Source of the DNA: Uliginosibacterium sp. 31-16
GTDB lineage: Bacteria; Pseudomonadota; Gammaproteobacteria; Burkholderiales; Rhodocyclaceae
Direction of reading: 5' to 3'
Length of the DNA: 64,000 nt
Assembly (NCBI RefSeq): GCF_030730865.1
Contig: NZ_JAVALZ010000002.1
Span: forward strand, 806,001 to 870,000
The notes below the pieces were generated by a model, which was not told the DNA's origin, did no database searches, and saw only the letters and a program-made list of their open reading frames with translations. The position numbers and the translations under genes are program-made. Below are positions 1-64,000 of this stretch, in pieces (the stretch's first letter is position 1; every line of letters starts with the position of its first letter).

Positions 1-927
1 CACGAGTCGATTATCAAGGAAATCGAAGAGATCCGCGACAAGATCCCGGAATTCAAGGGGCATATCTCGGACCTGGGCGGGCCGACCGCCAACATGTACC
101 GCATGGCCTGCAAGGACCCGAAAATCGAGTCCTCCTGCCGGCGTCTGTCCTGCGTCTATCCGGGCGTATGCGAGAACCTCAATACCAGCCACGAATCGCT
201 GATTCAGCTCTATCGCAAGGCACGCGCGATTCCCGGCGTGAAGAAGATCAGCATCGGCTCGGGATTGAGATACGACCTGGCGGTGCTCTCGCCGGAGTAC
301 GTGAAGGAACTCGTTACGCATCACGTAAGCGGTCTCCTGAAGATCGCCCCGGAGCACACCGAGGAAGGCCCGCTGTCGAAGATGATGAAGCCGGGCATCG
401 GCACTTTCGAGCGCTTCCGCAAGATGTTCGACAAGTATTCAAAGGAAGCCGGCAAGACCCAGCATCTGGTGCCCTACTTCATCGCCGCCCATCCCGGCAC
501 AGCAGATCAGGACATGCTGAATCTGGCGCTGTGGCTGAAGGCCAACAACTTCCGCCCGGATCAGGTCCAGGCTTTCACGCCCACGCCGCTGGCGATGGCC
601 ACGGCCATGTATTACTCGCGCAAGAATCCGCTGCGCCGCGTGAGCCAGGATTCGGAAGATGTGGAAACCCCGCGTCTGGCAAAACAGCGCAAGCTGCACA
701 AGGCGCTGTTGCGCTATCACGACCCGGAAAACCATGAACTGCTGCGCGAGTTCCTGAACGAAATCGGGCGCCGTGATCTGATCGGCAACAGCCCGCAGCA
801 CCTTGTGCCGTGGGCGTCTTCAGCCATGCATGCTGCGAAGCCGCGTCCGGCGGGCGTCTCCGGCAGCAATGCCCGCAGAACGCCGTCACAGGCGGCTGTT
901 CGAGCACCCCATAAGCGCAAGGGCTAA
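1..927 (+). CDS. ygiQ: YgiQ family radical SAM protein, C-terminal part (5' end outside window)
   Basis: The frame is open from the first base, so the gene is cut by the window edge; 308 codons remain of a family usually about 700 residues long. The visible part matches the C-terminal half of the UPF0313/YgiQ radical SAM proteins: a Cys-rich stretch ([15 protein letters not shown]) near residue 45, then the barrel segments [22 protein letters not shown] and [16 protein letters not shown]. The radical SAM CxxxCxxC cluster motif lies upstream of the window. The Arg/Ala-rich tail is variable in the family. The substrate of YgiQ proteins is unknown, so no reaction is assigned. Confidence 0.93.
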
Positions 928-979
928 GCCCGCCTCCGTATCGAAGCAGCCCTGATCCGGCGGGAAAGTCTTCCGGCAA

Positions 980-1010
980 ATCCGCTGCCGGGCGCATGCC
1001 CGCAGCGGAT
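980..1010 (+). terminator. GC-rich hairpin after ygiQ, possible terminator
   Basis: ATCCGCTGC pairs with GCAGCGGAT and the stem continues inward around a GCAT loop with one bulged base. There is no T tract after it, so termination is only suggested by its place 53 bases past the ygiQ stop. The rest of the 928-1168 gap shows nothing else I can name. Confidence 0.35.
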
Positions 1011-1168
1011 CAAATCGCCCCGCCCCCGCCAATCCACAAATCCGTCACGAAAGGGCATGAAAGCCTCTTGATGTTACCGGTCGCAAGACTACAATCCGAC
1101 TACCGCACCTGCGGAACAGAGTCTCTCAAGAGACCGGACAACCACCAATAATGGATTGGAGACATTCA

Positions 1169-2290
1169 ATGCAACATATCTACACCCGTGCCGGTGTGGC
1201 GATAACCCTTGCCACCTGCGCCCTGCTCAGCCTGCCGGCCAGCGCCGTCAGCAGCACCACCGCCCGGCCGCAACTCACCAGCAGTCAGGCGGCCAGCTAC
1301 ACCGTCGCCAAATACATGTCGAACGGCGGCAGCTGGGACCCCTCCAGCGGCGTAGGCGCCATCAGCGGCTTCACCGCGAATTACAAGGTGGCCACCGACG
1401 GCAGCGCCAGCTACACCACCATCCAGGCCGCCATCAACGCCGCCGTCAAGGCCGGCGGCACAGCGCGCAAATACATCAGCGTGAAGGCCGGCAGCTACAA
1501 GGAAGTGGTCTGCGTGCCCAGTTCCGCGCCGCCGATCACCCTGTACGGTCTGGACGCCACGGCGGCCAACACGGTGATCTACTACGGCAACTCGAATCTG
1601 ACCCCCAAGTCCTCGGGCTCGGCCACACATGCCTGCACCAGCAACAGTTCCGCCACGACCATCGGCACCTCCAGCAGCGCCACCTTCAACGTGGCTGCCA
1701 CGGATTTCCGCGCCCGCAACCTGACCTTCAAGAACAGCTACACCGAAGGCACCTACAGCGGCAGCAACCAGTCCGCACTGGCGCTGTCGGTCCGTGGTGA
1801 CAAAGCCATTTTCGAGAACGTGCAGGTCATCGGCAATCAGGACACCCTGTACATCGGTTCCTACAGCTACTCGACCACCAACCGTGCTTTCTTCAAGGCC
1901 AGTTTCATCCAGGGTGACACCGACTTCATCTTCGGCCACGGCACCGCCGCGTTCTACGGCTGCACGATCCAGTACAACGCCACACGGCTGGGCGCCTCGG
2001 CCGCCAGCTACATCTTCGCGCCAAGCACCCAGTCGTCGAACAGCTACGGCTTCCTCGTGATCAGCAGCACGCTGAACTACGCCGGCGGCTCGCCCAGCAA
2101 CGTGGTCTATCTGGGCCGCAACTGGGCTGAGTCCGGCGCCAAGGGTCAGTTGGTGATTCGCGAGACGGCGATCGGCGCGCACGTACGCAAGACCGCTCCG
2201 TGGGGGCCGGGCACCAATGGCGTGGCCTACAGCAGCTCTACAGCCCGCTTCAGCGAGTACAACAACACCGGAACGGGCAGCGGCAACTGA
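1169..2290 (+). CDS. Secreted pectinesterase (pectin methylesterase, CE8)
   Basis: Predicted to remove methyl esters from homogalacturonan outside the cytoplasm. The start at 1169 is chosen because GGAG at 1158-1161 sits 7 bases upstream; an in-frame ATG at 1151 has no ribosome site. A signal peptide is clear (hydrophobic core ITLATCALLSLPASA). Family signatures are in order: AGSYKEVV, the QDTLY segment (first catalytic Asp), GDTDFIFG (second catalytic Asp) and YLGRNW with the substrate-binding Arg. Most family members read LGRPW at this last site. At 373 aa the length is normal for a single-domain enzyme. No pectate lyase, galacturonate transporter or regulator is adjacent, so it stands alone here. 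Confidence 0.92.
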   Translation: MQHIYTRAGVAITLATCALLSLPASAVSSTTARPQLTSSQAASYTVAKYMSNGGSWDPSSGVGAISGFTANYKVATDGSASYTTIQAAINAAVKAGGTARKYISVKAGSYKEVVCVPSSAPPITLYGLDATAANTVIYYGNSNLTPKSSGSATHACTSNSSATTIGTSSSATFNVAATDFRARNLTFKNSYTEGTYSGSNQSALALSVRGDKAIFENVQVIGNQDTLYIGSYSYSTTNRAFFKASFIQGDTDFIFGHGTAAFYGCTIQYNATRLGASAASYIFAPSTQSSNSYGFLVISSTLNYAGGSPSNVVYLGRNWAESGAKGQLVIRETAIGAHVRKTAPWGPGTNGVAYSSSTARFSEYNNTGTGSGN

Positions 2291-2311
2291 TCCTTGCTGT
2301 TTTTCTTCCCC

Positions 2312-2343
2312 AAAGCCCGGAGGCCAATCCTCCGGGCTTTTTC
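2312..2343 (+). terminator. Intrinsic terminator of the pectinesterase gene
   Basis: A perfect 12-bp stem (AAAGCCCGGAGG / CCTCCGGGCTTT) with a 5-base loop is followed by a short T run, 21 bases after the pectinesterase stop. Confidence 0.85.
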
Positions 2344-2470
2344 GTGTCGGTGACATTGATACAACCAAAACACCGAAATCCCTTACATGCGGCACTGCAC
2401 CCAACGCCAATCCTCATTGGCTGCCGTTATCATTGCCCACAAATAAAATTAAAGATCGAGGAGCAAACCT

Positions 2471-3799
2471 GTGCTGTACCCGAAAATGCGCGAAATGATG
2501 GATCGCGTACGCCCGTTCATCCCCTTCGTACTTTGGCAACTGATCGTACTGGGCTGCTGCTACCGCATCTGGGTCGTGTTTGCCTACAACCCGATGGATC
2601 ACATCTGGAGTGACCCTGAGCGCCACTGGGTACAGGGCATCGACGCCCGACGCGACGATCCGATCGCCCTGATGGACCCCATCCTGTACCAGCTCTATAT
2701 CGGCATTCTGGCCAAGCTGACCCTGGGCATCCCGAAGCTGATCGGTTTTTATACGGCGGCCCTGTCGCTGCTCACGCCCTGGCTCTGGTACAGATTCCTG
2801 CGTGAATTGCTGCCTTCCCGCAATCTCGCCTTGCTCGGCTGGGCAATTCTGGCCTGGCTGCCATCATGGACGGCCATCTACAGCTATTTCATGCAGGAAA
2901 CCCTGATGCTGCCGCTGCTCGGCGCAGCCTTGTGGGCCACCTGGCGCTGCCGTCGCAAGCCCACCCTGCAAGCCTTTGTCGCCGCGGCCATCCTGTGGAC
3001 GCTGGCCGGCCTGACCCGTTCGATCTGTTTGCCACTGGGTTTGCTGGCGCTGGTCTGGCTATGGATGGCCCAAGGTGACCGGGTTCGCCGCGCAGCGGTC
3101 TCACTTGTGCTGCTTGCCGTTGTTTTTGGTCCGCTCACCGTGCGCAGCCTGGATCGCGCCCATCTGGTTGCCCCACATGGCATTGGTGGCCTGAATGCAC
3201 TGTATGCCCGCTCGGGCGGCTTCGAAATCAACATTGAATTCAAGCGTCAGGGAGCCGGTTGGGGCTATGGTTTCGGCTCACCCTCCATGGGCGCACGTCC
3301 GTTCGCTCCGCTCTCGGACTGGCACACCAGCCGCGAAGGCATTGCACGCTTCAAGATCGACATGGACAAAGGCGCGGAGGACTGGGATACCGAAAAGGCC
3401 AAGCTTGATCTTGATCTGCCACGTTATCTCTGGCTCACCAAGGAAAATCTGATCTTCCTGTTTTTCTCCGAATCCTGGCCCGACACCAACCGCGAACGCC
3501 TGATCGGCGAGATCAACCACCAGTTGCGCTGGATCTGGGCCCCCATGAGCCTCGCCGGAGTGCTGCTGACCGTATCGCTGTGGCGTCGGCAGCGCGAACG
3601 CTTGCTGCCTTCGATGATCGTGCTGTGGTTCGTTTTGCAGGGGTTGGGACTGGTCGTCGTCAATGAAGGGCGCTACCGCAAACCCTTTGAAGGACTGCTG
3701 ATCGCACAGCTGCTTTTGCTGGCCGGCAGCTTCCGGCCACAAGGTCTGCAAACCGCAACACCCATACCAAAAAAAGATGCCGAGGTTTCTCTGACATGA
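2471..3799 (+). CDS. Polytopic membrane protein, probable GT-C-type glycosyltransferase
   Basis: The GTG start at 2471 is supported by GAGGAG at 2458-2463, 7 bases upstream. The 442-aa protein has a first membrane segment near residues 14-35, then an extracytoplasmic loop with an acidic DPERHW motif, and about nine or ten more hydrophobic segments. That layout (Asp in the first loop, many helices) is typical of GT-C enzymes such as ArnT/PMT-type transferases that use polyprenyl-phosphate sugars. It is the first of four genes overlapping by 4 bases each, followed by a methyltransferase, a GtrB-like GT2 and GtrA. It is therefore the likely final transferase of a GtrABC-like pathway. Exact sugar and acceptor cannot be read from the sequence. 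Confidence 0.65.
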   Translation: MLYPKMREMMDRVRPFIPFVLWQLIVLGCCYRIWVVFAYNPMDHIWSDPERHWVQGIDARRDDPIALMDPILYQLYIGILAKLTLGIPKLIGFYTAALSLLTPWLWYRFLRELLPSRNLALLGWAILAWLPSWTAIYSYFMQETLMLPLLGAALWATWRCRRKPTLQAFVAAAILWTLAGLTRSICLPLGLLALVWLWMAQGDRVRRAAVSLVLLAVVFGPLTVRSLDRAHLVAPHGIGGLNALYARSGGFEINIEFKRQGAGWGYGFGSPSMGARPFAPLSDWHTSREGIARFKIDMDKGAEDWDTEKAKLDLDLPRYLWLTKENLIFLFFSESWPDTNRERLIGEINHQLRWIWAPMSLAGVLLTVSLWRRQRERLLPSMIVLWFVLQGLGLVVVNEGRYRKPFEGLLIAQLLLLAGSFRPQGLQTATPIPKKDAEVSLT

Positions 3800-4536
3800 A
3801 TCCACAAGCCTATATCGAAATGGCCGAAACCGAAGCCAGACACTGGTGGTTCGTTGGTCGCCGGGCGATCACATCGACCCTGATCAGCCAGCTTCAGCTT
3901 CCGCCAGAATCACGGATTCTGGAAATAGGCTCTGGCACCGGCGGCAATCTTGAAATGCTTTCCGGATTCGGACAGACCTGCGCCATGGAGCTCGATGAGG
4001 TTGCACGCGAGATCGCCATCGGCAAAACCGGCGGGCGCTTCACCATCAAGGCGGGGCGCTGCCCGGACCAGATTCCTTATAACGGAGAGAAATTCGACCT
4101 CATCTGCCTGTTTGACGTGCTTGAACACATCCAGGAAGATCAGGAAACATTGAACGCTCTTGGCCCGCTCCTGAAGCCTAATGGCCGGATCATCATTACG
4201 GTGCCCGCCAACCCGTGGATGTGGAGCTCACATGATGTGCATCTGCATCACATCCGCCGCTACACCGCGGCAAACCTGAAACTCAAGATTGAACGCGCGG
4301 GCCTTCACGCTACCCGGCTTTCACACTTCAATACATTGCTGTTTCCGCTCGCAATCGCAGCCCGCATCAAGGATCGCCTGACAGGCAACCCCACGGCCAG
4401 CGGCACTGCAATTCCGGGAGCGCTCATCAATAAAGCCATGAGCCATATTTTCGGCGCGGAAAGGCATTTCGTCCGCCGCGCATCGCTGCCATTCGGCATT
4501 TCGCTGCTGGCCATTCTGGAAGCCAAACAGTCATGA
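3796..4536 (+). CDS. Class I SAM-dependent methyltransferase
   Basis: 246 aa. Motif I for SAM binding is visible (ILEIGSGTGGNLEML near residue 40), and the post-motif FDLICLFDVLEHI near residue 100 is typical of the Methyltransf_11/23 group. The start overlaps the previous stop as ATGA, and its own stop overlaps the next ATG the same way, so translation is probably coupled through the cluster. In this setting it may methylate a sugar or a lipid-linked intermediate, but the substrate is inference only. A CDS of this type between a GT-C protein and GtrB/GtrA is an unusual insertion in the usual gtrABC order. Confidence 0.85.
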   Translation: MNPQAYIEMAETEARHWWFVGRRAITSTLISQLQLPPESRILEIGSGTGGNLEMLSGFGQTCAMELDEVAREIAIGKTGGRFTIKAGRCPDQIPYNGEKFDLICLFDVLEHIQEDQETLNALGPLLKPNGRIIITVPANPWMWSSHDVHLHHIRRYTAANLKLKIERAGLHATRLSHFNTLLFPLAIAARIKDRLTGNPTASGTAIPGALINKAMSHIFGAERHFVRRASLPFGISLLAILEAKQS

Positions 4537-5507
4537 CTTCTCGTAACGTCCCCGCCGGCACCCGCCGCCGCATTTCGCTTGTCATCCCCTTCTACAACGA
4601 AGAACCCAATGTCGACAACACGCTGGCGGCGATTGATGGTGTTGTGGATTCACAGCGCTACGACTGGGAACTGGTTGCCGTCAATGATGGCAGCCGTGAC
4701 GCGACGCTGGCCAAACTGCATGCGGCCAGCCCCGCCAACTTTGAACTGATCGTGGTCGACTTGTCGCGCAATTTCGGCAAGGAAGCAGCGCTTTCAGCCG
4801 GCCTCTCGCAGGCCAGTGGTGACGCGGTGATCCCCCTGGATGCCGATCTGCAAGACCCGCCCGAAATGATCGCGGCCATGCTGGAAAAATGGGAAGAAGG
4901 CTTTGAAGTCGTGCTGGCCCGCCGCTCCGACCGCAGCAGCGACGGCTTCCTTAAACGCCAGTCGGCGGCCGGTTTCTACCGCGTGATGAATCGCCTGTCC
5001 GAGGTCAAGATTCCCGACAACGTGGGTGACTTCCGTCTGATGGATCGTCGTGTGGTTGAGGTGGTGGCCAGCCTGCCAGAGAGTCGTCGATTCATGAAGG
5101 GTCTGTTCGCCTGGGCCGGATTTCGTACCACCAGCATCGACTACGTGCGCCCCGAGCGCGAATTCGGCGAAACCAAGTTCTCTGGCTGGAAGCTGTGGAA
5201 CCTCGCCGTAGAAGGGATCACCTCGTTCTCGACCGCTCCGCTCAAGATCTGGACCTATGTGGGCATCCTGGTCGCCCTGGCTTCCTTTGGTTATGGCGCG
5301 TTCATCATTCTGCGCACGGCGATCCAGGGCATTGATGTGCCCGGCTATGCTTCGCTGCTGACAGTCATGCTGTTCATGTCCGGCCTGCAGCTCATCGGCC
5401 TCGGGGTCATCGGCGAATATCTGGGGCGCGTCTATCTGGAAAGCAAGCGTCGCCCGCCCTTCGTGATCCGCTCTGTGCAGTCACGTGGAGGTAAGGCCTC
5501 CGAATGA
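4533..5507 (+). CDS. GT2 glycosyltransferase, GtrB / dolichol-phosphate-hexose synthase type
   Basis: Predicted to transfer a sugar from a nucleotide donor to undecaprenyl phosphate on the cytoplasmic face. The N-terminal GT-A domain has the nucleotide-binding start ISLVIPFYNEEPNV, the VNDGSRD motif and the metal-binding DADLQDPPE. Two transmembrane helices close the 324-aa protein (around residues 235-260 and 270-295), as in GtrB and DPM1-like enzymes. The next gene, overlapping by ATGA, encodes GtrA, the usual flippase partner. Together with the upstream GT-C protein this makes the three functional roles of a Gtr system. Confidence 0.9.
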   Translation: MTSRNVPAGTRRRISLVIPFYNEEPNVDNTLAAIDGVVDSQRYDWELVAVNDGSRDATLAKLHAASPANFELIVVDLSRNFGKEAALSAGLSQASGDAVIPLDADLQDPPEMIAAMLEKWEEGFEVVLARRSDRSSDGFLKRQSAAGFYRVMNRLSEVKIPDNVGDFRLMDRRVVEVVASLPESRRFMKGLFAWAGFRTTSIDYVRPEREFGETKFSGWKLWNLAVEGITSFSTAPLKIWTYVGILVALASFGYGAFIILRTAIQGIDVPGYASLLTVMLFMSGLQLIGLGVIGEYLGRVYLESKRRPPFVIRSVQSRGGKASE

Positions 5508-5887
5508 TCCAAGCCGAGTTCGGGCGCTTTGTGCGCTTCTGCCTGGTCGGCGTCGCGAATACCGGCGCGCACATGGCCGTCGTGCTGCTGCTGGTCGAGC
5601 GGCTGCACTGGCAGCCGGCGCGTGGCAACGTTGGCGCCTTCCTGTGCGCCAACCTGTTCTCCTATCTGGTCAACAGCCGCTGGACCTTCGCCAGCATGCA
5701 GGGCGACCGCACGCGCTACCCGCGCTTCCTGGCCGTGTCGCTCGTCGGTCTGACGATCTCCTGGAGCTGCGTAAAAATCGCGCTCCTGCTGAATCAGCAC
5801 TACCTTCTCGGCGTTGCCGCTTCAGTCGTGATCGTTTCCATTGTCGGTTATGTCCTGAATCGCCTGTTCGTGTTTCCCCACGCCTGA
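5504..5887 (+). CDS. GtrA family membrane protein (probable polyprenyl-phosphate-sugar flippase)
   Basis: 127 aa with four predicted membrane helices, the GtrA pattern FVRFCLVGVANTGAH at the N-terminus and NLFSYLVNSRWTF in the middle. GtrA proteins are thought to move undecaprenyl-phosphate-glucose or similar carriers across the inner membrane. It is the last gene of the coupled cluster (ATGA overlap with the GT2 gene). The next gene starts 6 bases later but encodes an unrelated hydrolase. Confidence 0.9.
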   Translation: MIQAEFGRFVRFCLVGVANTGAHMAVVLLLVERLHWQPARGNVGAFLCANLFSYLVNSRWTFASMQGDRTRYPRFLAVSLVGLTISWSCVKIALLLNQHYLLGVAASVVIVSIVGYVLNRLFVFPHA

Positions 5888-5893
5888 ACACAC

Positions 5894-6562
5894 ATGAATT
5901 TCAGCTACCACCTGCGCCGTCCCGCCACACCTCCCAGCCACCGTCCGCCCCTGCTGGTGCTGCTGCACGGCAAGGGCGCCAACGAGGAGAATCTGTTCGA
6001 GCTGGCGCAGTATTTCGACCCGCGCTTCATGGTCATCAGCCTGCGTGCACCACATGAGATGGCGCCGGGCTATTACCGCTGGTACGAGCGCACGGAGACG
6101 GCGCAAGGCTCAATCTTCGACGAGGCGGAAATCGAAGCCAGTCGCCTGTGGCTGATTCAGGCGATCAACGATGCCGTGATGGCGCTGGGGGCGGACCCGC
6201 ATCAGGTGCACATCCTCGGCTTCAGCCAGGGCGGCGCGATGGCACTGGCACTGGCGCTCACCGCCCCGCGCCATCTGCGCTCGGTGGTGAGCATTGCCGG
6301 GCGCCTGCTCGCAGCCAGTGCACCGTTTGCCGCACCTGCCGAGGCGATGAATCATCTGACCCTGCTGATCCAGCACGGCACGCAGGATGAGATGGTGCCG
6401 TACGCCGAATCCGTGGCGGCCTGCGCACTGTTTGCCGAGCTGGGAGTGAAGCTGGGTTTCAAGGAGTATGGCGCTGGCCACACGATCAGCCCGGCCATGC
6501 TCAAGGATGCGCTGGATTTTTTGCGCGTGCAGCTGGATGCCGCACAGGACGGGCCTCTGTAA
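5894..6562 (+). CDS. Carboxylesterase / phospholipase family alpha/beta hydrolase (YpfH-like)
   Basis: 222 aa, no signal peptide, so cytoplasmic. The alpha/beta hydrolase machinery is complete: LLHGKGANEEN oxyanion region near residue 25, nucleophile Ser111 in GFSQGG, acid Asp165 in HGTQDEMVP and base His196 in GAGHTIS. This matches the small Abhydrolase_2 esterases such as YpfH. The substrate is not known. It lies 6 bases after gtrA, so it is probably on the same transcript, although a functional link to glycan synthesis is not shown. Confidence 0.85.
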   Translation: MNFSYHLRRPATPPSHRPPLLVLLHGKGANEENLFELAQYFDPRFMVISLRAPHEMAPGYYRWYERTETAQGSIFDEAEIEASRLWLIQAINDAVMALGADPHQVHILGFSQGGAMALALALTAPRHLRSVVSIAGRLLAASAPFAAPAEAMNHLTLLIQHGTQDEMVPYAESVAACALFAELGVKLGFKEYGAGHTISPAMLKDALDFLRVQLDAAQDGPL

Positions 6563-6569
6563 GGCATCT

Positions 6570-6648
6570 GCCTGAATAGCCGCGCCCTGCCTTGGTTTCA
6601 GGCATGGCAGCCTGAAGAAGTCCGCCACATGCGGCTCTTCAGGCGGCT
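6570..6648. repeat. Dispersed palindromic element, copy 1
   Basis: Outer arms GCCTGAATAGCCGC (6570-6583) and GCGGCTCTTCAGGC (6631-6644) are inverted copies, and a second CCTGAAGAAG start inside forms a shorter palindrome with the same right arm. It fills the space between two convergent stop codons (6562 and 6655). Related copies lie at 11398, 28186, 34598, 38228, 43131, 57436 and 61388. Confidence 0.75.
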
Positions 6649-6654
6649 ATAGTT

Positions 6655-8583
6655 TCAAGTCTTTCGTGCCGTCACCGCCGGGCCGGTTACCCCCGCTACG
6701 CCCAGTGCGGACAGGGTCTGCCACTCGGCTTCGCTTGCCACGCGCTCGGCAATGACCTGGATTTCGAGGCTGCGCGCCACATCGACCACGGCTTTGACGA
6801 AGCGCTGATTGCCTTCGTTGCTCTCGATCTCGGCCACGAAAGCGCCATCGAGCTTCAGATAATCCACGCTCAGGGCATGCAGGCGAGGCATGGCCGAGAA
6901 GTGCCGGCCGAAGTGCTCGATCCCCAGCTTGCAGCCATGCTGGCTGAGCAGCGCCGCGAAATCGGTCAATGCATCCAGTCCGCCGGTTTCGCCAATTCCA
7001 CGCTCGGACAGCTCTACCCACAGGCGTGGCGCACGCCGCCCGGCGCTGCCCAGGATGGCTCGCACCCCAGGCAGGAAGGAGGGGTCGGCCAGCGACAGCG
7101 GCGACAGATTCACCGCAATATCGCCCGACTCCTCATCCAGATGGATCATGGCCGACTCAAGCGTCAGCAGATCCAGCCGTGCCGTCATGCCCAGCCGACT
7201 GGCCACCGGCATGAACTGACCGGCCGTGATCGGCACACCCTCCACGTCGAGCATGCGCAGCATGGCTTCGCGATGCAACAGCGCACCGTCCACGCGCAGC
7301 ACGGGGAAGAAGGCCAGACGGAATGCGCGCGTAGCCAGCGCCATCTCGATGCGGCTGCGCCACTCGTCGCTGCGCGCCGCCGTGTGCGGCGTTTCTCCGG
7401 CGTTCCCGGCCAGCGGCGGCTGGGCAGATTCGGCCTGCATCAGGCAGGCATCCAGGCGCAGCAACACGCCGCCCAGATCTTCGCCACGCCGATAGAGTGT
7501 CCAGCCAATCGCGGCGACCGGCTCACGATCCACATATTCCTGGCGGTACAAGCGGTCAAAGCCTTCGAGCAGCTGCTGGCACAGCCGCTGGGTTCCAGCG
7601 CCATCCAGTTCGGGCAGCAGGACACCGAACTCGGCCCCGTTCAGACGGCCAATGGTGGCCGATTCATCGTGCTGGCGCACCACGTCACCCAGCAGACTGG
7701 CACAGGCCTGGATCAGGATGTCGGTGCGCTCGCGGCCGATACGCCGGTTCACGCCAGCCAGGTCGAGCACCCGCGCCACCACCAGCGCGCCGCCGGGCGC
7801 AGCCTGCTCGTCGTGCAGCGCCTCGCGCAGGCTGCCCATGAACAGGCTGCGGTTGGGCATGCGGGTCAGCGCATCACGGTTGGCATCATTGCGCAGTTGC
7901 TCGATGCGCGAGGCCTGCTCGGCAAACATGGCCTGCACCCGCCCGACCATCGAATTCATCGCTCGCCCGACCACACGCAGCTCGGGCACATCCGGCTCCG
8001 GCAGCATGACGAAACGGCGAAATCCGATCGCCACCGCCTGCTCGACAATCGCACGCAGGGGTTTCTGGGTCCAGCGCATCAGCAGCGCCACGACCACGCA
8101 CAGCAACAGACCGATGCCGCCCTGGGTCAGCGCCAGCTTGAGTGTGCCGCTCCACAATTCGGCGTAGGCATAGCGGGCGCTTGCCCGCACCTCGACCTTG
8201 CCGGCCTGACGCCAGCCATCCGACACCAGCGCCTCGCCCGGTGCTGCATCCAGCGGAACCAGGGCCACAAACCAGACCGGCGCAGAGGAAGCGGGCGCAG
8301 TCGTCAGACGCTCTACCTGCAGCGTGCCCTCCACATCGAAATACCGGATCGACTCGAAATGCCCGGAGTCGAACAGCGCGCTGACCAGCAGTTCGCGCAT
8401 CGCCGCATCCTTGTGCTGCTGCGACATCGACAAAGCCAGCGAGGTCGCACTGTCACTGGCCTGGGCGAACAGTTGCTGGGCCAGATAATTGCGCGCGGTC
8501 AGCACGCTGAGGGCGAAGCTGCCGGACAAGGCCAGCAGCATTGCCACCAGCACACTCAGCCACAAACGGGTAAGCAGGGACAT
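6655..8583 (-). CDS. lapD: LapD-like c-di-GMP receptor with degenerate GGDEF and EAL domains
   Basis: Inner-membrane protein of 642 aa. Start chosen for GGAGGA 7 bases upstream. Order: TM1 (residues 5-30), periplasmic LapD/MoxY-type domain to about 150, TM2 near 155-175, HAMP linker, GGDEF domain (about 235-390), EAL domain (about 410-640). The GGDEF signature reads NGAEF and the EAL signature reads EAM, both off consensus. This is as expected for LapD, which binds c-di-GMP without making or cleaving it and then sequesters the protease LapG. The lapG-like gene is 43 bases upstream in the same operon, which strengthens the call. No LapA-type adhesin gene is in the window. Confidence 0.88.
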   Translation of the reverse strand: MSLLTRLWLSVLVAMLLALSGSFALSVLTARNYLAQQLFAQASDSATSLALSMSQQHKDAAMRELLVSALFDSGHFESIRYFDVEGTLQVERLTTAPASSAPVWFVALVPLDAAPGEALVSDGWRQAGKVEVRASARYAYAELWSGTLKLALTQGGIGLLLCVVVALLMRWTQKPLRAIVEQAVAIGFRRFVMLPEPDVPELRVVGRAMNSMVGRVQAMFAEQASRIEQLRNDANRDALTRMPNRSLFMGSLREALHDEQAAPGGALVVARVLDLAGVNRRIGRERTDILIQACASLLGDVVRQHDESATIGRLNGAEFGVLLPELDGAGTQRLCQQLLEGFDRLYRQEYVDREPVAAIGWTLYRRGEDLGGVLLRLDACLMQAESAQPPLAGNAGETPHTAARSDEWRSRIEMALATRAFRLAFFPVLRVDGALLHREAMLRMLDVEGVPITAGQFMPVASRLGMTARLDLLTLESAMIHLDEESGDIAVNLSPLSLADPSFLPGVRAILGSAGRRAPRLWVELSERGIGETGGLDALTDFAALLSQHGCKLGIEHFGRHFSAMPRLHALSVDYLKLDGAFVAEIESNEGNQRFVKAVVDVARSLEIQVIAERVASEAEWQTLSALGVAGVTGPAVTARKT

Positions 8584-8626
8584 GGTTCAATCCTCCCGGC
8601 GCATGTGCGCCATTGGGCAGAGATGT

Positions 8627-9310
8627 TCAAGGCTCATAACCTTCTTCTTTCATTTTTCGCATCAGCTCGCGCCATAACGAGAGCTGGTTGACCGAACCTG
8701 AGGCGGTCGCAGCGCCCTGCTTCCAGATCCCGTCGCTGTTGAAGCTGAACACCGGGGCCAGATCGGGCCGCCGTGAAGCCGGCAGGATGCTGGTGGTCAG
8801 ATTGTCGAGCACCAGTGGCTCGGCCCCCGGCGTGGCATAGTACCCCAGCACCATGTGGGGCTCCGTCACCCCGCTGCCGGGCACGCCAATCGTGGCGACC
8901 ACGTAGATCCAGCGCAGCTTGCTGCGATCCACCCCCAGCTCGATCAGGCTGAAATACTTGGCGATCACAAAATCCTCGCAATCGCCTGCTCCCTGCCCCA
9001 GAGATTCCAGCGGCGTGGCCCAGTAATCCACCTGCCGCCACACGCTGGCGTCAGGCAGGAATCGCATGTGCCGGCCAAAGAATTCGTTCACCCGTCGCAG
9101 CTTCTCGGCTTCCGGCAGCGCAGCGGTCTGCGCCAGCATTTCGCGCCAGTCGCGGAACCCCTGCGCCCCGCGGTCGCCAAAGCGTGCGGTGATGGCCTGC
9201 AACATGCGTTCCGGGGCCACGGCTGCGCCCGCCAGCGAGACCCCCAACAACAGCATCAGGGCCACTGAACGCCAGCGCATATCCTTGATCTTCCAGAGAC
9301 GAAACCTCAC
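8627..9310 (-). CDS. lapG: LapG-like periplasmic transglutaminase-like cysteine protease (BTLCP)
   Basis: A secreted cysteine protease that in Pseudomonas cleaves the N-terminus of a biofilm adhesin when LapD releases it. Catalytic triad residues are visible: Cys111 in GAGDCEDFVIAKY, His152 in EPHMVLGYY and Asp169 in LVLDNL. The coordinates use a GTG start at 9310. An ATG at 9280 (MRWRSVALMLL) would give a cleaner signal peptide and may be the true start; neither has a strong ribosome site. It is first in an operon with lapD and is divergent from a TolC-like gene 207 bases away, which resembles the lap locus logic of secretion plus controlled release. Confidence 0.88.
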   Translation of the reverse strand: MRFRLWKIKDMRWRSVALMLLLGVSLAGAAVAPERMLQAITARFGDRGAQGFRDWREMLAQTAALPEAEKLRRVNEFFGRHMRFLPDASVWRQVDYWATPLESLGQGAGDCEDFVIAKYFSLIELGVDRSKLRWIYVVATIGVPGSGVTEPHMVLGYYATPGAEPLVLDNLTTSILPASRRPDLAPVFSFNSDGIWKQGAATASGSVNQLSLWRELMRKMKEEGYEP

Positions 9311-9517
9311 ACGCGATCTCTTTCAGCCGGAAACCGTGAAATAGTTGTTTGCCAGCCCCATTCCGACACAATTCCCGACGTTTGACATAGGACAAAGCCA
9401 CGCTGCCAGAATAGAATTGATTCCAGTCCGGCCCCCTCGATAACTATCGGCACCAACAAGAACCACTGAACCCCTGCCCCGCACATATAAGGCAGGCCCG
9501 GAACAGGATTTCACCCT

Positions 9518-11311
9518 ATGCACGCATACAAGACGCTCGCTTTCTCCCTGGCTCTGATCGGCAGCAATCTGCACGCTGCGACGCTCAATGAAGTCACCGA
9601 ACGCGCCTTGGCCCGCAGTCCCGATGTCCAGCTTCGCCTGCACGAATACAACGCCTCCAGCAACGAACAGCAAGCCGCTCGCGGCGGCCTGCGTCCGCGT
9701 CTGGATCTGGAGGGCTATGCCGGTCGTGAGCGCTATGATCCGGCGCCCGGCAGCAGCAACTACTTCAACCACCCGGGCGCCGCCCTGCAGCTGCGCCAAT
9801 TGCTGTTCGATGGCGGCGCGACCCGCAACGACATCAAGCGTCTGGGCTTCGCCAAGGCCACGCGCTATTACGAGCTGCTGCAAACAGCCGACGACATTGC
9901 TTACGAATCAGCCCGCGCCTATCTGGACGTGCAACGCTATCGCCAGCAATCGGAGCTGGCCAAGGACAACTGGGCCATTCACAAAGAGTTGTACGATCAG
10001 ATCAGCACTCGCGTGCAAGCTGGTGTCGGCCGTCGCGTCGATTTGGAGCAGGCGGGAGGGCGTCTGGCCCTGGCCCAGTCCAACTGGCTCACGGACACCA
10101 GCAATCTGCATGACGTTGGCGCCCGCTTCGAGCGTATCGTCGGCGAGGCTCCGCCGGTCCTCGCCGAAGCGCCCGACCTGACCAAGCAGATGCCTGAAGA
10201 CAAGCAAGTGCTCACCGAAGCCCTGCGCAACAACCCCGGCTTCATGGCCGCAGTGTCCAATCTGCGCTCGGCCCGCGCCCAGACCGACGTGCGCCGCGCC
10301 GCCAATGCACCGACCGTTGAATTCCGCGCCTCCACTGGCGTCGAACGCAACCGTTCCGGCGTTGATGGCAATTACCAGAATGGTGTGGCCCAGATCGTCA
10401 TGAACTACAACCTGTATCGTGGCGGTGCCGACAGCGCCCGCATCCAGCAGGCCAAGGAGCTGTACAACGCAGCCATCGACGGGCGCGAGAAATCCTGTCG
10501 CGACATCCGTCAGACCACCACGATCGCGGTCAACAACGTGCGCAAACAGCGTGAGCAACTGCGCTATCTGAACCAGCACCTGATTTCCACCGAAAAAGCC
10601 CGCGACGCATACCGCCAGCAATTCGACATCGGCCAGCGCACCCTGCTTGATCTACTCGACACGGAAAACGAGCTGTTTCAGGCCCGCCGCGCTTACACCA
10701 ATGCCCAGTACGACCTGAAACAGGCCGAATATCAGGTGCTCGCAGTCACCCACCGCCTGCTGCCGGGTCTGGGGCTGGCTCCTGCCAGCGCCGCTACGCC
10801 GGATACCGACGAAGGCGAGCTGCAAGACACGGTGGCCCAGTGCAGTCCGGACATGCCGCCACCTGTCGAACTCGATCTGGCTGGCGCAATGGCCTCACGC
10901 CCGACGCTCAAACCTCCCGTGCCGGCACCGCAGGCTCCTGCAGCGGCCGCACCGACGCTGCCCCAGCAGTGTGAATTTGCCGCACATGACTGGGCGGCCG
11001 CCTGGTCTGCCAGGGATCTGAAGAAATACCTGGGCTACTACTCCGACAATTTCCAGCCTCTGACCCGTACAGACCGCGAAGACTGGCGCAGTTTCCGCGC
11101 CCAGCGCTTGGAAAAGGAGAACATTTCAGTCGAGCTGAAGAATCTGGAAATCAAACAACTGTCGGCGGATAGCTGCGAAGTGAATTTCAAGCAACGCTAT
11201 CGCTCGTCGGATTTCAAGGACGACATCACCAAGCGCCTCGTACTCAAACACGAAACGACGGGCTGGAAAATCATCCAGGAAATTGCACCGAAAAAATCCT
11301 CGGCCAGTTGA
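9518..11311 (+). CDS. TolC/LapE-like outer membrane efflux protein with C-terminal NTF2-like (Cds6-type) domain
   Basis: 597 aa with a signal peptide (LAFSLALIGSNLHA). Residues about 22-420 are a TolC-type outer membrane factor with two long helical repeats, for example VTERALARSPDVQL near the start and DIGQRTLLDLLDTENELFQA at the end of the second. A Pro/Ala-rich linker follows (about 425-485), then an extra domain of about 110 aa with WAAAWSARDLKKYLGYYSDNF and a closing GWKIIQE. That pattern is typical of NTF2-fold Cds6/SnoaL-like domains often joined to L,D-transpeptidases. The TolC part fits a type I secretion exit duct for an adhesin, given lapG and lapD next door. The role of the tail is unknown. 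Confidence 0.85.
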   Translation: MHAYKTLAFSLALIGSNLHAATLNEVTERALARSPDVQLRLHEYNASSNEQQAARGGLRPRLDLEGYAGRERYDPAPGSSNYFNHPGAALQLRQLLFDGGATRNDIKRLGFAKATRYYELLQTADDIAYESARAYLDVQRYRQQSELAKDNWAIHKELYDQISTRVQAGVGRRVDLEQAGGRLALAQSNWLTDTSNLHDVGARFERIVGEAPPVLAEAPDLTKQMPEDKQVLTEALRNNPGFMAAVSNLRSARAQTDVRRAANAPTVEFRASTGVERNRSGVDGNYQNGVAQIVMNYNLYRGGADSARIQQAKELYNAAIDGREKSCRDIRQTTTIAVNNVRKQREQLRYLNQHLISTEKARDAYRQQFDIGQRTLLDLLDTENELFQARRAYTNAQYDLKQAEYQVLAVTHRLLPGLGLAPASAATPDTDEGELQDTVAQCSPDMPPPVELDLAGAMASRPTLKPPVPAPQAPAAAAPTLPQQCEFAAHDWAAAWSARDLKKYLGYYSDNFQPLTRTDREDWRSFRAQRLEKENISVELKNLEIKQLSADSCEVNFKQRYRSSDFKDDITKRLVLKHETTGWKIIQEIAPKKSSAS

Positions 11312-11324
11312 TCGGCCAGACGGC

Positions 11325-11354
11325 AAAAAAGGCGCCCGCAGGCGCCTTTTTTGA
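11325..11354 (+). terminator. Intrinsic terminator of the TolC-like gene
   Basis: AAAAAAGGCGCC and GGCGCCTTTTTT form a perfect 12-bp stem around CGCA, 14 bases after the stop. It is symmetrical, so it could also serve transcripts from the other side. Confidence 0.88.
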
Positions 11355-11397
11355 TGGCAATAACAGCAGCAATCATCAGACCCGCGCCATGCCATGA

Positions 11398-11515
11398 CCT
11401 GAAGACCCGATTCCAGCGGGCCTCTTCAGGTACCCTGCCCGCTCAGGTACGCCGACCCTTGCTCTGCTGGAAGACCTGCTGAAGAGGCCCGCCACATGCG
11501 GCTCTCCGAACAGCC
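11398..11515. repeat. Dispersed palindromic element, copy 2
   Basis: Left block 11398-11430 begins CCTGAAGACCCG and closes CGGGCCTCTTCAGG, itself a palindrome. The right block (11478-11515) reads CTGAAGAGGCCCGCC then ATGCGGCTCT. The middle shares the segment ACCCTGCCCGCTCAG with copy 4. The element abuts the stop codon of the minus-strand gene at 11515. Confidence 0.75.
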
Positions 11516-13050
11516 TACCGGATGAGACTGGACAAGCGCGCCTGCTTCTGCGGCTGCAGCAGTTGCTCCATGCGCGAGCGGGCATTATTGACCGGCACTT
11601 CGGCGCCATCGTGGTAGAGCAGCGCCACGTTCAGCGGGCCACTGCCGATGGCACGCTGGGCGACGTTGTCCGGGCTGATGGTGACGCGCCCGAGCATGCG
11701 TGAGGTTGGCCAGTCCAGATCGCCATAAGCCAGATAGACCAGTTTGGAGCAGAAGATCCGATCCGTGCTTTCGACATCGAAATTGAAGTCGTATGGCTTG
11801 CCCACATGACTGAAGGCTTGCAGCACGATGCCGGCGCGCGCGGTCGGTTCAAGTGCGGCATGACGCAGGACGGCGAGGTCATCGACATTCAGGAAATGCC
11901 GTGCGGTATTCATCTCGACCCCCGAGCGCAGCGCCTCGATCACCCCGCGCCCCTCGCGCACCTGTTGCTGATGAGGCCGCACCAGCGGGTGCTCCCAGAT
12001 GCCCAGATCGCGCAATTCACCTTCCGTCCCCACCCAGATCGCGGCATGCCCCCAATGTCCCGGAATGAAATTGTCGGTCAGGCGAAACGGGGTTTTCTCA
12101 AGCAGGATATCGCCGGCCTGCAAGGCCCGTGTGACAGTGCCCTGAATTTCCGGGCGCTCATAGAGCTTGCCCCGGCGCATCTCGACCAGACCGACCGTGT
12201 TGCCAAACAACAGGCTGGAAAGATTGCTGCCTTCGCGCCCCACACCACGCAACGAATCCAGCGTGATCAGGCCGAACAGCTCGGCATGCCGTCCGATATA
12301 ACGCACCGGTGAAGCACTGCGCACCATTTTCAGTGAAGGACTTTGCTCGATCAGCTGGGCAACATAGGCATACCCTTCCAGCGGCACGCTCCCCAGGGGA
12401 CGTGCCTGCTGCTCATACCAGTTGATCGCGCGACGCACGCGACGGCGCTTGTCCGCCGAGGTGAAGCCCTCGGCAATCGCATTGAGCTCGCCGGTTTTGC
12501 GCGCCAGCGTGGCATCTGATTTGTTGAGTTGCTGACGCAGGGCTGCGTTGTCGCGATACAGCGAAATCGCCGTCAGATAGTTGTCGTAAAGAAGCAAGGC
12601 AGCCGACAAGGACATGCTGACTCCCGCAGCCCGCAGCTCCTGCTCCGCACGGACATCCGCGTTGCTGCCCTCCAGCCAGCATTCGTGAGCTTCGGCGATC
12701 TGGAGCAAGGCGGCACGCTGGCTCAGCAACTCTGCAGAACCTTCGTTCAGGCGCTGCATGTCGCGTCCGCTGAAAGGCTCCTTGCGCTTCATGCGCTCCT
12801 GCAAGTGCTGATAGAGCGCAATCGCCCGCGCACGCATGGCCAAGGATTCCTCAGCCAGCCGCGTATAGGCCTGCAACTCATCCCGCATGGCCACCTGACG
12901 CGCCTCCAGGCCTGCCGCAGCATGGAACTCCTGCAGGTGAGCCTGACAGGCTTTCGGCGCCATAACGTCCGTTGGCAGAAGACCGGCCTGACTGAGGCTG
13001 CTGACCAACAACAGGGCAACACACAGGGTACGACGCAAGACCACAGACAT
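11515..13050 (-). CDS. YiiX/YebB-like permuted NlpC/P60 protein, secreted
   Basis: 511 aa from the ATG at 13050, chosen because GGGAGAG lies about 8 bases upstream and a signal peptide follows at once (RRTLCVALLLVSSLSQAG). Residues about 30-280 are helical with no recognised domain. The C-terminal part carries the permuted papain-like signature: GDILLEKTPFRLTDNFIPGHWGH with an early catalytic His, and DRIFCSKLVYLAYG with a later Cys. Related YiiX/YebB and lipid-processing enzymes share this circular permutation. The substrate (peptidoglycan peptide or lipid amide) cannot be told. It is convergent with the TolC-like gene and ends in a palindromic repeat. Confidence 0.78.
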   Translation of the reverse strand: MSVVLRRTLCVALLLVSSLSQAGLLPTDVMAPKACQAHLQEFHAAAGLEARQVAMRDELQAYTRLAEESLAMRARAIALYQHLQERMKRKEPFSGRDMQRLNEGSAELLSQRAALLQIAEAHECWLEGSNADVRAEQELRAAGVSMSLSAALLLYDNYLTAISLYRDNAALRQQLNKSDATLARKTGELNAIAEGFTSADKRRRVRRAINWYEQQARPLGSVPLEGYAYVAQLIEQSPSLKMVRSASPVRYIGRHAELFGLITLDSLRGVGREGSNLSSLLFGNTVGLVEMRRGKLYERPEIQGTVTRALQAGDILLEKTPFRLTDNFIPGHWGHAAIWVGTEGELRDLGIWEHPLVRPHQQQVREGRGVIEALRSGVEMNTARHFLNVDDLAVLRHAALEPTARAGIVLQAFSHVGKPYDFNFDVESTDRIFCSKLVYLAYGDLDWPTSRMLGRVTISPDNVAQRAIGSGPLNVALLYHDGAEVPVNNARSRMEQLLQPQKQARLSSLIR

Positions 13051-13140
13051 GCTCAGACTCTCCCGGGGAATTTCGACCGGATTGTGCCACATCGAGTGCA
13101 GCGCAGCATTGCCGCCCAGGCAGACGGAGATGAAGCAGGG

Positions 13141-13176
13141 CAACAAAAAAGGACGCCGCAGCGTCCTTTTTTGTTG
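13141..13176 (-). terminator. Intrinsic terminator of pnp
   Basis: A perfect 16-bp inverted repeat (CAACAAAAAAGGACGC / GCGTCCTTTTTTGTTG) with a CGCA loop sits 13 bases past the pnp stop. The T tract is on both strands, so it may also insulate the neighbouring gene. Confidence 0.9.
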
Positions 13177-13189
13177 CAGCAGCTTCCGA

Positions 13190-15310
13190 TTACTCGGCTG
13201 CCGGTGCCGGAGCGGCCGGAGCCTCTTCGGTCAGCAGTGCTTTCATCGACAGCTTGACGCGACCTTTTTCGTCGGTCTCGAGCACCTTCACGCGCACGAC
13301 CTGACCTTCCTTGAGGTAGTCGCCCACGTTGTTGACGCGCTCCTTGGCGATTTGCGATACATGCAACAGACCGTCACGGCCCGGCATGATGTTCACGATC
13401 GCACCGAAGTCCAGAATGCGCAGCACCGGACCTTCGTAGACCTTGCCGATTTCAACTTCGGCAGTGATCTGATCGATACGACGCTTGCATTCGTCGGACT
13501 TGGCCTGATCCACCGACGAGATGGTGACAGTGCCGTCGTCCTGAATATCGATGACGCAGCCGGTTTCTTCGGTCAGCGCACGGATCACGGCGCCGCCCTT
13601 GCCGATCACATCACGGATCTTCTCGGGGTTGATCTTGAACGAGGTCATGCGCGGAGCGAAGGCAGACAGTTCCTTGGTGCCGTTCAGTGCTTCATCCATC
13701 TTTTCGAGGATGTGCAGACGGCCTTCCTTGGCCTGATCCAGCGCCTTGTTCATGATGGCCGGGGAGATCGAGTCGATCTTCAGGTCCATCTGCAGCGCAG
13801 TCACGCCTTCACGGGTACCGGCTACCTTGAAGTCCATGTCGCCAAGGTGATCTTCATCGCCGAGGATGTCGGTCAGCACGGCGAAACGACCGCCGTCCTT
13901 GATCAGGCCCATGGCGATACCGGCCACCGGCGCCTTCAGCGGCACGCCAGCATCCATCAGCGACAGCGAACCGCCGCACACCGAAGCCATCGAGGAAGAA
14001 CCGTTGGACTCCATGATTTCCGACACGACGCGGATGGTGTAGCCAAATTCCTTGGCATCCGGCAGCACAGCCGCAATGGCGCGCTTGGCCAGACGGCCGT
14101 GGCCGATTTCGCGACGCTTCGGCGCACCGACGCGGCCGGTTTCGCCAACCGAGTACGGCGGGAAGTTGTAGTGGAGCATGTAACGCTCCTTGTACTCACC
14201 AGCGATGGCGTCGATGATCTGCTCATCGCGGCCGGTGCCCAGCGTGGTCACGACCAGCGCCTGAGTTTCGCCACGGGTAAACAGGGCCGAGCCGTGGGTA
14301 CGCGGCAGCACGCCAGTGCGAATGCTGATCGGGCGCACGGTGCGGGTATCGCGACCGTCAATACGCGGCTGACCGTCCAGAATGCGGTTGCGGACAATCG
14401 CGGATTCCAGTTCGAAGATCACGTTCTTGACTTCGTTTTCCTTCGGCGCACCTTCTTCGCCGGTCACCAGAGCCGTGACGGCCTTCTTGGTGGCATCCTT
14501 CAGCAGACCGCTGCGCACGGACTTGCTGGTGGTGCTGAACGCGGCTTCCAGATCAGCCTGGGCAACTTCCTTGACCTTGGCGATCAGGGCTTCGTTCTTG
14601 GCCGGGGCGACGAATTCGACTTCCGGCTTGCCAGCGACTTCGACCAGTTCATTGATGGCCTGAATGGCTGTCTGGATCTGCTGGTGACCGAACACTACAG
14701 CACCCAGCATGATTTCTTCAGACAGTTGCAGGGCTTCGGACTCAACCATCAGCACGCCGACTTCGGTACCGGCCACGACCAGATCCATCTGGCTGCTGGC
14801 CAGTTGGGTGGTGGTGGGGTTCAGAATGTACTGACCATCGATGTAACCCACGCGGGCTGCACCAATCGGGCCGTTGAAAGGCACGCCGGAAATGGCCAGT
14901 GCAGCGGAAGCAGCAATCATCGCCGGGATGTCGCCATCCACTTCCGGGTTCTGCGACAGCACGGTCGCCACGACCTGCACTTCGTTGTAGTAACCGTCCG
15001 GGAACAGGGGGCGAATCGGACGGTCGATCAGACGCGAGGTCAGCGTTTCCTTCTCGGTCGGACGACCTTCGCGCTTGAAGAAGCCCCCCGGGATACGACC
15101 GGCAGCGTAGAACTTCTCCATGTAATCAACGGTCAGCGGGAAGAAATCCTGGCCGGGCTTGGGATCTTTGGCGGCAACGACAGTGGCGAGCACCACGGTA
15201 TCGTCGATGGTGCAGATGACAGCGCCGTGAGCCTGGCGAGCCATCTCGCCGGTTTCAAGGGTCACGGTATGCTGGCCGTACTGGAAGCTTTTCTTGATTG
15301 CGGTAGGCAC
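13190..15310 (-). CDS. pnp: Polyribonucleotide nucleotidyltransferase (PNPase)
   Basis: Phosphorolytic 3'-5' exoribonuclease and degradosome component. At 706 aa it has the full layout: first RNase PH domain (for example [21 protein letters not shown]), alpha-helical linker, second RNase PH domain ([18 protein letters not shown]), KH domain with the GxxG loop in VIGKGGAVI near residue 565, and an S1 domain to the end. It follows rpsO on the same strand, the conserved rpsO-pnp order in which PNPase commonly controls its own mRNA. The 225-base gap between them contains a hairpin (15451-15484). Confidence 0.98.
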
Positions 15311-15450
15311 GGATTTATCCTTTCTGGATGCGCTTCACACGAAGCGATTTTCCCGACTGCATCATGCAGTGGGCAAGACAGACACTACTGAATGAAAATG
15401 GTGTGGCAGAGCAGCCACGAGCTGCGCGAGTCCGGGGGCACAGTTAAGAC

Positions 15451-15484
15451 AAAGCCGGCCAAGCCCCTTCGGCCCGCCGGCTTT
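15451..15484 (-). terminator. Hairpin between rpsO and pnp
   Basis: AAAGCCGGC (15451-15459) pairs with GCCGGCTTT (15476-15484). On the minus strand it follows rpsO by about 50 bases and ends in a short TTTG run, so it is a weak terminator or the attenuator/processing stem expected between rpsO and pnp. Confidence 0.55.
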
Positions 15485-15535
15485 TCTGATCTCAGCGCAG
15501 AATTCCTCCGCGCTGCGAGCAAACCCCAAACTGCA

Positions 15536-15805
15536 TTACTTGCGCAGGCCGAGACGCTCGATCAGGGCACGGTAACCCTGCAGGTTCTTGCTCTTGTAGT
15601 AGTCCAGCAGCTTGCGACGCTGGCTCACCATCATGAGCAGACCACGACGGGAATGGTGATCCTTGACGTTGGCCTTGAAGTGGTCGGTCAGACCATTGAT
15701 GCGGGCGGTCAGGAGCGCAACCTGAACTTCAGGAGAACCGGTATCACCCGGAGCACGCTGAAAATCAGCAACGATCTGCGCCTTTTGTGCGGTAGCAATA
15801 GTCAT
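15536..15805 (-). CDS. rpsO: 30S ribosomal protein S15
   Basis: 89 aa, the standard length. The conserved core is plain: [17 protein letters not shown], then the [24 protein letters not shown] segment that contacts 16S rRNA helix 22, and [13 protein letters not shown]-like end (here [13 protein letters not shown]). It sits between truB and pnp in the usual order. Confidence 0.99.
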
Positions 15806-15890
15806 TCTTTGTATCTCTTCAGGTTTGTGCTTTTGGTAAGCCCGCGATTATACGGGAAAATCAGCGCCAAACACAAGCGCTTAATCTGTG

Positions 15891-16796
15891 TCAGTTGCCT
15901 GCAAACGCGATCAGCCGCACCGGCTTGATACTGCCGTCTGCCGCAACCAGTCCAAGCCCCAGGAACTCCGGACCATAAACCCGCGCCTCGCCTGGCGCAG
16001 CTGCGACCGGCACCGTCTGCCCATGCAGAAATACACGGCGCGCTTCGGCATCCAGCAGAACTGCCGGCAGATGGGCCAGCAACGCATCCGGTTCTGCCAG
16101 CAAGGGGCGGCGTGCATCCTCGGCAATCGCGGCAATCTGCTCCAGACTTAAAGCATCCCCAATATCCAGACTGCCAATCGAAGTGCGCCGAAGAGCGGTC
16201 AAGTGGGCACCACAGCCCAGAACCACACCGATGTCCTCAGCCAGAGTCCGGATATACGTACCTTTACTGCAGCGCACGACGACATCCACCGCAACGCCAT
16301 CCACCTTCGTTACGTTCAGTGAATGAATCGTAACCTGGCGTGCCGCACGCTCGATTTCAACCCCCTGGCGCGCATACTCATACAGAGCTTTGCCCTGATG
16401 TTTGAGTGCCGAATACATCGGAGGCACCTGCTCGATTTCGCCAAGAAAGCCGGCACACGCAGCACGAATGGCAGCAGCGTCAACACTGACCGGACGCTCC
16501 TCGAGCACGGCGCCTTCAGCATCCCCAGTCGTCGTAGTCACACCAAGACGCAGAGTAGCCACGTAGGTCTTGTCCGCCTCAAGCAGCCGATTAGAAAATT
16601 TCGTAGCTTCGCCAAAGCACAGAGGCAAAAGCCCGGTAGCCATCGGATCCAGCGTGCCGGTATGCCCAGCCTTGGCCGCCGAAAACAGCCGCCGTGCCTT
16701 CTGCAACGCATCGTTGGAACTCAAACCACCCGGCTTGTCGAGCAGAAGCACGCCATCGACGATCTGCCAGCGTTTGCGAACCGGCGGCTGGCTCAT
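15891..16796 (-). CDS. truB: tRNA pseudouridine(55) synthase
   Basis: Makes pseudouridine 55 in the T loop of tRNAs. 301 aa. VDGVLLLDKPGGLSSN opens the fold, the catalytic Asp is Asp50 in AGHTGTLDPMATGLLP, and KTYVATLRLGVTT, a SALKHQGKALYEYAR segment and the KGTYIRTLAEDIG motif follow. Its start overlaps the stop of rbfA by 4 bases (ATGA), so the two are translationally coupled. Confidence 0.97.
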   Translation of the reverse strand: MSQPPVRKRWQIVDGVLLLDKPGGLSSNDALQKARRLFSAAKAGHTGTLDPMATGLLPLCFGEATKFSNRLLEADKTYVATLRLGVTTTTGDAEGAVLEERPVSVDAAAIRAACAGFLGEIEQVPPMYSALKHQGKALYEYARQGVEIERAARQVTIHSLNVTKVDGVAVDVVVRCSKGTYIRTLAEDIGVVLGCGAHLTALRRTSIGSLDIGDALSLEQIAAIAEDARRPLLAEPDALLAHLPAVLLDAEARRVFLHGQTVPVAAAPGEARVYGPEFLGLGLVAADGSIKPVRLIAFAGN

Positions 16797-17200
16797 GCCT
16801 GCGGCTCTTCCGTTGCATCTGGCGCATCATCATCGCCGCGCAAAGCCTTGTCTTCTGCAACGGCTTTGTCAATCAGTGCTGAAAGACGACTGCCTTCCAC
16901 AACGGAACGGTCATATGCAAAGTGCAACTCTGGCGTGGTATGAACACGCACCCTGCGACGCAACTCACGGCGCAGGAAACCACTGGCCCTGTTCAACCCG
17001 GCCAGAATCTCGTCCAGCCCCTCCTCCCCATACATGGAGGTGAAGAAAACCTTGGCATGCGCATAGTCTGGAGTCAGCTCAACATCCGTCAGAGAAATGA
17101 AACCCACTCGCGGGTCCTTCACTTCAAGCCGGATCAATTCAGCAAGCTCGCGCTTGATTTGCTCGGCCACCCGGGCTCCGCGTGAAAACTCTTTAGGCAT
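16793..17200 (-). CDS. rbfA: 30S ribosome-binding factor A
   Basis: 135 aa, KH-fold factor for late 30S maturation and cold growth. The N-terminal RVAEQIKRELAELI helix, VKDPRVGFISLTDVELTPDYAHAKVF strand region and the closing RVHTTPELHFAYD match the family. It lies between infB and truB, overlapping truB by 4 bases. Confidence 0.96.
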   Translation of the reverse strand: MPKEFSRGARVAEQIKRELAELIRLEVKDPRVGFISLTDVELTPDYAHAKVFFTSMYGEEGLDEILAGLNRASGFLRRELRRRVRVHTTPELHFAYDRSVVEGSRLSALIDKAVAEDKALRGDDDAPDATEEPQA

Positions 17201-17225
17201 TCCATTCTCCTGAGCATGTAACGCA

Positions 17226-17247
17226 AACGGGCCCCACAGGGCCCGTT
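17226..17247 (-). other. Hairpin in the infB-rbfA spacer
   Basis: AACGGGCCC and GGGCCCGTT form a perfect 9-bp stem around CACA. There is no T tract, so it is more likely an RNA processing or stability element within the operon mRNA than a terminator. Confidence 0.45.
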
Positions 17248-17270
17248 GGCACTACTGCCGTCAACAACAC

Positions 17271-20054
17271 TTACAGGCTGCGAGCGATTTCCTGGATTTC
17301 ATAGACTTCCAGTTGATCACCTTCCTGCACATCGTTGTAGTTCTTCAGTGACAAACCACACTCGTAATTTGCCTTGACCTCTTTGACGTCATCCTTGAAC
17401 CGCTTGAGCGATTCAAGTTCGCCATCAAACTGGACGACGTTATTGCGCAGCAGACGAACTCGCGAATTGCGCTTGACGATACCGTCCAGCACATAACAAC
17501 CCGCGATGGTCCCGACCTTGGAGATGACGATAACCTGCCGAATCTCGACCGAACCAATGATCTGTTCGCGTTTTTCGGGCGCCAGCATGCCAGACAAAGC
17601 AGACTTAACCTCATCCACAGCATCATAAATGATGTTGTAGTAGCGGATATCGACACCGAAATTCTCGGCCAGCTTGCGCGAGTTGGCGTCAGCACGCGTA
17701 TTGAAGCCAATGATGACAGCCTGCGAAGCCTGCGCCAGATTGACGTCGGACTCGGAAATGCCCCCCACCGCCGCATGGATCACATTGACCCGGACTTCGT
17801 CGGTAGACAGTTTCTGCAAGGACTGCACCAGCGCCTCCTGCGAACCCTGCACGTCAGCCTTGACGATCAGGTGCAGCGACTTGACTTCGCCTTCCTTCAT
17901 CTGATCCATCAGGGTTTCGAGCTTGGCCGCCTGCTGCTTGGCCAGTTTCACGTCACGGTATTTACCCTGCCGGAACAGGGCAATTTCACGCGCCTTGCGC
18001 TCGTCAGTCATCCCCATGACTTCATCACCGGCCGACGGGACTTCAGAAAGACCAAGGATTTCCACCGGAATGGAAGGCCCCGCCTCATTGATCGGCTTGC
18101 CGTTCTCGTCCAGCATCGCACGCACCTTACCGAAGGCTGCGCCTGCCAACACAACATCCCCACGCCGCAAGGTGCCGCTCTGTACCAGCATGGTCGCCAC
18201 CGGACCACGCCCCTTGTCGAGGCGCGCTTCAATGATCAAACCCTTGGCCGGCGCATCAACCGCCGCCGTCAGTTCCAGCACCTCGGCTTGCAGCAGGATG
18301 TTTTCAAGCATCTCGTCAATGCCTGCGCCCGTCTTCGCGGACACCGGGCAGAACGGCGAATCACCACCATACTCTTCCGGCACCACGCCTTCAGCAACCA
18401 GCTCCTGCTTGACGCGCTCAGGGTTGGCTTCTGGCTTGTCGATCTTGTTCACCGCAACAACAATGGGTACCCCTGCCGCTTTGGCGTGATGGATGGCTTC
18501 CTTGGTCTGCGGCATTACGCCGTCATCGGCAGCCACAACCAGAATCACGATATCGGTGGCCTTGGCGCCACGGGCACGCATTGCGGTAAAGGCTTCGTGA
18601 CCTGGCGTATCCAGGAAACAGATCATTCCACGCGGAGTTTCCACATGGTAAGCCCCGATGTGCTGGGTAATACCGCCAGCCTCGCCCGCAGCAACCTTGG
18701 TGCGACGGATGTAGTCAAGCAGCGAGGTCTTGCCATGGTCGACGTGACCCATGATGGTCACAACCGGCGCGCGATGCTCCTGTTTGACATCCTTGCTCTC
18801 ACCCTCGATCAGGAATGCTTCCGGATCATCGAGCTTGGCCGCCACCGCCTGATGCCCCATTTCCTCCACGATGATCATCGCGGTTTCCTGATCAAGCACC
18901 TGATTGATGGTCACCATCTGGCCCAGCATCATCATTTTCTTGATGACTTCAGTCGCCTTCACGGCCATTTTGTGGGCAAGATCAGAGACTGAAATGGTTT
19001 CCGGCACATGCACTTCACGGACGACCGGCTCAGTCGGGACCTGGAATTGGGTTCCCGTATCACCGCCATGACGCCCGCCATGACGCGAACCGCCACGCGG
19101 ACCACCGCGCCAACCGCCGGCGCCGCCAGCAGTGTCACCACGGGTCTTGAGTGCAGCGCCACGTTTCTTGGCGTCATCCTGCCAACCAGGCGCACGCGCA
19201 GGCTGTGCAGACTTCTTGGGCGCCTCAGCGGCTTTGGCCGGTTTATGGAGAGTGCCGTCCTTGCGAGCGCTCTCGCTCTTGGCCTTGGCTGCTGCAGCCG
19301 CAGCGGCGTCCGCCTCGGCCTTGGCCTTGGCTTCCACGGCCTTGCGAGCAGCAACTTCCTCCGCCAGCTTGCGAGCGACGATCTGCGCTTCCTTGGCCCG
19401 CTTTTCTGCGGCCTGATGCGCCAGCAACTCGCGATGCCGACGCTCCTCACGTTCGCGAGCGGTCTCCACTCTCGGGGCGGCCTCAACCACGGGAGCAGGC
19501 TCTTTAACCTCTGGCGCAATCACCGCTTCCGGCTCAGGAACAGGCTCCGGCTCAATGACCGGTTCAGGTTCGACAATCGGTTCCGGCTCAATGACCGGCT
19601 CGGGCTGGATGATCGGCTCAGGCTCAGGTTCAGGAACCACCTCAAGCACCACTTCCGGCTCAACAGCAACCGGAATCTCCATTGATTCCTCAGCGACAAA
19701 TTCTGCTGTAGCGGGCTCCAACTCCTCCGAGACCACTTCGGACGTTCCTTCGGATTCGTCGCGTTTGACAAAAGTCCGCTTTTTGCGCACTTCCACCTGA
19801 ATCGTACGAGCCTTACCCGTCGCATCAGCCGCCTTGATCTCGGTCGTCTGCTTACGCGTCAGGGTAATCTTGGACTTGCCGGTTGTTTCACCATGCGACT
19901 TGCGCAGGTACTCCAGCAGTCGAGCCTTGTCCTGCTCACTGACTGCATCACTCGGACCAGACTTTGCCACACCGGCTTTCTCGAATTGCTCGAGCAGCGC
20001 CGGGGTCGGCATTTTCAGTTCCGTGGCAAACTCCGCCACGCTCATTTGCGCCAT
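17271..20054 (-). CDS. infB: Translation initiation factor IF-2
   Basis: GTPase that places fMet-tRNA on the 30S subunit. 927 aa. Two N-terminal IF2_N modules are seen: one at residues 1-50 ([19 protein letters not shown]) and one near 350-400 ([21 protein letters not shown]). Between them lies a low-complexity region with Pro-Glu repeats (about 120-175) and an Ala/Lys/Glu-rich coiled stretch. The G domain has [17 protein letters not shown] and NKIDKP. Domains II, III and C2 complete the protein. It is 18 bases downstream of nusA in the same operon. Confidence 0.98.
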
Positions 20055-20072
20055 TGTGTGCTCTCTCCCCGC

Positions 20073-21545
20073 TTACTCGAACCAGTGCGCACGCGCCTTG
20101 GTAATCAGATCCTTGGCACGGGCTTCATCGATACCGCCGAGTTCCACCAGTTCATCCACCGCAAGATCAGCCAGATCGTCGCGGGTTTTCACGCCCCCTT
20201 GAGCCAGCTTGGCTGCCAGCGCTTTTTCCATTCCATCGAGACTGAGCAGGTCATCGGCAACACCTTCAAGTTGCTCCTCGTTCACGATGGCTTCGGTCAG
20301 CAACACGTTACGGGCACGCTGACGCAATTCATTGACCGTATCTTCGTCGAAAGCCTCAATTTCAAGCATTTCAGCGATTGGCACATAGGCAACCTCTTCC
20401 AGCGAGGAAAAACCTTCCTCGATCAGGATGTCGGCGACTTCGTCATCCACATCAAGCTTCTCGCAGAACAGCGCGCGCAGACGCCCCTGTTCTTCTTCGC
20501 TCTTCTGTGCCGCCGCAGCTTCGGTCATCAGATTGATATTCCAGCCCGTCAGCTCGGTCGCGAGCTTGACGTTCTGGCCGCCACGGCCAATTGCCATGGC
20601 CAGATTGCTCTCATCCACCACCACATCCATGCTGTGGGTTTCTTCATCCACAACAATCGAGCTGACCTCTGCCGGAGCAAGCGCGTTAATCACGAATTGT
20701 GCTGGCTCAGGGGACCACAGCACGATATCCACGTTCTCGCCACCCAGCTCGTTACGCACGGCCGTCACGCGGGAGCCACGCAAGCCGACGCAGGTTCCGA
20801 TCGGATCGATACGGGCATCATTGGCCTTGACCGCAATCTTGGCGCGCATGCCAGGGTCACGTGCTGCAGCCTTGATCTCCAGCAGACCATCCTCCATCTC
20901 CGGCACTTCGAGTTCGAAGAGACGGGAAATGAAATCCGGGGCGCTACGCGAAAGAATCAGCTGCGGACCGCGGGCACCGCGATCAACACGCAACAGATAA
21001 GCACGCACGCGATCGCCCACGCGCAGATTTTCTTTAGGAATCTGCTGATCACGCGGCAAAACAGCTTCCAGACGACCAACTTCGACAATGGCATTGCCAC
21101 GCTCCATGCGTTTGACACTACCTGTCGCCAGATGCTCGCCACGATCCAGGAAGTCATTCAGGATCTGTTCGCGCTCCGCATCACGGATTTTCTGCAGGAT
21201 CACCTGCTTGGCGGCCTGAGCGCCGATACGACCAAAATCGATCGGCTCCAACGGTTCTTCCACGTACTCACCAACCTCGATGTCCGGAAACTGCTCGCGA
21301 GCATCAATCAAGCCCATCTGGGCTTCATCGTTCTCAACTTCAGCATCCAGCATCACCAACCAGCGCCGGTAGGACTCATAGTCCCCCGTCTCGCGATTGA
21401 TAGACACTCGCACGTCAGCTTCATCGTGAATCCGCTTCTTGGTGGCAGAAGCCAGCGCCATCTCCAGCGCCATAAAGACGATATCCTTGGCAACGTTTTT
21501 CTCACGTGCCAGTGCATCGACAAGCAGCAAAACTTCGCGGCTCAT
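20073..21545 (-). CDS. nusA: Transcription termination/antitermination factor NusA
   Basis: 490 aa. N-terminal RNA polymerase-binding domain, S1 domain (around residues 135-200), KH1 and KH2 domains ([16 protein letters not shown] and [13 protein letters not shown]), and two C-terminal acidic helix-hairpin repeats that are typical of gammaproteobacterial and betaproteobacterial NusA ([15 protein letters not shown] and [21 protein letters not shown]). It is located between rimP and infB in the standard operon. Confidence 0.98.
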
Positions 21546-21572
21546 TGTTTCAATCCCCTGAAAGCGAATTCA

Positions 21573-22001
21573 TCAAAATTTCGGAACCAGGCGCGCTTTT
21601 TCCACTTGATCCAGTGGCAAAGCGAGCTCACCTTTTTCGGCCTGCAGCAACACTGCGCCATCGCGCAAGCCACCCAGAACCCCTGCAAAATTGCGTTGAT
21701 TACCAATCGGCAAACGGAGCCGAACCTGAGCCTGCTGGCCCGCAAAACGCTCAAAATCCGCAGCTTTCTTGAGCGGGCGATCCAGCCCCGGCGAAGAAAT
21801 TTCCAGGCGGTCATAGTCGAACTGTTCAACCTCGAACACATGCTGCAGCTGCCTGCTCACAATGGAGCAATCATCCACATTGATGCCACGTTCGATATCG
21901 ATAAAAATGCGCAGAAGCCGCCCTTTCGGGGACATCTCGACATCAACCAGCTCATAGCCCATACCACTGAGCGTCTGCTCCACTACCTGTACTAGATCCA
22001 T
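21573..22001 (-). CDS. rimP: Ribosome maturation factor RimP
   Basis: 142 aa from the ATG at 22001 (MDLVQVVEQTLSGMGYELV), which matches the usual family N-terminus; an in-frame TTG ten codons earlier is less likely. RIFIDIERGINVDDCSIVSRQL and LDRPLKKAADFERFAG are typical. First gene of the nusA-infB operon. No tRNA-fMet gene precedes it, in contrast with E. coli. Confidence 0.95.
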   Translation of the reverse strand: MDLVQVVEQTLSGMGYELVDVEMSPKGRLLRIFIDIERGINVDDCSIVSRQLQHVFEVEQFDYDRLEISSPGLDRPLKKAADFERFAGQQAQVRLRLPIGNQRNFAGVLGGLRDGAVLLQAEKGELALPLDQVEKARLVPKF

Positions 22002-22089
22002 TCCGGCGCCACAAATAAAAAATGGGCACAAAGCCCATCTCGATCACCCAAGCCGGGAACAGCCCGACCGGAATCAACAAAACACATGG

Positions 22090-22118
22090 ATTCTAGCACG
22101 CTGCGCCACTACAGTAAA
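22090..22118 (-). promoter_or_regulatory. Predicted sigma-70 promoter for rimP-nusA-infB
   Basis: Reading the minus strand, TTTACT (22118-22113) and TAGAAT (22095-22090) are separated by exactly 17 bases, matching 4 of 6 and 5 of 6 consensus positions. It lies about 90 bases upstream of the rimP ATG. Confidence 0.55.
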
Positions 22119-22153
22119 TCGCCACAGCATGCCAAGACCTGTCTGAACGAGCA

Positions 22154-22179
22154 GCACGAGACGATTTTCCGTCCCGTGC
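22154..22179 (-). terminator. Hairpin after rluB, possible terminator
   Basis: GCACGAGACG and CGTCCCGTGC pair with one G-T type mismatch around a 6-base loop, 10 bases past the rluB stop on the minus strand. No T tract follows, so the call is weak. Confidence 0.4.
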
Positions 22180-22188
22180 CGCACTTTT

Positions 22189-23580
22189 TCATGCGTTCTC
22201 CGGAGTCGCCGGCTTGCTGCGACGCGGCCCGCGCGGGCGACGACGACGCGGCGCCCCGGCCGGTTTCTCGCCCCCCGTGTCCACGGGCATACCTTCTGCA
22301 CGAGCACTTTCGGGACGTGGCGCATCAGCCTGCATCCCCTCCGGAGCCGTACGCGGGCGATTGCCATTCCGACGATTCCTGCCACGCCCCTGACGGGCGC
22401 CTTCTGGCCGCGCTCCTTCACCTGCCGCCACTCCCTCTGGACGCGGCTCGGCCTGCCGGACGTGCGGCCGGGTACTGCGCGGCCCCTTCGGCGGACGTTT
22501 ATCGCCGGGACGCTGCTGGCGTTTCTCGGGCGGCTTGCCGGTCAGCAAAGCCACTTGCTCGGGTTGCATTTCTTCATACATGCCGCGCTTGAGGCGACTG
22601 GGCAATTCAACCTGTCCGTAACGTACCCGCATCAGACGGCTGACCGTCAGGCCAATCGCCTCGAACATGCGACGAACCTCACGATTGCGCCCTTCAGACA
22701 GCGTTACGCGATACCAGTGGTTGGCACCTTCTCCACCTTCATCGCGCAATGTCGCGAATTTGGCCGGGCCATCTTCCAGAACAATTCCGTCAGTCAGCTG
22801 CTGCTTTTGCTCATCGGTCAGCTCGCCCATCAACCGCACCGCATATTCGCGCTCGATTTCATAGCGCGGGTGCATCATGCGGTTGGCCAACTCGCCATCG
22901 TCGGTAAACAGCAGCAGGCCGGAGGTGTTGAAATCCAGGCGGCCAATGGCGATCCAGCGCCCCTTGTTGATCGCCGGCAGGCGGTCAAACACGCTCGGCC
23001 GGCCTTCCGGGTCGTCCTTGGAAACAATCTCACCTTCAGGCTTGTGATACACAAGCACGCGCGAACCGCGCTTCTGCTGCTCGGCGGCAAAACGCAGATT
23101 CACCAGCTTGCCATTTACTTTGACCCGATCCCCCGGACCAATCTTCTGACCAAGAAAAGACGGCTCTCCGTTCACGCTGACGCGGCCAGCCACGATCCAC
23201 TCTTCGAGTTCGCGGCGAGAAGCGTAACCGGCCTGAGCCAGCACCTTCTGGATGCGCTCGTTCGGCGCATCAATGACGGTTGTACCCTTGCGCCCAGCCA
23301 TTTCGTCCGGAGCTGCGCCCCAGCGGCCACGTCGTGCACTACCGCCCTCAAACTCGGGGCGCGCAGGCTTGTCGAGGACGCTCAGGAAAGCCAGCTGGCC
23401 ATCGTGCTCCCCCTCGATGAAGTCGGGCGAATCAAAATCGATGTCCGGCACAGACGGCGCGGCAGCCATCGGACGACGGCCCGTCGGGCGGTTATTGCGT
23501 GACCTGTTGCCCCCCGGCTGTGCCGGACGGTTCGGGTTGTTCTGCGGGCGTGGACGACGCGGCTTCGGCGGTGTCGACAA
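22189..23580 (-). CDS. rluB: 23S rRNA pseudouridine(2605) synthase RluB with long basic tails
   Basis: 463 aa. An N-terminal basic/Pro region (about 1-105) precedes the S4 domain ([20 protein letters not shown]). The RsuA-type catalytic domain carries the active Asp in [15 protein letters not shown] and the [16 protein letters not shown] motif. The last 130 residues are Arg/Gly/Pro-rich low complexity, a common feature of betaproteobacterial RluB thought to help RNA binding. The start region overlaps the 3' end of scpB by 89 bases, an unusually long coding overlap; a later RluB start would shrink it. Confidence 0.93.
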
Positions 23581-24196
23581 GATCCAATACTCCTTCTAGC
23601 TCGGCCAAAGGCGGCAGCTCAGACAGGCTGCGCAGGCCGAGATCATCCAAGAATTGCTTCGTGGTGGCATACAGGGCCGGGCGGCCCGGTGTGTCGCGGT
23701 GACCAATCGTATCGATCCAACCGCGGGTTTCCAGCAACTTTACGATCTGGCTGGATACCGTGACCCCGCGGATGTCTTCTATATCGCCGCGGGTAACGGG
23801 CTGACGATACACGATGATGGCCAAGGTTTCCAGCACTGCGCGCGAATAGCGTGGCGCACGGGTCTCTTTCAGGCGATCCAGATACAGCTGCAGATCAGCC
23901 CGGGTCTGAAAACGCCAGCCACTGGCCAGCCGCACCAGCTCGGCGCTGCGCCCGTGCCAATCCTGCTGCAGATCCGTGAGCAGGCGGCAAATCATGTCTG
24001 CACCGATATCCGGTTCGAACAGTCGCCGCAAGACGGCATTGCTGACCGGCTCGGTCGTCGACAGCAGGGCGGCTTCAAGCACCTGCTTGGCCAGCGCAAC
24101 GTCAATCCCCGCCTCGATCGAAGTCATCGGAGCGTCCGTCTGTTCTATCTCGCCATCAGGCTGCATCGCGGTTTGTTGATTCATTGAGTCGGACAT
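23492..24196 (-). CDS. scpB: Segregation and condensation protein B
   Basis: Kleisin-associated winged-helix subunit of the Smc-ScpAB condensin. 234 aa from the ATG at 24196, which has GGAAG six bases upstream. The core [47 protein letters not shown] and [18 protein letters not shown] segments are conserved. The start overlaps the end of scpA by 41 bases and the C-terminal Pro/Glu tail overlaps rluB, so three genes are nested end to end. Confidence 0.95.
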
Positions 24197-24998
24197 AAAT
24201 CGCTTCCATCGGAGCATTCTGCGTCACCTGCAACAAACGCTCCTTCACCAGTTCCAACACCGCCAGAAAGCCCACGACAAGGCTGGAAACACCATGCGTC
24301 AATTCGAACAGGTCTTCGAAAACCACATCCCCGGCACCTTGCAGCCGGCGCAGGATCTGTGTCATGTGTTCGCGTACCGACAGCTCCTCGCGATGAATGC
24401 GGTGGTGCTGATTCAATTTCGCTCTCTGCAGCAACGTCAGCCAGGCCGTCTGCAGATCCACCAAACTCACATCAGGCAGACGCTCGACCGTCTTCTCTGC
24501 CACATGCACCGTAACCCATTCGAAATCGCGCTCGACGCGCGGAATCGAATTGATCAGCGCTGCGCTGCGCTTGATCCGCTCATATTCCATCAAGCGGCGC
24601 ACCAGTTCGGCCCGCGGATCCTCCTCGCCGTCCTCCGCCTTCTCCCGCGGAGGTCTGGGCAGAAGCAGGCGCGACTTGATGTCCAGCAGGGTCGCGGCCA
24701 TCAGCAGGTAATCGGACGCCAACTCAAGATTGCTCGCCCGCATTGCCTCGACATAAGCCAGGTACTGCAGCGTCAGCGGCGCCATCGGAATATCTAGGAT
24801 GTTGAGATTCGCCCGGCGGATCAGGTACAGCAACAGATCCAGCGGCCCCTCGAAAGTATCGAGGAACACCTCCAGCGCATCCGGCGGAATGTACAGATCC
24901 GTCGGCATTTCCAGCAACGGCTGGCCATGAATACGGGCAAGCACCAGCTCGCCCTGCACGGGCCCCAGGATATCCTCCGCGACCACGGTCAGAGCCAA
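24156..24998 (-). CDS. scpA: Segregation and condensation protein A (kleisin)
   Basis: Kleisin subunit bridging the Smc heads. [22 protein letters not shown] near residue 45 and [19 protein letters not shown] near residue 95 are diagnostic. The coordinates use a TTG start at 24998; GTG codons at 24959 and 24944 in the same frame are equally plausible, since most ScpA proteins begin only a few residues before GQPL. With the TTG start the gene overlaps the M50 peptidase gene by 10 bases. Confidence 0.93.
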
Positions 24999-25648
24999 CC
25001 GACAAGAAATTGCATGATCGGAATACCCACGTACACGTAGAGATAATCGAGTACATGAACGTACAACAAACCTATCAGGATGAAAAACCCATAAGGCTCA
25101 ATCCGCGACCACACCAGAGCCTGACGCATCGGCAGCAAGCTCACCGCAATCCGGCCGCCATCAAGAGGAGGGATCGGGATCAGGTTCAGCAACATCAGCA
25201 TCACATTGACTTGCATGCCGCGCTTGGCCAGATCAAACCAGAAAGAGTCCAGCGACGCCTGCACGCGAATCAGGAAACCGATCAGGCCCGCCCACACGAT
25301 GGCCTGCAGGAGATTGCTTGCCGGCCCGGCGGCGGCCACCCACAGCATGTCAGCCTTGGGTTTGCGCAAGCGCCCGAAATCCACCGGCACCGGCTTGGCC
25401 CAGCCGAATGGAGGAAAGCTGGCCCCCGTCATCGCATTCATCAACACGATGCCGCCCGGAATCAGCAGGGTACCAAGCGGGTCAATGTGCTTGAGCGGAT
25501 TCAGCGTGATGCGCCCCATCAGATGCGCCGTCGGGTCGCCAAACAGGCGCGCCACGTAACCATGCGCAGCCTCGTGCAGGGTAATCGCCAGCACGACCGG
25601 GATTGCCCAGATGGCAACATCGTAGATGAGGTTCTGCATGCCGCCCAT
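24989..25648 (-). CDS. Site-2 protease family (M50) membrane metallopeptidase
   Basis: Polytopic inner-membrane protease of the compact, PDZ-less type. The zinc site is present: HEAAH in the first helix (ITLHEAAHGYVARLFGD) and the third ligand in IPPLDGGRI. About five or six helices in 219 aa. The ATG at 25648 comes one base after the yciO stop, which suggests re-initiation; an ATG three codons later is an alternative. In this operon type (rnm-yciO-M50-scpA-scpB-rluB) its substrate is unknown. Confidence 0.9.
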   Translation of the reverse strand: MGGMQNLIYDVAIWAIPVVLAITLHEAAHGYVARLFGDPTAHLMGRITLNPLKHIDPLGTLLIPGGIVLMNAMTGASFPPFGWAKPVPVDFGRLRKPKADMLWVAAAGPASNLLQAIVWAGLIGFLIRVQASLDSFWFDLAKRGMQVNVMLMLLNLIPIPPLDGGRIAVSLLPMRQALVWSRIEPYGFFILIGLLYVHVLDYLYVYVGIPIMQFLVGWL

Positions 25649-25649
25649 T

Positions 25650-26273
25650 TTACAGGCCCAGCGGCCCCAGCCCGCCCTTGCCCGCGCGGACCAGTTCCGG
25701 CGCACCCGAAGTCAGATCCACCACGGTGGTCGCCTCGTAGCCAGCACCACCAGCCTCAATCACCAGTTCAACCAGATGGTCGAGGCGCTCGCGGATATCG
25801 TCGACGTCGTTGAGCGGCTCGTCTTCGTCTGGCAGCAGCAGGGTCGATGACAGCAGCGGCTCGCCAAGTTCGGCCAGCAGCGCGCTGACCACAGGATGTT
25901 CCGGCACGCGCAGACCGATGGTCTTGCGCTTGGGGTGCAGCACGCGGCGCGGCAGTTCCTTGGTGCCTTCCAGAATGAAGGTATAGGCACCAGGCGTAGT
26001 GGCCTTGAGCAGACGATATTGGGCGTTGTCCACGCGTGCGAAATTGGCGATTTCCGACAGATCGCGACACATCAGCGTGAAATGATGCCGCTCATCGACG
26101 CCACGGATACGCCGGATACGGTCCAGCACGGCCGCATCTCCCGTGAGCCCGACCAGTGAATACGCGCAATCGGTTGGCACGGCAATCAAGCCGCCCTTGC
26201 GCAGGATTTCCGCCGCCTGACGAATCAGGCGCGGCTGCGGGTACTCGGGGTGAATTTCAAAAAACTGGGCCAT
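25650..26273 (-). CDS. yciO: YciO family (Sua5/TsaC-like) protein
   Basis: 207 aa with the YrdC fold. It matches YciO closely in layout: FFEIHPEYPQPRLIRQAAEI, then the IAVPTDCAYSLVG nucleotide/threonine-binding region, HHFTLMCRDLSEIANFA and PGAYTFILEGTKELPRR. YciO proteins are related to the enzyme that makes threonylcarbamoyl-adenylate for tRNA t6A37, but the YciO branch itself has an uncertain role. Followed directly by the M50 peptidase. Confidence 0.9.
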   Translation of the reverse strand: MAQFFEIHPEYPQPRLIRQAAEILRKGGLIAVPTDCAYSLVGLTGDAAVLDRIRRIRGVDERHHFTLMCRDLSEIANFARVDNAQYRLLKATTPGAYTFILEGTKELPRRVLHPKRKTIGLRVPEHPVVSALLAELGEPLLSSTLLLPDEDEPLNDVDDIRERLDHLVELVIEAGGAGYEATTVVDLTSGAPELVRAGKGGLGPLGL

Positions 26274-26297
26274 GGTCGTGGACGGTTTGCAGTAAAA

Positions 26298-26438
26298 GGG
26301 AGCCTCGAAAAACTTCGCGTTCTAAGCAAGACAAGGCGCGAAAGAAAAATTGGGACGCCGCATATGTTTGATATGTCAGGAACAATTTTTCTTGAGCAAC
26401 GCAGTATCGCGACGAAATCAGAGTTTTGCGAGGCTCCC
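26298..26438. repeat. 141-bp palindromic MITE-like element
   Basis: Outer arms GGGAGCCTCGAAAAACT and AGTTTTGCGAGGCTCCC are inverted with one mismatch. Inside, GCGAAAGAAAAATTG faces CAATTTTTCTTGAGC, and the centre holds CATATG..CATATC-like bases, so almost the whole length can fold on itself. It lies between rnm and yciO, with lower GC than the flanks and no open frame of its own. I see no clear target-site duplication. Confidence 0.65.
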
Positions 26439-26451
26439 GGAAGGCGGCACC

Positions 26452-27294
26452 TTACACCAAACGCTCCCAGACGGGGGTCAGGTCAGGCGGCAGGATCTCG
26501 GCCTTGCCCAGATCCACCGGGCTTTCGCCGGGGCCGTGAAAGTCCGAGGCGCGCGACGCGAGAAAACCGTAACGCCGCGCCACGCGGGCGTATTCCAGCG
26601 CCTCGTCACCCGCCTGCGAGCCGGACACTACTTCGATGGCCTCGCCCCCCAAGGCCTTGAACTGGTCAAACAGCTTGAGCATTTCGGCCTTGGACAAGCG
26701 CGTACGCCCCGGATGCGCAATCACCGCAATGCCGCCCGCACCGTGAATCCAGCCCAGAGCCTCTTCCAGACTCGCCCACTCATGCTCGACAAAGCCCGGC
26801 TTGCCACGCACCAGATAGTGATCGAAGACATTGGGCATGTCGCGTGCAATTCCGATCTCGACCAGATAACGGGCGAAATGCGCCCGGCTGACCAGCGCCG
26901 GATTGCCCACGTAGCGTTGCGCGCCTTCCAGCACGCCACGGATGCCTATCTTCTCCAGCCCCTCGCTCATGCGCTGCGCGCGCTCGTCGCGGCCACTGCG
27001 TACCTGCTGCAGACCGGCCAGCAGCGCGGCATTCGAAGCATCGAAGCCCAAGCCGACGATATGCACGGTCTGATCCCCGACCGATACCGAAATTTCCACG
27101 CCATTCACGAAGCGCAGCCCAAGCACATCGGCTTCGGCACGTGCGGCGGCAAGCCCACCGGTTTCATCGTGATCGGTCAGGGCGAGCAGGTTCACGCCAT
27201 TGGCATGGGCGCGCCGAACCACGTCCACAGGGCTGAGCAAACCGTCGGAGACGGTGGAGTGGCAGTGCAGATCGGCATTGAGGCTAGGTTTCAT
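26452..27294 (-). CDS. rnm: RNase AM-like PHP domain phosphoesterase
   Basis: 280 aa, PHP superfamily. Metal-binding motifs are complete: DLHCHSTVSDG at residues 8-18, LLALTDHDETGG near 38, a His in the VSRAHFARYL region, IAVIAHPGRTRL near 190 and SDFHGPGE near 250. This is the pattern of YciV/Rnm (also called TrpH), a 5'-3' exonuclease that trims 5' ends of rRNAs. First gene of the rnm-yciO-M50-scpAB operon; separated from yciO by the 141-bp repeat, which could affect read-through. Confidence 0.9.
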   Translation of the reverse strand: MKPSLNADLHCHSTVSDGLLSPVDVVRRAHANGVNLLALTDHDETGGLAAARAEADVLGLRFVNGVEISVSVGDQTVHIVGLGFDASNAALLAGLQQVRSGRDERAQRMSEGLEKIGIRGVLEGAQRYVGNPALVSRAHFARYLVEIGIARDMPNVFDHYLVRGKPGFVEHEWASLEEALGWIHGAGGIAVIAHPGRTRLSKAEMLKLFDQFKALGGEAIEVVSGSQAGDEALEYARVARRYGFLASRASDFHGPGESPVDLGKAEILPPDLTPVWERLV

Positions 27295-27354
27295 CCCTAC
27301 AGTTTAACGCCTGCCTTGCCCCTCCGCCGATCTGTGCGCAAGCTGCGCCCTGCC

Positions 27355-28191
27355 ATGCATCCGATTGCCTCTCTTGCCAGTTTTTGTTGTCTGTTTGCAG
27401 CCCTGTCGCTGGGCCTGTTCCCGCGCGCACGCCGCGCCAGCCTGGCATTCGGTGCGCTGATCATTCCGCTCGCCCTGAGCGCCGGTCTGCTGACGAACGT
27501 CGCGCTTGCATCCCTGCTGCCGGCCTTGCTGCTCTTGCGCCTGCGGCTCGCCACGGCACCGTGCCCGGACTGGGCGCGCCATCTCGGTCTGGGTCTGCTC
27601 GCCCTGTGGGCCCTGGCCGCCGCCCTGCACTGGCTCCCCGGCTTCACGCCTTATTTATGGACGCAAGACTTCGGCCGCGACAGCAGTCATGTTCTGCAGT
27701 GGCAACTCGACAAGGGCCTCGCCGCGCTGCTCCTGCTGTGGGTCTTGCCGGCTCCACCCAAGGCTTCGCCCTCCCCCGCGCGCTGGCTGGCCTTGCTGCC
27801 GGGCTGCGCACTTCTTCTAGTGCTGGCGCTACTGAGCGGACAGGCCCGCATCGATCCGCACTGGCTGCCGGGCGGCCTGATCTGGCTGGCCGGCAACCTC
27901 TTCCTCAGCGTATTTGCCGAAGAGGTTTTCTTTCGTGGCCTGCTCCAGCGTGGCCTGCAGCGGCTACTGGCGCCTCGCCCGCAAGCCTTCGCCATCGCCG
28001 TTGGCCTGAGCGCCCTGCTCTTCGGTCTGGTGCATCTGCCTTGGGGACTGCCCTTCGCCGCCATGGCCACCCTGGCCGGCATTTTCTACGGGCTGATGGC
28101 CGCTCGCGAAAATGCCTTGCCGCGTGCGATCTGCGCCCACTTTGCGCTTAACGCGCTGACGCTTACCCTGCTGCACAGCCCGCTGGCCTGA
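27355..28191 (+). CDS. CPBP family intramembrane protease
   Basis: 278 aa with about eight hydrophobic segments. The Abi/CPBP motifs are present: EEVFFRGLLQRG (motif 1, EExxxR), FGLVHLPWG (motif 2) and HFALN (motif 4 region). Members cleave CAAX-like or other membrane substrates; some protect against self bacteriocins. The ATG at 27355 lacks a strong ribosome site, so the exact start is uncertain. The stop codon TGA is the first part of a palindromic repeat copy. Confidence 0.85.
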   Translation: MHPIASLASFCCLFAALSLGLFPRARRASLAFGALIIPLALSAGLLTNVALASLLPALLLLRLRLATAPCPDWARHLGLGLLALWALAAALHWLPGFTPYLWTQDFGRDSSHVLQWQLDKGLAALLLLWVLPAPPKASPSPARWLALLPGCALLLVLALLSGQARIDPHWLPGGLIWLAGNLFLSVFAEEVFFRGLLQRGLQRLLAPRPQAFAIAVGLSALLFGLVHLPWGLPFAAMATLAGIFYGLMAARENALPRAICAHFALNALTLTLLHSPLA

Positions 28192-28303
28192 GAGCCGCAT
28201 CCAGCGGGCATCTCCGCCCACCCCATCCGCAGACCCTCCATGCGCAAGCTTCTCCAGACAGGCATCACGCAGGCCAAGTCTGCACGCGCCTCTTCAGGCA
28301 GCC
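28186..28303. repeat. Dispersed palindromic element, copy 3
   Basis: Arms GCCTGAGAGCCGC (28186-28198) and GCGCCTCTTCAGGC (28286-28299). The left arm includes the TGA stop of the CPBP gene. The next segment CATCCAGCGGGC is shared with copies 2, 4 and 8. The remaining bases up to the glycine riboswitch hold no gene. Confidence 0.72.
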
Positions 28304-28360
28304 ATCCAGGGTATTTTTCACTGCTTGAGTTCGCCGCCAAGGCAGGTTACATTCGCCGCT

Positions 28361-28541
28361 CGTTCGGGAGAGAGTCCGCTATCGCAAAACGACGCTGACC
28401 GCCGAAGGCGCAACCCCCCGGGAACGCTCAGGCAAAAGGACCGAACGAAAACGACAAATCTGGAGAGTGGTACCCATCGGGTACCCACCGAAGGGGCACG
28501 GAAAGCACGGCTTTCCAATCTCTCAGGTATCAAGGACAGAT
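28361..28541 (+). promoter_or_regulatory. Tandem glycine riboswitch
   Basis: Two aptamers in series. The first is closed by CGTTCGG / CCGAACG (28361-28367 with 28441-28447). The second is closed by ATCTG / CAGAT (28458-28462 with 28537-28541). Both have the GGAGAG..., GCCGAAGG or ACCGAAGGGG, and CTCAGG motifs that define the glycine aptamer. It sits directly upstream of gcvT, the most common target, and would be expected to switch on glycine cleavage when glycine is high. Confidence 0.95.
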
Positions 28542-28543
28542 GG

Positions 28544-28576
28544 GGGCTGAAGCACACAGTGCTCTCAGCCCTTTTT
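28544..28576 (+). terminator. Riboswitch expression-platform terminator
   Basis: GGGCTGAAGCAC and GTGCTCTCAGCCC form a stem around ACA with one bulged base, followed by TTTTT. It begins two bases after the second aptamer closing stem. How glycine binding would disrupt it cannot be read directly, because overlap with that stem is slight. Confidence 0.75.
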
Positions 28577-28596
28577 CATTTGCCCCTGAGAGAAAC

Positions 28597-29694
28597 ATGG
28601 CCAAGCAGACTCCGCTCTACCCCGCACACCTCGCCGCCGGCGCCAGGATCGTCGATTTCGCCGGCTGGGACATGCCCATCCATTACGGCTCGCAGCTCGA
28701 AGAGCACAAGCAGGTCCGCGCCGACGCCGGCATGTTCGATGTCTCGCACATGCTGCCGATCGACATCAGCGGCGCGGGTGCGCAAGCCTTCTTGCAGAAG
28801 CTGCTCGCCAACAACGTCGCCAAGCTGACCGAACCGGGCAAGGCGCTGTACTCCTGCATGCTGCGTGAAGACGCTGGCATCCTCGACGACCTGATCGTGT
28901 ATTTCTTCGCCACGGATGATTACCGCATCGTGGTGAACGCCGGCACCGCCGACAAGGACGTCGCCTGGATGCGCCAGCAGGCTGGCAAACTGCCCGGCGG
29001 CGGGAATGTAACGATCAACCCGCGCCGCGATCTGGCCATCATCGCCGTGCAAGGCCCGAACGCTCAGGCCAAAGTCTGGGCCGCCCTGCCCGGTTCCGAA
29101 ACGGCTTCCTCGCATCTGAAATACTTCCAGGCCGCACGCTTCGGCGAGCTCATGCTCTGCAGCACCGGCTACACCGGCGAGTCCGGCTTCGAGCTGATCT
29201 TCCCGGCCGGCCGCGCCCTCGACATCTGGAACGCGCTGGCCGCCCAGGGCGTCGCGCCCATCGGGCTGGGGGCACGCGACACCTTGAGGCTCGAAGCCGG
29301 CATGAACCTCTACGGGCTGGATATGGACGAGAGCGTCGGCCCGCTGGAATCCGGCCTGGCCTGGACGGTGGATCTCGCCGCCGGCCGCGACTTCATCGGC
29401 CGTGCAGCACTCGAAGCCCATCCACCCACGCAACAACTTGTTGGCCTGCTGCTTGAAGACCGTGGCGTTTTGCGCAGCCACATGCCAGTGTTCACCGCGC
29501 ACGGCGCCGGTGAAACCACCAGCGGCAGCTTCGCCCCGAGCATGAACGCTTCCATCGCCTTCGCCCGCGTGCCCGTCGGCGTAGCGCTGGGCGATACGGT
29601 CGAGGTTGAAGTTCGCGGCAAGCGGCTCAAAGCGCGCGTGACGAAAATGTCCTTCGTGCGCAAAGGCAAGATTCTGGTTCAGGCAGCAAACTGA
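28597..29694 (+). CDS. gcvT: Glycine cleavage system T protein (aminomethyltransferase)
   Basis: Transfers the methylene group from aminomethyl-lipoyl-H protein to tetrahydrofolate and releases ammonia. 365 aa from ATG 28597 ([15 protein letters not shown]). Folate-binding landmarks are present: [35 protein letters not shown], and the [19 protein letters not shown] region containing the conserved Asp and Arg. Controlled by the glycine riboswitch upstream and followed 51 bases later by gcvH. Confidence 0.98.
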
Positions 29695-29745
29695 TTCATT
29701 ACCCACTTCGTCATTTCCAAACAAGATCAATCCAAGGAGCAAGAC

Positions 29746-30126
29746 ATGAGCATCCCCGCCAACCTGCGCTACACCGAATCCCACGAATGGATCCGCAAGG
29801 AACCCGACAACACCCTGACCATCGGCATCACCGACCACGCCCAGGGCGCGCTCGGCGACATCGTCTTCCTCGAGCTGCCGGAAGCCGGTCGCGTGGTGAA
29901 GGCCGGTGAGGAAGTCGCCGTGGTCGAGTCGGTCAAGGCCGCCTCCGACATCTACGCCCCGGTCGCCGGCGAGATCATCGAAGCCAACGCCCCCGTCACC
30001 GACGCGCCGGACAGCGTCAACAGCGACCCCTACGGCGCCTGGCTGTTCAAGATCAAGCCGGCAAACCTGGACGACATCGACGCGCTGCTGGATGCTGCAG
30101 GTTACGCAGAAGCGATTGACGCCTGA
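29746..30126 (+). CDS. gcvH: Glycine cleavage system H protein
   Basis: Lipoyl carrier shuttling the aminomethyl group between P and T proteins. 126 aa, standard size. The lipoylated Lys is Lys64 in [16 protein letters not shown] good AAGGAG ribosome site precedes the ATG. The gcvP gene is separated from it by about 960 bases containing two palindromic repeats and two unrelated small genes. Confidence 0.98.
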
Positions 30127-30140
30127 TGTCCCACAACTGG

Positions 30141-30211
30141 CGTCATCCCGGCGAAGGCCGGGATCCAGCGACTTTTAAAACCCCTGGATTCCGGCCTTCG
30201 CCGGAATGACG
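30141..30211. repeat. Palindromic repeat of the CGTCATTCCGGCGAAGGCCGG type
   Basis: Arms at 30141-30168 and 30184-30211 start CGTCATCCCGGCGAAG and end CTTCGCCGGAATGACG with a 15-base centre. Repeats of this look are widespread between genes in proteobacteria. It follows gcvH by 14 bases and may also terminate its transcript, although no T tract is seen. Confidence 0.8.
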
Positions 30212-30221
30212 GCAAAACCCC

Positions 30222-30389
30222 ATGCCCAAACCTGACCGCGATCCGATCAACGAACTGCTGAAATACGCCATCGTCGCCACGAGCATGTGTCTTGCCATGC
30301 TCGTGCTGACGCGCGGCAAGTGGCTTACGGCCTTGCTGATCGGAGTGTGGCTGGGGTTTGTGGTACTGCGATTCAGGCGGAATCCGTAG
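30222..30389 (+). CDS. Small two-helix membrane protein, unknown function
   Basis: 55 codons (MPKPDRDPINELLKYAIV...). Two hydrophobic segments (about residues 15-29 and 35-49) are separated by TRGKW, and the tail is basic (RFRRNP). No clear ribosome site. Codon composition looks coding, and the hydrophobic pattern is sensible, but I do not recognise a family. It may be a chance frame. Confidence 0.5.
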   Translation: MPKPDRDPINELLKYAIVATSMCLAMLVLTRGKWLTALLIGVWLGFVVLRFRRNP

Positions 30390-30419
30390 AACGCATTTTC
30401 GAGAGGTCGTTAAAAATCC

Positions 30420-30932
30420 ATGAAGAAAGACGTCTTTGTCATGCTTATTCGCTGCGTACTACTTCCCCTACTTTTCTTCGTCGCGTTACCCTCCATGTCC
30501 GCCACCGACCAAAAAATATCTGCTCTTAACTCTACCGATAAAACATTTCTCGCGCAGCAACGCCAAACTTTAGAGAAATACCTCGGAGACGACCGCTCAA
30601 AAGAAAACTATAAAACCGCAGCGGGGAAGCTAGGTCTGCTTAGAGCGTTACTCGATCAGAAGGTATTCAAGCCCGATCAAACTCATGCATTTGAATGCAT
30701 GGGAGTGATCCTAGGCGACGCTTTTGCCCAAAAACTGCACATGGAATGGATCGTCGTCGAAGACGCGAAAGGCCGAGACTTAGCACTCAGAATACCGAAA
30801 ACCTCAATCATTATTTTCCCCGCAAGCATGATTCTTAAACGAGTATCGCGCGGAGAATCTGTTGATGTTTTTGCTTTATTCAATGGAATAACCGACCAAA
30901 TTGAAAGCTTGAAAAAACAAGGTGTGAAATAG
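30420..30932 (+). CDS. Secreted protein resembling DUF3806, low GC
   Basis: 170 aa with an N-terminal signal peptide (LLPLLFFVALPSMSA). The second half (GVILGDAFAQKLHMEWIVVE, then ALRIPKTSIIIFPASMILKRV) resembles DUF3806 proteins, whose function is unknown. Three lines of sequence counted by hand give about 48 % GC, clearly under the neighbours, and codon use is correspondingly AT-ended. Together with palindromic repeats on both sides this suggests acquisition by transfer into the gcv cluster. The start could also be the Met at codon 8. Confidence 0.7.
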   Translation: MKKDVFVMLIRCVLLPLLFFVALPSMSATDQKISALNSTDKTFLAQQRQTLEKYLGDDRSKENYKTAAGKLGLLRALLDQKVFKPDQTHAFECMGVILGDAFAQKLHMEWIVVEDAKGRDLALRIPKTSIIIFPASMILKRVSRGESVDVFALFNGITDQIESLKKQGVK

Positions 30933-30976
30933 CCACGTCCTCAACGACTTCAGCTCCTTGGCATCATGGCCAAAAC

Positions 30977-31062
30977 GTAGGGCGCAATCGAAGCGAAGCG
31001 CATTGCGCCGCATGTAATCACTCCAATCCGGCGCAATGCCCTTCGGGCGATTGACGCCCTAC
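30977..31062. repeat. Palindromic GTAGGGCGCAAT-type repeat
   Basis: Left arm 30977-31010 (GTAGGGCGCAAT...CATTGCGCCG) and right arm 31029-31062 (CGGCGCAATG...GCCCTAC) are inverted copies with a few mismatches and an 18-base centre. This type of repeat occurs between genes in many bacteria. It ends 27 bases before gcvP. Confidence 0.78.
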
Positions 31063-31089
31063 AAACCCAAACGCACCACAGAGAAAACC

Positions 31090-34017
<2,928 letters not shown>

Positions 34018-34040
34018 TCGAGGCTCTGGTGCTGATTTGA

Positions 34041-34067
34041 AAATGGCCACGCAATGCGTGGCCATTT
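34041..34067 (+). terminator. Hairpin terminator after gcvP
   Basis: AAATGGCCACGC and GCGTGGCCATTT form a perfect 12-bp stem with an AAT loop, 24 bases past the gcvP stop. Only three Ts close it, so efficiency is uncertain. Confidence 0.7.
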
Positions 34068-34145
34068 CCTTGGGCGGCGCAAATTCGTAGTGAATCCACC
34101 CGGCGTCCCGTATCATCCCGCCTCCCCATTTATCCCTGTCACACC

Positions 34146-34460
34146 ATGAGATTCGACCTGAAGGTTCCGTTCGCCGAGAAGGATGCAGCGAAGAAGCTGG
34201 GGGCGCGCTGGGATGCGGCGAACAAGCTGTGGTACGTGGTCGACAAGGCAGACATGGCGCCCTTCGCGAAGTGGAGCCCGACGCTGCGCGACGCGGCCGC
34301 GCCCTCTTCCGGCGCCACGGCAGCCCGTCCGGCGGCAAAACCCGCATCCAGCGAAGGTGTGCTGATTATCGGCAGCCAGTACCGGGAGCTGCCGCGCGTG
34401 TGCGATTGCCTGCCTTGGGAGGTGTGTGACACCTGTCGCGCCACGGCCTTTTCACGCTGA
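34146..34460 (+). CDS. Small DUF5710-like protein with Cys-rich tail
   Basis: 104 aa. The first 40 residues (FDLKVPFAEKDAAKKLGARWD, then NKLWYVVDKADM) match the DUF5710 pattern found in DNA primase-like and conjugation proteins, where it is a small nucleic-acid or protein-binding module. An Ala/Pro linker follows (about 50-75) and the end carries CDCLPWEVCDTC, a CxC...CxxC set that could bind zinc. No partner gene is evident. The function is unknown. Confidence 0.75.
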   Translation: MRFDLKVPFAEKDAAKKLGARWDAANKLWYVVDKADMAPFAKWSPTLRDAAAPSSGATAARPAAKPASSEGVLIIGSQYRELPRVCDCLPWEVCDTCRATAFSR

Positions 34461-34505
34461 TCTGGCGCGGACGACGATCAATGCGTAATCGGGCCGGGGA
34501 GTTCA

Positions 34506-34557
34506 CGAAACTGAGTCACAAAGCTGAGTCACAAAGCCGAGTTACAAAACTGAGTCA
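34506..34557 (+). repeat. Four tandem 13-bp direct repeats
   Basis: Units CGAAACTGAGTCA, CAAAGCTGAGTCA, CAAAGCCGAGTTA and CAAAACTGAGTCA lie head to tail with no spacer; a degenerate fifth follows. They start 46 bases after the DUF5710-like gene in a 254-base gap without genes. Confidence 0.85.
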
Positions 34558-34597
34558 CGGCGCAAAGTTACGAAACAGCGTTTCGATCTGCTCGCAA

Positions 34598-34712
34598 AGC
34601 CGCATGCAGCCTTGCTCTGCAGCAAGGCATGCTGAAGAGCCTTTCCAGGCAGGGGTATAAGAACAGCCCGCCCGAAGACGCCCGTCACAGGCGGCTTCGC
34701 AGGCAGGCCTGT
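34598..34712. repeat. Dispersed palindromic element, copy 6 (divergent)
   Basis: Contains GCAAGGCATGCTGAAGAGCC, which echoes copies 4 and 5, and ends with CAGGCGGCTTCGCAGGCAGG. Arms are poorer than in the other copies. It ends two bases before the stop codon of the convergent gene at 34715. Confidence 0.5.
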
Positions 34713-34714
34713 GT

Positions 34715-35482
34715 TCAGTGCTGCGTCGAGCGACGCGCTTCCTGCCAGGCGCTGACGGCTTCAGCAGCGAGCTGATTGACCAGCTCGCGCTCGGCCTCAG
34801 GCAGCTCGGCCTGCAGTCCGGCAAACAGGTTTTCGGTCATTTCCTGTTCCAGCCCGCTGGCGGCCAGACCATGCTGCAGGCAGCGGATCTGGATCGAGGC
34901 CGAGGCGTCGGCCACAAGGCGCCAGCCCAGATTGGGCATGGCACGATTCAGCGCCAGCAGCATGCCGCCGAGAAGTTTGAGCAGCACTTCGGCCTGCTCG
35001 CGGTTTTCGGCTGCAATCATGGTGTGCCACAGCGAAAGGTGCAGCTCGCGACGGAAGGCGATCTTGAATTCCAGCGCGGCCGTTTCATCCGCATGCAGTG
35101 CGTCGAGAAAATGCTGGCAAGCGCCTTCTTCGGCTAGGTCCATGCTGTCGCGCAGGTCTGCCAGAATCGCCGACAAGCCGGCCAGCGTGGCCGCGCCAAA
35201 GGCCTTGCTGTAGGCCAGCCCCCACTGGTCCAGCCCGGACAGCAGCAAGGCCATGCGCAGGTGAGCCGCTTCGGTCGTGGCCATCCGCGACCATTCGCGC
35301 AGGTGGCTGGCCAGACGTGCCAGCGCATCTTCGAGTTGCTTGCCCTCGCCATCGGCGCTCAGGCGCAGTGCTGCGGCAAAAGCCTCATGTACAAGGCGTG
35401 CGGCCTGCAACTGCACATCGCGCGGGGCAAGATCGGCCATCGGGTCGGCGGGCAGGGTTTGTTGGGTCGTATCGGCAGCCAT
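34715..35482 (-). CDS. Hypothetical helical cytoplasmic protein
   Basis: 255 aa from ATG 35482; a start 11 codons earlier has no ribosome site. No signal peptide or membrane segment. The protein is almost entirely amphipathic helix and rich in Ala, Leu and Glu, for example LVHEAFAAALRLSADGE, RMALLLSGLDQWGLAYSKAFG and LLKLLGGMLLALNRAMPNLGW. Base composition and codon use fit the surrounding genome. I do not recognise a family. It is monocistronic, divergent from the substrate-binding protein gene at 35701. Confidence 0.7.
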   Translation of the reverse strand: MAADTTQQTLPADPMADLAPRDVQLQAARLVHEAFAAALRLSADGEGKQLEDALARLASHLREWSRMATTEAAHLRMALLLSGLDQWGLAYSKAFGAATLAGLSAILADLRDSMDLAEEGACQHFLDALHADETAALEFKIAFRRELHLSLWHTMIAAENREQAEVLLKLLGGMLLALNRAMPNLGWRLVADASASIQIRCLQHGLAASGLEQEMTENLFAGLQAELPEAERELVNQLAAEAVSAWQEARRSTQH

Positions 35483-35700
35483 GGAGAATCCCGGCAAAAA
35501 TCTGAAGGCCGCCATTTTGCCGCATTCCAGCGCCAGGCAGGCATCCCTTTACGGTCTTGCTGCGAAAACCCGGCGCCCGCAAAAAACGATCTGCATCAAA
35601 CACGGCTGTCAATGGACTTCAGGCCGGTTCCCAATGCCTGCGGTTTCGCGTATTTATCATCGCTCTGCCAAACCGGCCTGCATCTCTACGGAGCTTTGAC

Positions 35701-36738
35701 GTGATCATTCGTGCCGCACTACTGCTGGGTCTGCTGTTCAACCTGCTGACGCTTGCGATGCCTGCCAGCGCACAGGAGAACCGCGGAGCAAATCGGCCCC
35801 TGCGCATCCTGCACATCATGAGTTTCAACTCCCCCTATCGCTGGACGGACGGTCAGTTCGACGGTTTCAAGGCGGGGCTGGGGACGGATGTGAAGGCGGA
35901 TTATCAGGTTTTCCAGCTCGACACCAAGCGCCAGAGTTCGAAGGAAGAACAGGAGCGCAATGCCCGCAAGGCACGCCAGCTGATCGCGGACTGGAAGCCG
36001 GATCTGGTCTACACCTCGGACGATGATGCGATCTCGCTGGTGACGAAACACTATGTGAACAGCCCGATTCCCTTTGTGTTCAGCGGCGTCAACCGCACGG
36101 CAGAAGAGCTCGGCATCCAGGGTGCATCGAACATCACCGGGGTACTTGAGCGCGAACACATCCTCGAAACCATCCACCTGATGCAGGCACTCAAGCCTGG
36201 CGTGAAGCGCATCCAGGTTTTCTCGGACAATGCCGCCTACTGGCCGCAGGTGATCGGGCGGATTCGCAGCATCGTGCGCGACCGGCCGGACTTTGAACTG
36301 GTCGGCGTGGATCAGCCCCTGGCTTATGCCGACTTCCAGCGTCTGGCGCTGGAAAACCCGAACAAGGCAGATGCCTACCTCATTCTTGGCAACTTCAATT
36401 TCAAGGACGCCAAAGGGGCTGATGTCCCCTATCCGCAGCTGCAGCGCTGGCTGACCGAGAACAGCAAGGTGCCGGACATGTCGTTCTGGGATGACCGGAT
36501 GCTGCATGGCACGCTGACTGGTGTTACCGTATCAGCCTTCGAACAGGGTCTTGGCGCAGGCAAACTGGCGCGGGCAATTCTGGTCAGGCATCAGAAACCG
36601 GCCACCCTGCCCATCGTCGCCACGACCAAGGGAGTGCCGGTCATCAATCTGGAGCGCGCCAGGCTGCTGGGCATCACCCCGCGCTCAACCCAGTTGCTGT
36701 CGGCCCAGATCGTGACGACCTACGAGTGGAACAAATAA
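35701..36738 (+). CDS. ABC-type substrate-binding protein (ABC_sub_bind/TrpX-like), periplasmic
   Basis: 345 aa from the GTG at 35701, supported by GGAG 7 bases upstream and an immediate signal peptide (AALLLGLLFNLLTLAMPASAQ). The fold signatures are RILHIMSFNSPYRWTDGQFDGF at the start, DLVYTSDDDAISLVTKHY, IPFVFSGVN and VKRIQVFSDNAAYWPQ; these belong to the ABC_sub_bind family related to tryptophan/tyrosine-binding proteins. No permease or ATPase gene follows. Instead a sensor histidine kinase starts 4 bases later, so the protein probably serves as a ligand-sensing partner. Confidence 0.85.
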   Translation: MIIRAALLLGLLFNLLTLAMPASAQENRGANRPLRILHIMSFNSPYRWTDGQFDGFKAGLGTDVKADYQVFQLDTKRQSSKEEQERNARKARQLIADWKPDLVYTSDDDAISLVTKHYVNSPIPFVFSGVNRTAEELGIQGASNITGVLEREHILETIHLMQALKPGVKRIQVFSDNAAYWPQVIGRIRSIVRDRPDFELVGVDQPLAYADFQRLALENPNKADAYLILGNFNFKDAKGADVPYPQLQRWLTENSKVPDMSFWDDRMLHGTLTGVTVSAFEQGLGAGKLARAILVRHQKPATLPIVATTKGVPVINLERARLLGITPRSTQLLSAQIVTTYEWNK

Positions 36739-36742
36739 CGCA

Positions 36743-38233
36743 ATGCTGAAGTCGGGGCTGCGCAGCAAGATCATTTTCAGTGCCGCCGTGGTGATTGTCG
36801 TCACCACTGGCATGATTGCGTTGGCAGCCACCCTGTTTTTCGTTTCGCAACAGGTCAATACCCTGCAGTCACGCTCCAGCGCCGTGGCACGCGGCCTGAC
36901 GGTTCAGCTCGAACGCATCACCAATCTGGGTATCGCGATCGAGGATATTGTCGGCTTCGACGAACAGTGCTCGGAGTCCGTGCGCAGCTACCCCGGCATG
37001 AGCTACACCCAGGTGGTCAGGACGGATGGCACGATCCTCTTCGACAGCCGCCCTCAGCACGCCGGGCACAAGCTTGAGTCGCCGATCCTGATGAAAGCCA
37101 TGCAGCAAGGCGAGACTGCACCGGCCCGCCCCATCGACGGCGAATATGTGGTGCTGGAACCTGTTCTGAATGCCAGCAGCAGCCGGGTGGCCAGCGTGAT
37201 CGTGGCCTTCCCGCGCAGCCTGGTTGATGACGCCGTGGTGCACATGCTGCTGCTGGGTGGCGGAGTGGGCGCCTGCGTCGGCGCCCTGGGCTTGCTGGTG
37301 CTGTTTGCCTTCCTGCGCCATCAGGTCATCAAACCGATTTCCGCCCTGGTACGCACGGTCACCCATGTCAGGGATCACCCCGGCGATTATTCAGTACGCG
37401 TCCCGCCTCAGCAGGATGACGAAATCGGTCTGCTGGTCGACGGTTTCAATCAGTTGCTGGGCAAAATGGAAGAGCGCGAGCGCGAGCTGATCGAAGCACG
37501 CGACACGTCAGACAAAGCCAACCGCATGAAGTCGGACTTCCTCGCGGCGATGAGCCACGACCTGCGCACGCCCATGCACGCCATCCTTTCCATGAACGAG
37601 TTGCTGCGCGGCACGTCGCTGACGGAGAAGCAGCAACGCTACTCGCTCAACGTGCACAAGGCCGGACAGTGGCTGCTGGGTATCATCAATGACATCCTGG
37701 CCTTCGCCAAGATCGAATCCGGCAAGCTGGATCTGCTCAACGCCGAATTCGATCTGCGCCAGCTGGTTGAAGACATCATCACCTTGCAGGAAGACTTTGC
37801 CCACAGCAAGAAGCTGTCCCTGACCTGGCAGGTCGCCGAGGAGATTCCGGAACGCCTGATCGGTGACGGTCCGCGGCTGATGCAGATGCTGACCAACCTG
37901 ATCAGCAACGCGATCAAATTTACCGAACAGGGCAGCGTGCATCTGGATGTGATGCCGGCCCACCAGCACATCACCTTCTCGGTCACCGATACCGGTATCG
38001 GCATTGACCCGGCCAAGCTCTCGCTGCTGTTTGAACCCTTCGTGCAGGTAGCCAGTGCCGATGCCCAGCGCCGCAGCGGCACGGGCCTGGGCCTGTCCAT
38101 CGTCAAGCAGCTGGCCGAAGCCATGGGCGGCGAAGTCGGCGTGGACAGCTCGCTGCAGCACGGCGCCACTTTCTGGTTCACCGCGCGCCTACGCCCTGTC
38201 GAGCAGAACAGTCCCGCGACAGAAGCCGCCTGA
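36743..38233 (+). CDS. Membrane sensor histidine kinase paired with a periplasmic binding protein
   Basis: 496 aa. TM1 at about residues 9-33, a periplasmic sensor of about 130 aa, TM2 near 166-190, HAMP (about 190-245), HisKA with phospho-acceptor His272 in AAMSHDLRTPMHAIL, and HATPase_c with NLISNAIKFTE, DTGIGIDPAKL and GTGLGLSIVKQLAEAMGG. No receiver domain or response regulator gene is nearby, so it is an orphan kinase. The 4-base gap from the binding-protein gene argues that the two act together. Its TGA stop is embedded in palindromic copy 4. Confidence 0.92.
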   Translation: MLKSGLRSKIIFSAAVVIVVTTGMIALAATLFFVSQQVNTLQSRSSAVARGLTVQLERITNLGIAIEDIVGFDEQCSESVRSYPGMSYTQVVRTDGTILFDSRPQHAGHKLESPILMKAMQQGETAPARPIDGEYVVLEPVLNASSSRVASVIVAFPRSLVDDAVVHMLLLGGGVGACVGALGLLVLFAFLRHQVIKPISALVRTVTHVRDHPGDYSVRVPPQQDDEIGLLVDGFNQLLGKMEERERELIEARDTSDKANRMKSDFLAAMSHDLRTPMHAILSMNELLRGTSLTEKQQRYSLNVHKAGQWLLGIINDILAFAKIESGKLDLLNAEFDLRQLVEDIITLQEDFAHSKKLSLTWQVAEEIPERLIGDGPRLMQMLTNLISNAIKFTEQGSVHLDVMPAHQHITFSVTDTGIGIDPAKLSLLFEPFVQVASADAQRRSGTGLGLSIVKQLAEAMGGEVGVDSSLQHGATFWFTARLRPVEQNSPATEAA

Positions 38234-38342
38234 AGAACCGCATCTGGCGGGCTTCTCCACCCACCCTGCCCGCTCAGAAAGAACCAGCAAGCCCCTTCAG
38301 CATGGCATGCCGAAGAAGCCCGCCAGATGCGGCTCTTCAGCC
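38228..38342. repeat. Dispersed palindromic element, copy 4 (best preserved)
   Basis: Arms 38228-38258 and 38312-38342 are 31 bases each and differ at only a few positions (GCCTGAAGAACCGCATCTGG... facing ...CCAGATGCGGCTCTTCAGCC). The left arm contains the kinase stop TGA; the right arm ends 4 bases before the stop of the convergent gene. The centre shares ACCCTGCCCGCTCAG with copy 2. Confidence 0.85.
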
Positions 38343-38346
38343 TGAT

Positions 38347-38511
38347 CTATTTGCGCTTGCCCACCAGACCGAGAATCCCCACCAGAATCAGGATCAGCGG
38401 CCACCAAGTATGCACCAGACCGCCGATCTGGCTGAAGCGCACCACACCCAGGTTGTTGAGCAAAAAAGCCACCCCCACCAGCAACAACACGATTGATCCG
38501 ACGCGCGACAT
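38347..38511 (-). CDS. Small membrane protein with LiaI/LiaF-like two-helix domain
   Basis: 54 aa from ATG 38511 with GAGG seven bases upstream. Two helices (SIVLLLVGVAFLLNNLG and WWPLILILVGILGLV) with a WWPLILILVG motif, as in the LiaF-type TM region (DUF5668-like) found in small envelope proteins. The function is unknown. Confidence 0.8.
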   Translation of the reverse strand: MSRVGSIVLLLVGVAFLLNNLGVVRFSQIGGLVHTWWPLILILVGILGLVGKRK

Positions 38512-38599
38512 TCCGGTTCCTCTGTACAAAATTGAAGGGCTGTACTGTGCCAGCCACCGACTCAGCGAACAAGTTCTGCCCGCTCCTTGAAACGTAATG

Positions 38600-38659
38600 C
38601 CCTCGTGAAGGCGGCTGGGCACAAGGCTTGCTAAACAGCCTTGTCACCATTCACGAGGG
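38600..38659 (+). promoter_or_regulatory. Nested hairpin that would bury a ribosome binding site
   Basis: CCCTCGTGAA (38600-38609) is the exact inverse of TTCACGAGGG (38650-38659), and inside it ACAAGGCT (38621-38628) is the inverse of AGCCTTGT (38637-38644). The outer right arm contains GAGGG, the ribosome site 6 bases before the ATG at 38666. If transcription starts upstream of 38600, the leader would fold with the site closed. Confidence 0.6.
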
Positions 38660-38665
38660 TTCCCC

Positions 38666-38968
38666 ATGGACGCCGTTGTTCTGCAGCTCATCGCCCGCAT
38701 CAAGATCCGCCTGCGCCAGGAAAAAGGAGTCGTGCTGAACACCCAACGCTTCTTCTCCGATCCGGTCTATGCCTGCCAGGTGCTCGATGTGGCGGAGGAT
38801 TGCGAAGATCTTGATCTCGTCAGCAACTCGCTGGATATCCGCAACCGTCTGGGCTGGATCAAATCCGGCAACATCGAAAATCCGCAAGCGTTTGTGACCC
38901 AGAAAAGCGCACAGACGGTTGAATCCGGCACCCAAACGGAGCGTTACCGCTTCGGCGCCCGCTCCTGA
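38666..38968 (+). CDS. Hypothetical 100-aa protein
   Basis: Begins MDAVVLQLIARIKIRLRQEK and has no signal peptide or membrane helix. The middle is acidic (LDVAEDCEDLDLVSNSLDI). The ribosome site GAGGG is well placed, and a strong terminator follows, so this is a genuine small transcription unit. I do not recognise the family. Its leader can fold into a nested hairpin, so translation may be regulated. Confidence 0.72.
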   Translation: MDAVVLQLIARIKIRLRQEKGVVLNTQRFFSDPVYACQVLDVAEDCEDLDLVSNSLDIRNRLGWIKSGNIENPQAFVTQKSAQTVESGTQTERYRFGARS

Positions 38969-39004
38969 ATTCCCGTTTTACTGCTGTCTCCTCACGTCAG
39001 ATTT

Positions 39005-39037
39005 GCTTCCCCCGCTCACGCAGGGGAAGCATTTTTT
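39005..39037 (+). terminator. Intrinsic terminator of the 38666 gene
   Basis: GCTTCCCC and GGGGAAGC pair around a 10-base loop, followed by ATTTTTT. Confidence 0.85.
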
Positions 39038-39046
39038 CGTGTGGTT

Positions 39047-39898
39047 TCAAGCAGCGGGCAAATGACCCAGTGCATCAAGGATCAGGCGCGAGATGAGTTC
39101 GGCATCCGGCTCGGGCACCGCCACAGATGGCCGCCCTTTCGAGCCGGTCGCAACGATGCGCAATGCGCCAGCCTGACGTTCCACCATGAATTCATTGGCG
39201 CACGAGCGGCAGTACACCTTGTCACCCTGTACATGAGTGCGAAACACCGTGACACAGGGGCCGCAGCCCGGACACTCCTGCACCGGCACCCCCAGATCGG
39301 AATGCCCGAGGATGTGGCTCAGGGAACCGGAACGCGCCAACCGCACCAGACGTTCGGCGAAGTCCTGATCGAACTGCTGTCCGTAGCCGGCCTCGATGAT
39401 TTCCAGCGCCTTTTCCAGCGGCATGGCACGGCGCCATGGGCGGGCACTGGTCATCGCGTCAAAGGCGTCGCACACCGAAACGATGCGCGCGGCCAGCGGA
39501 ATGTCCAGACCAGCCAGGCCGTCCGGATAGCCCGAACCATCGAAATGCTCATGGTGATGACGGATCACCCCGGCCAGCATGTCTGCCAACGGATGCCCGG
39601 CCAGCAGGCGTGCGCCAACCGCCGCATGTTCCTTGACGATTTCATACTCGGATTCGATCAGGCGCTCGGGCCGGGTCAGTACGGCATCCGAGATGCCGAT
39701 CTTGCCCAGATCATGCAGGAAGCCGGCGATCGACACCTGCGCAATCACCGCCTCGCTCTGCACGCTGTTCTCGGCGATCAGGCGGCTGTAACGCGATACG
39801 CGCCAGGCATGCCCGACGGTGAACGGGTCCCGTGCCTCGATCATTGCCGCCATCGTGAACAACCCGATCAGTTCCTGCTCCATCTGCGCACGCATCAT
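39047..39898 (-). CDS. HD-GYP domain c-di-GMP phosphodiesterase with C-terminal zinc-ribbon-like segment
   Basis: 283 aa, soluble. HD-GYP motifs are intact: GHAWRVSRYS, HDLGKIG (His62, Asp63) and HHHEHFDGSGYPDGL, then DAFDAMTS, as needed for metal-dependent cleavage of c-di-GMP. From about residue 205 a short tail holds CPGCGPC and, 17 residues later, CRSC, likely a zinc ribbon. This combination is not the usual receiver-HD-GYP layout. The gene is close to the LapD receptor only in the broad sense of the same second messenger; they are 30 kb apart. Confidence 0.9.
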   Translation of the reverse strand: MMRAQMEQELIGLFTMAAMIEARDPFTVGHAWRVSRYSRLIAENSVQSEAVIAQVSIAGFLHDLGKIGISDAVLTRPERLIESEYEIVKEHAAVGARLLAGHPLADMLAGVIRHHHEHFDGSGYPDGLAGLDIPLAARIVSVCDAFDAMTSARPWRRAMPLEKALEIIEAGYGQQFDQDFAERLVRLARSGSLSHILGHSDLGVPVQECPGCGPCVTVFRTHVQGDKVYCRSCANEFMVERQAGALRIVATGSKGRPSVAVPEPDAELISRLILDALGHLPAA

Positions 39899-39970
39899 AG
39901 GCTCCCGAATATTTGCGTTCTGATCATACCTGCACGGCTGATCTGAGAAATGAAGAATTGATGCATGGTA

Positions 39971-40273
39971 TCAAGCAAGCTCTGCGCCGAAGCGCTGGCA
40001 AAGAGCTGCAAGGCTTTCCGCCCCGCTCGGGTCATGCAGCGCCCGCACGTAGGGCAGCATCTGCGGCAGACTGCATGAAGAGCAGGACGCCCAGGGACGC
40101 AGATAGGGCCGGCCATCCAGTCCTTGCTCAAGGCGCAAGGGGCTGCCATCGACGGCGAAGAACAGCCAGTCCTGCGCCGACAGGGCAGCGCCGGAGCACG
40201 ATTGAAAAACCGCTGCCGGGCTGGCAAATACGTGCAGGCTCTCATCCGCGACACGGAATCCGAACACGCTCAT
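39971..40273 (-). CDS. Hypothetical 100-aa protein coupled to etfA
   Basis: The ATG overlaps the etfA stop (ATGA), so it is read as the third gene of the etfBA operon. Sequence [16 protein letters not shown]..., with an [18 protein letters not shown] stretch and a CSSC motif near residue 65. No signal peptide or membrane helix. I do not recognise a family. An alternative frame over the same bases (39895-40254) has no ribosome site or coding character and was not chosen. Confidence 0.65.
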
Positions 40274-41208
40274 CGGCGCAGGGCATCCGTCAGCTGCGGC
40301 AGGATTTCATGCAGATCCCCCACCAGCCCCACATCGGCCACCTTGAAAATCGGCGCGTCCGGGTCCTTGTTGATCGCCACGATCAGCTTTGCGTCCCGCA
40401 TGCCGGCCACATGCTGGATCGCGCCGGAGATGCCAACTGCGATGTAAACGTCGGGGGCCACCGCCTTGCCGGTCTGGCCTACCTGATAGTCGTTCGGGAT
40501 GTAGTTGGCGTCCACCGCCGCACGTGTGGCGCCCAGCGCGGCGCCCAGACAATCGGCCAACGGCTCCAGCAGACGATGATAGGCGTCATGACTGCCCAGC
40601 CCCCGGCCACCAGCCACCACCACACGCGCAGTAGCCAGCTCGGGGCGCGCGTTCTGCGGCAGGTCATTGCCGACCCAGCGACTCACCCCCATGTCCGGCC
40701 CGGCCGGCGCATCCTCGATCGGCGCCATGCCAGTCGCCTTGGCCACCGGCGCGAATGCGGCCGGACGCACGGTGACAAGTTTCAGCGGATCACTGCTGCG
40801 TACGGTTTCCAGCACATTGCCGGCATAGGTCGGACGCACGAAGGTTTCGGCATCCACGATGTCAATGATTTCAGAGATCTGTGCCACGTCGAGCATGGCC
40901 GCCACGCGCGGGCCGAGATTCTTGCCGAAGGCACTCGCCGGCAGGAATACGTGGGTATAGGCCGCCGCCATCTGTGCCACCACCATGGCCAGGTTTTCCG
41001 CCAGAAAGTGCTCGTAATGCTGGGCATCAACCTTGCGCACACGCGCCACGCCATCCAGGCCTGCCGCCGCTTCGGCGACGGCTTCGCAGCGATGGCCGAT
41101 CACCAGCACATCGGCCCGAGACGTCAGGCGCAGTGCGGCAGTCAGCACAGGCAGGGTCTGTGCCTTGAGGTGTGTATTGTCATGTTCGGCAATTACCAGC
41201 ACTTTCAT
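40270..41208 (-). CDS. etfA: Electron transfer flavoprotein alpha subunit
   Basis: 312 aa from ATG 41208 ([11 protein letters not shown]). Binds FAD and, with EtfB, takes electrons from acyl-CoA and related dehydrogenases to ETF:quinone oxidoreductase. The C-terminal FAD domain is clear: [45 protein letters not shown] and [21 protein letters not shown]. The start overlaps the etfB stop by 4 bases. Confidence 0.97.
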
Positions 41209-41969
41209 GTCGCACCTCCTGGAGCTTCGGCCAGCTTCGTCCGCACACACTGCGCCAATGCCTCAACCGAACTCACCCGCTGCCCTGCGGCACGTGGCGC
41301 CGGAGCCGCCACCTGCAAGATGCTCAGACGCGACGTCAGATCCACCCCCAATTCTTCCGCGGGCAACACCTCGATCACCGCCCGGCGGGCCTTCATCACA
41401 TTCGGCAAGCTGGCATAACGTGGCTCGTTCAACCGCAAATCAGTGCTGATCACGGCAGGCAGGCTCAGCTCCAGCGTTTCCAGTCCGCCATCAATCTCGC
41501 GCGTCACCGTCGCCGTTTCCGCTCCCATCAACAGCTTGGACGCGAACGTGGCCTGCGGCCAGCCAAGCATGGCAGCAAGCATCTGCGCGGTCTGACAGGC
41601 ATCATCATCAATGGCCTGCTTGCCCATGAGCACCAGTTGCGGCGCCTCGCGCAAAGCCAGCCACTTGAGCAGCTTGGCCACACCCAGCGGCTGCAGTTGC
41701 ACATCCGTTTCAATCAGCACGGCTCGGTCCGCTCCCATTGCCAGAGCCGTACGCAGGGTTTCCTGACAGGCTCCCAGACCACAGGACACCGCCACCAGCT
41801 CCCTGGCAATACCGGCCTCGCGCAGGCGAATGGCCTCCTCGAGCGCAATTTCATCGAACGGGTTCATCGACATTTTCAGGCCATCAGCATCCACGCCGCG
41901 GCCATCCTCACGTATCCGCACGCGCAGCTGGTAGTCCACCACGCGTTTGACCGGAACCAGAATTTTCAC
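41205..41969 (-). CDS. etfB: Electron transfer flavoprotein beta subunit
   Basis: 254 aa from a GTG start at 41969, supported by AGGAGGA 8 bases upstream. The opening KILVPVKRVVDYQLRVR, SMNPFDEIALEEAIRL and LVLMGKQAIDDDACQTAQMLAA match EtfB. First gene of etfB-etfA-(39971). The 128-base upstream region is shared with a divergent TetR regulator and holds inverted repeats. Confidence 0.97.
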   Translation of the reverse strand: MKILVPVKRVVDYQLRVRIREDGRGVDADGLKMSMNPFDEIALEEAIRLREAGIARELVAVSCGLGACQETLRTALAMGADRAVLIETDVQLQPLGVAKLLKWLALREAPQLVLMGKQAIDDDACQTAQMLAAMLGWPQATFASKLLMGAETATVTREIDGGLETLELSLPAVISTDLRLNEPRYASLPNVMKARRAVIEVLPAEELGVDLTSRLSILQVAAPAPRAAGQRVSSVEALAQCVRTKLAEAPGGAT

Positions 41970-42030
41970 GCTTTCATCCTCCTGCACAAGCGTTGAAGTA
42001 TGCCATTGCAAGCCCTGCGCCAAACCCGCC

Positions 42031-42072
42031 GATTTGCCTGATTGCACCGAAACCGGATAATGCAGGCAAATC
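42031..42072. promoter_or_regulatory. Candidate operator between etfB and the TetR gene
   Basis: GATTTGCCTG (42031-42040) and CAGGCAAATC (42063-42072) are perfect 10-bp inverted copies 22 bases apart. A second interlocked pair, AAACCGG and CCGGTTT, overlaps the right part. Such symmetry between divergent genes, one of them a TetR repressor, suggests autoregulation and control of etfBA. Confidence 0.45.
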
Positions 42073-42097
42073 CTGTCTGCTTTTCCGGTTTGCACAC

Positions 42098-42700
42098 ATG
42101 AACACGCCTTCCGCCCAATCCCCGAAAAATGCCACTGGCCGCCTCGCGCTGGATCGCACGGCCTGGATAGATTTCGCCACACGCGTTCTGGCTGAAGACG
42201 GCGTGGACGGCCTGCGCGTAGAGGTGCTGGCGCGCAAACTGAGCGTGACCAAAGGCAGTTTCTACTGGCATTTCAAGGATAGGCAGGCACTTCTCAATTC
42301 GGTAGTAACGGCCTGGCGCGACGCCCGGGTGCAGGAAGTCGAACTGCAGGTAGCCATCCCCGCCGCCGAAGCCACAGCCCAGATCCGGCGCATTCTTGAC
42401 CAGTACGCTACCACCCCCAATCAGCAACGCATGCGCACCGAACTCGCTCTGCGCGATTGGGCCCGCCGCGACAGCTTCGTGGCCGCTGCCGTGGAGACCG
42501 TTGATCAGGCCCGGCTGCAGAATGCGATGCGCCTGTTCAGCCTCGCCGGCTATCCGGCGGAGGAAGCCCACACCCGGGCCCTGCTGATGTTCACGCATGT
42601 ATTCGGCCTGTCGATGATGATGTTTGAAGACAGCATTTCACACGATATCGCCCAGAGCCATTCGGCTATTGCCGATCTGATAGCACGCCGGCCGGAGTAA
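42098..42700 (+). CDS. TetR/AcrR family transcriptional regulator
   Basis: 200 aa from ATG 42098. The N-terminal helix-turn-helix is complete: ATRVLAEDGVDGLRVEVLARKLSVTKGSFYWHFKDRQALLNSVV. The C-terminal ligand and dimer domain is helical with no named effector. It is divergent from etfBA by 128 bases, so a fatty-acid or acyl-CoA signal is a reasonable guess. Confidence 0.92.
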   Translation: MNTPSAQSPKNATGRLALDRTAWIDFATRVLAEDGVDGLRVEVLARKLSVTKGSFYWHFKDRQALLNSVVTAWRDARVQEVELQVAIPAAEATAQIRRILDQYATTPNQQRMRTELALRDWARRDSFVAAAVETVDQARLQNAMRLFSLAGYPAEEAHTRALLMFTHVFGLSMMMFEDSISHDIAQSHSAIADLIARRPE

Positions 42701-42812
42701 TCCACTTACATCCGCTTACACACGCTTTCAGGGGAGAAACACCTTCCCGTCATGCCACACCTAGGATGCAGGTACCGAAGTTCAACCTGCAACAAACACC
42801 AAGGAGTGCATC

Positions 42813-43397
42813 ATGAAAGCCAATCTCAAGACCCTGCTGACAATCGCCGGTCTCAGCCTCGCCACCCTGACTACAGCGACCGCCATTGCTCAAGCCGTGC
42901 CAGGCGCTACCGCCAGCCAGCCGCAAGGCCGTGCGCTGGAACGTTTCCACGCTGCGGATACGAACAAGGACGGCATCCTCTCGAAAGAAGAAGCCGAAAA
43001 GGGCATGCCGCGCATGAGCACGCGCTTTGCGGCCATCGACACCAATCAGGACGGCAAGCTCACGGCCGATGAATTCCAGAGCATGCGTGGCAACGCCCGT
43101 GGCATGGGACGCTCACAAGGCGCCGGGCCGCAAGCCGCATCCAGCGCGCCTCGGCAAGGCATGGGCCCGGGAACCCGCATGGGAGGCCGCTCTTCAGGCA
43201 TGCAACGTACCGGAATGCGCGGACAAGGTGGTCTGTGCGTCACGGGGGACGCAGACAAGGATGGTTTCGTCACCCGCGCCGAAGCCGAGAAAATCGGCCG
43301 TCCGAACGCGCTGAGCCGCTTTGATGCACTCGACACCAACAAGGATGGCAAGCTCTCGGCCGAAGAACGCGCCGCCTGCCCGGCGCAGAAGCGCTGA
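42813..43397 (+). CDS. Secreted four-EF-hand calcium-binding protein
   Basis: 194 aa with a signal peptide (LLTIAGLSLATLTTATAIAQA). Four EF-hand loops are readable: DTNKDGILSKEE, DTNQDGKLTADE, DADKDGFVTRAE and DTNKDGKLSAEE. Between the second and third lies a Gly/Met/Arg/Ser-rich linker of about 45 residues, whose DNA (43131-43203) resembles the palindromic repeat family. Predicted periplasmic Ca2+ sensor or buffer. It precedes a polyferredoxin gene by 87 bases and may share its transcript. Good AAGGAG ribosome site. Confidence 0.88.
   Translation: MKANLKTLLTIAGLSLATLTTATAIAQAVPGATASQPQGRALERFHAADTNKDGILSKEEAEKGMPRMSTRFAAIDTNQDGKLTADEFQSMRGNARGMGRSQGAGPQAASSAPRQGMGPGTRMGGRSSGMQRTGMRGQGGLCVTGDADKDGFVTRAEAEKIGRPNALSRFDALDTNKDGKLSAEERAACPAQKR
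43131..43203. repeat. Palindromic element copy 8, inside a coding sequence (tentative)
   Basis: AAGCCGCATCCAGCGCGCC at the left and GGAGGCCGCTCTTCAGGC at the right match the arms of copies 3, 4 and 1. The reading frame runs through as Gln-Ala-Ala-Ser-Ser-Ala ... Gly-Gly-Arg-Ser-Ser-Gly without a stop. Confidence 0.45.
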
Positions 43398-43405
43398 TCC
43401 TTCAA

Positions 43406-43440
43406 GGAGGACTGCCCGCCAGAACGGGCAGTCTCGCCTC
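43406..43440 (+). terminator. Hairpin after the EF-hand gene
   Basis: GGAGG-ACTGCCCG pairs with CGGGCAGT-...CCTCC around a 6-base loop, 8 bases past the stop. It has no T tract, so it may be a partial terminator or an mRNA-stabilising stem before the downstream gene. Confidence 0.45.
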
Positions 43441-43484
43441 CAACTCCAGCAGGGACCGATCCACATTTTTCGGGGAGTTGAGAC

Positions 43485-44696
43485 ATGAAAAAAAATCATC
43501 AGCACAGCCCATGGGTTCAGCCGGCAAGACTCGTCGTGCAACTCGCGTTTCTGGCTTTCGCCACCTTTGCCGCCTGGCGTCATCAAGTCCTCGGCGGCGG
43601 ACCGGATGGCTCGGCCCCGGTTGATGCACTATGCCCCTTTGGCGGCTTGGAAGCACTGTTCAAATTCGTAAGCAGCGGTGAGTTCATCCAGCGCCTGAAC
43701 ACCTCGGACTTCGTGCTGCTGGCTGGCACCATCGTGCTCGCACTCACGCTTGGCCGTTACTTCTGCGGCTGGATCTGCCCGCTCGGCACACTGCAGGAGC
43801 TGGCGCGCAAACTGGGACAAAAACTGTTCCGCAAAGTCCGGATCACGCTGCCAGCCCGCATCGACTCCCCGCTGCGCTGGCTCAAGTACGTGGTGCTGGT
43901 CTGGGCGCTGGTGTTCACCTGGAAGACAGGCACCCTGATCATCCGTCCTTATGATCCGTGGGCCGCCTATGCACATGGCTTTGCTGGCTGGAGCGAAGTG
44001 TGGGCCGAGTTTTCCGCAGGCGTCAGCATCCTGCTTGGCTCGCTGATAATCGGCCTGTTCATTGACCGCGTGTTCTGCAAATACCTGTGTCCGTTGGGCG
44101 CCTTTCTCGGCCTCACGGCAAAACTGGGACTGTTCAGCATCAAGCGCAATGGTGAAGGCTGCCTGGTCTGCAACAAGTGCGAGAAAACCTGCCCGGTCAA
44201 TATCCCGATCATGGCCATGCACGCTGTACGCTCCGCCGAATGCATCGGCTGCCTGACCTGCACCACCACATGTCCGACCGGCAAGAAAGGTACGGCCGAC
44301 GAAGGCAGGACTTTTCTGCTGCCGGCTATCGCCGGACGTCAGATTCGTCCGGCGATGGTCGGGTGGGCCGGGCTGGCAATTTTCATCGGCATGATCGGCA
44401 GCGCACAGCTGACCGGCTACTGGCGCACCCAGCCGGCGTCAATCGTGGCGGCCGTCACCAGTGCCGGCCAGCTTGATGCACAGGCCATCCGCGGTTACAT
44501 GACGCTGGAAGACGTCAGCAAGAGCTACGGGTTTGAACTCGACAAACTCTACCGGGAGCTCGGAATTTCGGAACAAAAGGTTCCCGCGACCTCGAAGTGC
44601 AAGGAGATCGGCAAGCTGCTCGGACTCAGCGAAAGCGAATTTGATACACAGAAAGTACGCGACGCGGTTGTCCGCCTGCAGAACAAGGGGAAGTGA
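43485..44696 (+). CDS. NapH/CcoG-like membrane polyferredoxin with C-terminal accessory domain
   Basis: 403 aa. Four or five membrane helices carry two conserved CxxxCP pairs (FCGWICPLGTLQEL and FCKYLCPLGAFLGL). A double 4Fe-4S ferredoxin segment follows: CLVCNKCEKTCPVNIP and CIGCLTCTTTCPTGKKG. After another helix near residue 305, the last 80 residues (IRGYMTLEDVSKSYGFELDKLY..) resemble a small domain found on some iron-sulfur and FMN-binding membrane proteins. It probably passes electrons between the quinone pool or a membrane donor and a periplasmic partner not present here. A terminator follows. Confidence 0.88.
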   Translation: MKKNHQHSPWVQPARLVVQLAFLAFATFAAWRHQVLGGGPDGSAPVDALCPFGGLEALFKFVSSGEFIQRLNTSDFVLLAGTIVLALTLGRYFCGWICPLGTLQELARKLGQKLFRKVRITLPARIDSPLRWLKYVVLVWALVFTWKTGTLIIRPYDPWAAYAHGFAGWSEVWAEFSAGVSILLGSLIIGLFIDRVFCKYLCPLGAFLGLTAKLGLFSIKRNGEGCLVCNKCEKTCPVNIPIMAMHAVRSAECIGCLTCTTTCPTGKKGTADEGRTFLLPAIAGRQIRPAMVGWAGLAIFIGMIGSAQLTGYWRTQPASIVAAVTSAGQLDAQAIRGYMTLEDVSKSYGFELDKLYRELGISEQKVPATSKCKEIGKLLGLSESEFDTQKVRDAVVRLQNKGK

Positions 44697-44718
44697 TCCG
44701 CACTCAACGAGAGCTCAC

Positions 44719-44752
44719 GACAGGCGTGAATCCCTTCACGCCTGTCTTCTTT
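44719..44752 (+). terminator. Intrinsic terminator of the polyferredoxin gene
   Basis: GACAGGCGTGAA and TTCACGCCTGTC form a perfect 12-bp stem with a 4-base loop, then TTCTTTT. Confidence 0.85.
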
Positions 44753-44855
44753 TGTCGCAGATCACACACCGGGGAACATGCCCCAAAGCGCAAACCGGGC
44801 TAGAATCCAGCCTCCGCCAGAGCACCGGCTGCATGCCTTTACCAAGTCGCCCGCC

Positions 44856-45368
44856 ATGTATTCGAAATACCCGCTGCGTCTCGTTTTTTTCGTGATCTTT
44901 GCTTACTGCGCCAGCCTGATCGGTTTCGGCCTGATCCTGCAGCATCTCAAGGGTATCGAACCCTGCCCCTTATGCATCCTGCAACGCTACGGTTTCGTGG
45001 CCTGCGGTCTGATCGCCCTGCTGGCCGGCCTGCATAACTCGCAAGGAGTAATGCGTCGGCTCTACGCCTTCCTGACCATGGCTGCAGCCATCGCGGGGGG
45101 CAGTGTGTCCGCGCGTCAGGTCTGGTTGCAGCACAATCCGCCGACAACAACGGTGTGCGGCCCTGATCTGCAATACATGATCGGAAACTTTCCTCTGGCG
45201 GACGCCTTGCCCATGCTGTTCAGAGGCACGGGAGATTGCGTCAAGGACGTGTGGACACTCTTTGGCCTGACCATTGCTGAATGGGCTTTGATCAACTTCA
45301 GCCTGATTGTTCTGGTTTGTTTGTGGCAGCTCTTCCGTCGCACCCCGGAAAGACGCCGCTTCAGCTAA
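44856..45368 (+). CDS. dsbB: Disulfide bond formation protein B
   Basis: Inner-membrane oxidase that recharges DsbA and reduces quinone. 170 aa from ATG 44856 (MYSKYPLRLVFF). Four helices; first cysteine pair Cys37/Cys40 in EPCPLCILQRYGF, second pair Cys101 and Cys128 in the long periplasmic loop. Monocistronic as far as can be seen. Confidence 0.95.
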   Translation: MYSKYPLRLVFFVIFAYCASLIGFGLILQHLKGIEPCPLCILQRYGFVACGLIALLAGLHNSQGVMRRLYAFLTMAAAIAGGSVSARQVWLQHNPPTTTVCGPDLQYMIGNFPLADALPMLFRGTGDCVKDVWTLFGLTIAEWALINFSLIVLVCLWQLFRRTPERRRFS

Positions 45369-45546
45369 GCGGCCCCGCCGCCGTTTGCCCCCACATGGCG
45401 CGTTCTGCAACACGCCAAGCTCACAGCCCGGTATCTTGAAGTTGAGAGGACTCTGGTCTAGCCACGTCCCAAGCATCAGACCTCGCCTGCGAGTCAGCAA
45501 CCTTCAGGGGTTTGATCCAGTCAAACGCTGAATCGCGACAATCAGC

Positions 45547-46578
45547 TCAGTTTGCGTGATCCGTCGCAGAGTTCGTATTGCGATTCAGTGCCAGTTGCTG
45601 GCGGGCCAGCGAAGCCTCCAGCCACTTGCGAATACGATTGGCATCACCAAGACGGGTATAACGCCCCCAGGAATCCAGCAAAACGATTGCCAGAGGTTTG
45701 TTACCCATCCAGGCCTGCATCACCAGACACTTGCCAGACTCGCTGATATACCCGGTTTTCTGAACATCAATCTGCCAGTCCGGGCTCTTCACCAGTGCAT
45801 TGGTATTGTGAAAGGCGTGGGTACGGCCATTGGCCAGAGTCGCGGTATAGCCGGTCGAGGTGGAAAACTCCCTGATCAGTGGATAGCGCGAGGCATTAGC
45901 CACCATGCTGGCCAGATCGCGGGCAGACGACACATTGGTCTTGGTCAGCCCCGTCCCGTCATAGAAGCGGGTTTCACCAAGGCCGAGCAAACGGGTCTTG
46001 ACATTCATTGCCTCCAGAAACGCAGGCATTCCGCCCGGGTAATTGCGCGCCAGCGCTGAGGCGGCACGGTTTTCCGACGCCATCAGGGCCAGATGCATCA
46101 GCTCTTCACGCGTCAGGCGGGTCCCCACCGTGAGGTGCGAACTGGTTCCCTTGATCCTGTCGACATCGTCCTCGGTGATTTCCAGCACCTCACCAAGATT
46201 CTGGTGCGCATCCAGTACCACCATGGAAGTCATCAGTTTGGTAATTGAGGCGATCGGCAAGGCTGCACTGGAATTTTTTTCCAGCAGGACTTCACCGGTG
46301 TTTACGTCCTGCACGTAAAACGCGGAAGACCTGATCAGCGGATTCCCCAGGCTATCGAAGTCAGCCTCTTTCACCGGCGCTGCTTTTTTCTTGCTGGCAG
46401 CTTTAGCAGGGGCCTTGGTTGCCTTTGGTTTGGCTGATACCGCCTTGACTGCGACAGAACGGCTGGCCGCAGGTTTCTTGCCGGGCTTCCCGGATTTGCC
46501 CGCCGCCACAGCCTGAAGCGGGAGCGACAGGAGCAAAGCCACACTCAGAAAACCCGCAATACATCGTCCGAAACGCAT
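45547..46578 (-). CDS. pbpG: D-alanyl-D-alanine endopeptidase (PBP7-like, S11)
   Basis: Periplasmic serine peptidase cutting peptidoglycan cross-links. 343 aa. Signal peptide (FLSVALLLSLPLQAVAA), then a Lys/Ala/Pro-rich stretch to about residue 70. Catalytic motifs are SITK (Ser111, Lys114), SEN (168-170) and KTG (274-276). The basic low-complexity spacer after the signal peptide is longer than in E. coli PBP7. The gap to dsbB (45369-45546) contains no recognisable element. Confidence 0.94.
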   Translation of the reverse strand: MRFGRCIAGFLSVALLLSLPLQAVAAGKSGKPGKKPAASRSVAVKAVSAKPKATKAPAKAASKKKAAPVKEADFDSLGNPLIRSSAFYVQDVNTGEVLLEKNSSAALPIASITKLMTSMVVLDAHQNLGEVLEITEDDVDRIKGTSSHLTVGTRLTREELMHLALMASENRAASALARNYPGGMPAFLEAMNVKTRLLGLGETRFYDGTGLTKTNVSSARDLASMVANASRYPLIREFSTSTGYTATLANGRTHAFHNTNALVKSPDWQIDVQKTGYISESGKCLVMQAWMGNKPLAIVLLDSWGRYTRLGDANRIRKWLEASLARQQLALNRNTNSATDHAN

Positions 46579-46615
46579 TGGATATCAGCCTCTGCAAACT
46601 ACAAAATCAGTACAG

Positions 46616-46643
46616 ATTGTAGCAATGATTCTTGAAAATTAAA
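46616..46643 (-). promoter_or_regulatory. Possible promoter of pbpG
   Basis: On the minus strand TACAAT (46621-46616) matches 5 of 6 for a -10 box, with a weak TTTAAT 16 bases upstream, in an AT-rich stretch about 40 bases before the pbpG start. Confidence 0.35.
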
Positions 46644-46718
46644 TAGATACGTGGATTTATTGAAGTACTTTCTCAGCAACAGAACTGCGCACATCAACAT
46701 CCAGACGAGTATACGTAC

Positions 46719-46742
46719 TTTCGGCCCGTATCCGGGCCGAAA
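46719..46742 (-). terminator. Hairpin after maeB
   Basis: TTTCGGCCCG and CGGGCCGAAA form a perfect 10-bp stem around a 4-base loop, 37 bases past the maeB stop. No long T run on either side. Confidence 0.55.
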
Positions 46743-46778
46743 TTGTACTGCTACCGGGTTAATCCGTACTGAGAGCCT

Positions 46779-49055
46779 CTAGCGCTCGGCCTGCCCCGCA
46801 TCGACAACCGTCAGGGCCGTCATGTTGACGATACGCCGCACCGTCGCTGTCGGCGTAAGGATATGTACCGGCCGAGCTGCGCCGAGCAGGATGGGCCCCA
46901 CCGTCATGCCGTCACCCGATGCAGTCTTGATCAGATTGAAGGCAATATTGGCGGCGTCCAGCGTGGGGAATATGAGCAGATTGGCATCCTCACGCATGCG
47001 TGCGTTCGGAAATATCTGCTGGCGCACCATCGCATCCAGTGCAGCGTCTCCGTGCATTTCGCCTTCGGCGGCAATATCCGGCCTGCGCGCGTGCAACAAA
47101 GCCAGTGCCTCACGCATCTTGCGCGCGGTCGGGGTGTCATCGGTGCCGAAACTTGAATGCGACAGCAATGCTACACGCGGGGCGATTCCGAATCGCTGCA
47201 GCTCTTCTGCGGCCAGACAGGTCATTTCAAATACCTGCTCTGCCGTCGGGTTGTAATTGACATAGGTATCGCACAGCGCAATCGTACGTCCAGGCAAGGC
47301 GAGCAGATTCATCGCATAAAAATTGTCCACCCCTGCACGCCGCCCCAACACGCTCTCGATAAAGCGCAGATGCTGACCATGCAATCCGTAGGTGCCGCAA
47401 ATCATGCCATCAGCCCAGCCAAACTTGAGCATCAAGGCCCCGATCAGGGTAGAGCGCCGGCGCACCTCGCGCCGGGCATCTTCAATCGAGACGCCACTCC
47501 GCTCCATAAGCTCGTGGTAGTGAGACCACAGTTCCCGGTAACGCGGATCCGAATCCTGATTGACCAGTTCAAAATCCACACCAGGCCGGATTCGCAGGCC
47601 AAAGCGTTCCACATACATGCTGATAACATCCGGGCGACCAATCAGAACAGGCTGTGCAATCCCTTCGTCCACCACGGTCTGCACCGCACGCAGCACCCGT
47701 TCGGATTCACCTTCCGCAAAAATGATGCGTCGCGGGTCCCGTTTAGCGGCAGAAAACACCGGCTTCATGAGCAGCCCGGAATGCCACAGGAAATTGTTCA
47801 GTTGCTGGCTGTACGCATCCCAATCCTCGATCGGCCGCGTGGCCACTCCTGAATCCATGGCCGCTCGCGCTACGGCAGGCGCTATCCGCACGATCAGACG
47901 CGGATCAAACGGTCGGGGAATGATGTATTCACGCCCAAAACTGGCAACTTGCTCACCATAGGCCGCCGCGACAACATCGGATTGCTCGGCACGCGCCAGA
48001 TCTGCAATAGCGCGCACCGCAGCCAATTGCATCTCGTCACTGATCGTCGTGGCTCCAACATCCAGCGCGCCACGGAAAATGAAGGGAAAGCACAGCACGT
48101 TATTCACCTGATTCGGGTGATCGGATCGGCCTGTAGCAATGATTGCATCCGGTCGTACAGCCTTCACTTCATCCGGCATGATCTCAGGCACAGGGTTAGC
48201 CAGCGCCAGAATCATGGGATTCGGTGCCATTTTTGCCACCATTTCCGGCTTCAGGACTCCCGCAGCCGACAGCCCAAGAAATACATCTGCGCCTTCAATA
48301 ACCTCCAGCAGGGTCCGCGCCTCCGTCTGTTTCGCATACAACGCCTTGAGCGGATCCATTTCCTCAAGCCGGCCTTCGTACACAACGCCCTTGATATCGG
48401 TTACCCAGATGTTTTTTACCGGAATCCCGAGCATCACCAGCAGATCCAGACAGGCCAGCGCAGCAGCCCCCGCCCCGGACGTCACCAGCTTGATCTGGTC
48501 CAGTGGCTTGCCCAGTAAATGCAGTCCATTGAGGACCGCAGCCCCGACCACAATCGCCGTACCGTGCTGATCGTCATGAAAAACAGGGATTTTCATGCGC
48601 TCGCGCAGCTTGCGCTCAATATAGAAACACTCTGGCGCTTTGATGTCTTCCAGATTGATGCCGCCAAAGGTTGGCTCCAGCGAAGCAATGATATCGACCA
48701 GCTTGTCCGGGTCGCGCTCACTGATTTCGATATCGAAGACATCAATCCCGGCGAATTTCTTGAACAAAACCCCCTTGCCCTCCATTACAGGCTTGGCCGC
48801 CAGCGGGCCAATGGCCCCAAGACCGAGTACCGCCGTACCATTGGTAACCACACCAATGAGATTGGCACGCGAGGTATACAAACTGGCCGTGGAGGGGTCC
48901 GCCACAATCGCGTCACACGCGGCCGCAACTCCGGGCGAGTAAGCCAAAGACAGGTCGCGCTGATTGGTCAGCGCTTTGGTCGGCACCACAGCGATTTTGC
49001 CAGGGCGCGGCAAGGCGTGATATTCCAGCGCCGCGGCGCGAATTCCCTCATCCAT
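46779..49055 (-). CDS. maeB: NADP-dependent malic enzyme (MaeB type)
   Basis: Oxidative decarboxylation of malate to pyruvate. 758 aa. The N-terminal malic enzyme half has the [37 protein letters not shown], and [14 protein letters not shown] motifs and an NAD(P) fold near [17 protein letters not shown]. The C-terminal half (from about 430) resembles phosphotransacetylase ([16 protein letters not shown]...) and is thought to sense acetyl-CoA or act in oligomerisation, not as a working transferase. The length and fusion are normal for MaeB. Confidence 0.96.
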
Positions 49056-49233
49056 TGGAAGCCTCTCTTGGGGATGCGTGCAGGCATCAGTTTGCCGACA
49101 TCGCTGTTGTAATATGCTGCCTCCTCATTCTAGAGGCTGGTCGGGAGACAAAGCCACTCAGGATTTGCCGCAGGGCAGCATCCATTCGGGCACTTGGCGT
49201 ATGCTGGCAAACTCCTTTCGCCTGTCCTGCATC

Positions 49234-50406
49234 ATGACTACCACCTTGCCCCCGGTCCGACTCGCATCCCGCCTGCACAGCATTCCACCCTTTCACGTCA
49301 TGGAGTTGCTTGCGCGAGCACACACACTGCAAGCAGAAGGGCGCGACATCATCCACATGGAGGTGGGAGAACCCGATTTCCCGACCCCAGCCCCCGTCAT
49401 TGCGGCCGCCCAACGTTTCCTGGCAACAGGGCAAGTGCGCTACACACCCGCCCTTGGATTGCCCGCCTTACGCGAGGCCATATCAGGGTTTTACGCCACG
49501 CGCTTCGGTGCTCATGTCCCCGCAGAGCGCATTGTCATCACCTCGGGCGCTTCAGGCGCCTTGCTGCTGGCCATTGCAGCGCTAACCAATCCGGGTGATG
49601 AATGGCTGCTGACAGACCCTGGCTACCCTTGCAACCGGCAATTCATCCAGTCTTTCAACGGAACCGTTCAGACTCTGCCAGTCAATGCCGAGAGCAATTT
49701 CCAGCCAAGTACTTCCCAAGTTGAACAGGCATGGACTGGGCGCACCTGCGGCTTGCTTCTGGCCAGCCCTTCCAATCCAACCGGGACCCTTATTGACCCG
49801 GATGCGCTGGAGCAATTGGCAGAGCTAGCCGTGAAGCATGGAGGCGCACTGATCGTCGACGAGATCTATCAAGGCCTGGTTTACGGCCAGGAAGCCAGCA
49901 CCGTATTAAGCCGTCGTAACGACGTCTTTGTAGTTAACAGCTTCTCGAAGTACTTCGGCATGACAGGCTGGCGGCTCGGCTGGCTGGTCGTGCCAGAGGG
50001 CTATACCCGCCCTGTCGAGATGCTTGCCCAGCATCTTTTCATCTCGGCACCAAGTCCGGCACAGCATGCCGCACTAGCAGCTTTTTCAACTGAAAATCTG
50101 CTCATCCTGGAAGAAAGGCGCGGGATTTTTGATGCCAGGCGCAAAGCCTTGATCGATGGTCTGCGCAGCTTGGGAATGGGCATCGATGCCGAGCCTGCCG
50201 GAGCGTTTTACGTTTATGCGAACGTATCAGGACTATGCGTCAGCAGCATGGAGTTTGCACACAGGCTACTTGAACAAGCGGGAGTCGCCACCACACCAGG
50301 CCTGGATTTTGGCACGCACAAGGCTCAGGATTACCTGCGTGTCGCGTATACCGCAGACATCGCGCGCATCGAAGAAGCCATTTCGCGAATGCGCTCAATC
50401 ATTTGA
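49234..50406 (+). CDS. Class I pyridoxal-phosphate aminotransferase
   Basis: 390 aa from ATG 49234. DIIHMEVGEPDFPTP and YTPALGLPALREAI near the start, YPCNRQF, SPSNPTGTLI, VDEIYQGLVY, and the PLP-binding Lys in VNSFSKYFGMTGWRLGW place it in the aspartate/alanine aminotransferase subgroup I-gamma. Substrate is not fixed by sequence; the family includes enzymes for alanine, valine-pyruvate and methionine-type reactions. Divergent from maeB. Confidence 0.92.
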   Translation: MTTTLPPVRLASRLHSIPPFHVMELLARAHTLQAEGRDIIHMEVGEPDFPTPAPVIAAAQRFLATGQVRYTPALGLPALREAISGFYATRFGAHVPAERIVITSGASGALLLAIAALTNPGDEWLLTDPGYPCNRQFIQSFNGTVQTLPVNAESNFQPSTSQVEQAWTGRTCGLLLASPSNPTGTLIDPDALEQLAELAVKHGGALIVDEIYQGLVYGQEASTVLSRRNDVFVVNSFSKYFGMTGWRLGWLVVPEGYTRPVEMLAQHLFISAPSPAQHAALAAFSTENLLILEERRGIFDARRKALIDGLRSLGMGIDAEPAGAFYVYANVSGLCVSSMEFAHRLLEQAGVATTPGLDFGTHKAQDYLRVAYTADIARIEEAISRMRSII

Positions 50407-50484
50407 AGGCATGAAAAGCCCCCACAATCACAAAACCTACGTCAGCGCGAGCAAGGCCATGAACAACGCCGGGGCACGCGGAAG

Positions 50485-51234
50485 TCAGCTCTCGCCAGCG
50501 TCAGCCTTCCCGCGTGCAGCCGTCCGGGCAGGAACAGCCAGTCCGGCGACCTGGCGCAGCCGGTCCAGTTCCTGAAGAACCTTGGCTGAATAGGCCATCT
50601 CAGAATCTCCGCTGGCACCGCCATAAAGCTGAAGTGCGGCTTCGACGCTGCCAGTGCTGCGCTGATACGCCTTCAGGATCATCGCTCCCACCCGAATATT
50701 CTCGGCAGGATCAAACAGCGCGACAGCGCCTTTGTCCGCCGCAATCTTGTCCGCATGGAAGCGCGGAATGATTTGCATCAGGCCCTGCGCGCCAAGAACA
50801 CTTTCTGAAAATGGATTGAACCCTGACTCCACGGTTATCACCGCCAGAATCAGCAACGGATCGATACCATTGGCCTGCCCTTCACGCTGAGCCGCTTTTA
50901 CCAAAGACTCAACCACAATCGGCGAAACACGGTAACGCTTGGCGATGGTTGTCGAGACACGATTCAAACCAACGCTCAACCCCGTCTGGTCTGCCGTGGA
51001 TTCGGCATACACGACATCCACCAATTCGGATGTCGCAGCGTCAGCCTCACTCACCGTCGCTCGATAACCGAACATGGCTCTAGGATCGAGACCTTCCGGC
51101 CCAAACTGGGTCAGCTGATAACCGACGAGACCGACGACCATAACACCAGCCATCACGAAACCCCCATGTGCGAAATACAGAATGAATGTCAGCAAATGCT
51201 GGGTGAAGCGTGAAAATCGAAGAATAGGGGTCAT
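50485..51234 (-). CDS. Membrane-anchored lytic transglycosylase (SLT domain)
   Basis: 249 aa. One N-terminal membrane segment (GGFVMAGVMVVGLVGYQL, about residues 24-42) without a cleavage site. The SLT goose-lysozyme-like domain has the catalytic Glu in ILAVITVESGFNPFSESVLGAQGLMQIIP, followed by DPAENIRVGAMILKAY. The usual A(Y)NAG motif reads LQLYGGASGDSEMAYSAKV, so the final block is shifted. It probably trims peptidoglycan at the inner-membrane face. Confidence 0.88.
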   Translation of the reverse strand: MTPILRFSRFTQHLLTFILYFAHGGFVMAGVMVVGLVGYQLTQFGPEGLDPRAMFGYRATVSEADAATSELVDVVYAESTADQTGLSVGLNRVSTTIAKRYRVSPIVVESLVKAAQREGQANGIDPLLILAVITVESGFNPFSESVLGAQGLMQIIPRFHADKIAADKGAVALFDPAENIRVGAMILKAYQRSTGSVEAALQLYGGASGDSEMAYSAKVLQELDRLRQVAGLAVPARTAARGKADAGES

Positions 51235-51673
51235 GCAAGTCTCCGTTCAGACGAACGTCCGCCCTTCTACGATACGCAGCAGCCCAGCAAGGGGTGTGCG
51301 CAAAGGCGGGCTCAGCTCGAAATTTTCGACGGAAATCACTTCGCGTTCGGGAAGCGCCGTCACGTTTGCACTGCTCACCCCGCAACCGTGGGGCTTGCTG
51401 CTTGTGCTGCGATGCCAAGTAATGCGAAGCGCAAACCTGACACCTAGATTGAATTATCCGGGCATGTATTCATAACGAGGCGCGTCAAAAAGACCGCAGG
51501 AAATGCTCAATTCATATGAGCAAAATCACTCGTTGAACAAGAAGATGGGGCGCAGTGTATTGATTTCAATACCCTTTGTCAATCCGCTCGCAAACCCAGC
51601 AAGGGCGCAGCAATGCATATGGCATTGCCACAGAAGCACCTCCAGACAAGGGTTCCAGCTGGAGAGGGTCTGT
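51235..51673. other. Intergenic region without a recognised gene
   Basis: About 440 bases between the transglycosylase start and the histone-like gene terminator. Short frames here lack ribosome sites and coding character. A small hairpin (CCCCGCAACCGTGGGG) is present near 51382-51397. It may hold the transglycosylase promoter and leader, or an unrecognised small RNA. Confidence 0.4.
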
Positions 51674-51701
51674 AAAAAAAACGGGGGGCTTTCGCCCCCC
51701 G
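51674..51701 (-). terminator. Intrinsic terminator of the histone H1-like gene
   Basis: On the minus strand CGGGGGGC pairs with GCCCCCCG around a 4-base loop and is followed by eight Ts, 18 bases past the stop. Confidence 0.93.
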
Positions 51702-51718
51702 GTTTGAGTACAGTCCCT

Positions 51719-52738
51719 TTACGGTCGAGAACCGGTCGGAAATGGCCAGCCCGCACGCGGGTTCAGTGAGGATTTGATCCCTGGCGTTGCCGACGTGGAC
51801 GGAACAGGTTTCGGCACGGACTGAGCAGGCTCAGGCTCCGTTGTAGGCTCTGCCGCTTCGGCAGGTTTGGCTTCAACCGGAGCCCCAGCGGCGGGCGCAA
51901 CTACTTTCACTGCTTTTTTAGCCACGGTTTTCTTGGGAGCGGCCTTCACAGGTGCGGCCTTCGCTGCAGGCTTGGCCTCAGCCTTTTTTGCTGCAGGTTT
52001 GGCGGCCGCCTTGGCAGGGGCTGCCTTCTTTACTGCAGGTTTCGCCGCAGCTTTAGGGGCAGCTTTCTTTACCGCGGGCTTGGCCGCGGTTTTTTGGGCA
52101 GCCGGTTTGGCCACTGCCTTAGGAGCAGCCTTCTTCACCGCAGGTTTGGCTGCAGCTTTCTTGGCGACCGGCTTGGCAGCAGCCTTGGGAGCGGCCTTTT
52201 TCACCGCAGGTTTGGCTGCAGCTTTCTTGGCAACGGGTTTGGCCACAGCTTTCTTGGCGACAGCCTTGGGGGCAGCTTTCTTCACCGCAGGTTTGGCTGC
52301 AGCTTTCTTGGCGACCGGTTTGGCCACAGCTTTCTTGGCGACAGCCTTGGGAGCAGCTTTCTTCACCGCAGGTTTGGCTGCAGCTTTCTTGGCGACCGGT
52401 TTGGCCACAGCTTTCTTGGCAGCGGCCTTGGGAGCGGCCTTTTTCACCGCAGGTTTGGCTGCAGCTTTCTTGGCGACCGGCTTGGCGGCAGCCTTGGGAG
52501 CGGCCTTCTTAACGGCAGGTTTGGCTGTCGCTTTCTTGGCGACCGGCTTGGCGGCAGCCTTGGCCGGAGCAGCTTTCTTCACTGCAGGTTTGGCTGCAGC
52601 TTTAGGTGCTGCCTTTTTGACTGCTGGCTTAGCCACCGCCTTGGCAGGCGCAGCTTTCTTCGCAGCCGGCTTGGCAGCGACTTTTTTTACAGCGGGTTTG
52701 GCAGCGGCCTTCTTCGCTGCGGGTTTTGCAGTTGCCAT
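51719..52738 (-). CDS. Histone H1-like Lys/Ala/Pro-rich DNA-binding protein
   Basis: 339 aa from ATG 52738 with GGAGGTG upstream. Residues 1-290 are repeats of AAKPAVKKAAPK and AKPVAKKA units, like the C-terminal tail of eukaryotic H1 and the bacterial HctB/AlgP-type proteins; these bind DNA nonspecifically by charge. The last 50 residues are different: acidic and Pro/Ser-rich (AEPTTEPEPAQSVPKPVPSTS). Repeat number in such genes is unstable, so length will vary between strains. Transcribed alone, closed by a strong terminator. Confidence 0.9.
   Translation of the reverse strand: MATAKPAAKKAAAKPAVKKVAAKPAAKKAAPAKAVAKPAVKKAAPKAAAKPAVKKAAPAKAAAKPVAKKATAKPAVKKAAPKAAAKPVAKKAAAKPAVKKAAPKAAAKKAVAKPVAKKAAAKPAVKKAAPKAVAKKAVAKPVAKKAAAKPAVKKAAPKAVAKKAVAKPVAKKAAAKPAVKKAAPKAAAKPVAKKAAAKPAVKKAAPKAVAKPAAQKTAAKPAVKKAAPKAAAKPAVKKAAPAKAAAKPAAKKAEAKPAAKAAPVKAAPKKTVAKKAVKVVAPAAGAPVEAKPAEAAEPTTEPEPAQSVPKPVPSTSATPGIKSSLNPRAGWPFPTGSRP
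52136..52525 (-). repeat. Tandem DNA repeats of 66-81 bp inside the histone-like gene
   Basis: The phrase CACCGCAGGTTTGGCTGCAG recurs at 52136, 52202, 52283, 52364 and 52445, giving one 66-bp and three 81-bp steps. The 81-bp step encodes a 27-residue unit beginning KAVAKPVAKKAAAK. All steps are multiples of three, so copy changes keep the frame. Confidence 0.9.
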
Positions 52739-53444
52739 CTTCACACCTCCTTGTAAGCACCGATCAGGTTGGACACAACACACACGCACCGTCCGCCGTC
52801 GCCGGTCGAATGGTGTAAAGCCGCGCGATAACGCGGCGTTTTGAAAAACTTCGGATTGCAGGAAAAGAACATGTCGACATCCGTGCAGGCGACATGTGCA
52901 AATCGAGACGACAGATCATGCGACGAGGTGGTCTCGATGCCTGATCGCAGGAAAATTTTGACGGGGAAAACCGCAGGCAGGAAGAAGAGACAGTTTCACC
53001 CTGCATGAATCGCCGAGCGGCGACAGGCCTGAAGGTTGGGACGCTGGACAAATGTTTGCTGGACACCGGACTCAGTTCGCTTTCGAATGCGCTGACACTG
53101 ATTACCGTTTAATCCAAAACAGCTAACGAATCAAGATTTTTTTACATGTCCATTTCATTGCCTCTTCAGAAAAATGACAAAAGCAATGGCAATAAATTAA
53201 TGAACATGCTCCGAGATCCGCGCCAATAAAAGACCTTCACAGCCAGGCTTGATCCAGAGAGAACACGACAGTGCACAAACACGTTTGTCGGAAATTTCAT
53301 CACAAACAGCGAAAGCATCGTCTTCGCCCGCAGAGGGCTCCGGACGAAACACACTATATCTAGTTGAAAACACTCCCCGAAAGACTAGCCGCAGTAGCAC
53401 TGTTTAAGCTCAACTGACACCTCTGTCTGCTGCATGGCACAGAC
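52739..53444. other. Long intergenic region with an AT-rich half
   Basis: About 700 bases without a convincing gene. 52820-52842 holds a hairpin (GCCGCG / CGCGGC then TTTT) in the leader of the histone-like gene. From about 53090 to 53390 the sequence is clearly lower in GC than the genome (for example TTTTTTTACATG near 53138 and CACTATATCTAGTTGAAAAC near 53352). It may contain the promoter of the histone-like gene and ampD operon end signals; I cannot assign boxes with confidence. Confidence 0.4.
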
Positions 53445-53999
53445 TCAAGTCTGCTCCAGCAGTGCATGCAGGCGCCGCCAGTCAAAAAAGGGGCCTGGGT
53501 CTGTTTTCCGGGTCGGGGCAATATCGCTGTGGCCAAGAGTCTCACACAAAGGCAGAGATGCCCGCAGGCACTTGATGAGATCGGCCAGCTGTCTGTATTG
53601 AGCCGCCTCAAAAGGCAGGGCATCACATCCCTCCAGCTCAATACCCAATGAGAAGTCATTGCAGCGCTCACGCCCTCGCCAGGAAGAAACCCCTGCATGC
53701 CACGCCCGATCCTGAACAGCGACAAACTGGATCAAAGTCCCGTCTCGCCGGATGAAGAAATGCGCAGAAACCCGCAAATGCTGGATCTGAGCATAATAGG
53801 GATGTTCGTCGGGGTTAAGAGTATTGGTGAATAGTTGCTCGACCCCGGGCCCACCAAACAGGTCAGGGGGCAAACTGATGGCGTGGATTACCAACAGTTG
53901 TACAGGAACGTCAGCAGGGCGGGCGTCAAAATTCGGCGAAGGCACATGCTTCGCCCCTTCAAGCCAGCCCTGAGCATCCAGGGTCAGTGCTGACAACAT
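53445..53999 (-). CDS. ampD: 1,6-anhydro-N-acetylmuramyl-L-alanine amidase AmpD
   Basis: Cytoplasmic zinc amidase of peptidoglycan recycling. 184 aa from ATG 53999, which shares one base with the pilR stop (TGATG). Zinc ligands His39 (LLVIHAIS), His157 (LGHSDIAP) and Asp167 (RKTDPGP) are present, as is the GIELEG strand. Beta-lactamase control is a known role in relatives, but no ampC/ampR is in view. Downstream partner of pilSR in many betaproteobacteria. Confidence 0.96.
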   Translation of the reverse strand: MLSALTLDAQGWLEGAKHVPSPNFDARPADVPVQLLVIHAISLPPDLFGGPGVEQLFTNTLNPDEHPYYAQIQHLRVSAHFFIRRDGTLIQFVAVQDRAWHAGVSSWRGRERCNDFSLGIELEGCDALPFEAAQYRQLADLIKCLRASLPLCETLGHSDIAPTRKTDPGPFFDWRRLHALLEQT

Positions 54000-55405
54000 C
54001 AATCCAGATCCCCCGCCTCACCCTTCTCGCTCTTGTCGCCCTTCATGCCCAGACGCTCCATGCGGTAACGCAACGAGCGGAAGGTGACGCCAAGAACCCG
54101 GGCCGCAGCAGTACGATTGCCCGAGGTCTTGGCCAAGGCGTCAACGATAGCTTGCCGCTCGACCTGATCGAGATAGTCCTGCAAGGCTCCACCATTGGCG
54201 AGGTCGGCGTTTGATGCCGCACCTTCGCAATCCTGGGGTTCCAGGTGCAGGTCATCGACATCTATCTCATCGCCCAGCGACAAGGCCAAAGCTCGCTCAA
54301 GGATGTTTTCCAGCTCACGCACATTCCCCGGAAAACCGTACCCCTGCAGCGCATTCAAAGCATGCGTGGTAAGGCGCGGGGCACGCAATCCCGCGTCCGC
54401 AGAAAGCCGCTCGAGAATGCTTTCAGCGAGCCCGGCAATATCGTCGCGGCGCTCGCGCAGCGACGGCATCTTCAGCTCGATCACGTTCAAACGATAAAAA
54501 AGATCCTGCCGGAACTTGCCCTGCTCCACCCTCTCCCGCAAATTCTGGTGGGTTGCCGAAATGATGCGTACATCCACCGCCAGTTCCTGTGGGTCACCAA
54601 TCCGGCGCACGCGCTTTTCCTGAATCACCCGCAAAAGCTTGACCTGCATCGCCAGCGGCAGATCGGCGACCTCATCCAGAAACAGAGTGCCACCATCGGC
54701 GGCCTGAAAGAACCCATCCCGGTCCGTCTCTGCTCCTGTGAACGCCCCTTTGCGATACCCAAAGAACTCGCTTTCCATCAAATTTTCGGGGATCGCACCA
54801 CAGTTGACCCCTACAAAAGGTTTGTCGCCGCGTGGCCCCAATCCATGCACCAGGCGAGCCGCACGCTCCTTGCCGCTCCCGGACTCTCCAGAGATATATA
54901 CCGGAGCCTGACTGCGAGCCAGACGCTCGATCATGGCCCGTACCTGCAGCATGGCGGGTGAGCCGCCGGTAAGTTGGACGACAGGCTTGTTATCCTTGAG
55001 CTGGGGCTTGGGCACATCCAGTGCCGACTTCACCAGCGCACGCAACTGATCCAGCGCTACAGGTTTGGAAAGGTAGTCAAAAGCCCCCGCCTTGAGTGCA
55101 GCAACCGCGTTGTCCATGCTGCCATGGGCAGTAATCACGGCAACCGGCAGATCCGTGCAATGTTCGCCAATGTATTTGACGATATCCAGCCCCTCGCCGT
55201 CGGGCAAGCGCATGTCGGTCAGGCACAAGCGATACTGGCGCTCGCTGACAAGGCGAATGGCGTCCTTTACGGAGCCTGCCGCATCCACGCCCAGCCCCAT
55301 GCGCACCAGTGAGAGTTCGATCAGCTCGCGGATATCTTCTTCGTCGTCGACGATCAGTACATCTACGCTACGTCCTTTGCGACGCTCCTGATTGTCGCTG
55401 CTCAT
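53999..55405 (-). CDS. pilR: Sigma-54-dependent response regulator PilR
   Basis: Activates pilin and related sigma-54 promoters. 468 aa: receiver domain with Asp64 (LCLTDMRLP), AAA+ domain with Walker A GESGSGKE, the sigma-54 contact loop GAFTGA and Walker B GGTLFLDEVADLP, and a Fis-type helix-turn-helix (NRTAAARVLGVTFRSLRYRM). Overlaps pilS by 4 bases upstream and ampD by one base downstream. Confidence 0.96.
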   Translation of the reverse strand: MSSDNQERRKGRSVDVLIVDDEEDIRELIELSLVRMGLGVDAAGSVKDAIRLVSERQYRLCLTDMRLPDGEGLDIVKYIGEHCTDLPVAVITAHGSMDNAVAALKAGAFDYLSKPVALDQLRALVKSALDVPKPQLKDNKPVVQLTGGSPAMLQVRAMIERLARSQAPVYISGESGSGKERAARLVHGLGPRGDKPFVGVNCGAIPENLMESEFFGYRKGAFTGAETDRDGFFQAADGGTLFLDEVADLPLAMQVKLLRVIQEKRVRRIGDPQELAVDVRIISATHQNLRERVEQGKFRQDLFYRLNVIELKMPSLRERRDDIAGLAESILERLSADAGLRAPRLTTHALNALQGYGFPGNVRELENILERALALSLGDEIDVDDLHLEPQDCEGAASNADLANGGALQDYLDQVERQAIVDALAKTSGNRTAAARVLGVTFRSLRYRMERLGMKGDKSEKGEAGDLD

Positions 55406-56964
55406 GCAGTTCTCCTGGCTATCAAATGAAATTCCGCGCCCCCGGGTGCCTCCAGCAAACTCAGTTCCGCGCCATTGGCGTCCGCCAGCTCACGAGCCAT
55501 GAACAGACCCAGCCCGGTACCCTTGGGGTCAGAGGTAAAAAAGGGTTCGAACACCTTGGCCCGGTCTTCTATGGCAATTCCCGGACCATCGTCGCGAATG
55601 GCAATCAGCACCCGACGCTCATCCTGCGCCCTTGCGCTCAGGCAGATGCTGCCAGGCGTTCCGGAGCAATAGCGGCTGGCATTGCCCAGCAAGTTGGCGA
55701 GGATCTGGTACAGATGCACACGGTCGAAATTCAGCATTACATGCTCTTCGAGCTCCAGCCGCACCAATTGCGCGACCTGTGGCGCAGGAATCGAGAATTC
55801 ATCCACGAAACTGCGGCAGAACTGGGCTGCATCCAGCGATTCAACGGTCAGACGATCCCGTCGGCCAAGCTCCAGCACATCCCGCACCATGCGTTCGATG
55901 CGTGCCGCATTGTCACGAATAATCCGCACCAGACGCTCCTGCACGTCCTGCCTCTTCTCTTCAAGCAACAGCTCCCCCGCGTGCGACACAGCCGAGAGTG
56001 GATTGCGGATCTCGTGTGCAATATTGGCGGTCAGGCGCCCAAGCGCCGCCAGCTTGATCTGCTGGGCCTGCGCCTGCACCCGGTCCATATCTTCGAGATA
56101 CAGCAACGTATCGCTCCCGTCGCGCCCCTCATCAATCATCACACGCCGCACATGCAGGGTCTTGCCGGTCAGCGCGGCAACCAGCTGCACACTCTCCGGA
56201 CTCTTTTCCAGAAGCACGCTGCTGGCCAGTTCGGGCACCCTCTCGGCAACACGATCTCCTGTCTGCAATGCCACCCCGAGCAGATCACCGGCACGAGGGT
56301 TCACCTGACGAACCACGCCCGCATCATCCACGACGACCACGCCATCCTGCATATCCTCGATGATGCGCGCATTGACCTGCAGCTGCCGCGCCAGATCAAA
56401 CCCCCGCAGGCGCGCCAGCGCCTCATTCGCCAGCGCCCGGCGAGCCAGCATGCGGGCCACCACTGCAACCGCAAAGAAGCCCACACAGACGATTGCAGCC
56501 TGCGAAAAGTCCACTTGGCTGTCGTTGTCGGTGAGCACCCGGAAGACCTGATCCCCCAGCACCGCCAGCGTAGCCAGCGAGGCAGCACCCAGAACCATGC
56601 GCCCATGCCCGATCAGACCCGCCCCGGCAATCGAGGTCATCATCAGGAAGGGAACGCCGCTGCGGAACCCGCCGCTGGCATACATGAACACCGACAGCAT
56701 GACGATATCGAGCGCCGTCTGCAGCCCCAGACTACGCTCCCCATAGTGGGGGCTGCCTGCATGCAGCAGGAAGAAGGCGAACGCCATCACCCAGTAGGCA
56801 ATGATGGTGACCAGAAAGATCTCGGGGGCCTTCTGGCCGAAGCTGAACACCCCGCCAAAGATCGCGAAAGCACTTGCCACCACGATCCGATACAGATTGA
56901 AGTAGCGGATTGAAACCGCCCGTGAATGGCTGGCTTCGCCAGGCAGGGAAACCCCGGCGCTCAA
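55402..56964 (-). CDS. pilS: Sensor histidine kinase PilS
   Basis: Partner of PilR. 520 aa using the TTG at 56964, which overlaps the stop of the preceding gene as TTGA and has GGGGCG about 7 bases upstream; the exact start is uncertain. Six hydrophobic segments in the first 200 residues, a PAS domain (about 225-320), HisKA with His in TANIAHEIRNPLSAVSHAGELL and HATPase with NLLGNASRYC and GTGLGLFMARELADANG. No pilin genes are in the window. Confidence 0.94.
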   Translation of the reverse strand: MSAGVSLPGEASHSRAVSIRYFNLYRIVVASAFAIFGGVFSFGQKAPEIFLVTIIAYWVMAFAFFLLHAGSPHYGERSLGLQTALDIVMLSVFMYASGGFRSGVPFLMMTSIAGAGLIGHGRMVLGAASLATLAVLGDQVFRVLTDNDSQVDFSQAAIVCVGFFAVAVVARMLARRALANEALARLRGFDLARQLQVNARIIEDMQDGVVVVDDAGVVRQVNPRAGDLLGVALQTGDRVAERVPELASSVLLEKSPESVQLVAALTGKTLHVRRVMIDEGRDGSDTLLYLEDMDRVQAQAQQIKLAALGRLTANIAHEIRNPLSAVSHAGELLLEEKRQDVQERLVRIIRDNAARIERMVRDVLELGRRDRLTVESLDAAQFCRSFVDEFSIPAPQVAQLVRLELEEHVMLNFDRVHLYQILANLLGNASRYCSGTPGSICLSARAQDERRVLIAIRDDGPGIAIEDRAKVFEPFFTSDPKGTGLGLFMARELADANGAELSLLEAPGGAEFHLIARRTA

Positions 56965-57209
56965 GACGTACGCCCCGCAGCCCGGGCGTGTTCGGGTGAG
57001 CAGAAGAACTCGCCGCCGCTGATCAGGCCTTCGCTCTCCGGCACCAGCACGCCACAGTGGAAGCACTCGCGCATCGTTTCAGGGGAAACGTCACGACCTC
57101 CATCTTCCCCCCGCGAAGAGGACTGTCCGTCGACATCCTGACGACGCCACAGACGACGCGCATACCAGATCGCCACCAACCCCAACAGGAACAGAAACAG
57201 CTTCTGCAT
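56961..57209 (-). CDS. PP0621 family protein
   Basis: 82 aa. One N-terminal membrane helix (LFLFLLGLVAIWYA), a charged linker, then a small Cys/His cluster (MRECFHCGVLVPESEG, FFCSPEHARAAG) likely to bind zinc. This family, named after P. putida PP0621, commonly precedes pilS as here, with a 4-base overlap. Function unknown. Confidence 0.88.
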   Translation of the reverse strand: MQKLFLFLLGLVAIWYARRLWRRQDVDGQSSSRGEDGGRDVSPETMRECFHCGVLVPESEGLISGGEFFCSPEHARAAGRTS

Positions 57210-57435
57210 ACCGGCTCCATGCCATTCAAGCCTCGCAGTTTATCCCGGCAGGCGGTCTGATCAAATGCCGGCAGCGCCGTGAACGCAATAATCCTTCCGA
57301 ATCCATTCCTGTCTTCGGCCCACACACTTCGACCAGGGGGCCGCCACGTGCCTGGCAGACAAAATCACTCCGTCCCATGCGCAAGGATGAACCATGTCAT
57401 CCTCAGCACGGACCCGCCATCCTGCAGGGTGCCCC

Positions 57436-57553
57436 GCTGAAGAGCCGCGCCCGGCGGTCTTTGCAGAGCATGCCTCGTGGTAATACAGGCGCACTGGGCA
57501 CTTGCGGCAGGGGTGCCGCGTCAGCCCCTCTGCACGCGGCTCTTCAGGCAGGC
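57436..57553. repeat. Dispersed palindromic element, copy 7
   Basis: Arms GCTGAAGAGCCGCG (57436-57449) and CGCGGCTCTTCAGGC (57535-57549). The centre differs from the other copies, having its own short palindromes. Located in the 490-base gap between PP0621 and the EF-hand gene; no gene is seen in that gap. Confidence 0.78.
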
Positions 57554-57622
57554 GTCACTAACTACCGTGTCACTCAAGCGGAAGCTCGAGACGGGACTGC
57601 TCCGGCCGAAGAACATATTGAC

Positions 57623-57668
57623 GCCGAACCTCGCCGGTGGACGGCAACATCCACCGGCGAGGTTCGGC
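57623..57668 (-). terminator. Perfect 19-bp hairpin downstream of the EF-hand gene
   Basis: GCCGAACCTCGCCGGTGGA and its exact inverse are separated by 8 bases. It begins 30 bases after the stop of the gene at 57699 but lacks a T tract, so it may be a factor-independent terminator substitute or an mRNA end-protecting stem. Confidence 0.55.
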
Positions 57669-57698
57669 ATGTAAATGCAGGCAGGGAATGAAGCCCGC

Positions 57699-58355
57699 TC
57701 AAGCGACGACCGACAACGAACTGCTCTGGTTTGCGCTGTTCGTGCCAAACGCCCCGTAAGACTGGGCCAGCTGCATGACCTTGAGCATGACAGCGAACTC
57801 GTTTTCGGTACTCGTGGTGCCGGTACTGCTCGCCCCGCTCGATGACGTGCTGCTGTTGGCCTGATCGTAGGCCATGGCTTCCTGCATGCTGACCTTGCCA
57901 TTGCCATCGGTATCCGCTTCATCGAAATTCGCCACGATGTTCGAGATCAGGCTGGAGCGCTTGCTGTCCGTGCTGCCGATTTCGTCGAGCTGGCTGCTCA
58001 GCTCATCCTGAGTAAAACCTTCGTCATCAGCGGGTGGCGGCGGAGGCATGCCGCCTGCGCCGCCCGGCTCCCCCATCGCACTCATGGCACTGCTCATGCG
58101 CATGCCGTCGAGCTGGCTGTCGATCTGGTCAGCCAGCTTCTGCAGACTGCTCGACAACTCGCTTTCCGTGATCTTGCCGTCCTGGTCACTATCCAGACTG
58201 GAAAACACCTCATCAGCACTGCTTGCGCTGCTGCTCGCTGAAATCTTGTCAAAAGCGCTCTGCAGGTCCGTCTTCTCGATGTAGCCCTGGCTCTTGGTAT
58301 CCAGTCTGGCAAACAGGGTGCTGGCCAGGCTGCTGATGCTGCTGATACTGCTCAT
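57699..58355 (-). CDS. EF-hand protein resembling XopAW-type calcium-binding proteins
   Basis: 218 aa from ATG 58355 with GAGGAG upstream. No signal peptide. The N-terminus is Ser/Ile-rich (MSSISSISSLASTLFARLD), as in proteins annotated XopAW-family. EF-hand loops: DTKSQGYIEKTD (degenerate), DSDQDGKITESE and DTDGNGKVSMQE, plus a degenerate one near DDEGFTQDE. A Pro/Gly stretch and a Ser/Thr-rich tail follow. XopAW was described as a Xanthomonas type III effector, but homologues occur widely in bacteria with no such system; no secretion genes are here, so an effector role is not implied. Confidence 0.8.
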   Translation of the reverse strand: MSSISSISSLASTLFARLDTKSQGYIEKTDLQSAFDKISASSSASSADEVFSSLDSDQDGKITESELSSSLQKLADQIDSQLDGMRMSSAMSAMGEPGGAGGMPPPPPADDEGFTQDELSSQLDEIGSTDSKRSSLISNIVANFDEADTDGNGKVSMQEAMAYDQANSSTSSSGASSTGTTSTENEFAVMLKVMQLAQSYGAFGTNSANQSSSLSVVA

Positions 58356-58703
58356 GATGGACTCCTCTTCTTGCGTGAAAAAAGTACTGCCGACCTCAGG
58401 TCGGCCACGACTTCCGCACCTGTACACCACTCATGCATATCGCTGGCGCAAGGCAGCACACTCTCTGCAAGATATCGGCCCACGTGGCCCTGGGCTGGGC
58501 CCTAATGGCGTTAAAGCACTTAAAAAATCCTCAAGAAATCCACTTCACAGCCTGTTTTCCAGCTTGACGAAAAGCCTTCGAATGCACAAGCCGGCAAAAT
58601 ATTCCGGCCGGCACGACCGTCATGGCCGGCTGGCCATCTCCCAGATCGCCCACCATCCGGCACTCTGGACAAATCAGCGCCTCTCCAGCGGCAAGCTTTG
58701 CCG
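58356..58703. other. Intergenic region without a recognised gene
   Basis: About 350 bases between the EF-hand gene start and the terminator of the Spy-like gene. Likely holds the EF-hand gene promoter. The open frames across it have no ribosome sites and are antisense or run into the terminator. Confidence 0.4.
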
Positions 58704-58735
58704 CAAAAAAAGCGCCCGATCGCAAAACCGGGCGC
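58704..58735 (-). terminator. Intrinsic terminator of the Spy-like gene
   Basis: On the minus strand GCGCCCG pairs with CGGGCGC around a 10-base loop and is followed by seven to eight Ts. Confidence 0.88.
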
Positions 58736-58772
58736 ATAAAGGACAAGCTTCAGGACTCCCTCGTCGGGAGAA

Positions 58773-59318
58773 TTAACGAGGGCTGATCTTGTCTTCAGGG
58801 ACAGCAGGAGCAAATGGGGGGCGCCACGCCCGACCGTTCTCTTCCACATGGCGACGCTGCTCGGGGGTAAGCAGCGCGCGAATCCGGGCTTGCGCCGTCG
58901 CATGCAGCAAAACGATTTCGCCATGTGCCTTGCCTGCCGCCTCTGCCAAAGCCCTGGCTCGCGCTGCATCAAAGCTCGCAGCCAGCGACAGGCTGCGCAA
59001 CGCCTCCTCCGCATGCCGCGACTTCTTCATGGCGTCGCGAAGCGCCGGAGCCTGGGCATGGAGGATCAGGAAAACTTCATCCTGCTGCGCCTCGCTCAAA
59101 TCCAGCTCGCGCAACTCCGGTGGCAAAAACGGACCGGGCATCGGCTCACGGAAAGGTAGCGGCGGCATCCCTTCCGGCCCGCTACGGGGAACTCCTCGAC
59201 CATGCGGCACAGGTGCCGCACCGGCGGTGGGTACAGGGGAAATATTCTGTGCTGCAGCGAGCAGCGGCAGGCATGCAAAGACCAGCAACAAGTGCCGGGC
59301 GGAATGGAATCGGGACAT
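58773..59318 (-). CDS. Spy/CpxP-like periplasmic protein
   Basis: 181 aa from ATG 59318 with GGAGG upstream. Signal peptide (ARHLLLVFACLPLLAAAQ). A Pro-rich segment (about 25-75) precedes the helical LTxxQ-type core: LDLSEAQQDEVFLILHAQAPALRD near residue 75 and LTPEQRRHVEENG near 155. These are the two repeats of the Spy/CpxP family, periplasmic chaperones and envelope-stress sensors. Divergent from a CpxRA-like pair, with CpxR-like boxes in the intergenic space. Confidence 0.85.
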   Translation of the reverse strand: MSRFHSARHLLLVFACLPLLAAAQNISPVPTAGAAPVPHGRGVPRSGPEGMPPLPFREPMPGPFLPPELRELDLSEAQQDEVFLILHAQAPALRDAMKKSRHAEEALRSLSLAASFDAARARALAEAAGKAHGEIVLLHATAQARIRALLTPEQRRHVEENGRAWRPPFAPAVPEDKISPR

Positions 59319-59408
59319 GCTGAAAACCTCCGGAAGACGCGGTTTTGCGGGCTTGCAAGACGTACCGGCATTCTTCGGCCACAGCCTGTAAAACGCACTC
59401 AAGTCACC

Positions 59409-59445
59409 GTAAAAGACGATCAAACGGCGGGTAAAAAACGTTAAA
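59409..59445 (+). promoter_or_regulatory. CpxR-like binding sites between spy and cpxRA homologues
   Basis: GTAAA-N5-TTAAA at 59431-59445 fits the CpxR box GTAAA-N5-GTAAA in 9 of 10 positions. A weaker GTAAA-N5-ATCAA is at 59409-59423, 22 bases upstream, on the same face of the helix. Confidence 0.55.
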
Positions 59446-59519
59446 TCTGCTCAATCGGAACGCTGAAATGCCCGGCAGCATGCCTATCATGCGAACAGGA
59501 CAAATCAGGAGTGGCACAC

Positions 59520-60206
59520 ATGGCCAGCAAAGTATTACTGGTGGACGACGACACCGAACTGGTCGAGATGATGGCCGACTACCTTGGCCGCGAAGGCTTC
59601 GAGGTCGAAACAGCACATGACGGCGAACAAGGTCTGATCCGTGCCCTGAGCGGCGAGTTCTCGATTGCCGTACTGGATGTGATGATGCCGCAGATGAGTG
59701 GCATCGAGGTTCTCAACCAGATCCGCAAACGCAGCCGCATGCCGGTACTGATGCTCACCGCGCGCGGCGACGACATCGACCGTATCGTCGGTCTCGAACA
59801 GGGCGCCGACGACTACGTACCCAAGCCCTGCACTGCACGCGAAATTTCGGCCCGGATCCGCGCCATCCTGCGTCGCTCCGGCGGGCTGGAAGAAAACACC
59901 AGTCAGCCGGTCAATGCCGGCGGCCTGTCAATGTGGCCGGAACAACGTCGCGCCGAATGGCAAGGCCAGCCGCTGGAACTGACCAGCACCGAATTCAACC
60001 TGCTTGAAGTACTGGCCCGCAATGCCGGGCGCACGGTCAGCAAGGCCGAGCTTTCGGAACAGGGGCTGGGCCGCCCGCTGCAGAAATTCGACCGCAGCAT
60101 CGAAGTGCATCTGTCCAAAATCCGCGAGAAACTCGGCCTGCTCGCCGATGGCCGCTCCAGCATCCAGACGATCTTTCGTCAGGGCTATCAATTCATCAAG
60201 GCTTAA
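59520..60206 (+). CDS. OmpR-family response regulator, CpxR-like
   Basis: 228 aa from ATG 59520, with AGGAG 8 bases upstream. Receiver domain with phospho-acceptor Asp53 (AVLDVMMPQMSG) and the LTARGDDIDRIVGLEQGADDYVPKP signature; winged-helix output with LTSTEFNLLEVLARNAGRTVSKAELSEQGLGR near residue 155, which is especially close to CpxR. Followed 8 bases later by its kinase. Confidence 0.9.
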   Translation: MASKVLLVDDDTELVEMMADYLGREGFEVETAHDGEQGLIRALSGEFSIAVLDVMMPQMSGIEVLNQIRKRSRMPVLMLTARGDDIDRIVGLEQGADDYVPKPCTAREISARIRAILRRSGGLEENTSQPVNAGGLSMWPEQRRAEWQGQPLELTSTEFNLLEVLARNAGRTVSKAELSEQGLGRPLQKFDRSIEVHLSKIREKLGLLADGRSSIQTIFRQGYQFIKA

Positions 60207-60214
60207 GGTCAGAC

Positions 60215-61387
60215 ATGGGTCGTCTGTTCTGGAAGATTTTCGCCGTCATCCTTGTCACCCAGCTGGTCAGCACCGGAGTCGTCGGAACCCTGCTGTGGCT
60301 GAATGGGCCGCAGCGCGAATTCCGGCCACCGCCCGATGCGGCCTGGGCCCGACCTGGTCCACCAGGCCCGGGCGGGACGAGCGCAGCAAGTGTGCCGGGG
60401 GCGCCGCACACCGAGTTTCAGGAGCGGCGCTTTCCGCCTCCGCCTGGCGGTGCAGGGCTCTTGCCCGGCCCGCGTGGCTTCCCCTGGCTGCCGGTCATCG
60501 TCGGCGGTCTGGCCAGCCTGCTCTTCGCCGGCCTGCTGGCCCGCTACCTGTCGCGCCCGATCATGGCGCTGCGGCGTGCCTTCGCCGCAGTTGCCAAAGG
60601 GAACTTCAACGTCCGGCCGAGCACTGAAATCGGCTCGCGCCGCGACGAACTGGCTGAGTTGAGTGTGGATTTTGAACATACCGCCAGCCAGCTCAAGAAC
60701 CTGATGGATAGCCAGCGTCGCCTGCTGCACGACGTGTCGCACGAAGTCCGCTCGCCTCTGGCGCGCATGCAACTGGCCATCGATCTTGCCCGCCAGCAAC
60801 CCGAAAAAGCCGAATCCAGCATGCAGCGCATCGAACGCGAGTCCGGCCGCATCGACCGCCTGGTCGAAGAGCTGCTGACCCTCTCGCGGCTGGAGGCACG
60901 TTCCTGCGGCGCGCTGGACGAAGAGGTCGACATGCTCGATCTGGTCGAAGAGGTCGTCGAAGATGCACGTTTTGAAGCCAGCGCCACCTTGCGCAAGGTC
61001 GAGTTCTCGGCCAACGGCGCAGCACAGGTCAAAGGGCGTGCCGAGCTGTTGCAACGCGCCGTCGAGAATGTCGTGCGCAATGCGCTGCGCCACACCTTCG
61101 AAGGCACCACGGTGCAAGTCAGCCTGTATACCAGCGGAGCCTGGCTGAGCATTCGCGTCGAAGACGACGGTCCCGGTCTGCCGGATGCTGCACTGGGCGT
61201 CATCTTCGAGCCCTTCGTGCGCTTTCGTGAAGATCGTGGCAACGACGGCTACGGCCTCGGCCTGGCGATCACCCGTCACACCATCGAAGCCCATGGCGGC
61301 AGCGTCAGCGCGACCAACCGTGATCAGGGTGGCCTGTGCATCGAAATGCGCCTGCCATCCCGGCATCCGCTGAAAAGCGGCTACTGA
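60215..61387 (+). CDS. Sensor histidine kinase, CpxA-like
   Basis: 390 aa. TM1 about residues 5-28, a short Pro/Gly-rich periplasmic loop of about 60 residues (PPGPGG, PPPPGGAG-like runs), TM2 near 88-110, HAMP, HisKA with His176 in LLHDVSHEVRSPLARMQLA and HATPase with VVRNALRHTFEG, DDGPGLPDAALG and GYGLGLAITRHTIEAHGG. The CpxA-type SHExRSPLxRxQ box supports the family call. The usual folded PAS-like sensor domain of CpxA is replaced by the Pro-rich loop. The stop abuts palindromic copy 5. Confidence 0.9.
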   Translation: MGRLFWKIFAVILVTQLVSTGVVGTLLWLNGPQREFRPPPDAAWARPGPPGPGGTSAASVPGAPHTEFQERRFPPPPGGAGLLPGPRGFPWLPVIVGGLASLLFAGLLARYLSRPIMALRRAFAAVAKGNFNVRPSTEIGSRRDELAELSVDFEHTASQLKNLMDSQRRLLHDVSHEVRSPLARMQLAIDLARQQPEKAESSMQRIERESGRIDRLVEELLTLSRLEARSCGALDEEVDMLDLVEEVVEDARFEASATLRKVEFSANGAAQVKGRAELLQRAVENVVRNALRHTFEGTTVQVSLYTSGAWLSIRVEDDGPGLPDAALGVIFEPFVRFREDRGNDGYGLGLAITRHTIEAHGGSVSATNRDQGGLCIEMRLPSRHPLKSGY

Positions 61388-61463
61388 CGGACTTCTTCAG
61401 CGCCCACCGCCACACAGCCGCGCACAGCAAGGCTCTTCAGCCGGCCTGCTCGCAGAGCAAGGC
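61388..61463. repeat. Dispersed palindromic element, copy 5 (partial)
   Basis: Contains GACTTCTTCAG near the start and AGCAAGGCTCTTCAGCCGG near the end, matching arms of copies 1, 4 and 6, but without a perfect long stem. It follows the kinase stop directly. Confidence 0.5.
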
Positions 61464-61568
61464 GGGGCGCGGTGCTACGGCACAGCCGTCATCACAGGAA
61501 AATCGGGGAGAGAAAACCCGGGCTCCGGTATAATCCGCGCCTCTTTGCGAGGCTTGCCCTGAGAAAAG

Positions 61569-61653
61569 TGGTGCCGGGAGAGGGACTCGAACCCTCACAC
61601 CTTGCGGCGGCGGATTTTGAATCCGCTGCGTCTACCGATTCCGCCATCCCGGC
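61569..61653 (-). tRNA. tRNA-Leu(CAA)
   Basis: 85 bases on the minus strand including an encoded CCA end. Acceptor GCCGGGA pairs with TCCCGGC, discriminator A. The D arm has GGTAGAC, the anticodon stem GCGGA/TCCGC holds loop TTCAAAA with anticodon CAA, and a variable arm and GGTTCGAGTCC T arm follow. The long variable arm is typical of leucine tRNAs. Confidence 0.97.
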
Positions 61654-61668
61654 ACGGGAAGAGCGCGG

Positions 61669-61697
61669 ATTATCCACGAAGCCTCGCTGCAACTCAA
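61669..61697 (-). promoter_or_regulatory. Promoter of tRNA-Leu
   Basis: On the minus strand TTGAGT (61697-61692) and GATAAT (61674-61669) are 17 bases apart, and the start would fall about 7 bases later in a GC-rich discriminator (CCGCGCTC), as at stringently controlled tRNA genes. Confidence 0.65.
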
Positions 61698-61718
61698 GCC
61701 GGATGATTGATCTGCTGC

Positions 61719-63886
<2,168 letters not shown>

Positions 63887-63958
63887 GATAGCCCCGATTG
63901 CCCCAAGCTTTGGCCTGCTATACTCGGCCGCCTTAAAGAACCCAAAATCCGGAGCCTG

Positions 63959-64000
63959 ATGATGATTTCCGATGCATTCGCCCAAGCCGCCACCGGCAGT
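63959..64000 (+). CDS. yajC: Preprotein translocase subunit YajC, N-terminal start only
   Basis: Two adjacent ATG codons begin MMISDAFAQAATGS before the window ends; ISDAFAQAA is the usual YajC opening before its membrane helix. GGAG lies upstream at 63951-63954. Position after tgt agrees with tgt-yajC-secD-secF. A TATACT at 63919-63924 may be a local -10 box. Confidence 0.85.
   Translation, partial: MMISDAFAQAATGS

What the first reader, a model, noticed from the sequence alone, without database searches (positions are those of the whole stretch)
6570..61463. A family of at least eight palindromic elements with CCTGAAGAGCCGC ends
Seen directly: related elements, mostly 70-120 bp, at 6570, 11398, 28186, 34598, 38228, 43131, 57436 and 61388. 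Their arms resemble GCCTGAAGAGCCGCATCCAGCGGGC and its inverse, with a variable centre; some centres share ACCCTGCCCGCTCAG. Eight in 64 kb is high for a REP/MITE family. Inference: a non-autonomous element moved by a RAYT-type or other transposase encoded elsewhere, or a genome-specific transcription end signal.
Basis: partly seen in the sequence, partly recalled or inferred. Interest (0 to 1): 0.72.

Follow-up and report, generated by a model that had tools for sequence, protein, structure and literature searches.

The report
Old modular palindromic repeats after genes
This bacterium carries several hundred old, scattered, palindrome-like DNA repeats just after the ends of genes, built from one to three 40-base blocks; they are a known sort of small dispersed repeat, but the way their letters are kept suggests that a protein reads them as double-stranded DNA rather than as hairpins.

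Summary
A profile finds 283 elements in 1.664 Mb (43%) of the genome, none in the reversed control (E<1e-3), so about 660 by proportion. They have one, two or three 40-bp units (31, 71 or 111 bp: 185 of 213 with both ends). They occur in 98 of 182 convergent gene pairs. Copies are old: 137 full-length ones average 52% identity, best pair 84%. The family is not confined to this genome: 20 places (E up to 0.01) in the nearest sister genome, a few elsewhere in the genus. Three of four sister copies testable here share the site with a copy in this genome; other sites are empty in relatives. So it is a dispersed non-autonomous palindromic repeat, expanded or better kept in this lineage. A RAYT partner is not supported, nor an intrinsic terminator. 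Unexpectedly, the arms within a copy do not covary, although positions are very unequally conserved. That points to selection on double-stranded half-sites (CYGNAGA...TCTNCRG), probably for an unknown DNA-binding protein.

The parts
833..903 (.). two-unit element (71 bp) inside the 3' end of the called gene 94-927
6572..6642 (.). two-unit element (71 bp) between convergent genes 5894-6562(+) and 6655-8583(-, LapD-like)
11399..11509 (.). three-unit element (111 bp) between convergent genes 9518-11311(+, TolC family) and the minus-strand gene ending at 11515
28187..28297 (.). three-unit element; the TGA at its start is the stop codon of the gene ending at 28191; upstream of the glycine riboswitch and gcvT; no element at this site in U. 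aquaticum
34592..34702 (.). three-unit element between convergent called genes (the left one weak), next to a 13-bp tandem repeat
38230..38340 (.). three-unit element, best in the window (E 5e-25); its CTGA is the stop codon of the histidine-kinase-like gene ending at 38233
57437..57547 (.). three-unit element, about 150 bp downstream of the minus-strand gene ending at 57699
61370..61480 (.). three-unit element overlapping the end of the called gene 60215-61387, before a tRNA gene at 61572-61653

Best explanation
An old family of non-autonomous palindromic intergenic repeats made of one to three 40-bp modules. Shown: each module is 31 bp (roughly CYGNAGASCCGC...TCTNCRG or its inverse) followed by a 9-bp spacer; copies were made and dispersed in the past, mostly to places just downstream of genes and above all between convergent genes; at one inspected site the element lies between a stop codon and a terminator-like stem shared with a relative; three insertions are shared with the sister genome at the same site, one of them with one module fewer there, while other sites are empty there. 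Shown: positions are unequally conserved and length is kept, yet the two arms of a copy do not covary. Inferred: the spreading enzyme is unknown and probably lost or inactive; retained copies are held by selection on double-stranded half-sites, most likely as a phased binding platform for a DNA-binding protein such as a nucleoid protein or gyrase; module number changes by recombination between modules.
For: Genome-wide excess; quantised length, 137+41+7 of 213 with both ends; element-limited similarity between some copies; empty sites; three sites shared with G005; position heterogeneity in 63 copies chosen by end words only, consensus frequency 0.33-0.97, chi2 611, df 43; no covariation: 137 copies fold like 8-column mosaics (z -0.08), covariation score below the shuffled mean (431 and 493 of 500 shuffles at least as high), no column pair above z 3.03 in 78 copies; fewer differences at conserved than at free positions between orthologous copies (9/40 against 13/23, p 0.012; 8/36 against 5/9, p 0.09) and in five related dispersed pairs (15/180 against 61/165).
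Against: No binding protein, transposase or target-site duplication was found. The two closest-lying pairs, about 1 kb apart, differ almost evenly at conserved and free positions (11/72 against 14/66), as neutral decay would give. One column pair between neighbouring units covaries (24-48, z 3.9), and the number of pairs with changes on both sides is slightly above its shuffled mean (25 against 23.4; 42 against 39.9). 70 of 283 elements lacked two recognisable ends and were left out of the length count. The profile favours conserved copies, and some hits inside genes are probably chance. Gene calls are my own.
Confidence: 0.55

Rival explanations
1. An RNA element: transcribed hairpins in 3' untranslated regions that stop transcription or protect or cleave the mRNA, as proposed for REP and ERIC.
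For: Position after stop codons and between convergent genes; elements fold well as RNA (mean -50.8 against -40.1 kcal/mol for mononucleotide shuffles) and pair far better in register than slid by 1-3 columns (61% against 35-45% of cells); co-directional gene ends with an element have fewer terminator-like sites (13 of 108 against 87 of 412); the literature argues from the same position for REPs (PMC3733652, passages).
Against: No compensatory signal for the structures as a whole in 62, 137 or 230 sequences, local pairing even slightly below independence; no T tract; at convergent ends terminator-like sites are as frequent with as without an element (49 of 175, 46 of 188).
Confidence: 0.2
2. 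Plain fossils of an extinct MITE, decaying without function; the apparent conservation is ascertainment.
For: Old copies, no partner enzyme, no near-identical pairs among 137; the two local pairs differ evenly; few copies in sister species.
Against: Interior positions not used to choose copies range from 0.33 to 0.97 in consensus frequency; 6 of 213 lengths are one base off the quantised values although copies differ at about half of their positions; orthologous copies keep the conserved positions better.
Confidence: 0.2
3. A REP/BIME family moved by a RAYT (Y1 transposase).
For: Two RAYT genes in the genome, each with one element downstream; the second was noticed only on re-checking, which is why this confidence is 0.07 rather than 0.05.
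Against: No GTAG tag; neither RAYT gene lies between two inverted elements; the first RAYT has orthologues at the same gltB-like neighbour without an element (L056-L058), and its alignment with three relatives begins where the element ends; no selection for pairing.
Confidence: 0.07

Closest known systems
Tagged REPs/BIMEs with RAYTs (PMC3733652 abstract and passages; PMC2817692 abstract)
   Same: High copy, palindromic, mostly intergenic, between convergent and co-directional genes, can supply stop codons
   Different: Up to 111 bp and modular instead of 20-40 bp, no GTAG tag, no RAYT flanked by two copies, no selection for pairing found
ERIC/IRU (127 bp) and other small MITE-like repeats (PMC2229807, passages)
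   Same: Size class, inverted ends, intergenic, non-autonomous (whole-element palindromy of ERIC is recalled)
   Different: No target duplication found here, 40-bp quantised modules; no sequence comparison with ERIC was run
Pneumococcal BOX repeats (PMC3049150, passages)
   Same: Modular; pneumococcal repeats are dense in one species, sparser in the nearest relative, and slow to insert now
   Different: Here all modules are versions of one 40-bp palindromic unit

Membership tests
REP/RAYT | GTAG (or CGTC) tag beside the palindrome | tested here: not met
   GTAG within 12 nt of 10 of 272 ends, 9.5 by shuffling; the CGTC tag was not tested
REP/RAYT | RAYT gene flanked by two inverted copies | tested here: not met
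   two RAYT genes inspected, each with one element downstream only
MITE | terminal inverted repeats | tested here: met
   inverted end words at fixed distances
MITE | insertion with empty sites in relatives | tested here: met
   boundaries not resolved to the base
MITE | no coding capacity | not tested
   open frames within elements were not examined
MITE | target-site duplication | tested here: inconclusive
   none significant in 136 elements (best z 1.9), but copies are old
MITE | autonomous partner with the same ends | tested here: inconclusive
   no unpaired inverted ends 0.2-4 kb apart among 26 unpaired ends of 224 in 43% of the genome
Intrinsic terminator | GC hairpin followed by a T tract | tested here: not met
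   five T in a row within 20 nt of 8 of 410 ends
Structured RNA family | compensatory base changes | tested here: not met
   one single column pair (24-48) stands out
Structured RNA family | match to an Rfam family | tested here: not met
   window at gathering thresholds: only two glycine riboswitch aptamers and a tRNA
DNA uptake sequence | near-invariant word, also common inside genes (recalled definition) | tested here: not met
   87 exact among 332 with up to 1 mismatch (exact rows counted); 42 of 283 elements inside called genes

The most novel reading that the evidence does not exclude
A genome-wide array of about 660 double-stranded, 40-bp-phased dyad sites, concentrated where converging transcription builds up torsion, that began as mobile repeats and now serves as binding platforms for gyrase or a lineage-specific nucleoid protein: palindromic repeats whose hairpin is not the working form.
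Probability: 0.2. Interest if true: 0.75.

Novelty: new variant of a known kind. Interest (0 to 1): 0.48.

Why it matters
Palindromic intergenic repeats are commonly explained by hairpins, in RNA or in single-stranded DNA. A family with hundreds of diverged copies allows a direct statistical test, and here the hairpin explanation gets no support while letter-by-letter conservation does. If a protein is found, it would tie the retention of repeats to chromosome organisation between convergent genes. The sites shared with the sister genome make turnover measurable.

Tried and rejected
RAYT linkage: not supported. Target-site duplications: none significant. Autonomous element with the same ends: none in 43% of the genome. 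A comparable word excess in 400 kb of U. aquaticum: none. 'Absent outside this genome' was my own first conclusion, from word counts (the draw did not include the sister species of the genus) and from profile searches of parts of relatives; one search overturned it. A note that copies are purely star-like was softened. Spacing along the chromosome: gap CV 0.69 and 0.84, not pursued. Dinucleotide preferences at positions 16-17 and 20-21 remain unexplained. Literature searches: no description of this family in their listings (one returned none); of the papers I saw abstracts or passages only.

Full report
The finding is real. In the window the word CCTGAAGAGCCGC occurs 13 times with up to 2 mismatches, against 3.63 expected. 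The window lies in an unnamed 3.9-Mb genome (G000), where the word with up to 1 mismatch occurs 332 times against 16 for the reversed word. Its genus in the collection holds Uliginosibacterium aquaticum (G002), U. gangwonense (G004) and Candidatus Dactylopiibacterium carminicum (G001); I named these by equal contig lengths. G005 is taken as the nearest sister from one protein only (gcvT, 92% against 75-83% in the others of the genus).

Anatomy. The distance between inverted end words is quantised. In 1.664 Mb of the genome (43%: C1:1-800000, C2:1-400000, C3:1-400000 and the window) a profile finds 283 elements at E below 1e-3 and none in the reversed sequence, or about 660 per genome by proportion. 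Of the 213 with both ends recognised (70 were left out), 137 are 111 bp, 41 are 71 bp and 7 are 31 bp; 6 are one base off these values and 22 have other lengths. So an element is one, two or three units of 31 bp separated by 9 bp. MAFFT aligned 62 of the 111-bp copies (both ends within 2 mismatches, not cut by a stretch end) without a gap.

Place. With gene calls of my own (hexamer model), 98 of 182 convergent gene pairs hold an element, 117 of 1104 co-directional and 25 of 180 divergent; 42 of 283 elements lie inside called genes, 16 of these being weak hits. At 22 of 246 adjacent gene ends the stop codon is the TGA of the element's CTGAAG. In the first 864 kb the median convergent gap was 160 bp with (51 pairs) and 61 bp without an element (45 pairs).

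Age and spread. The 137 full-length copies have mean pairwise identity 52% (55% in the better orientation); the best pair is 84%. A few pairs at 77-84% share similarity that stops near the element edges, with unrelated flanks, so copies were made. Word counts suggested that the family is absent elsewhere (40 other genomes, 398 other genomes of the order, at most 2 hits each against 76 here). A sequence-only model corrected this (150 candidates scored per genome, both strands listed). At E up to 0.01 it gave 37 rows at 20 places in G005, 7 rows at 4 places in U. aquaticum, 2 rows at one place in U. gangwonense, 3 rows at 2 places in G006, 2 rows at one place in G096, and none in G001, G003, G007, G008 and G012. 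Some weaker rows must be chance: the U. aquaticum hit in L315 lies in a stretch that aligns at 91% over 2.25 kb with this genome. L306 of G005 is a clean three-unit copy and L308 of U. gangwonense a clean single unit.

Shared and empty sites. Ten of the 20 G005 places were cut out as loci. Four of these have flanks that align with the part of this genome I hold (L314, L321, L325, L327). Three coincide with an element at the same site: C1:122747-122857, C3:204019-204089 and C3:289514-289624, the last with three units here and two in G005. For L325 the alignment breaks before the G005 copy, beside an element here that is about 400 bp away, so I do not count it. In the other direction I took two 20-kb stretches rich in elements. 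Of their 15 elements, five have both flanks in one G005 contig at close range and were fetched: none has a recognisable element in G005 (best E 0.3). By block coordinates the gaps here and there are 204/10, 244/66, 379/437, 201/124 and 355/305 bp. Two elements, one weak and one at E 4e-7, lie inside aligned blocks of nearly equal length and may be chance hits in genes; one has 2 kb extra in G005; for the rest synteny breaks. Against U. aquaticum five element-bearing gene pairs have gaps longer by 127 bp (median; one of the five is shorter) against 1 bp in 88 pairs without (Mann-Whitney p 0.026). At C1:545613 the element sits between the stop codon and a terminator-like stem that both species share.

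Hairpin or double strand. The consensus is a palindrome locally and as a whole, so hairpins were the expected explanation. It gets no support. Among 78 copies no column pair exceeds z 3.03 for pairing. Among 230 terminal modules the local hairpin pairs slightly less than independent columns would (7.17 against 7.36 pairs, z -3.0), pairing across the spacer is as expected (z 0.8), and one single pair (24-48) stands out at z 3.9. On alignment A1 the covariation score is 0.128 against 0.137 shuffled for local hairpins and 0.150 against 0.166 for the long hairpin, while pairs with a change on both sides are slightly above the shuffled mean (25 against 23.4, 42 against 39.9). Folding energies equal those of mosaics that keep 8-column blocks (z -0.08) or adjacent-base dependence (z -0.83); they are lower than those of 4-column (z -1.9) and single-column shuffles (z -5.6), which break local words; a control whose arms pair at 75% was easily detected. 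Yet in 63 copies chosen by the two end words alone, interior positions range from 0.33 to 0.97 in consensus frequency, and linkage between positions fades within about 6 bp. Orthologous copies differ less at conserved positions (9/40 against 13/23, p 0.012; 8/36 against 5/9, p 0.09), as do five related dispersed pairs (15/180 against 61/165; pairs chosen for high identity). Against this, the two pairs about 1 kb apart differ evenly (11/72 against 14/66). I conclude that letters, not pairing, are kept, which is what protein-read half-sites would show; the protein itself is inference.

Other mechanisms. RAYT: two genes, each with one element downstream, neither between two inverted elements; one is flanked by GTAGGGTGCG-type REPs. 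The other has orthologues with a gltB-like gene next to them and no element (L056-L058; four further orthologues were not resolved by that script; dgt and gltB are my reading of the translations, not a family search). GTAG tag and target duplication: none. Intrinsic terminator: not met; terminator-like sites are as frequent at convergent ends with as without an element (49 of 175, 46 of 188) but rarer at co-directional ends with an element (13 of 108 against 87 of 412), which a termination role could also explain. Rfam: no family at these places.

Known relatives. Position after genes and between convergent genes, and supply of stop codons, are described for tagged REPs (PMC3733652, abstract and passages), a paper that also mentions untagged REP-like families and asks whether they go with DNA- or RNA-binding proteins. 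Proliferation in one species with a sparser presence in the nearest relative is described for pneumococcal repeats (PMC3049150, passages). So the kind is known; the modular 40-bp build and the missing covariation make it a variant.

Noticed in passing
window 28355-28549: Two glycine riboswitch aptamers in tandem upstream of gcvT (Rfam RF00504).
   Followed up: no
window 30974-31063: A GTAG-type REP pair (GTAGGGCGCAATC...GACGCCCTAC) with matches in sister genomes; a different family from the one studied.
   Followed up: partly
window 30140-30215: Another inverted repeat (CATCCCGGCGAAGGCCGGGAT...) with many matches in G005 and G002.
   Followed up: no
window 34505-34582: Short 13-bp tandem repeat directly beside the element at 34592.
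   Followed up: no
window 51719-52789: Minus-strand gene with 27-bp-spaced repeats; by my reading a lysine/alanine-rich repeat protein, not tested.
   Followed up: no
L031:1174-1866 (G000:C1:798848-799537): A RAYT gene with orthologues in other genera beside a gltB-like gene, which looks like vertical inheritance of a supposedly mobile gene.
   Followed up: partly
L032:1357-1905 (G000:C2): Second RAYT gene, between GTAGGGTGCGCA-type REPs, with one element of the studied family further downstream.
   Followed up: partly
window 833-903: Element inside the called 3' end of gene 94-927, so it may encode the protein's C-terminus.
   Followed up: no
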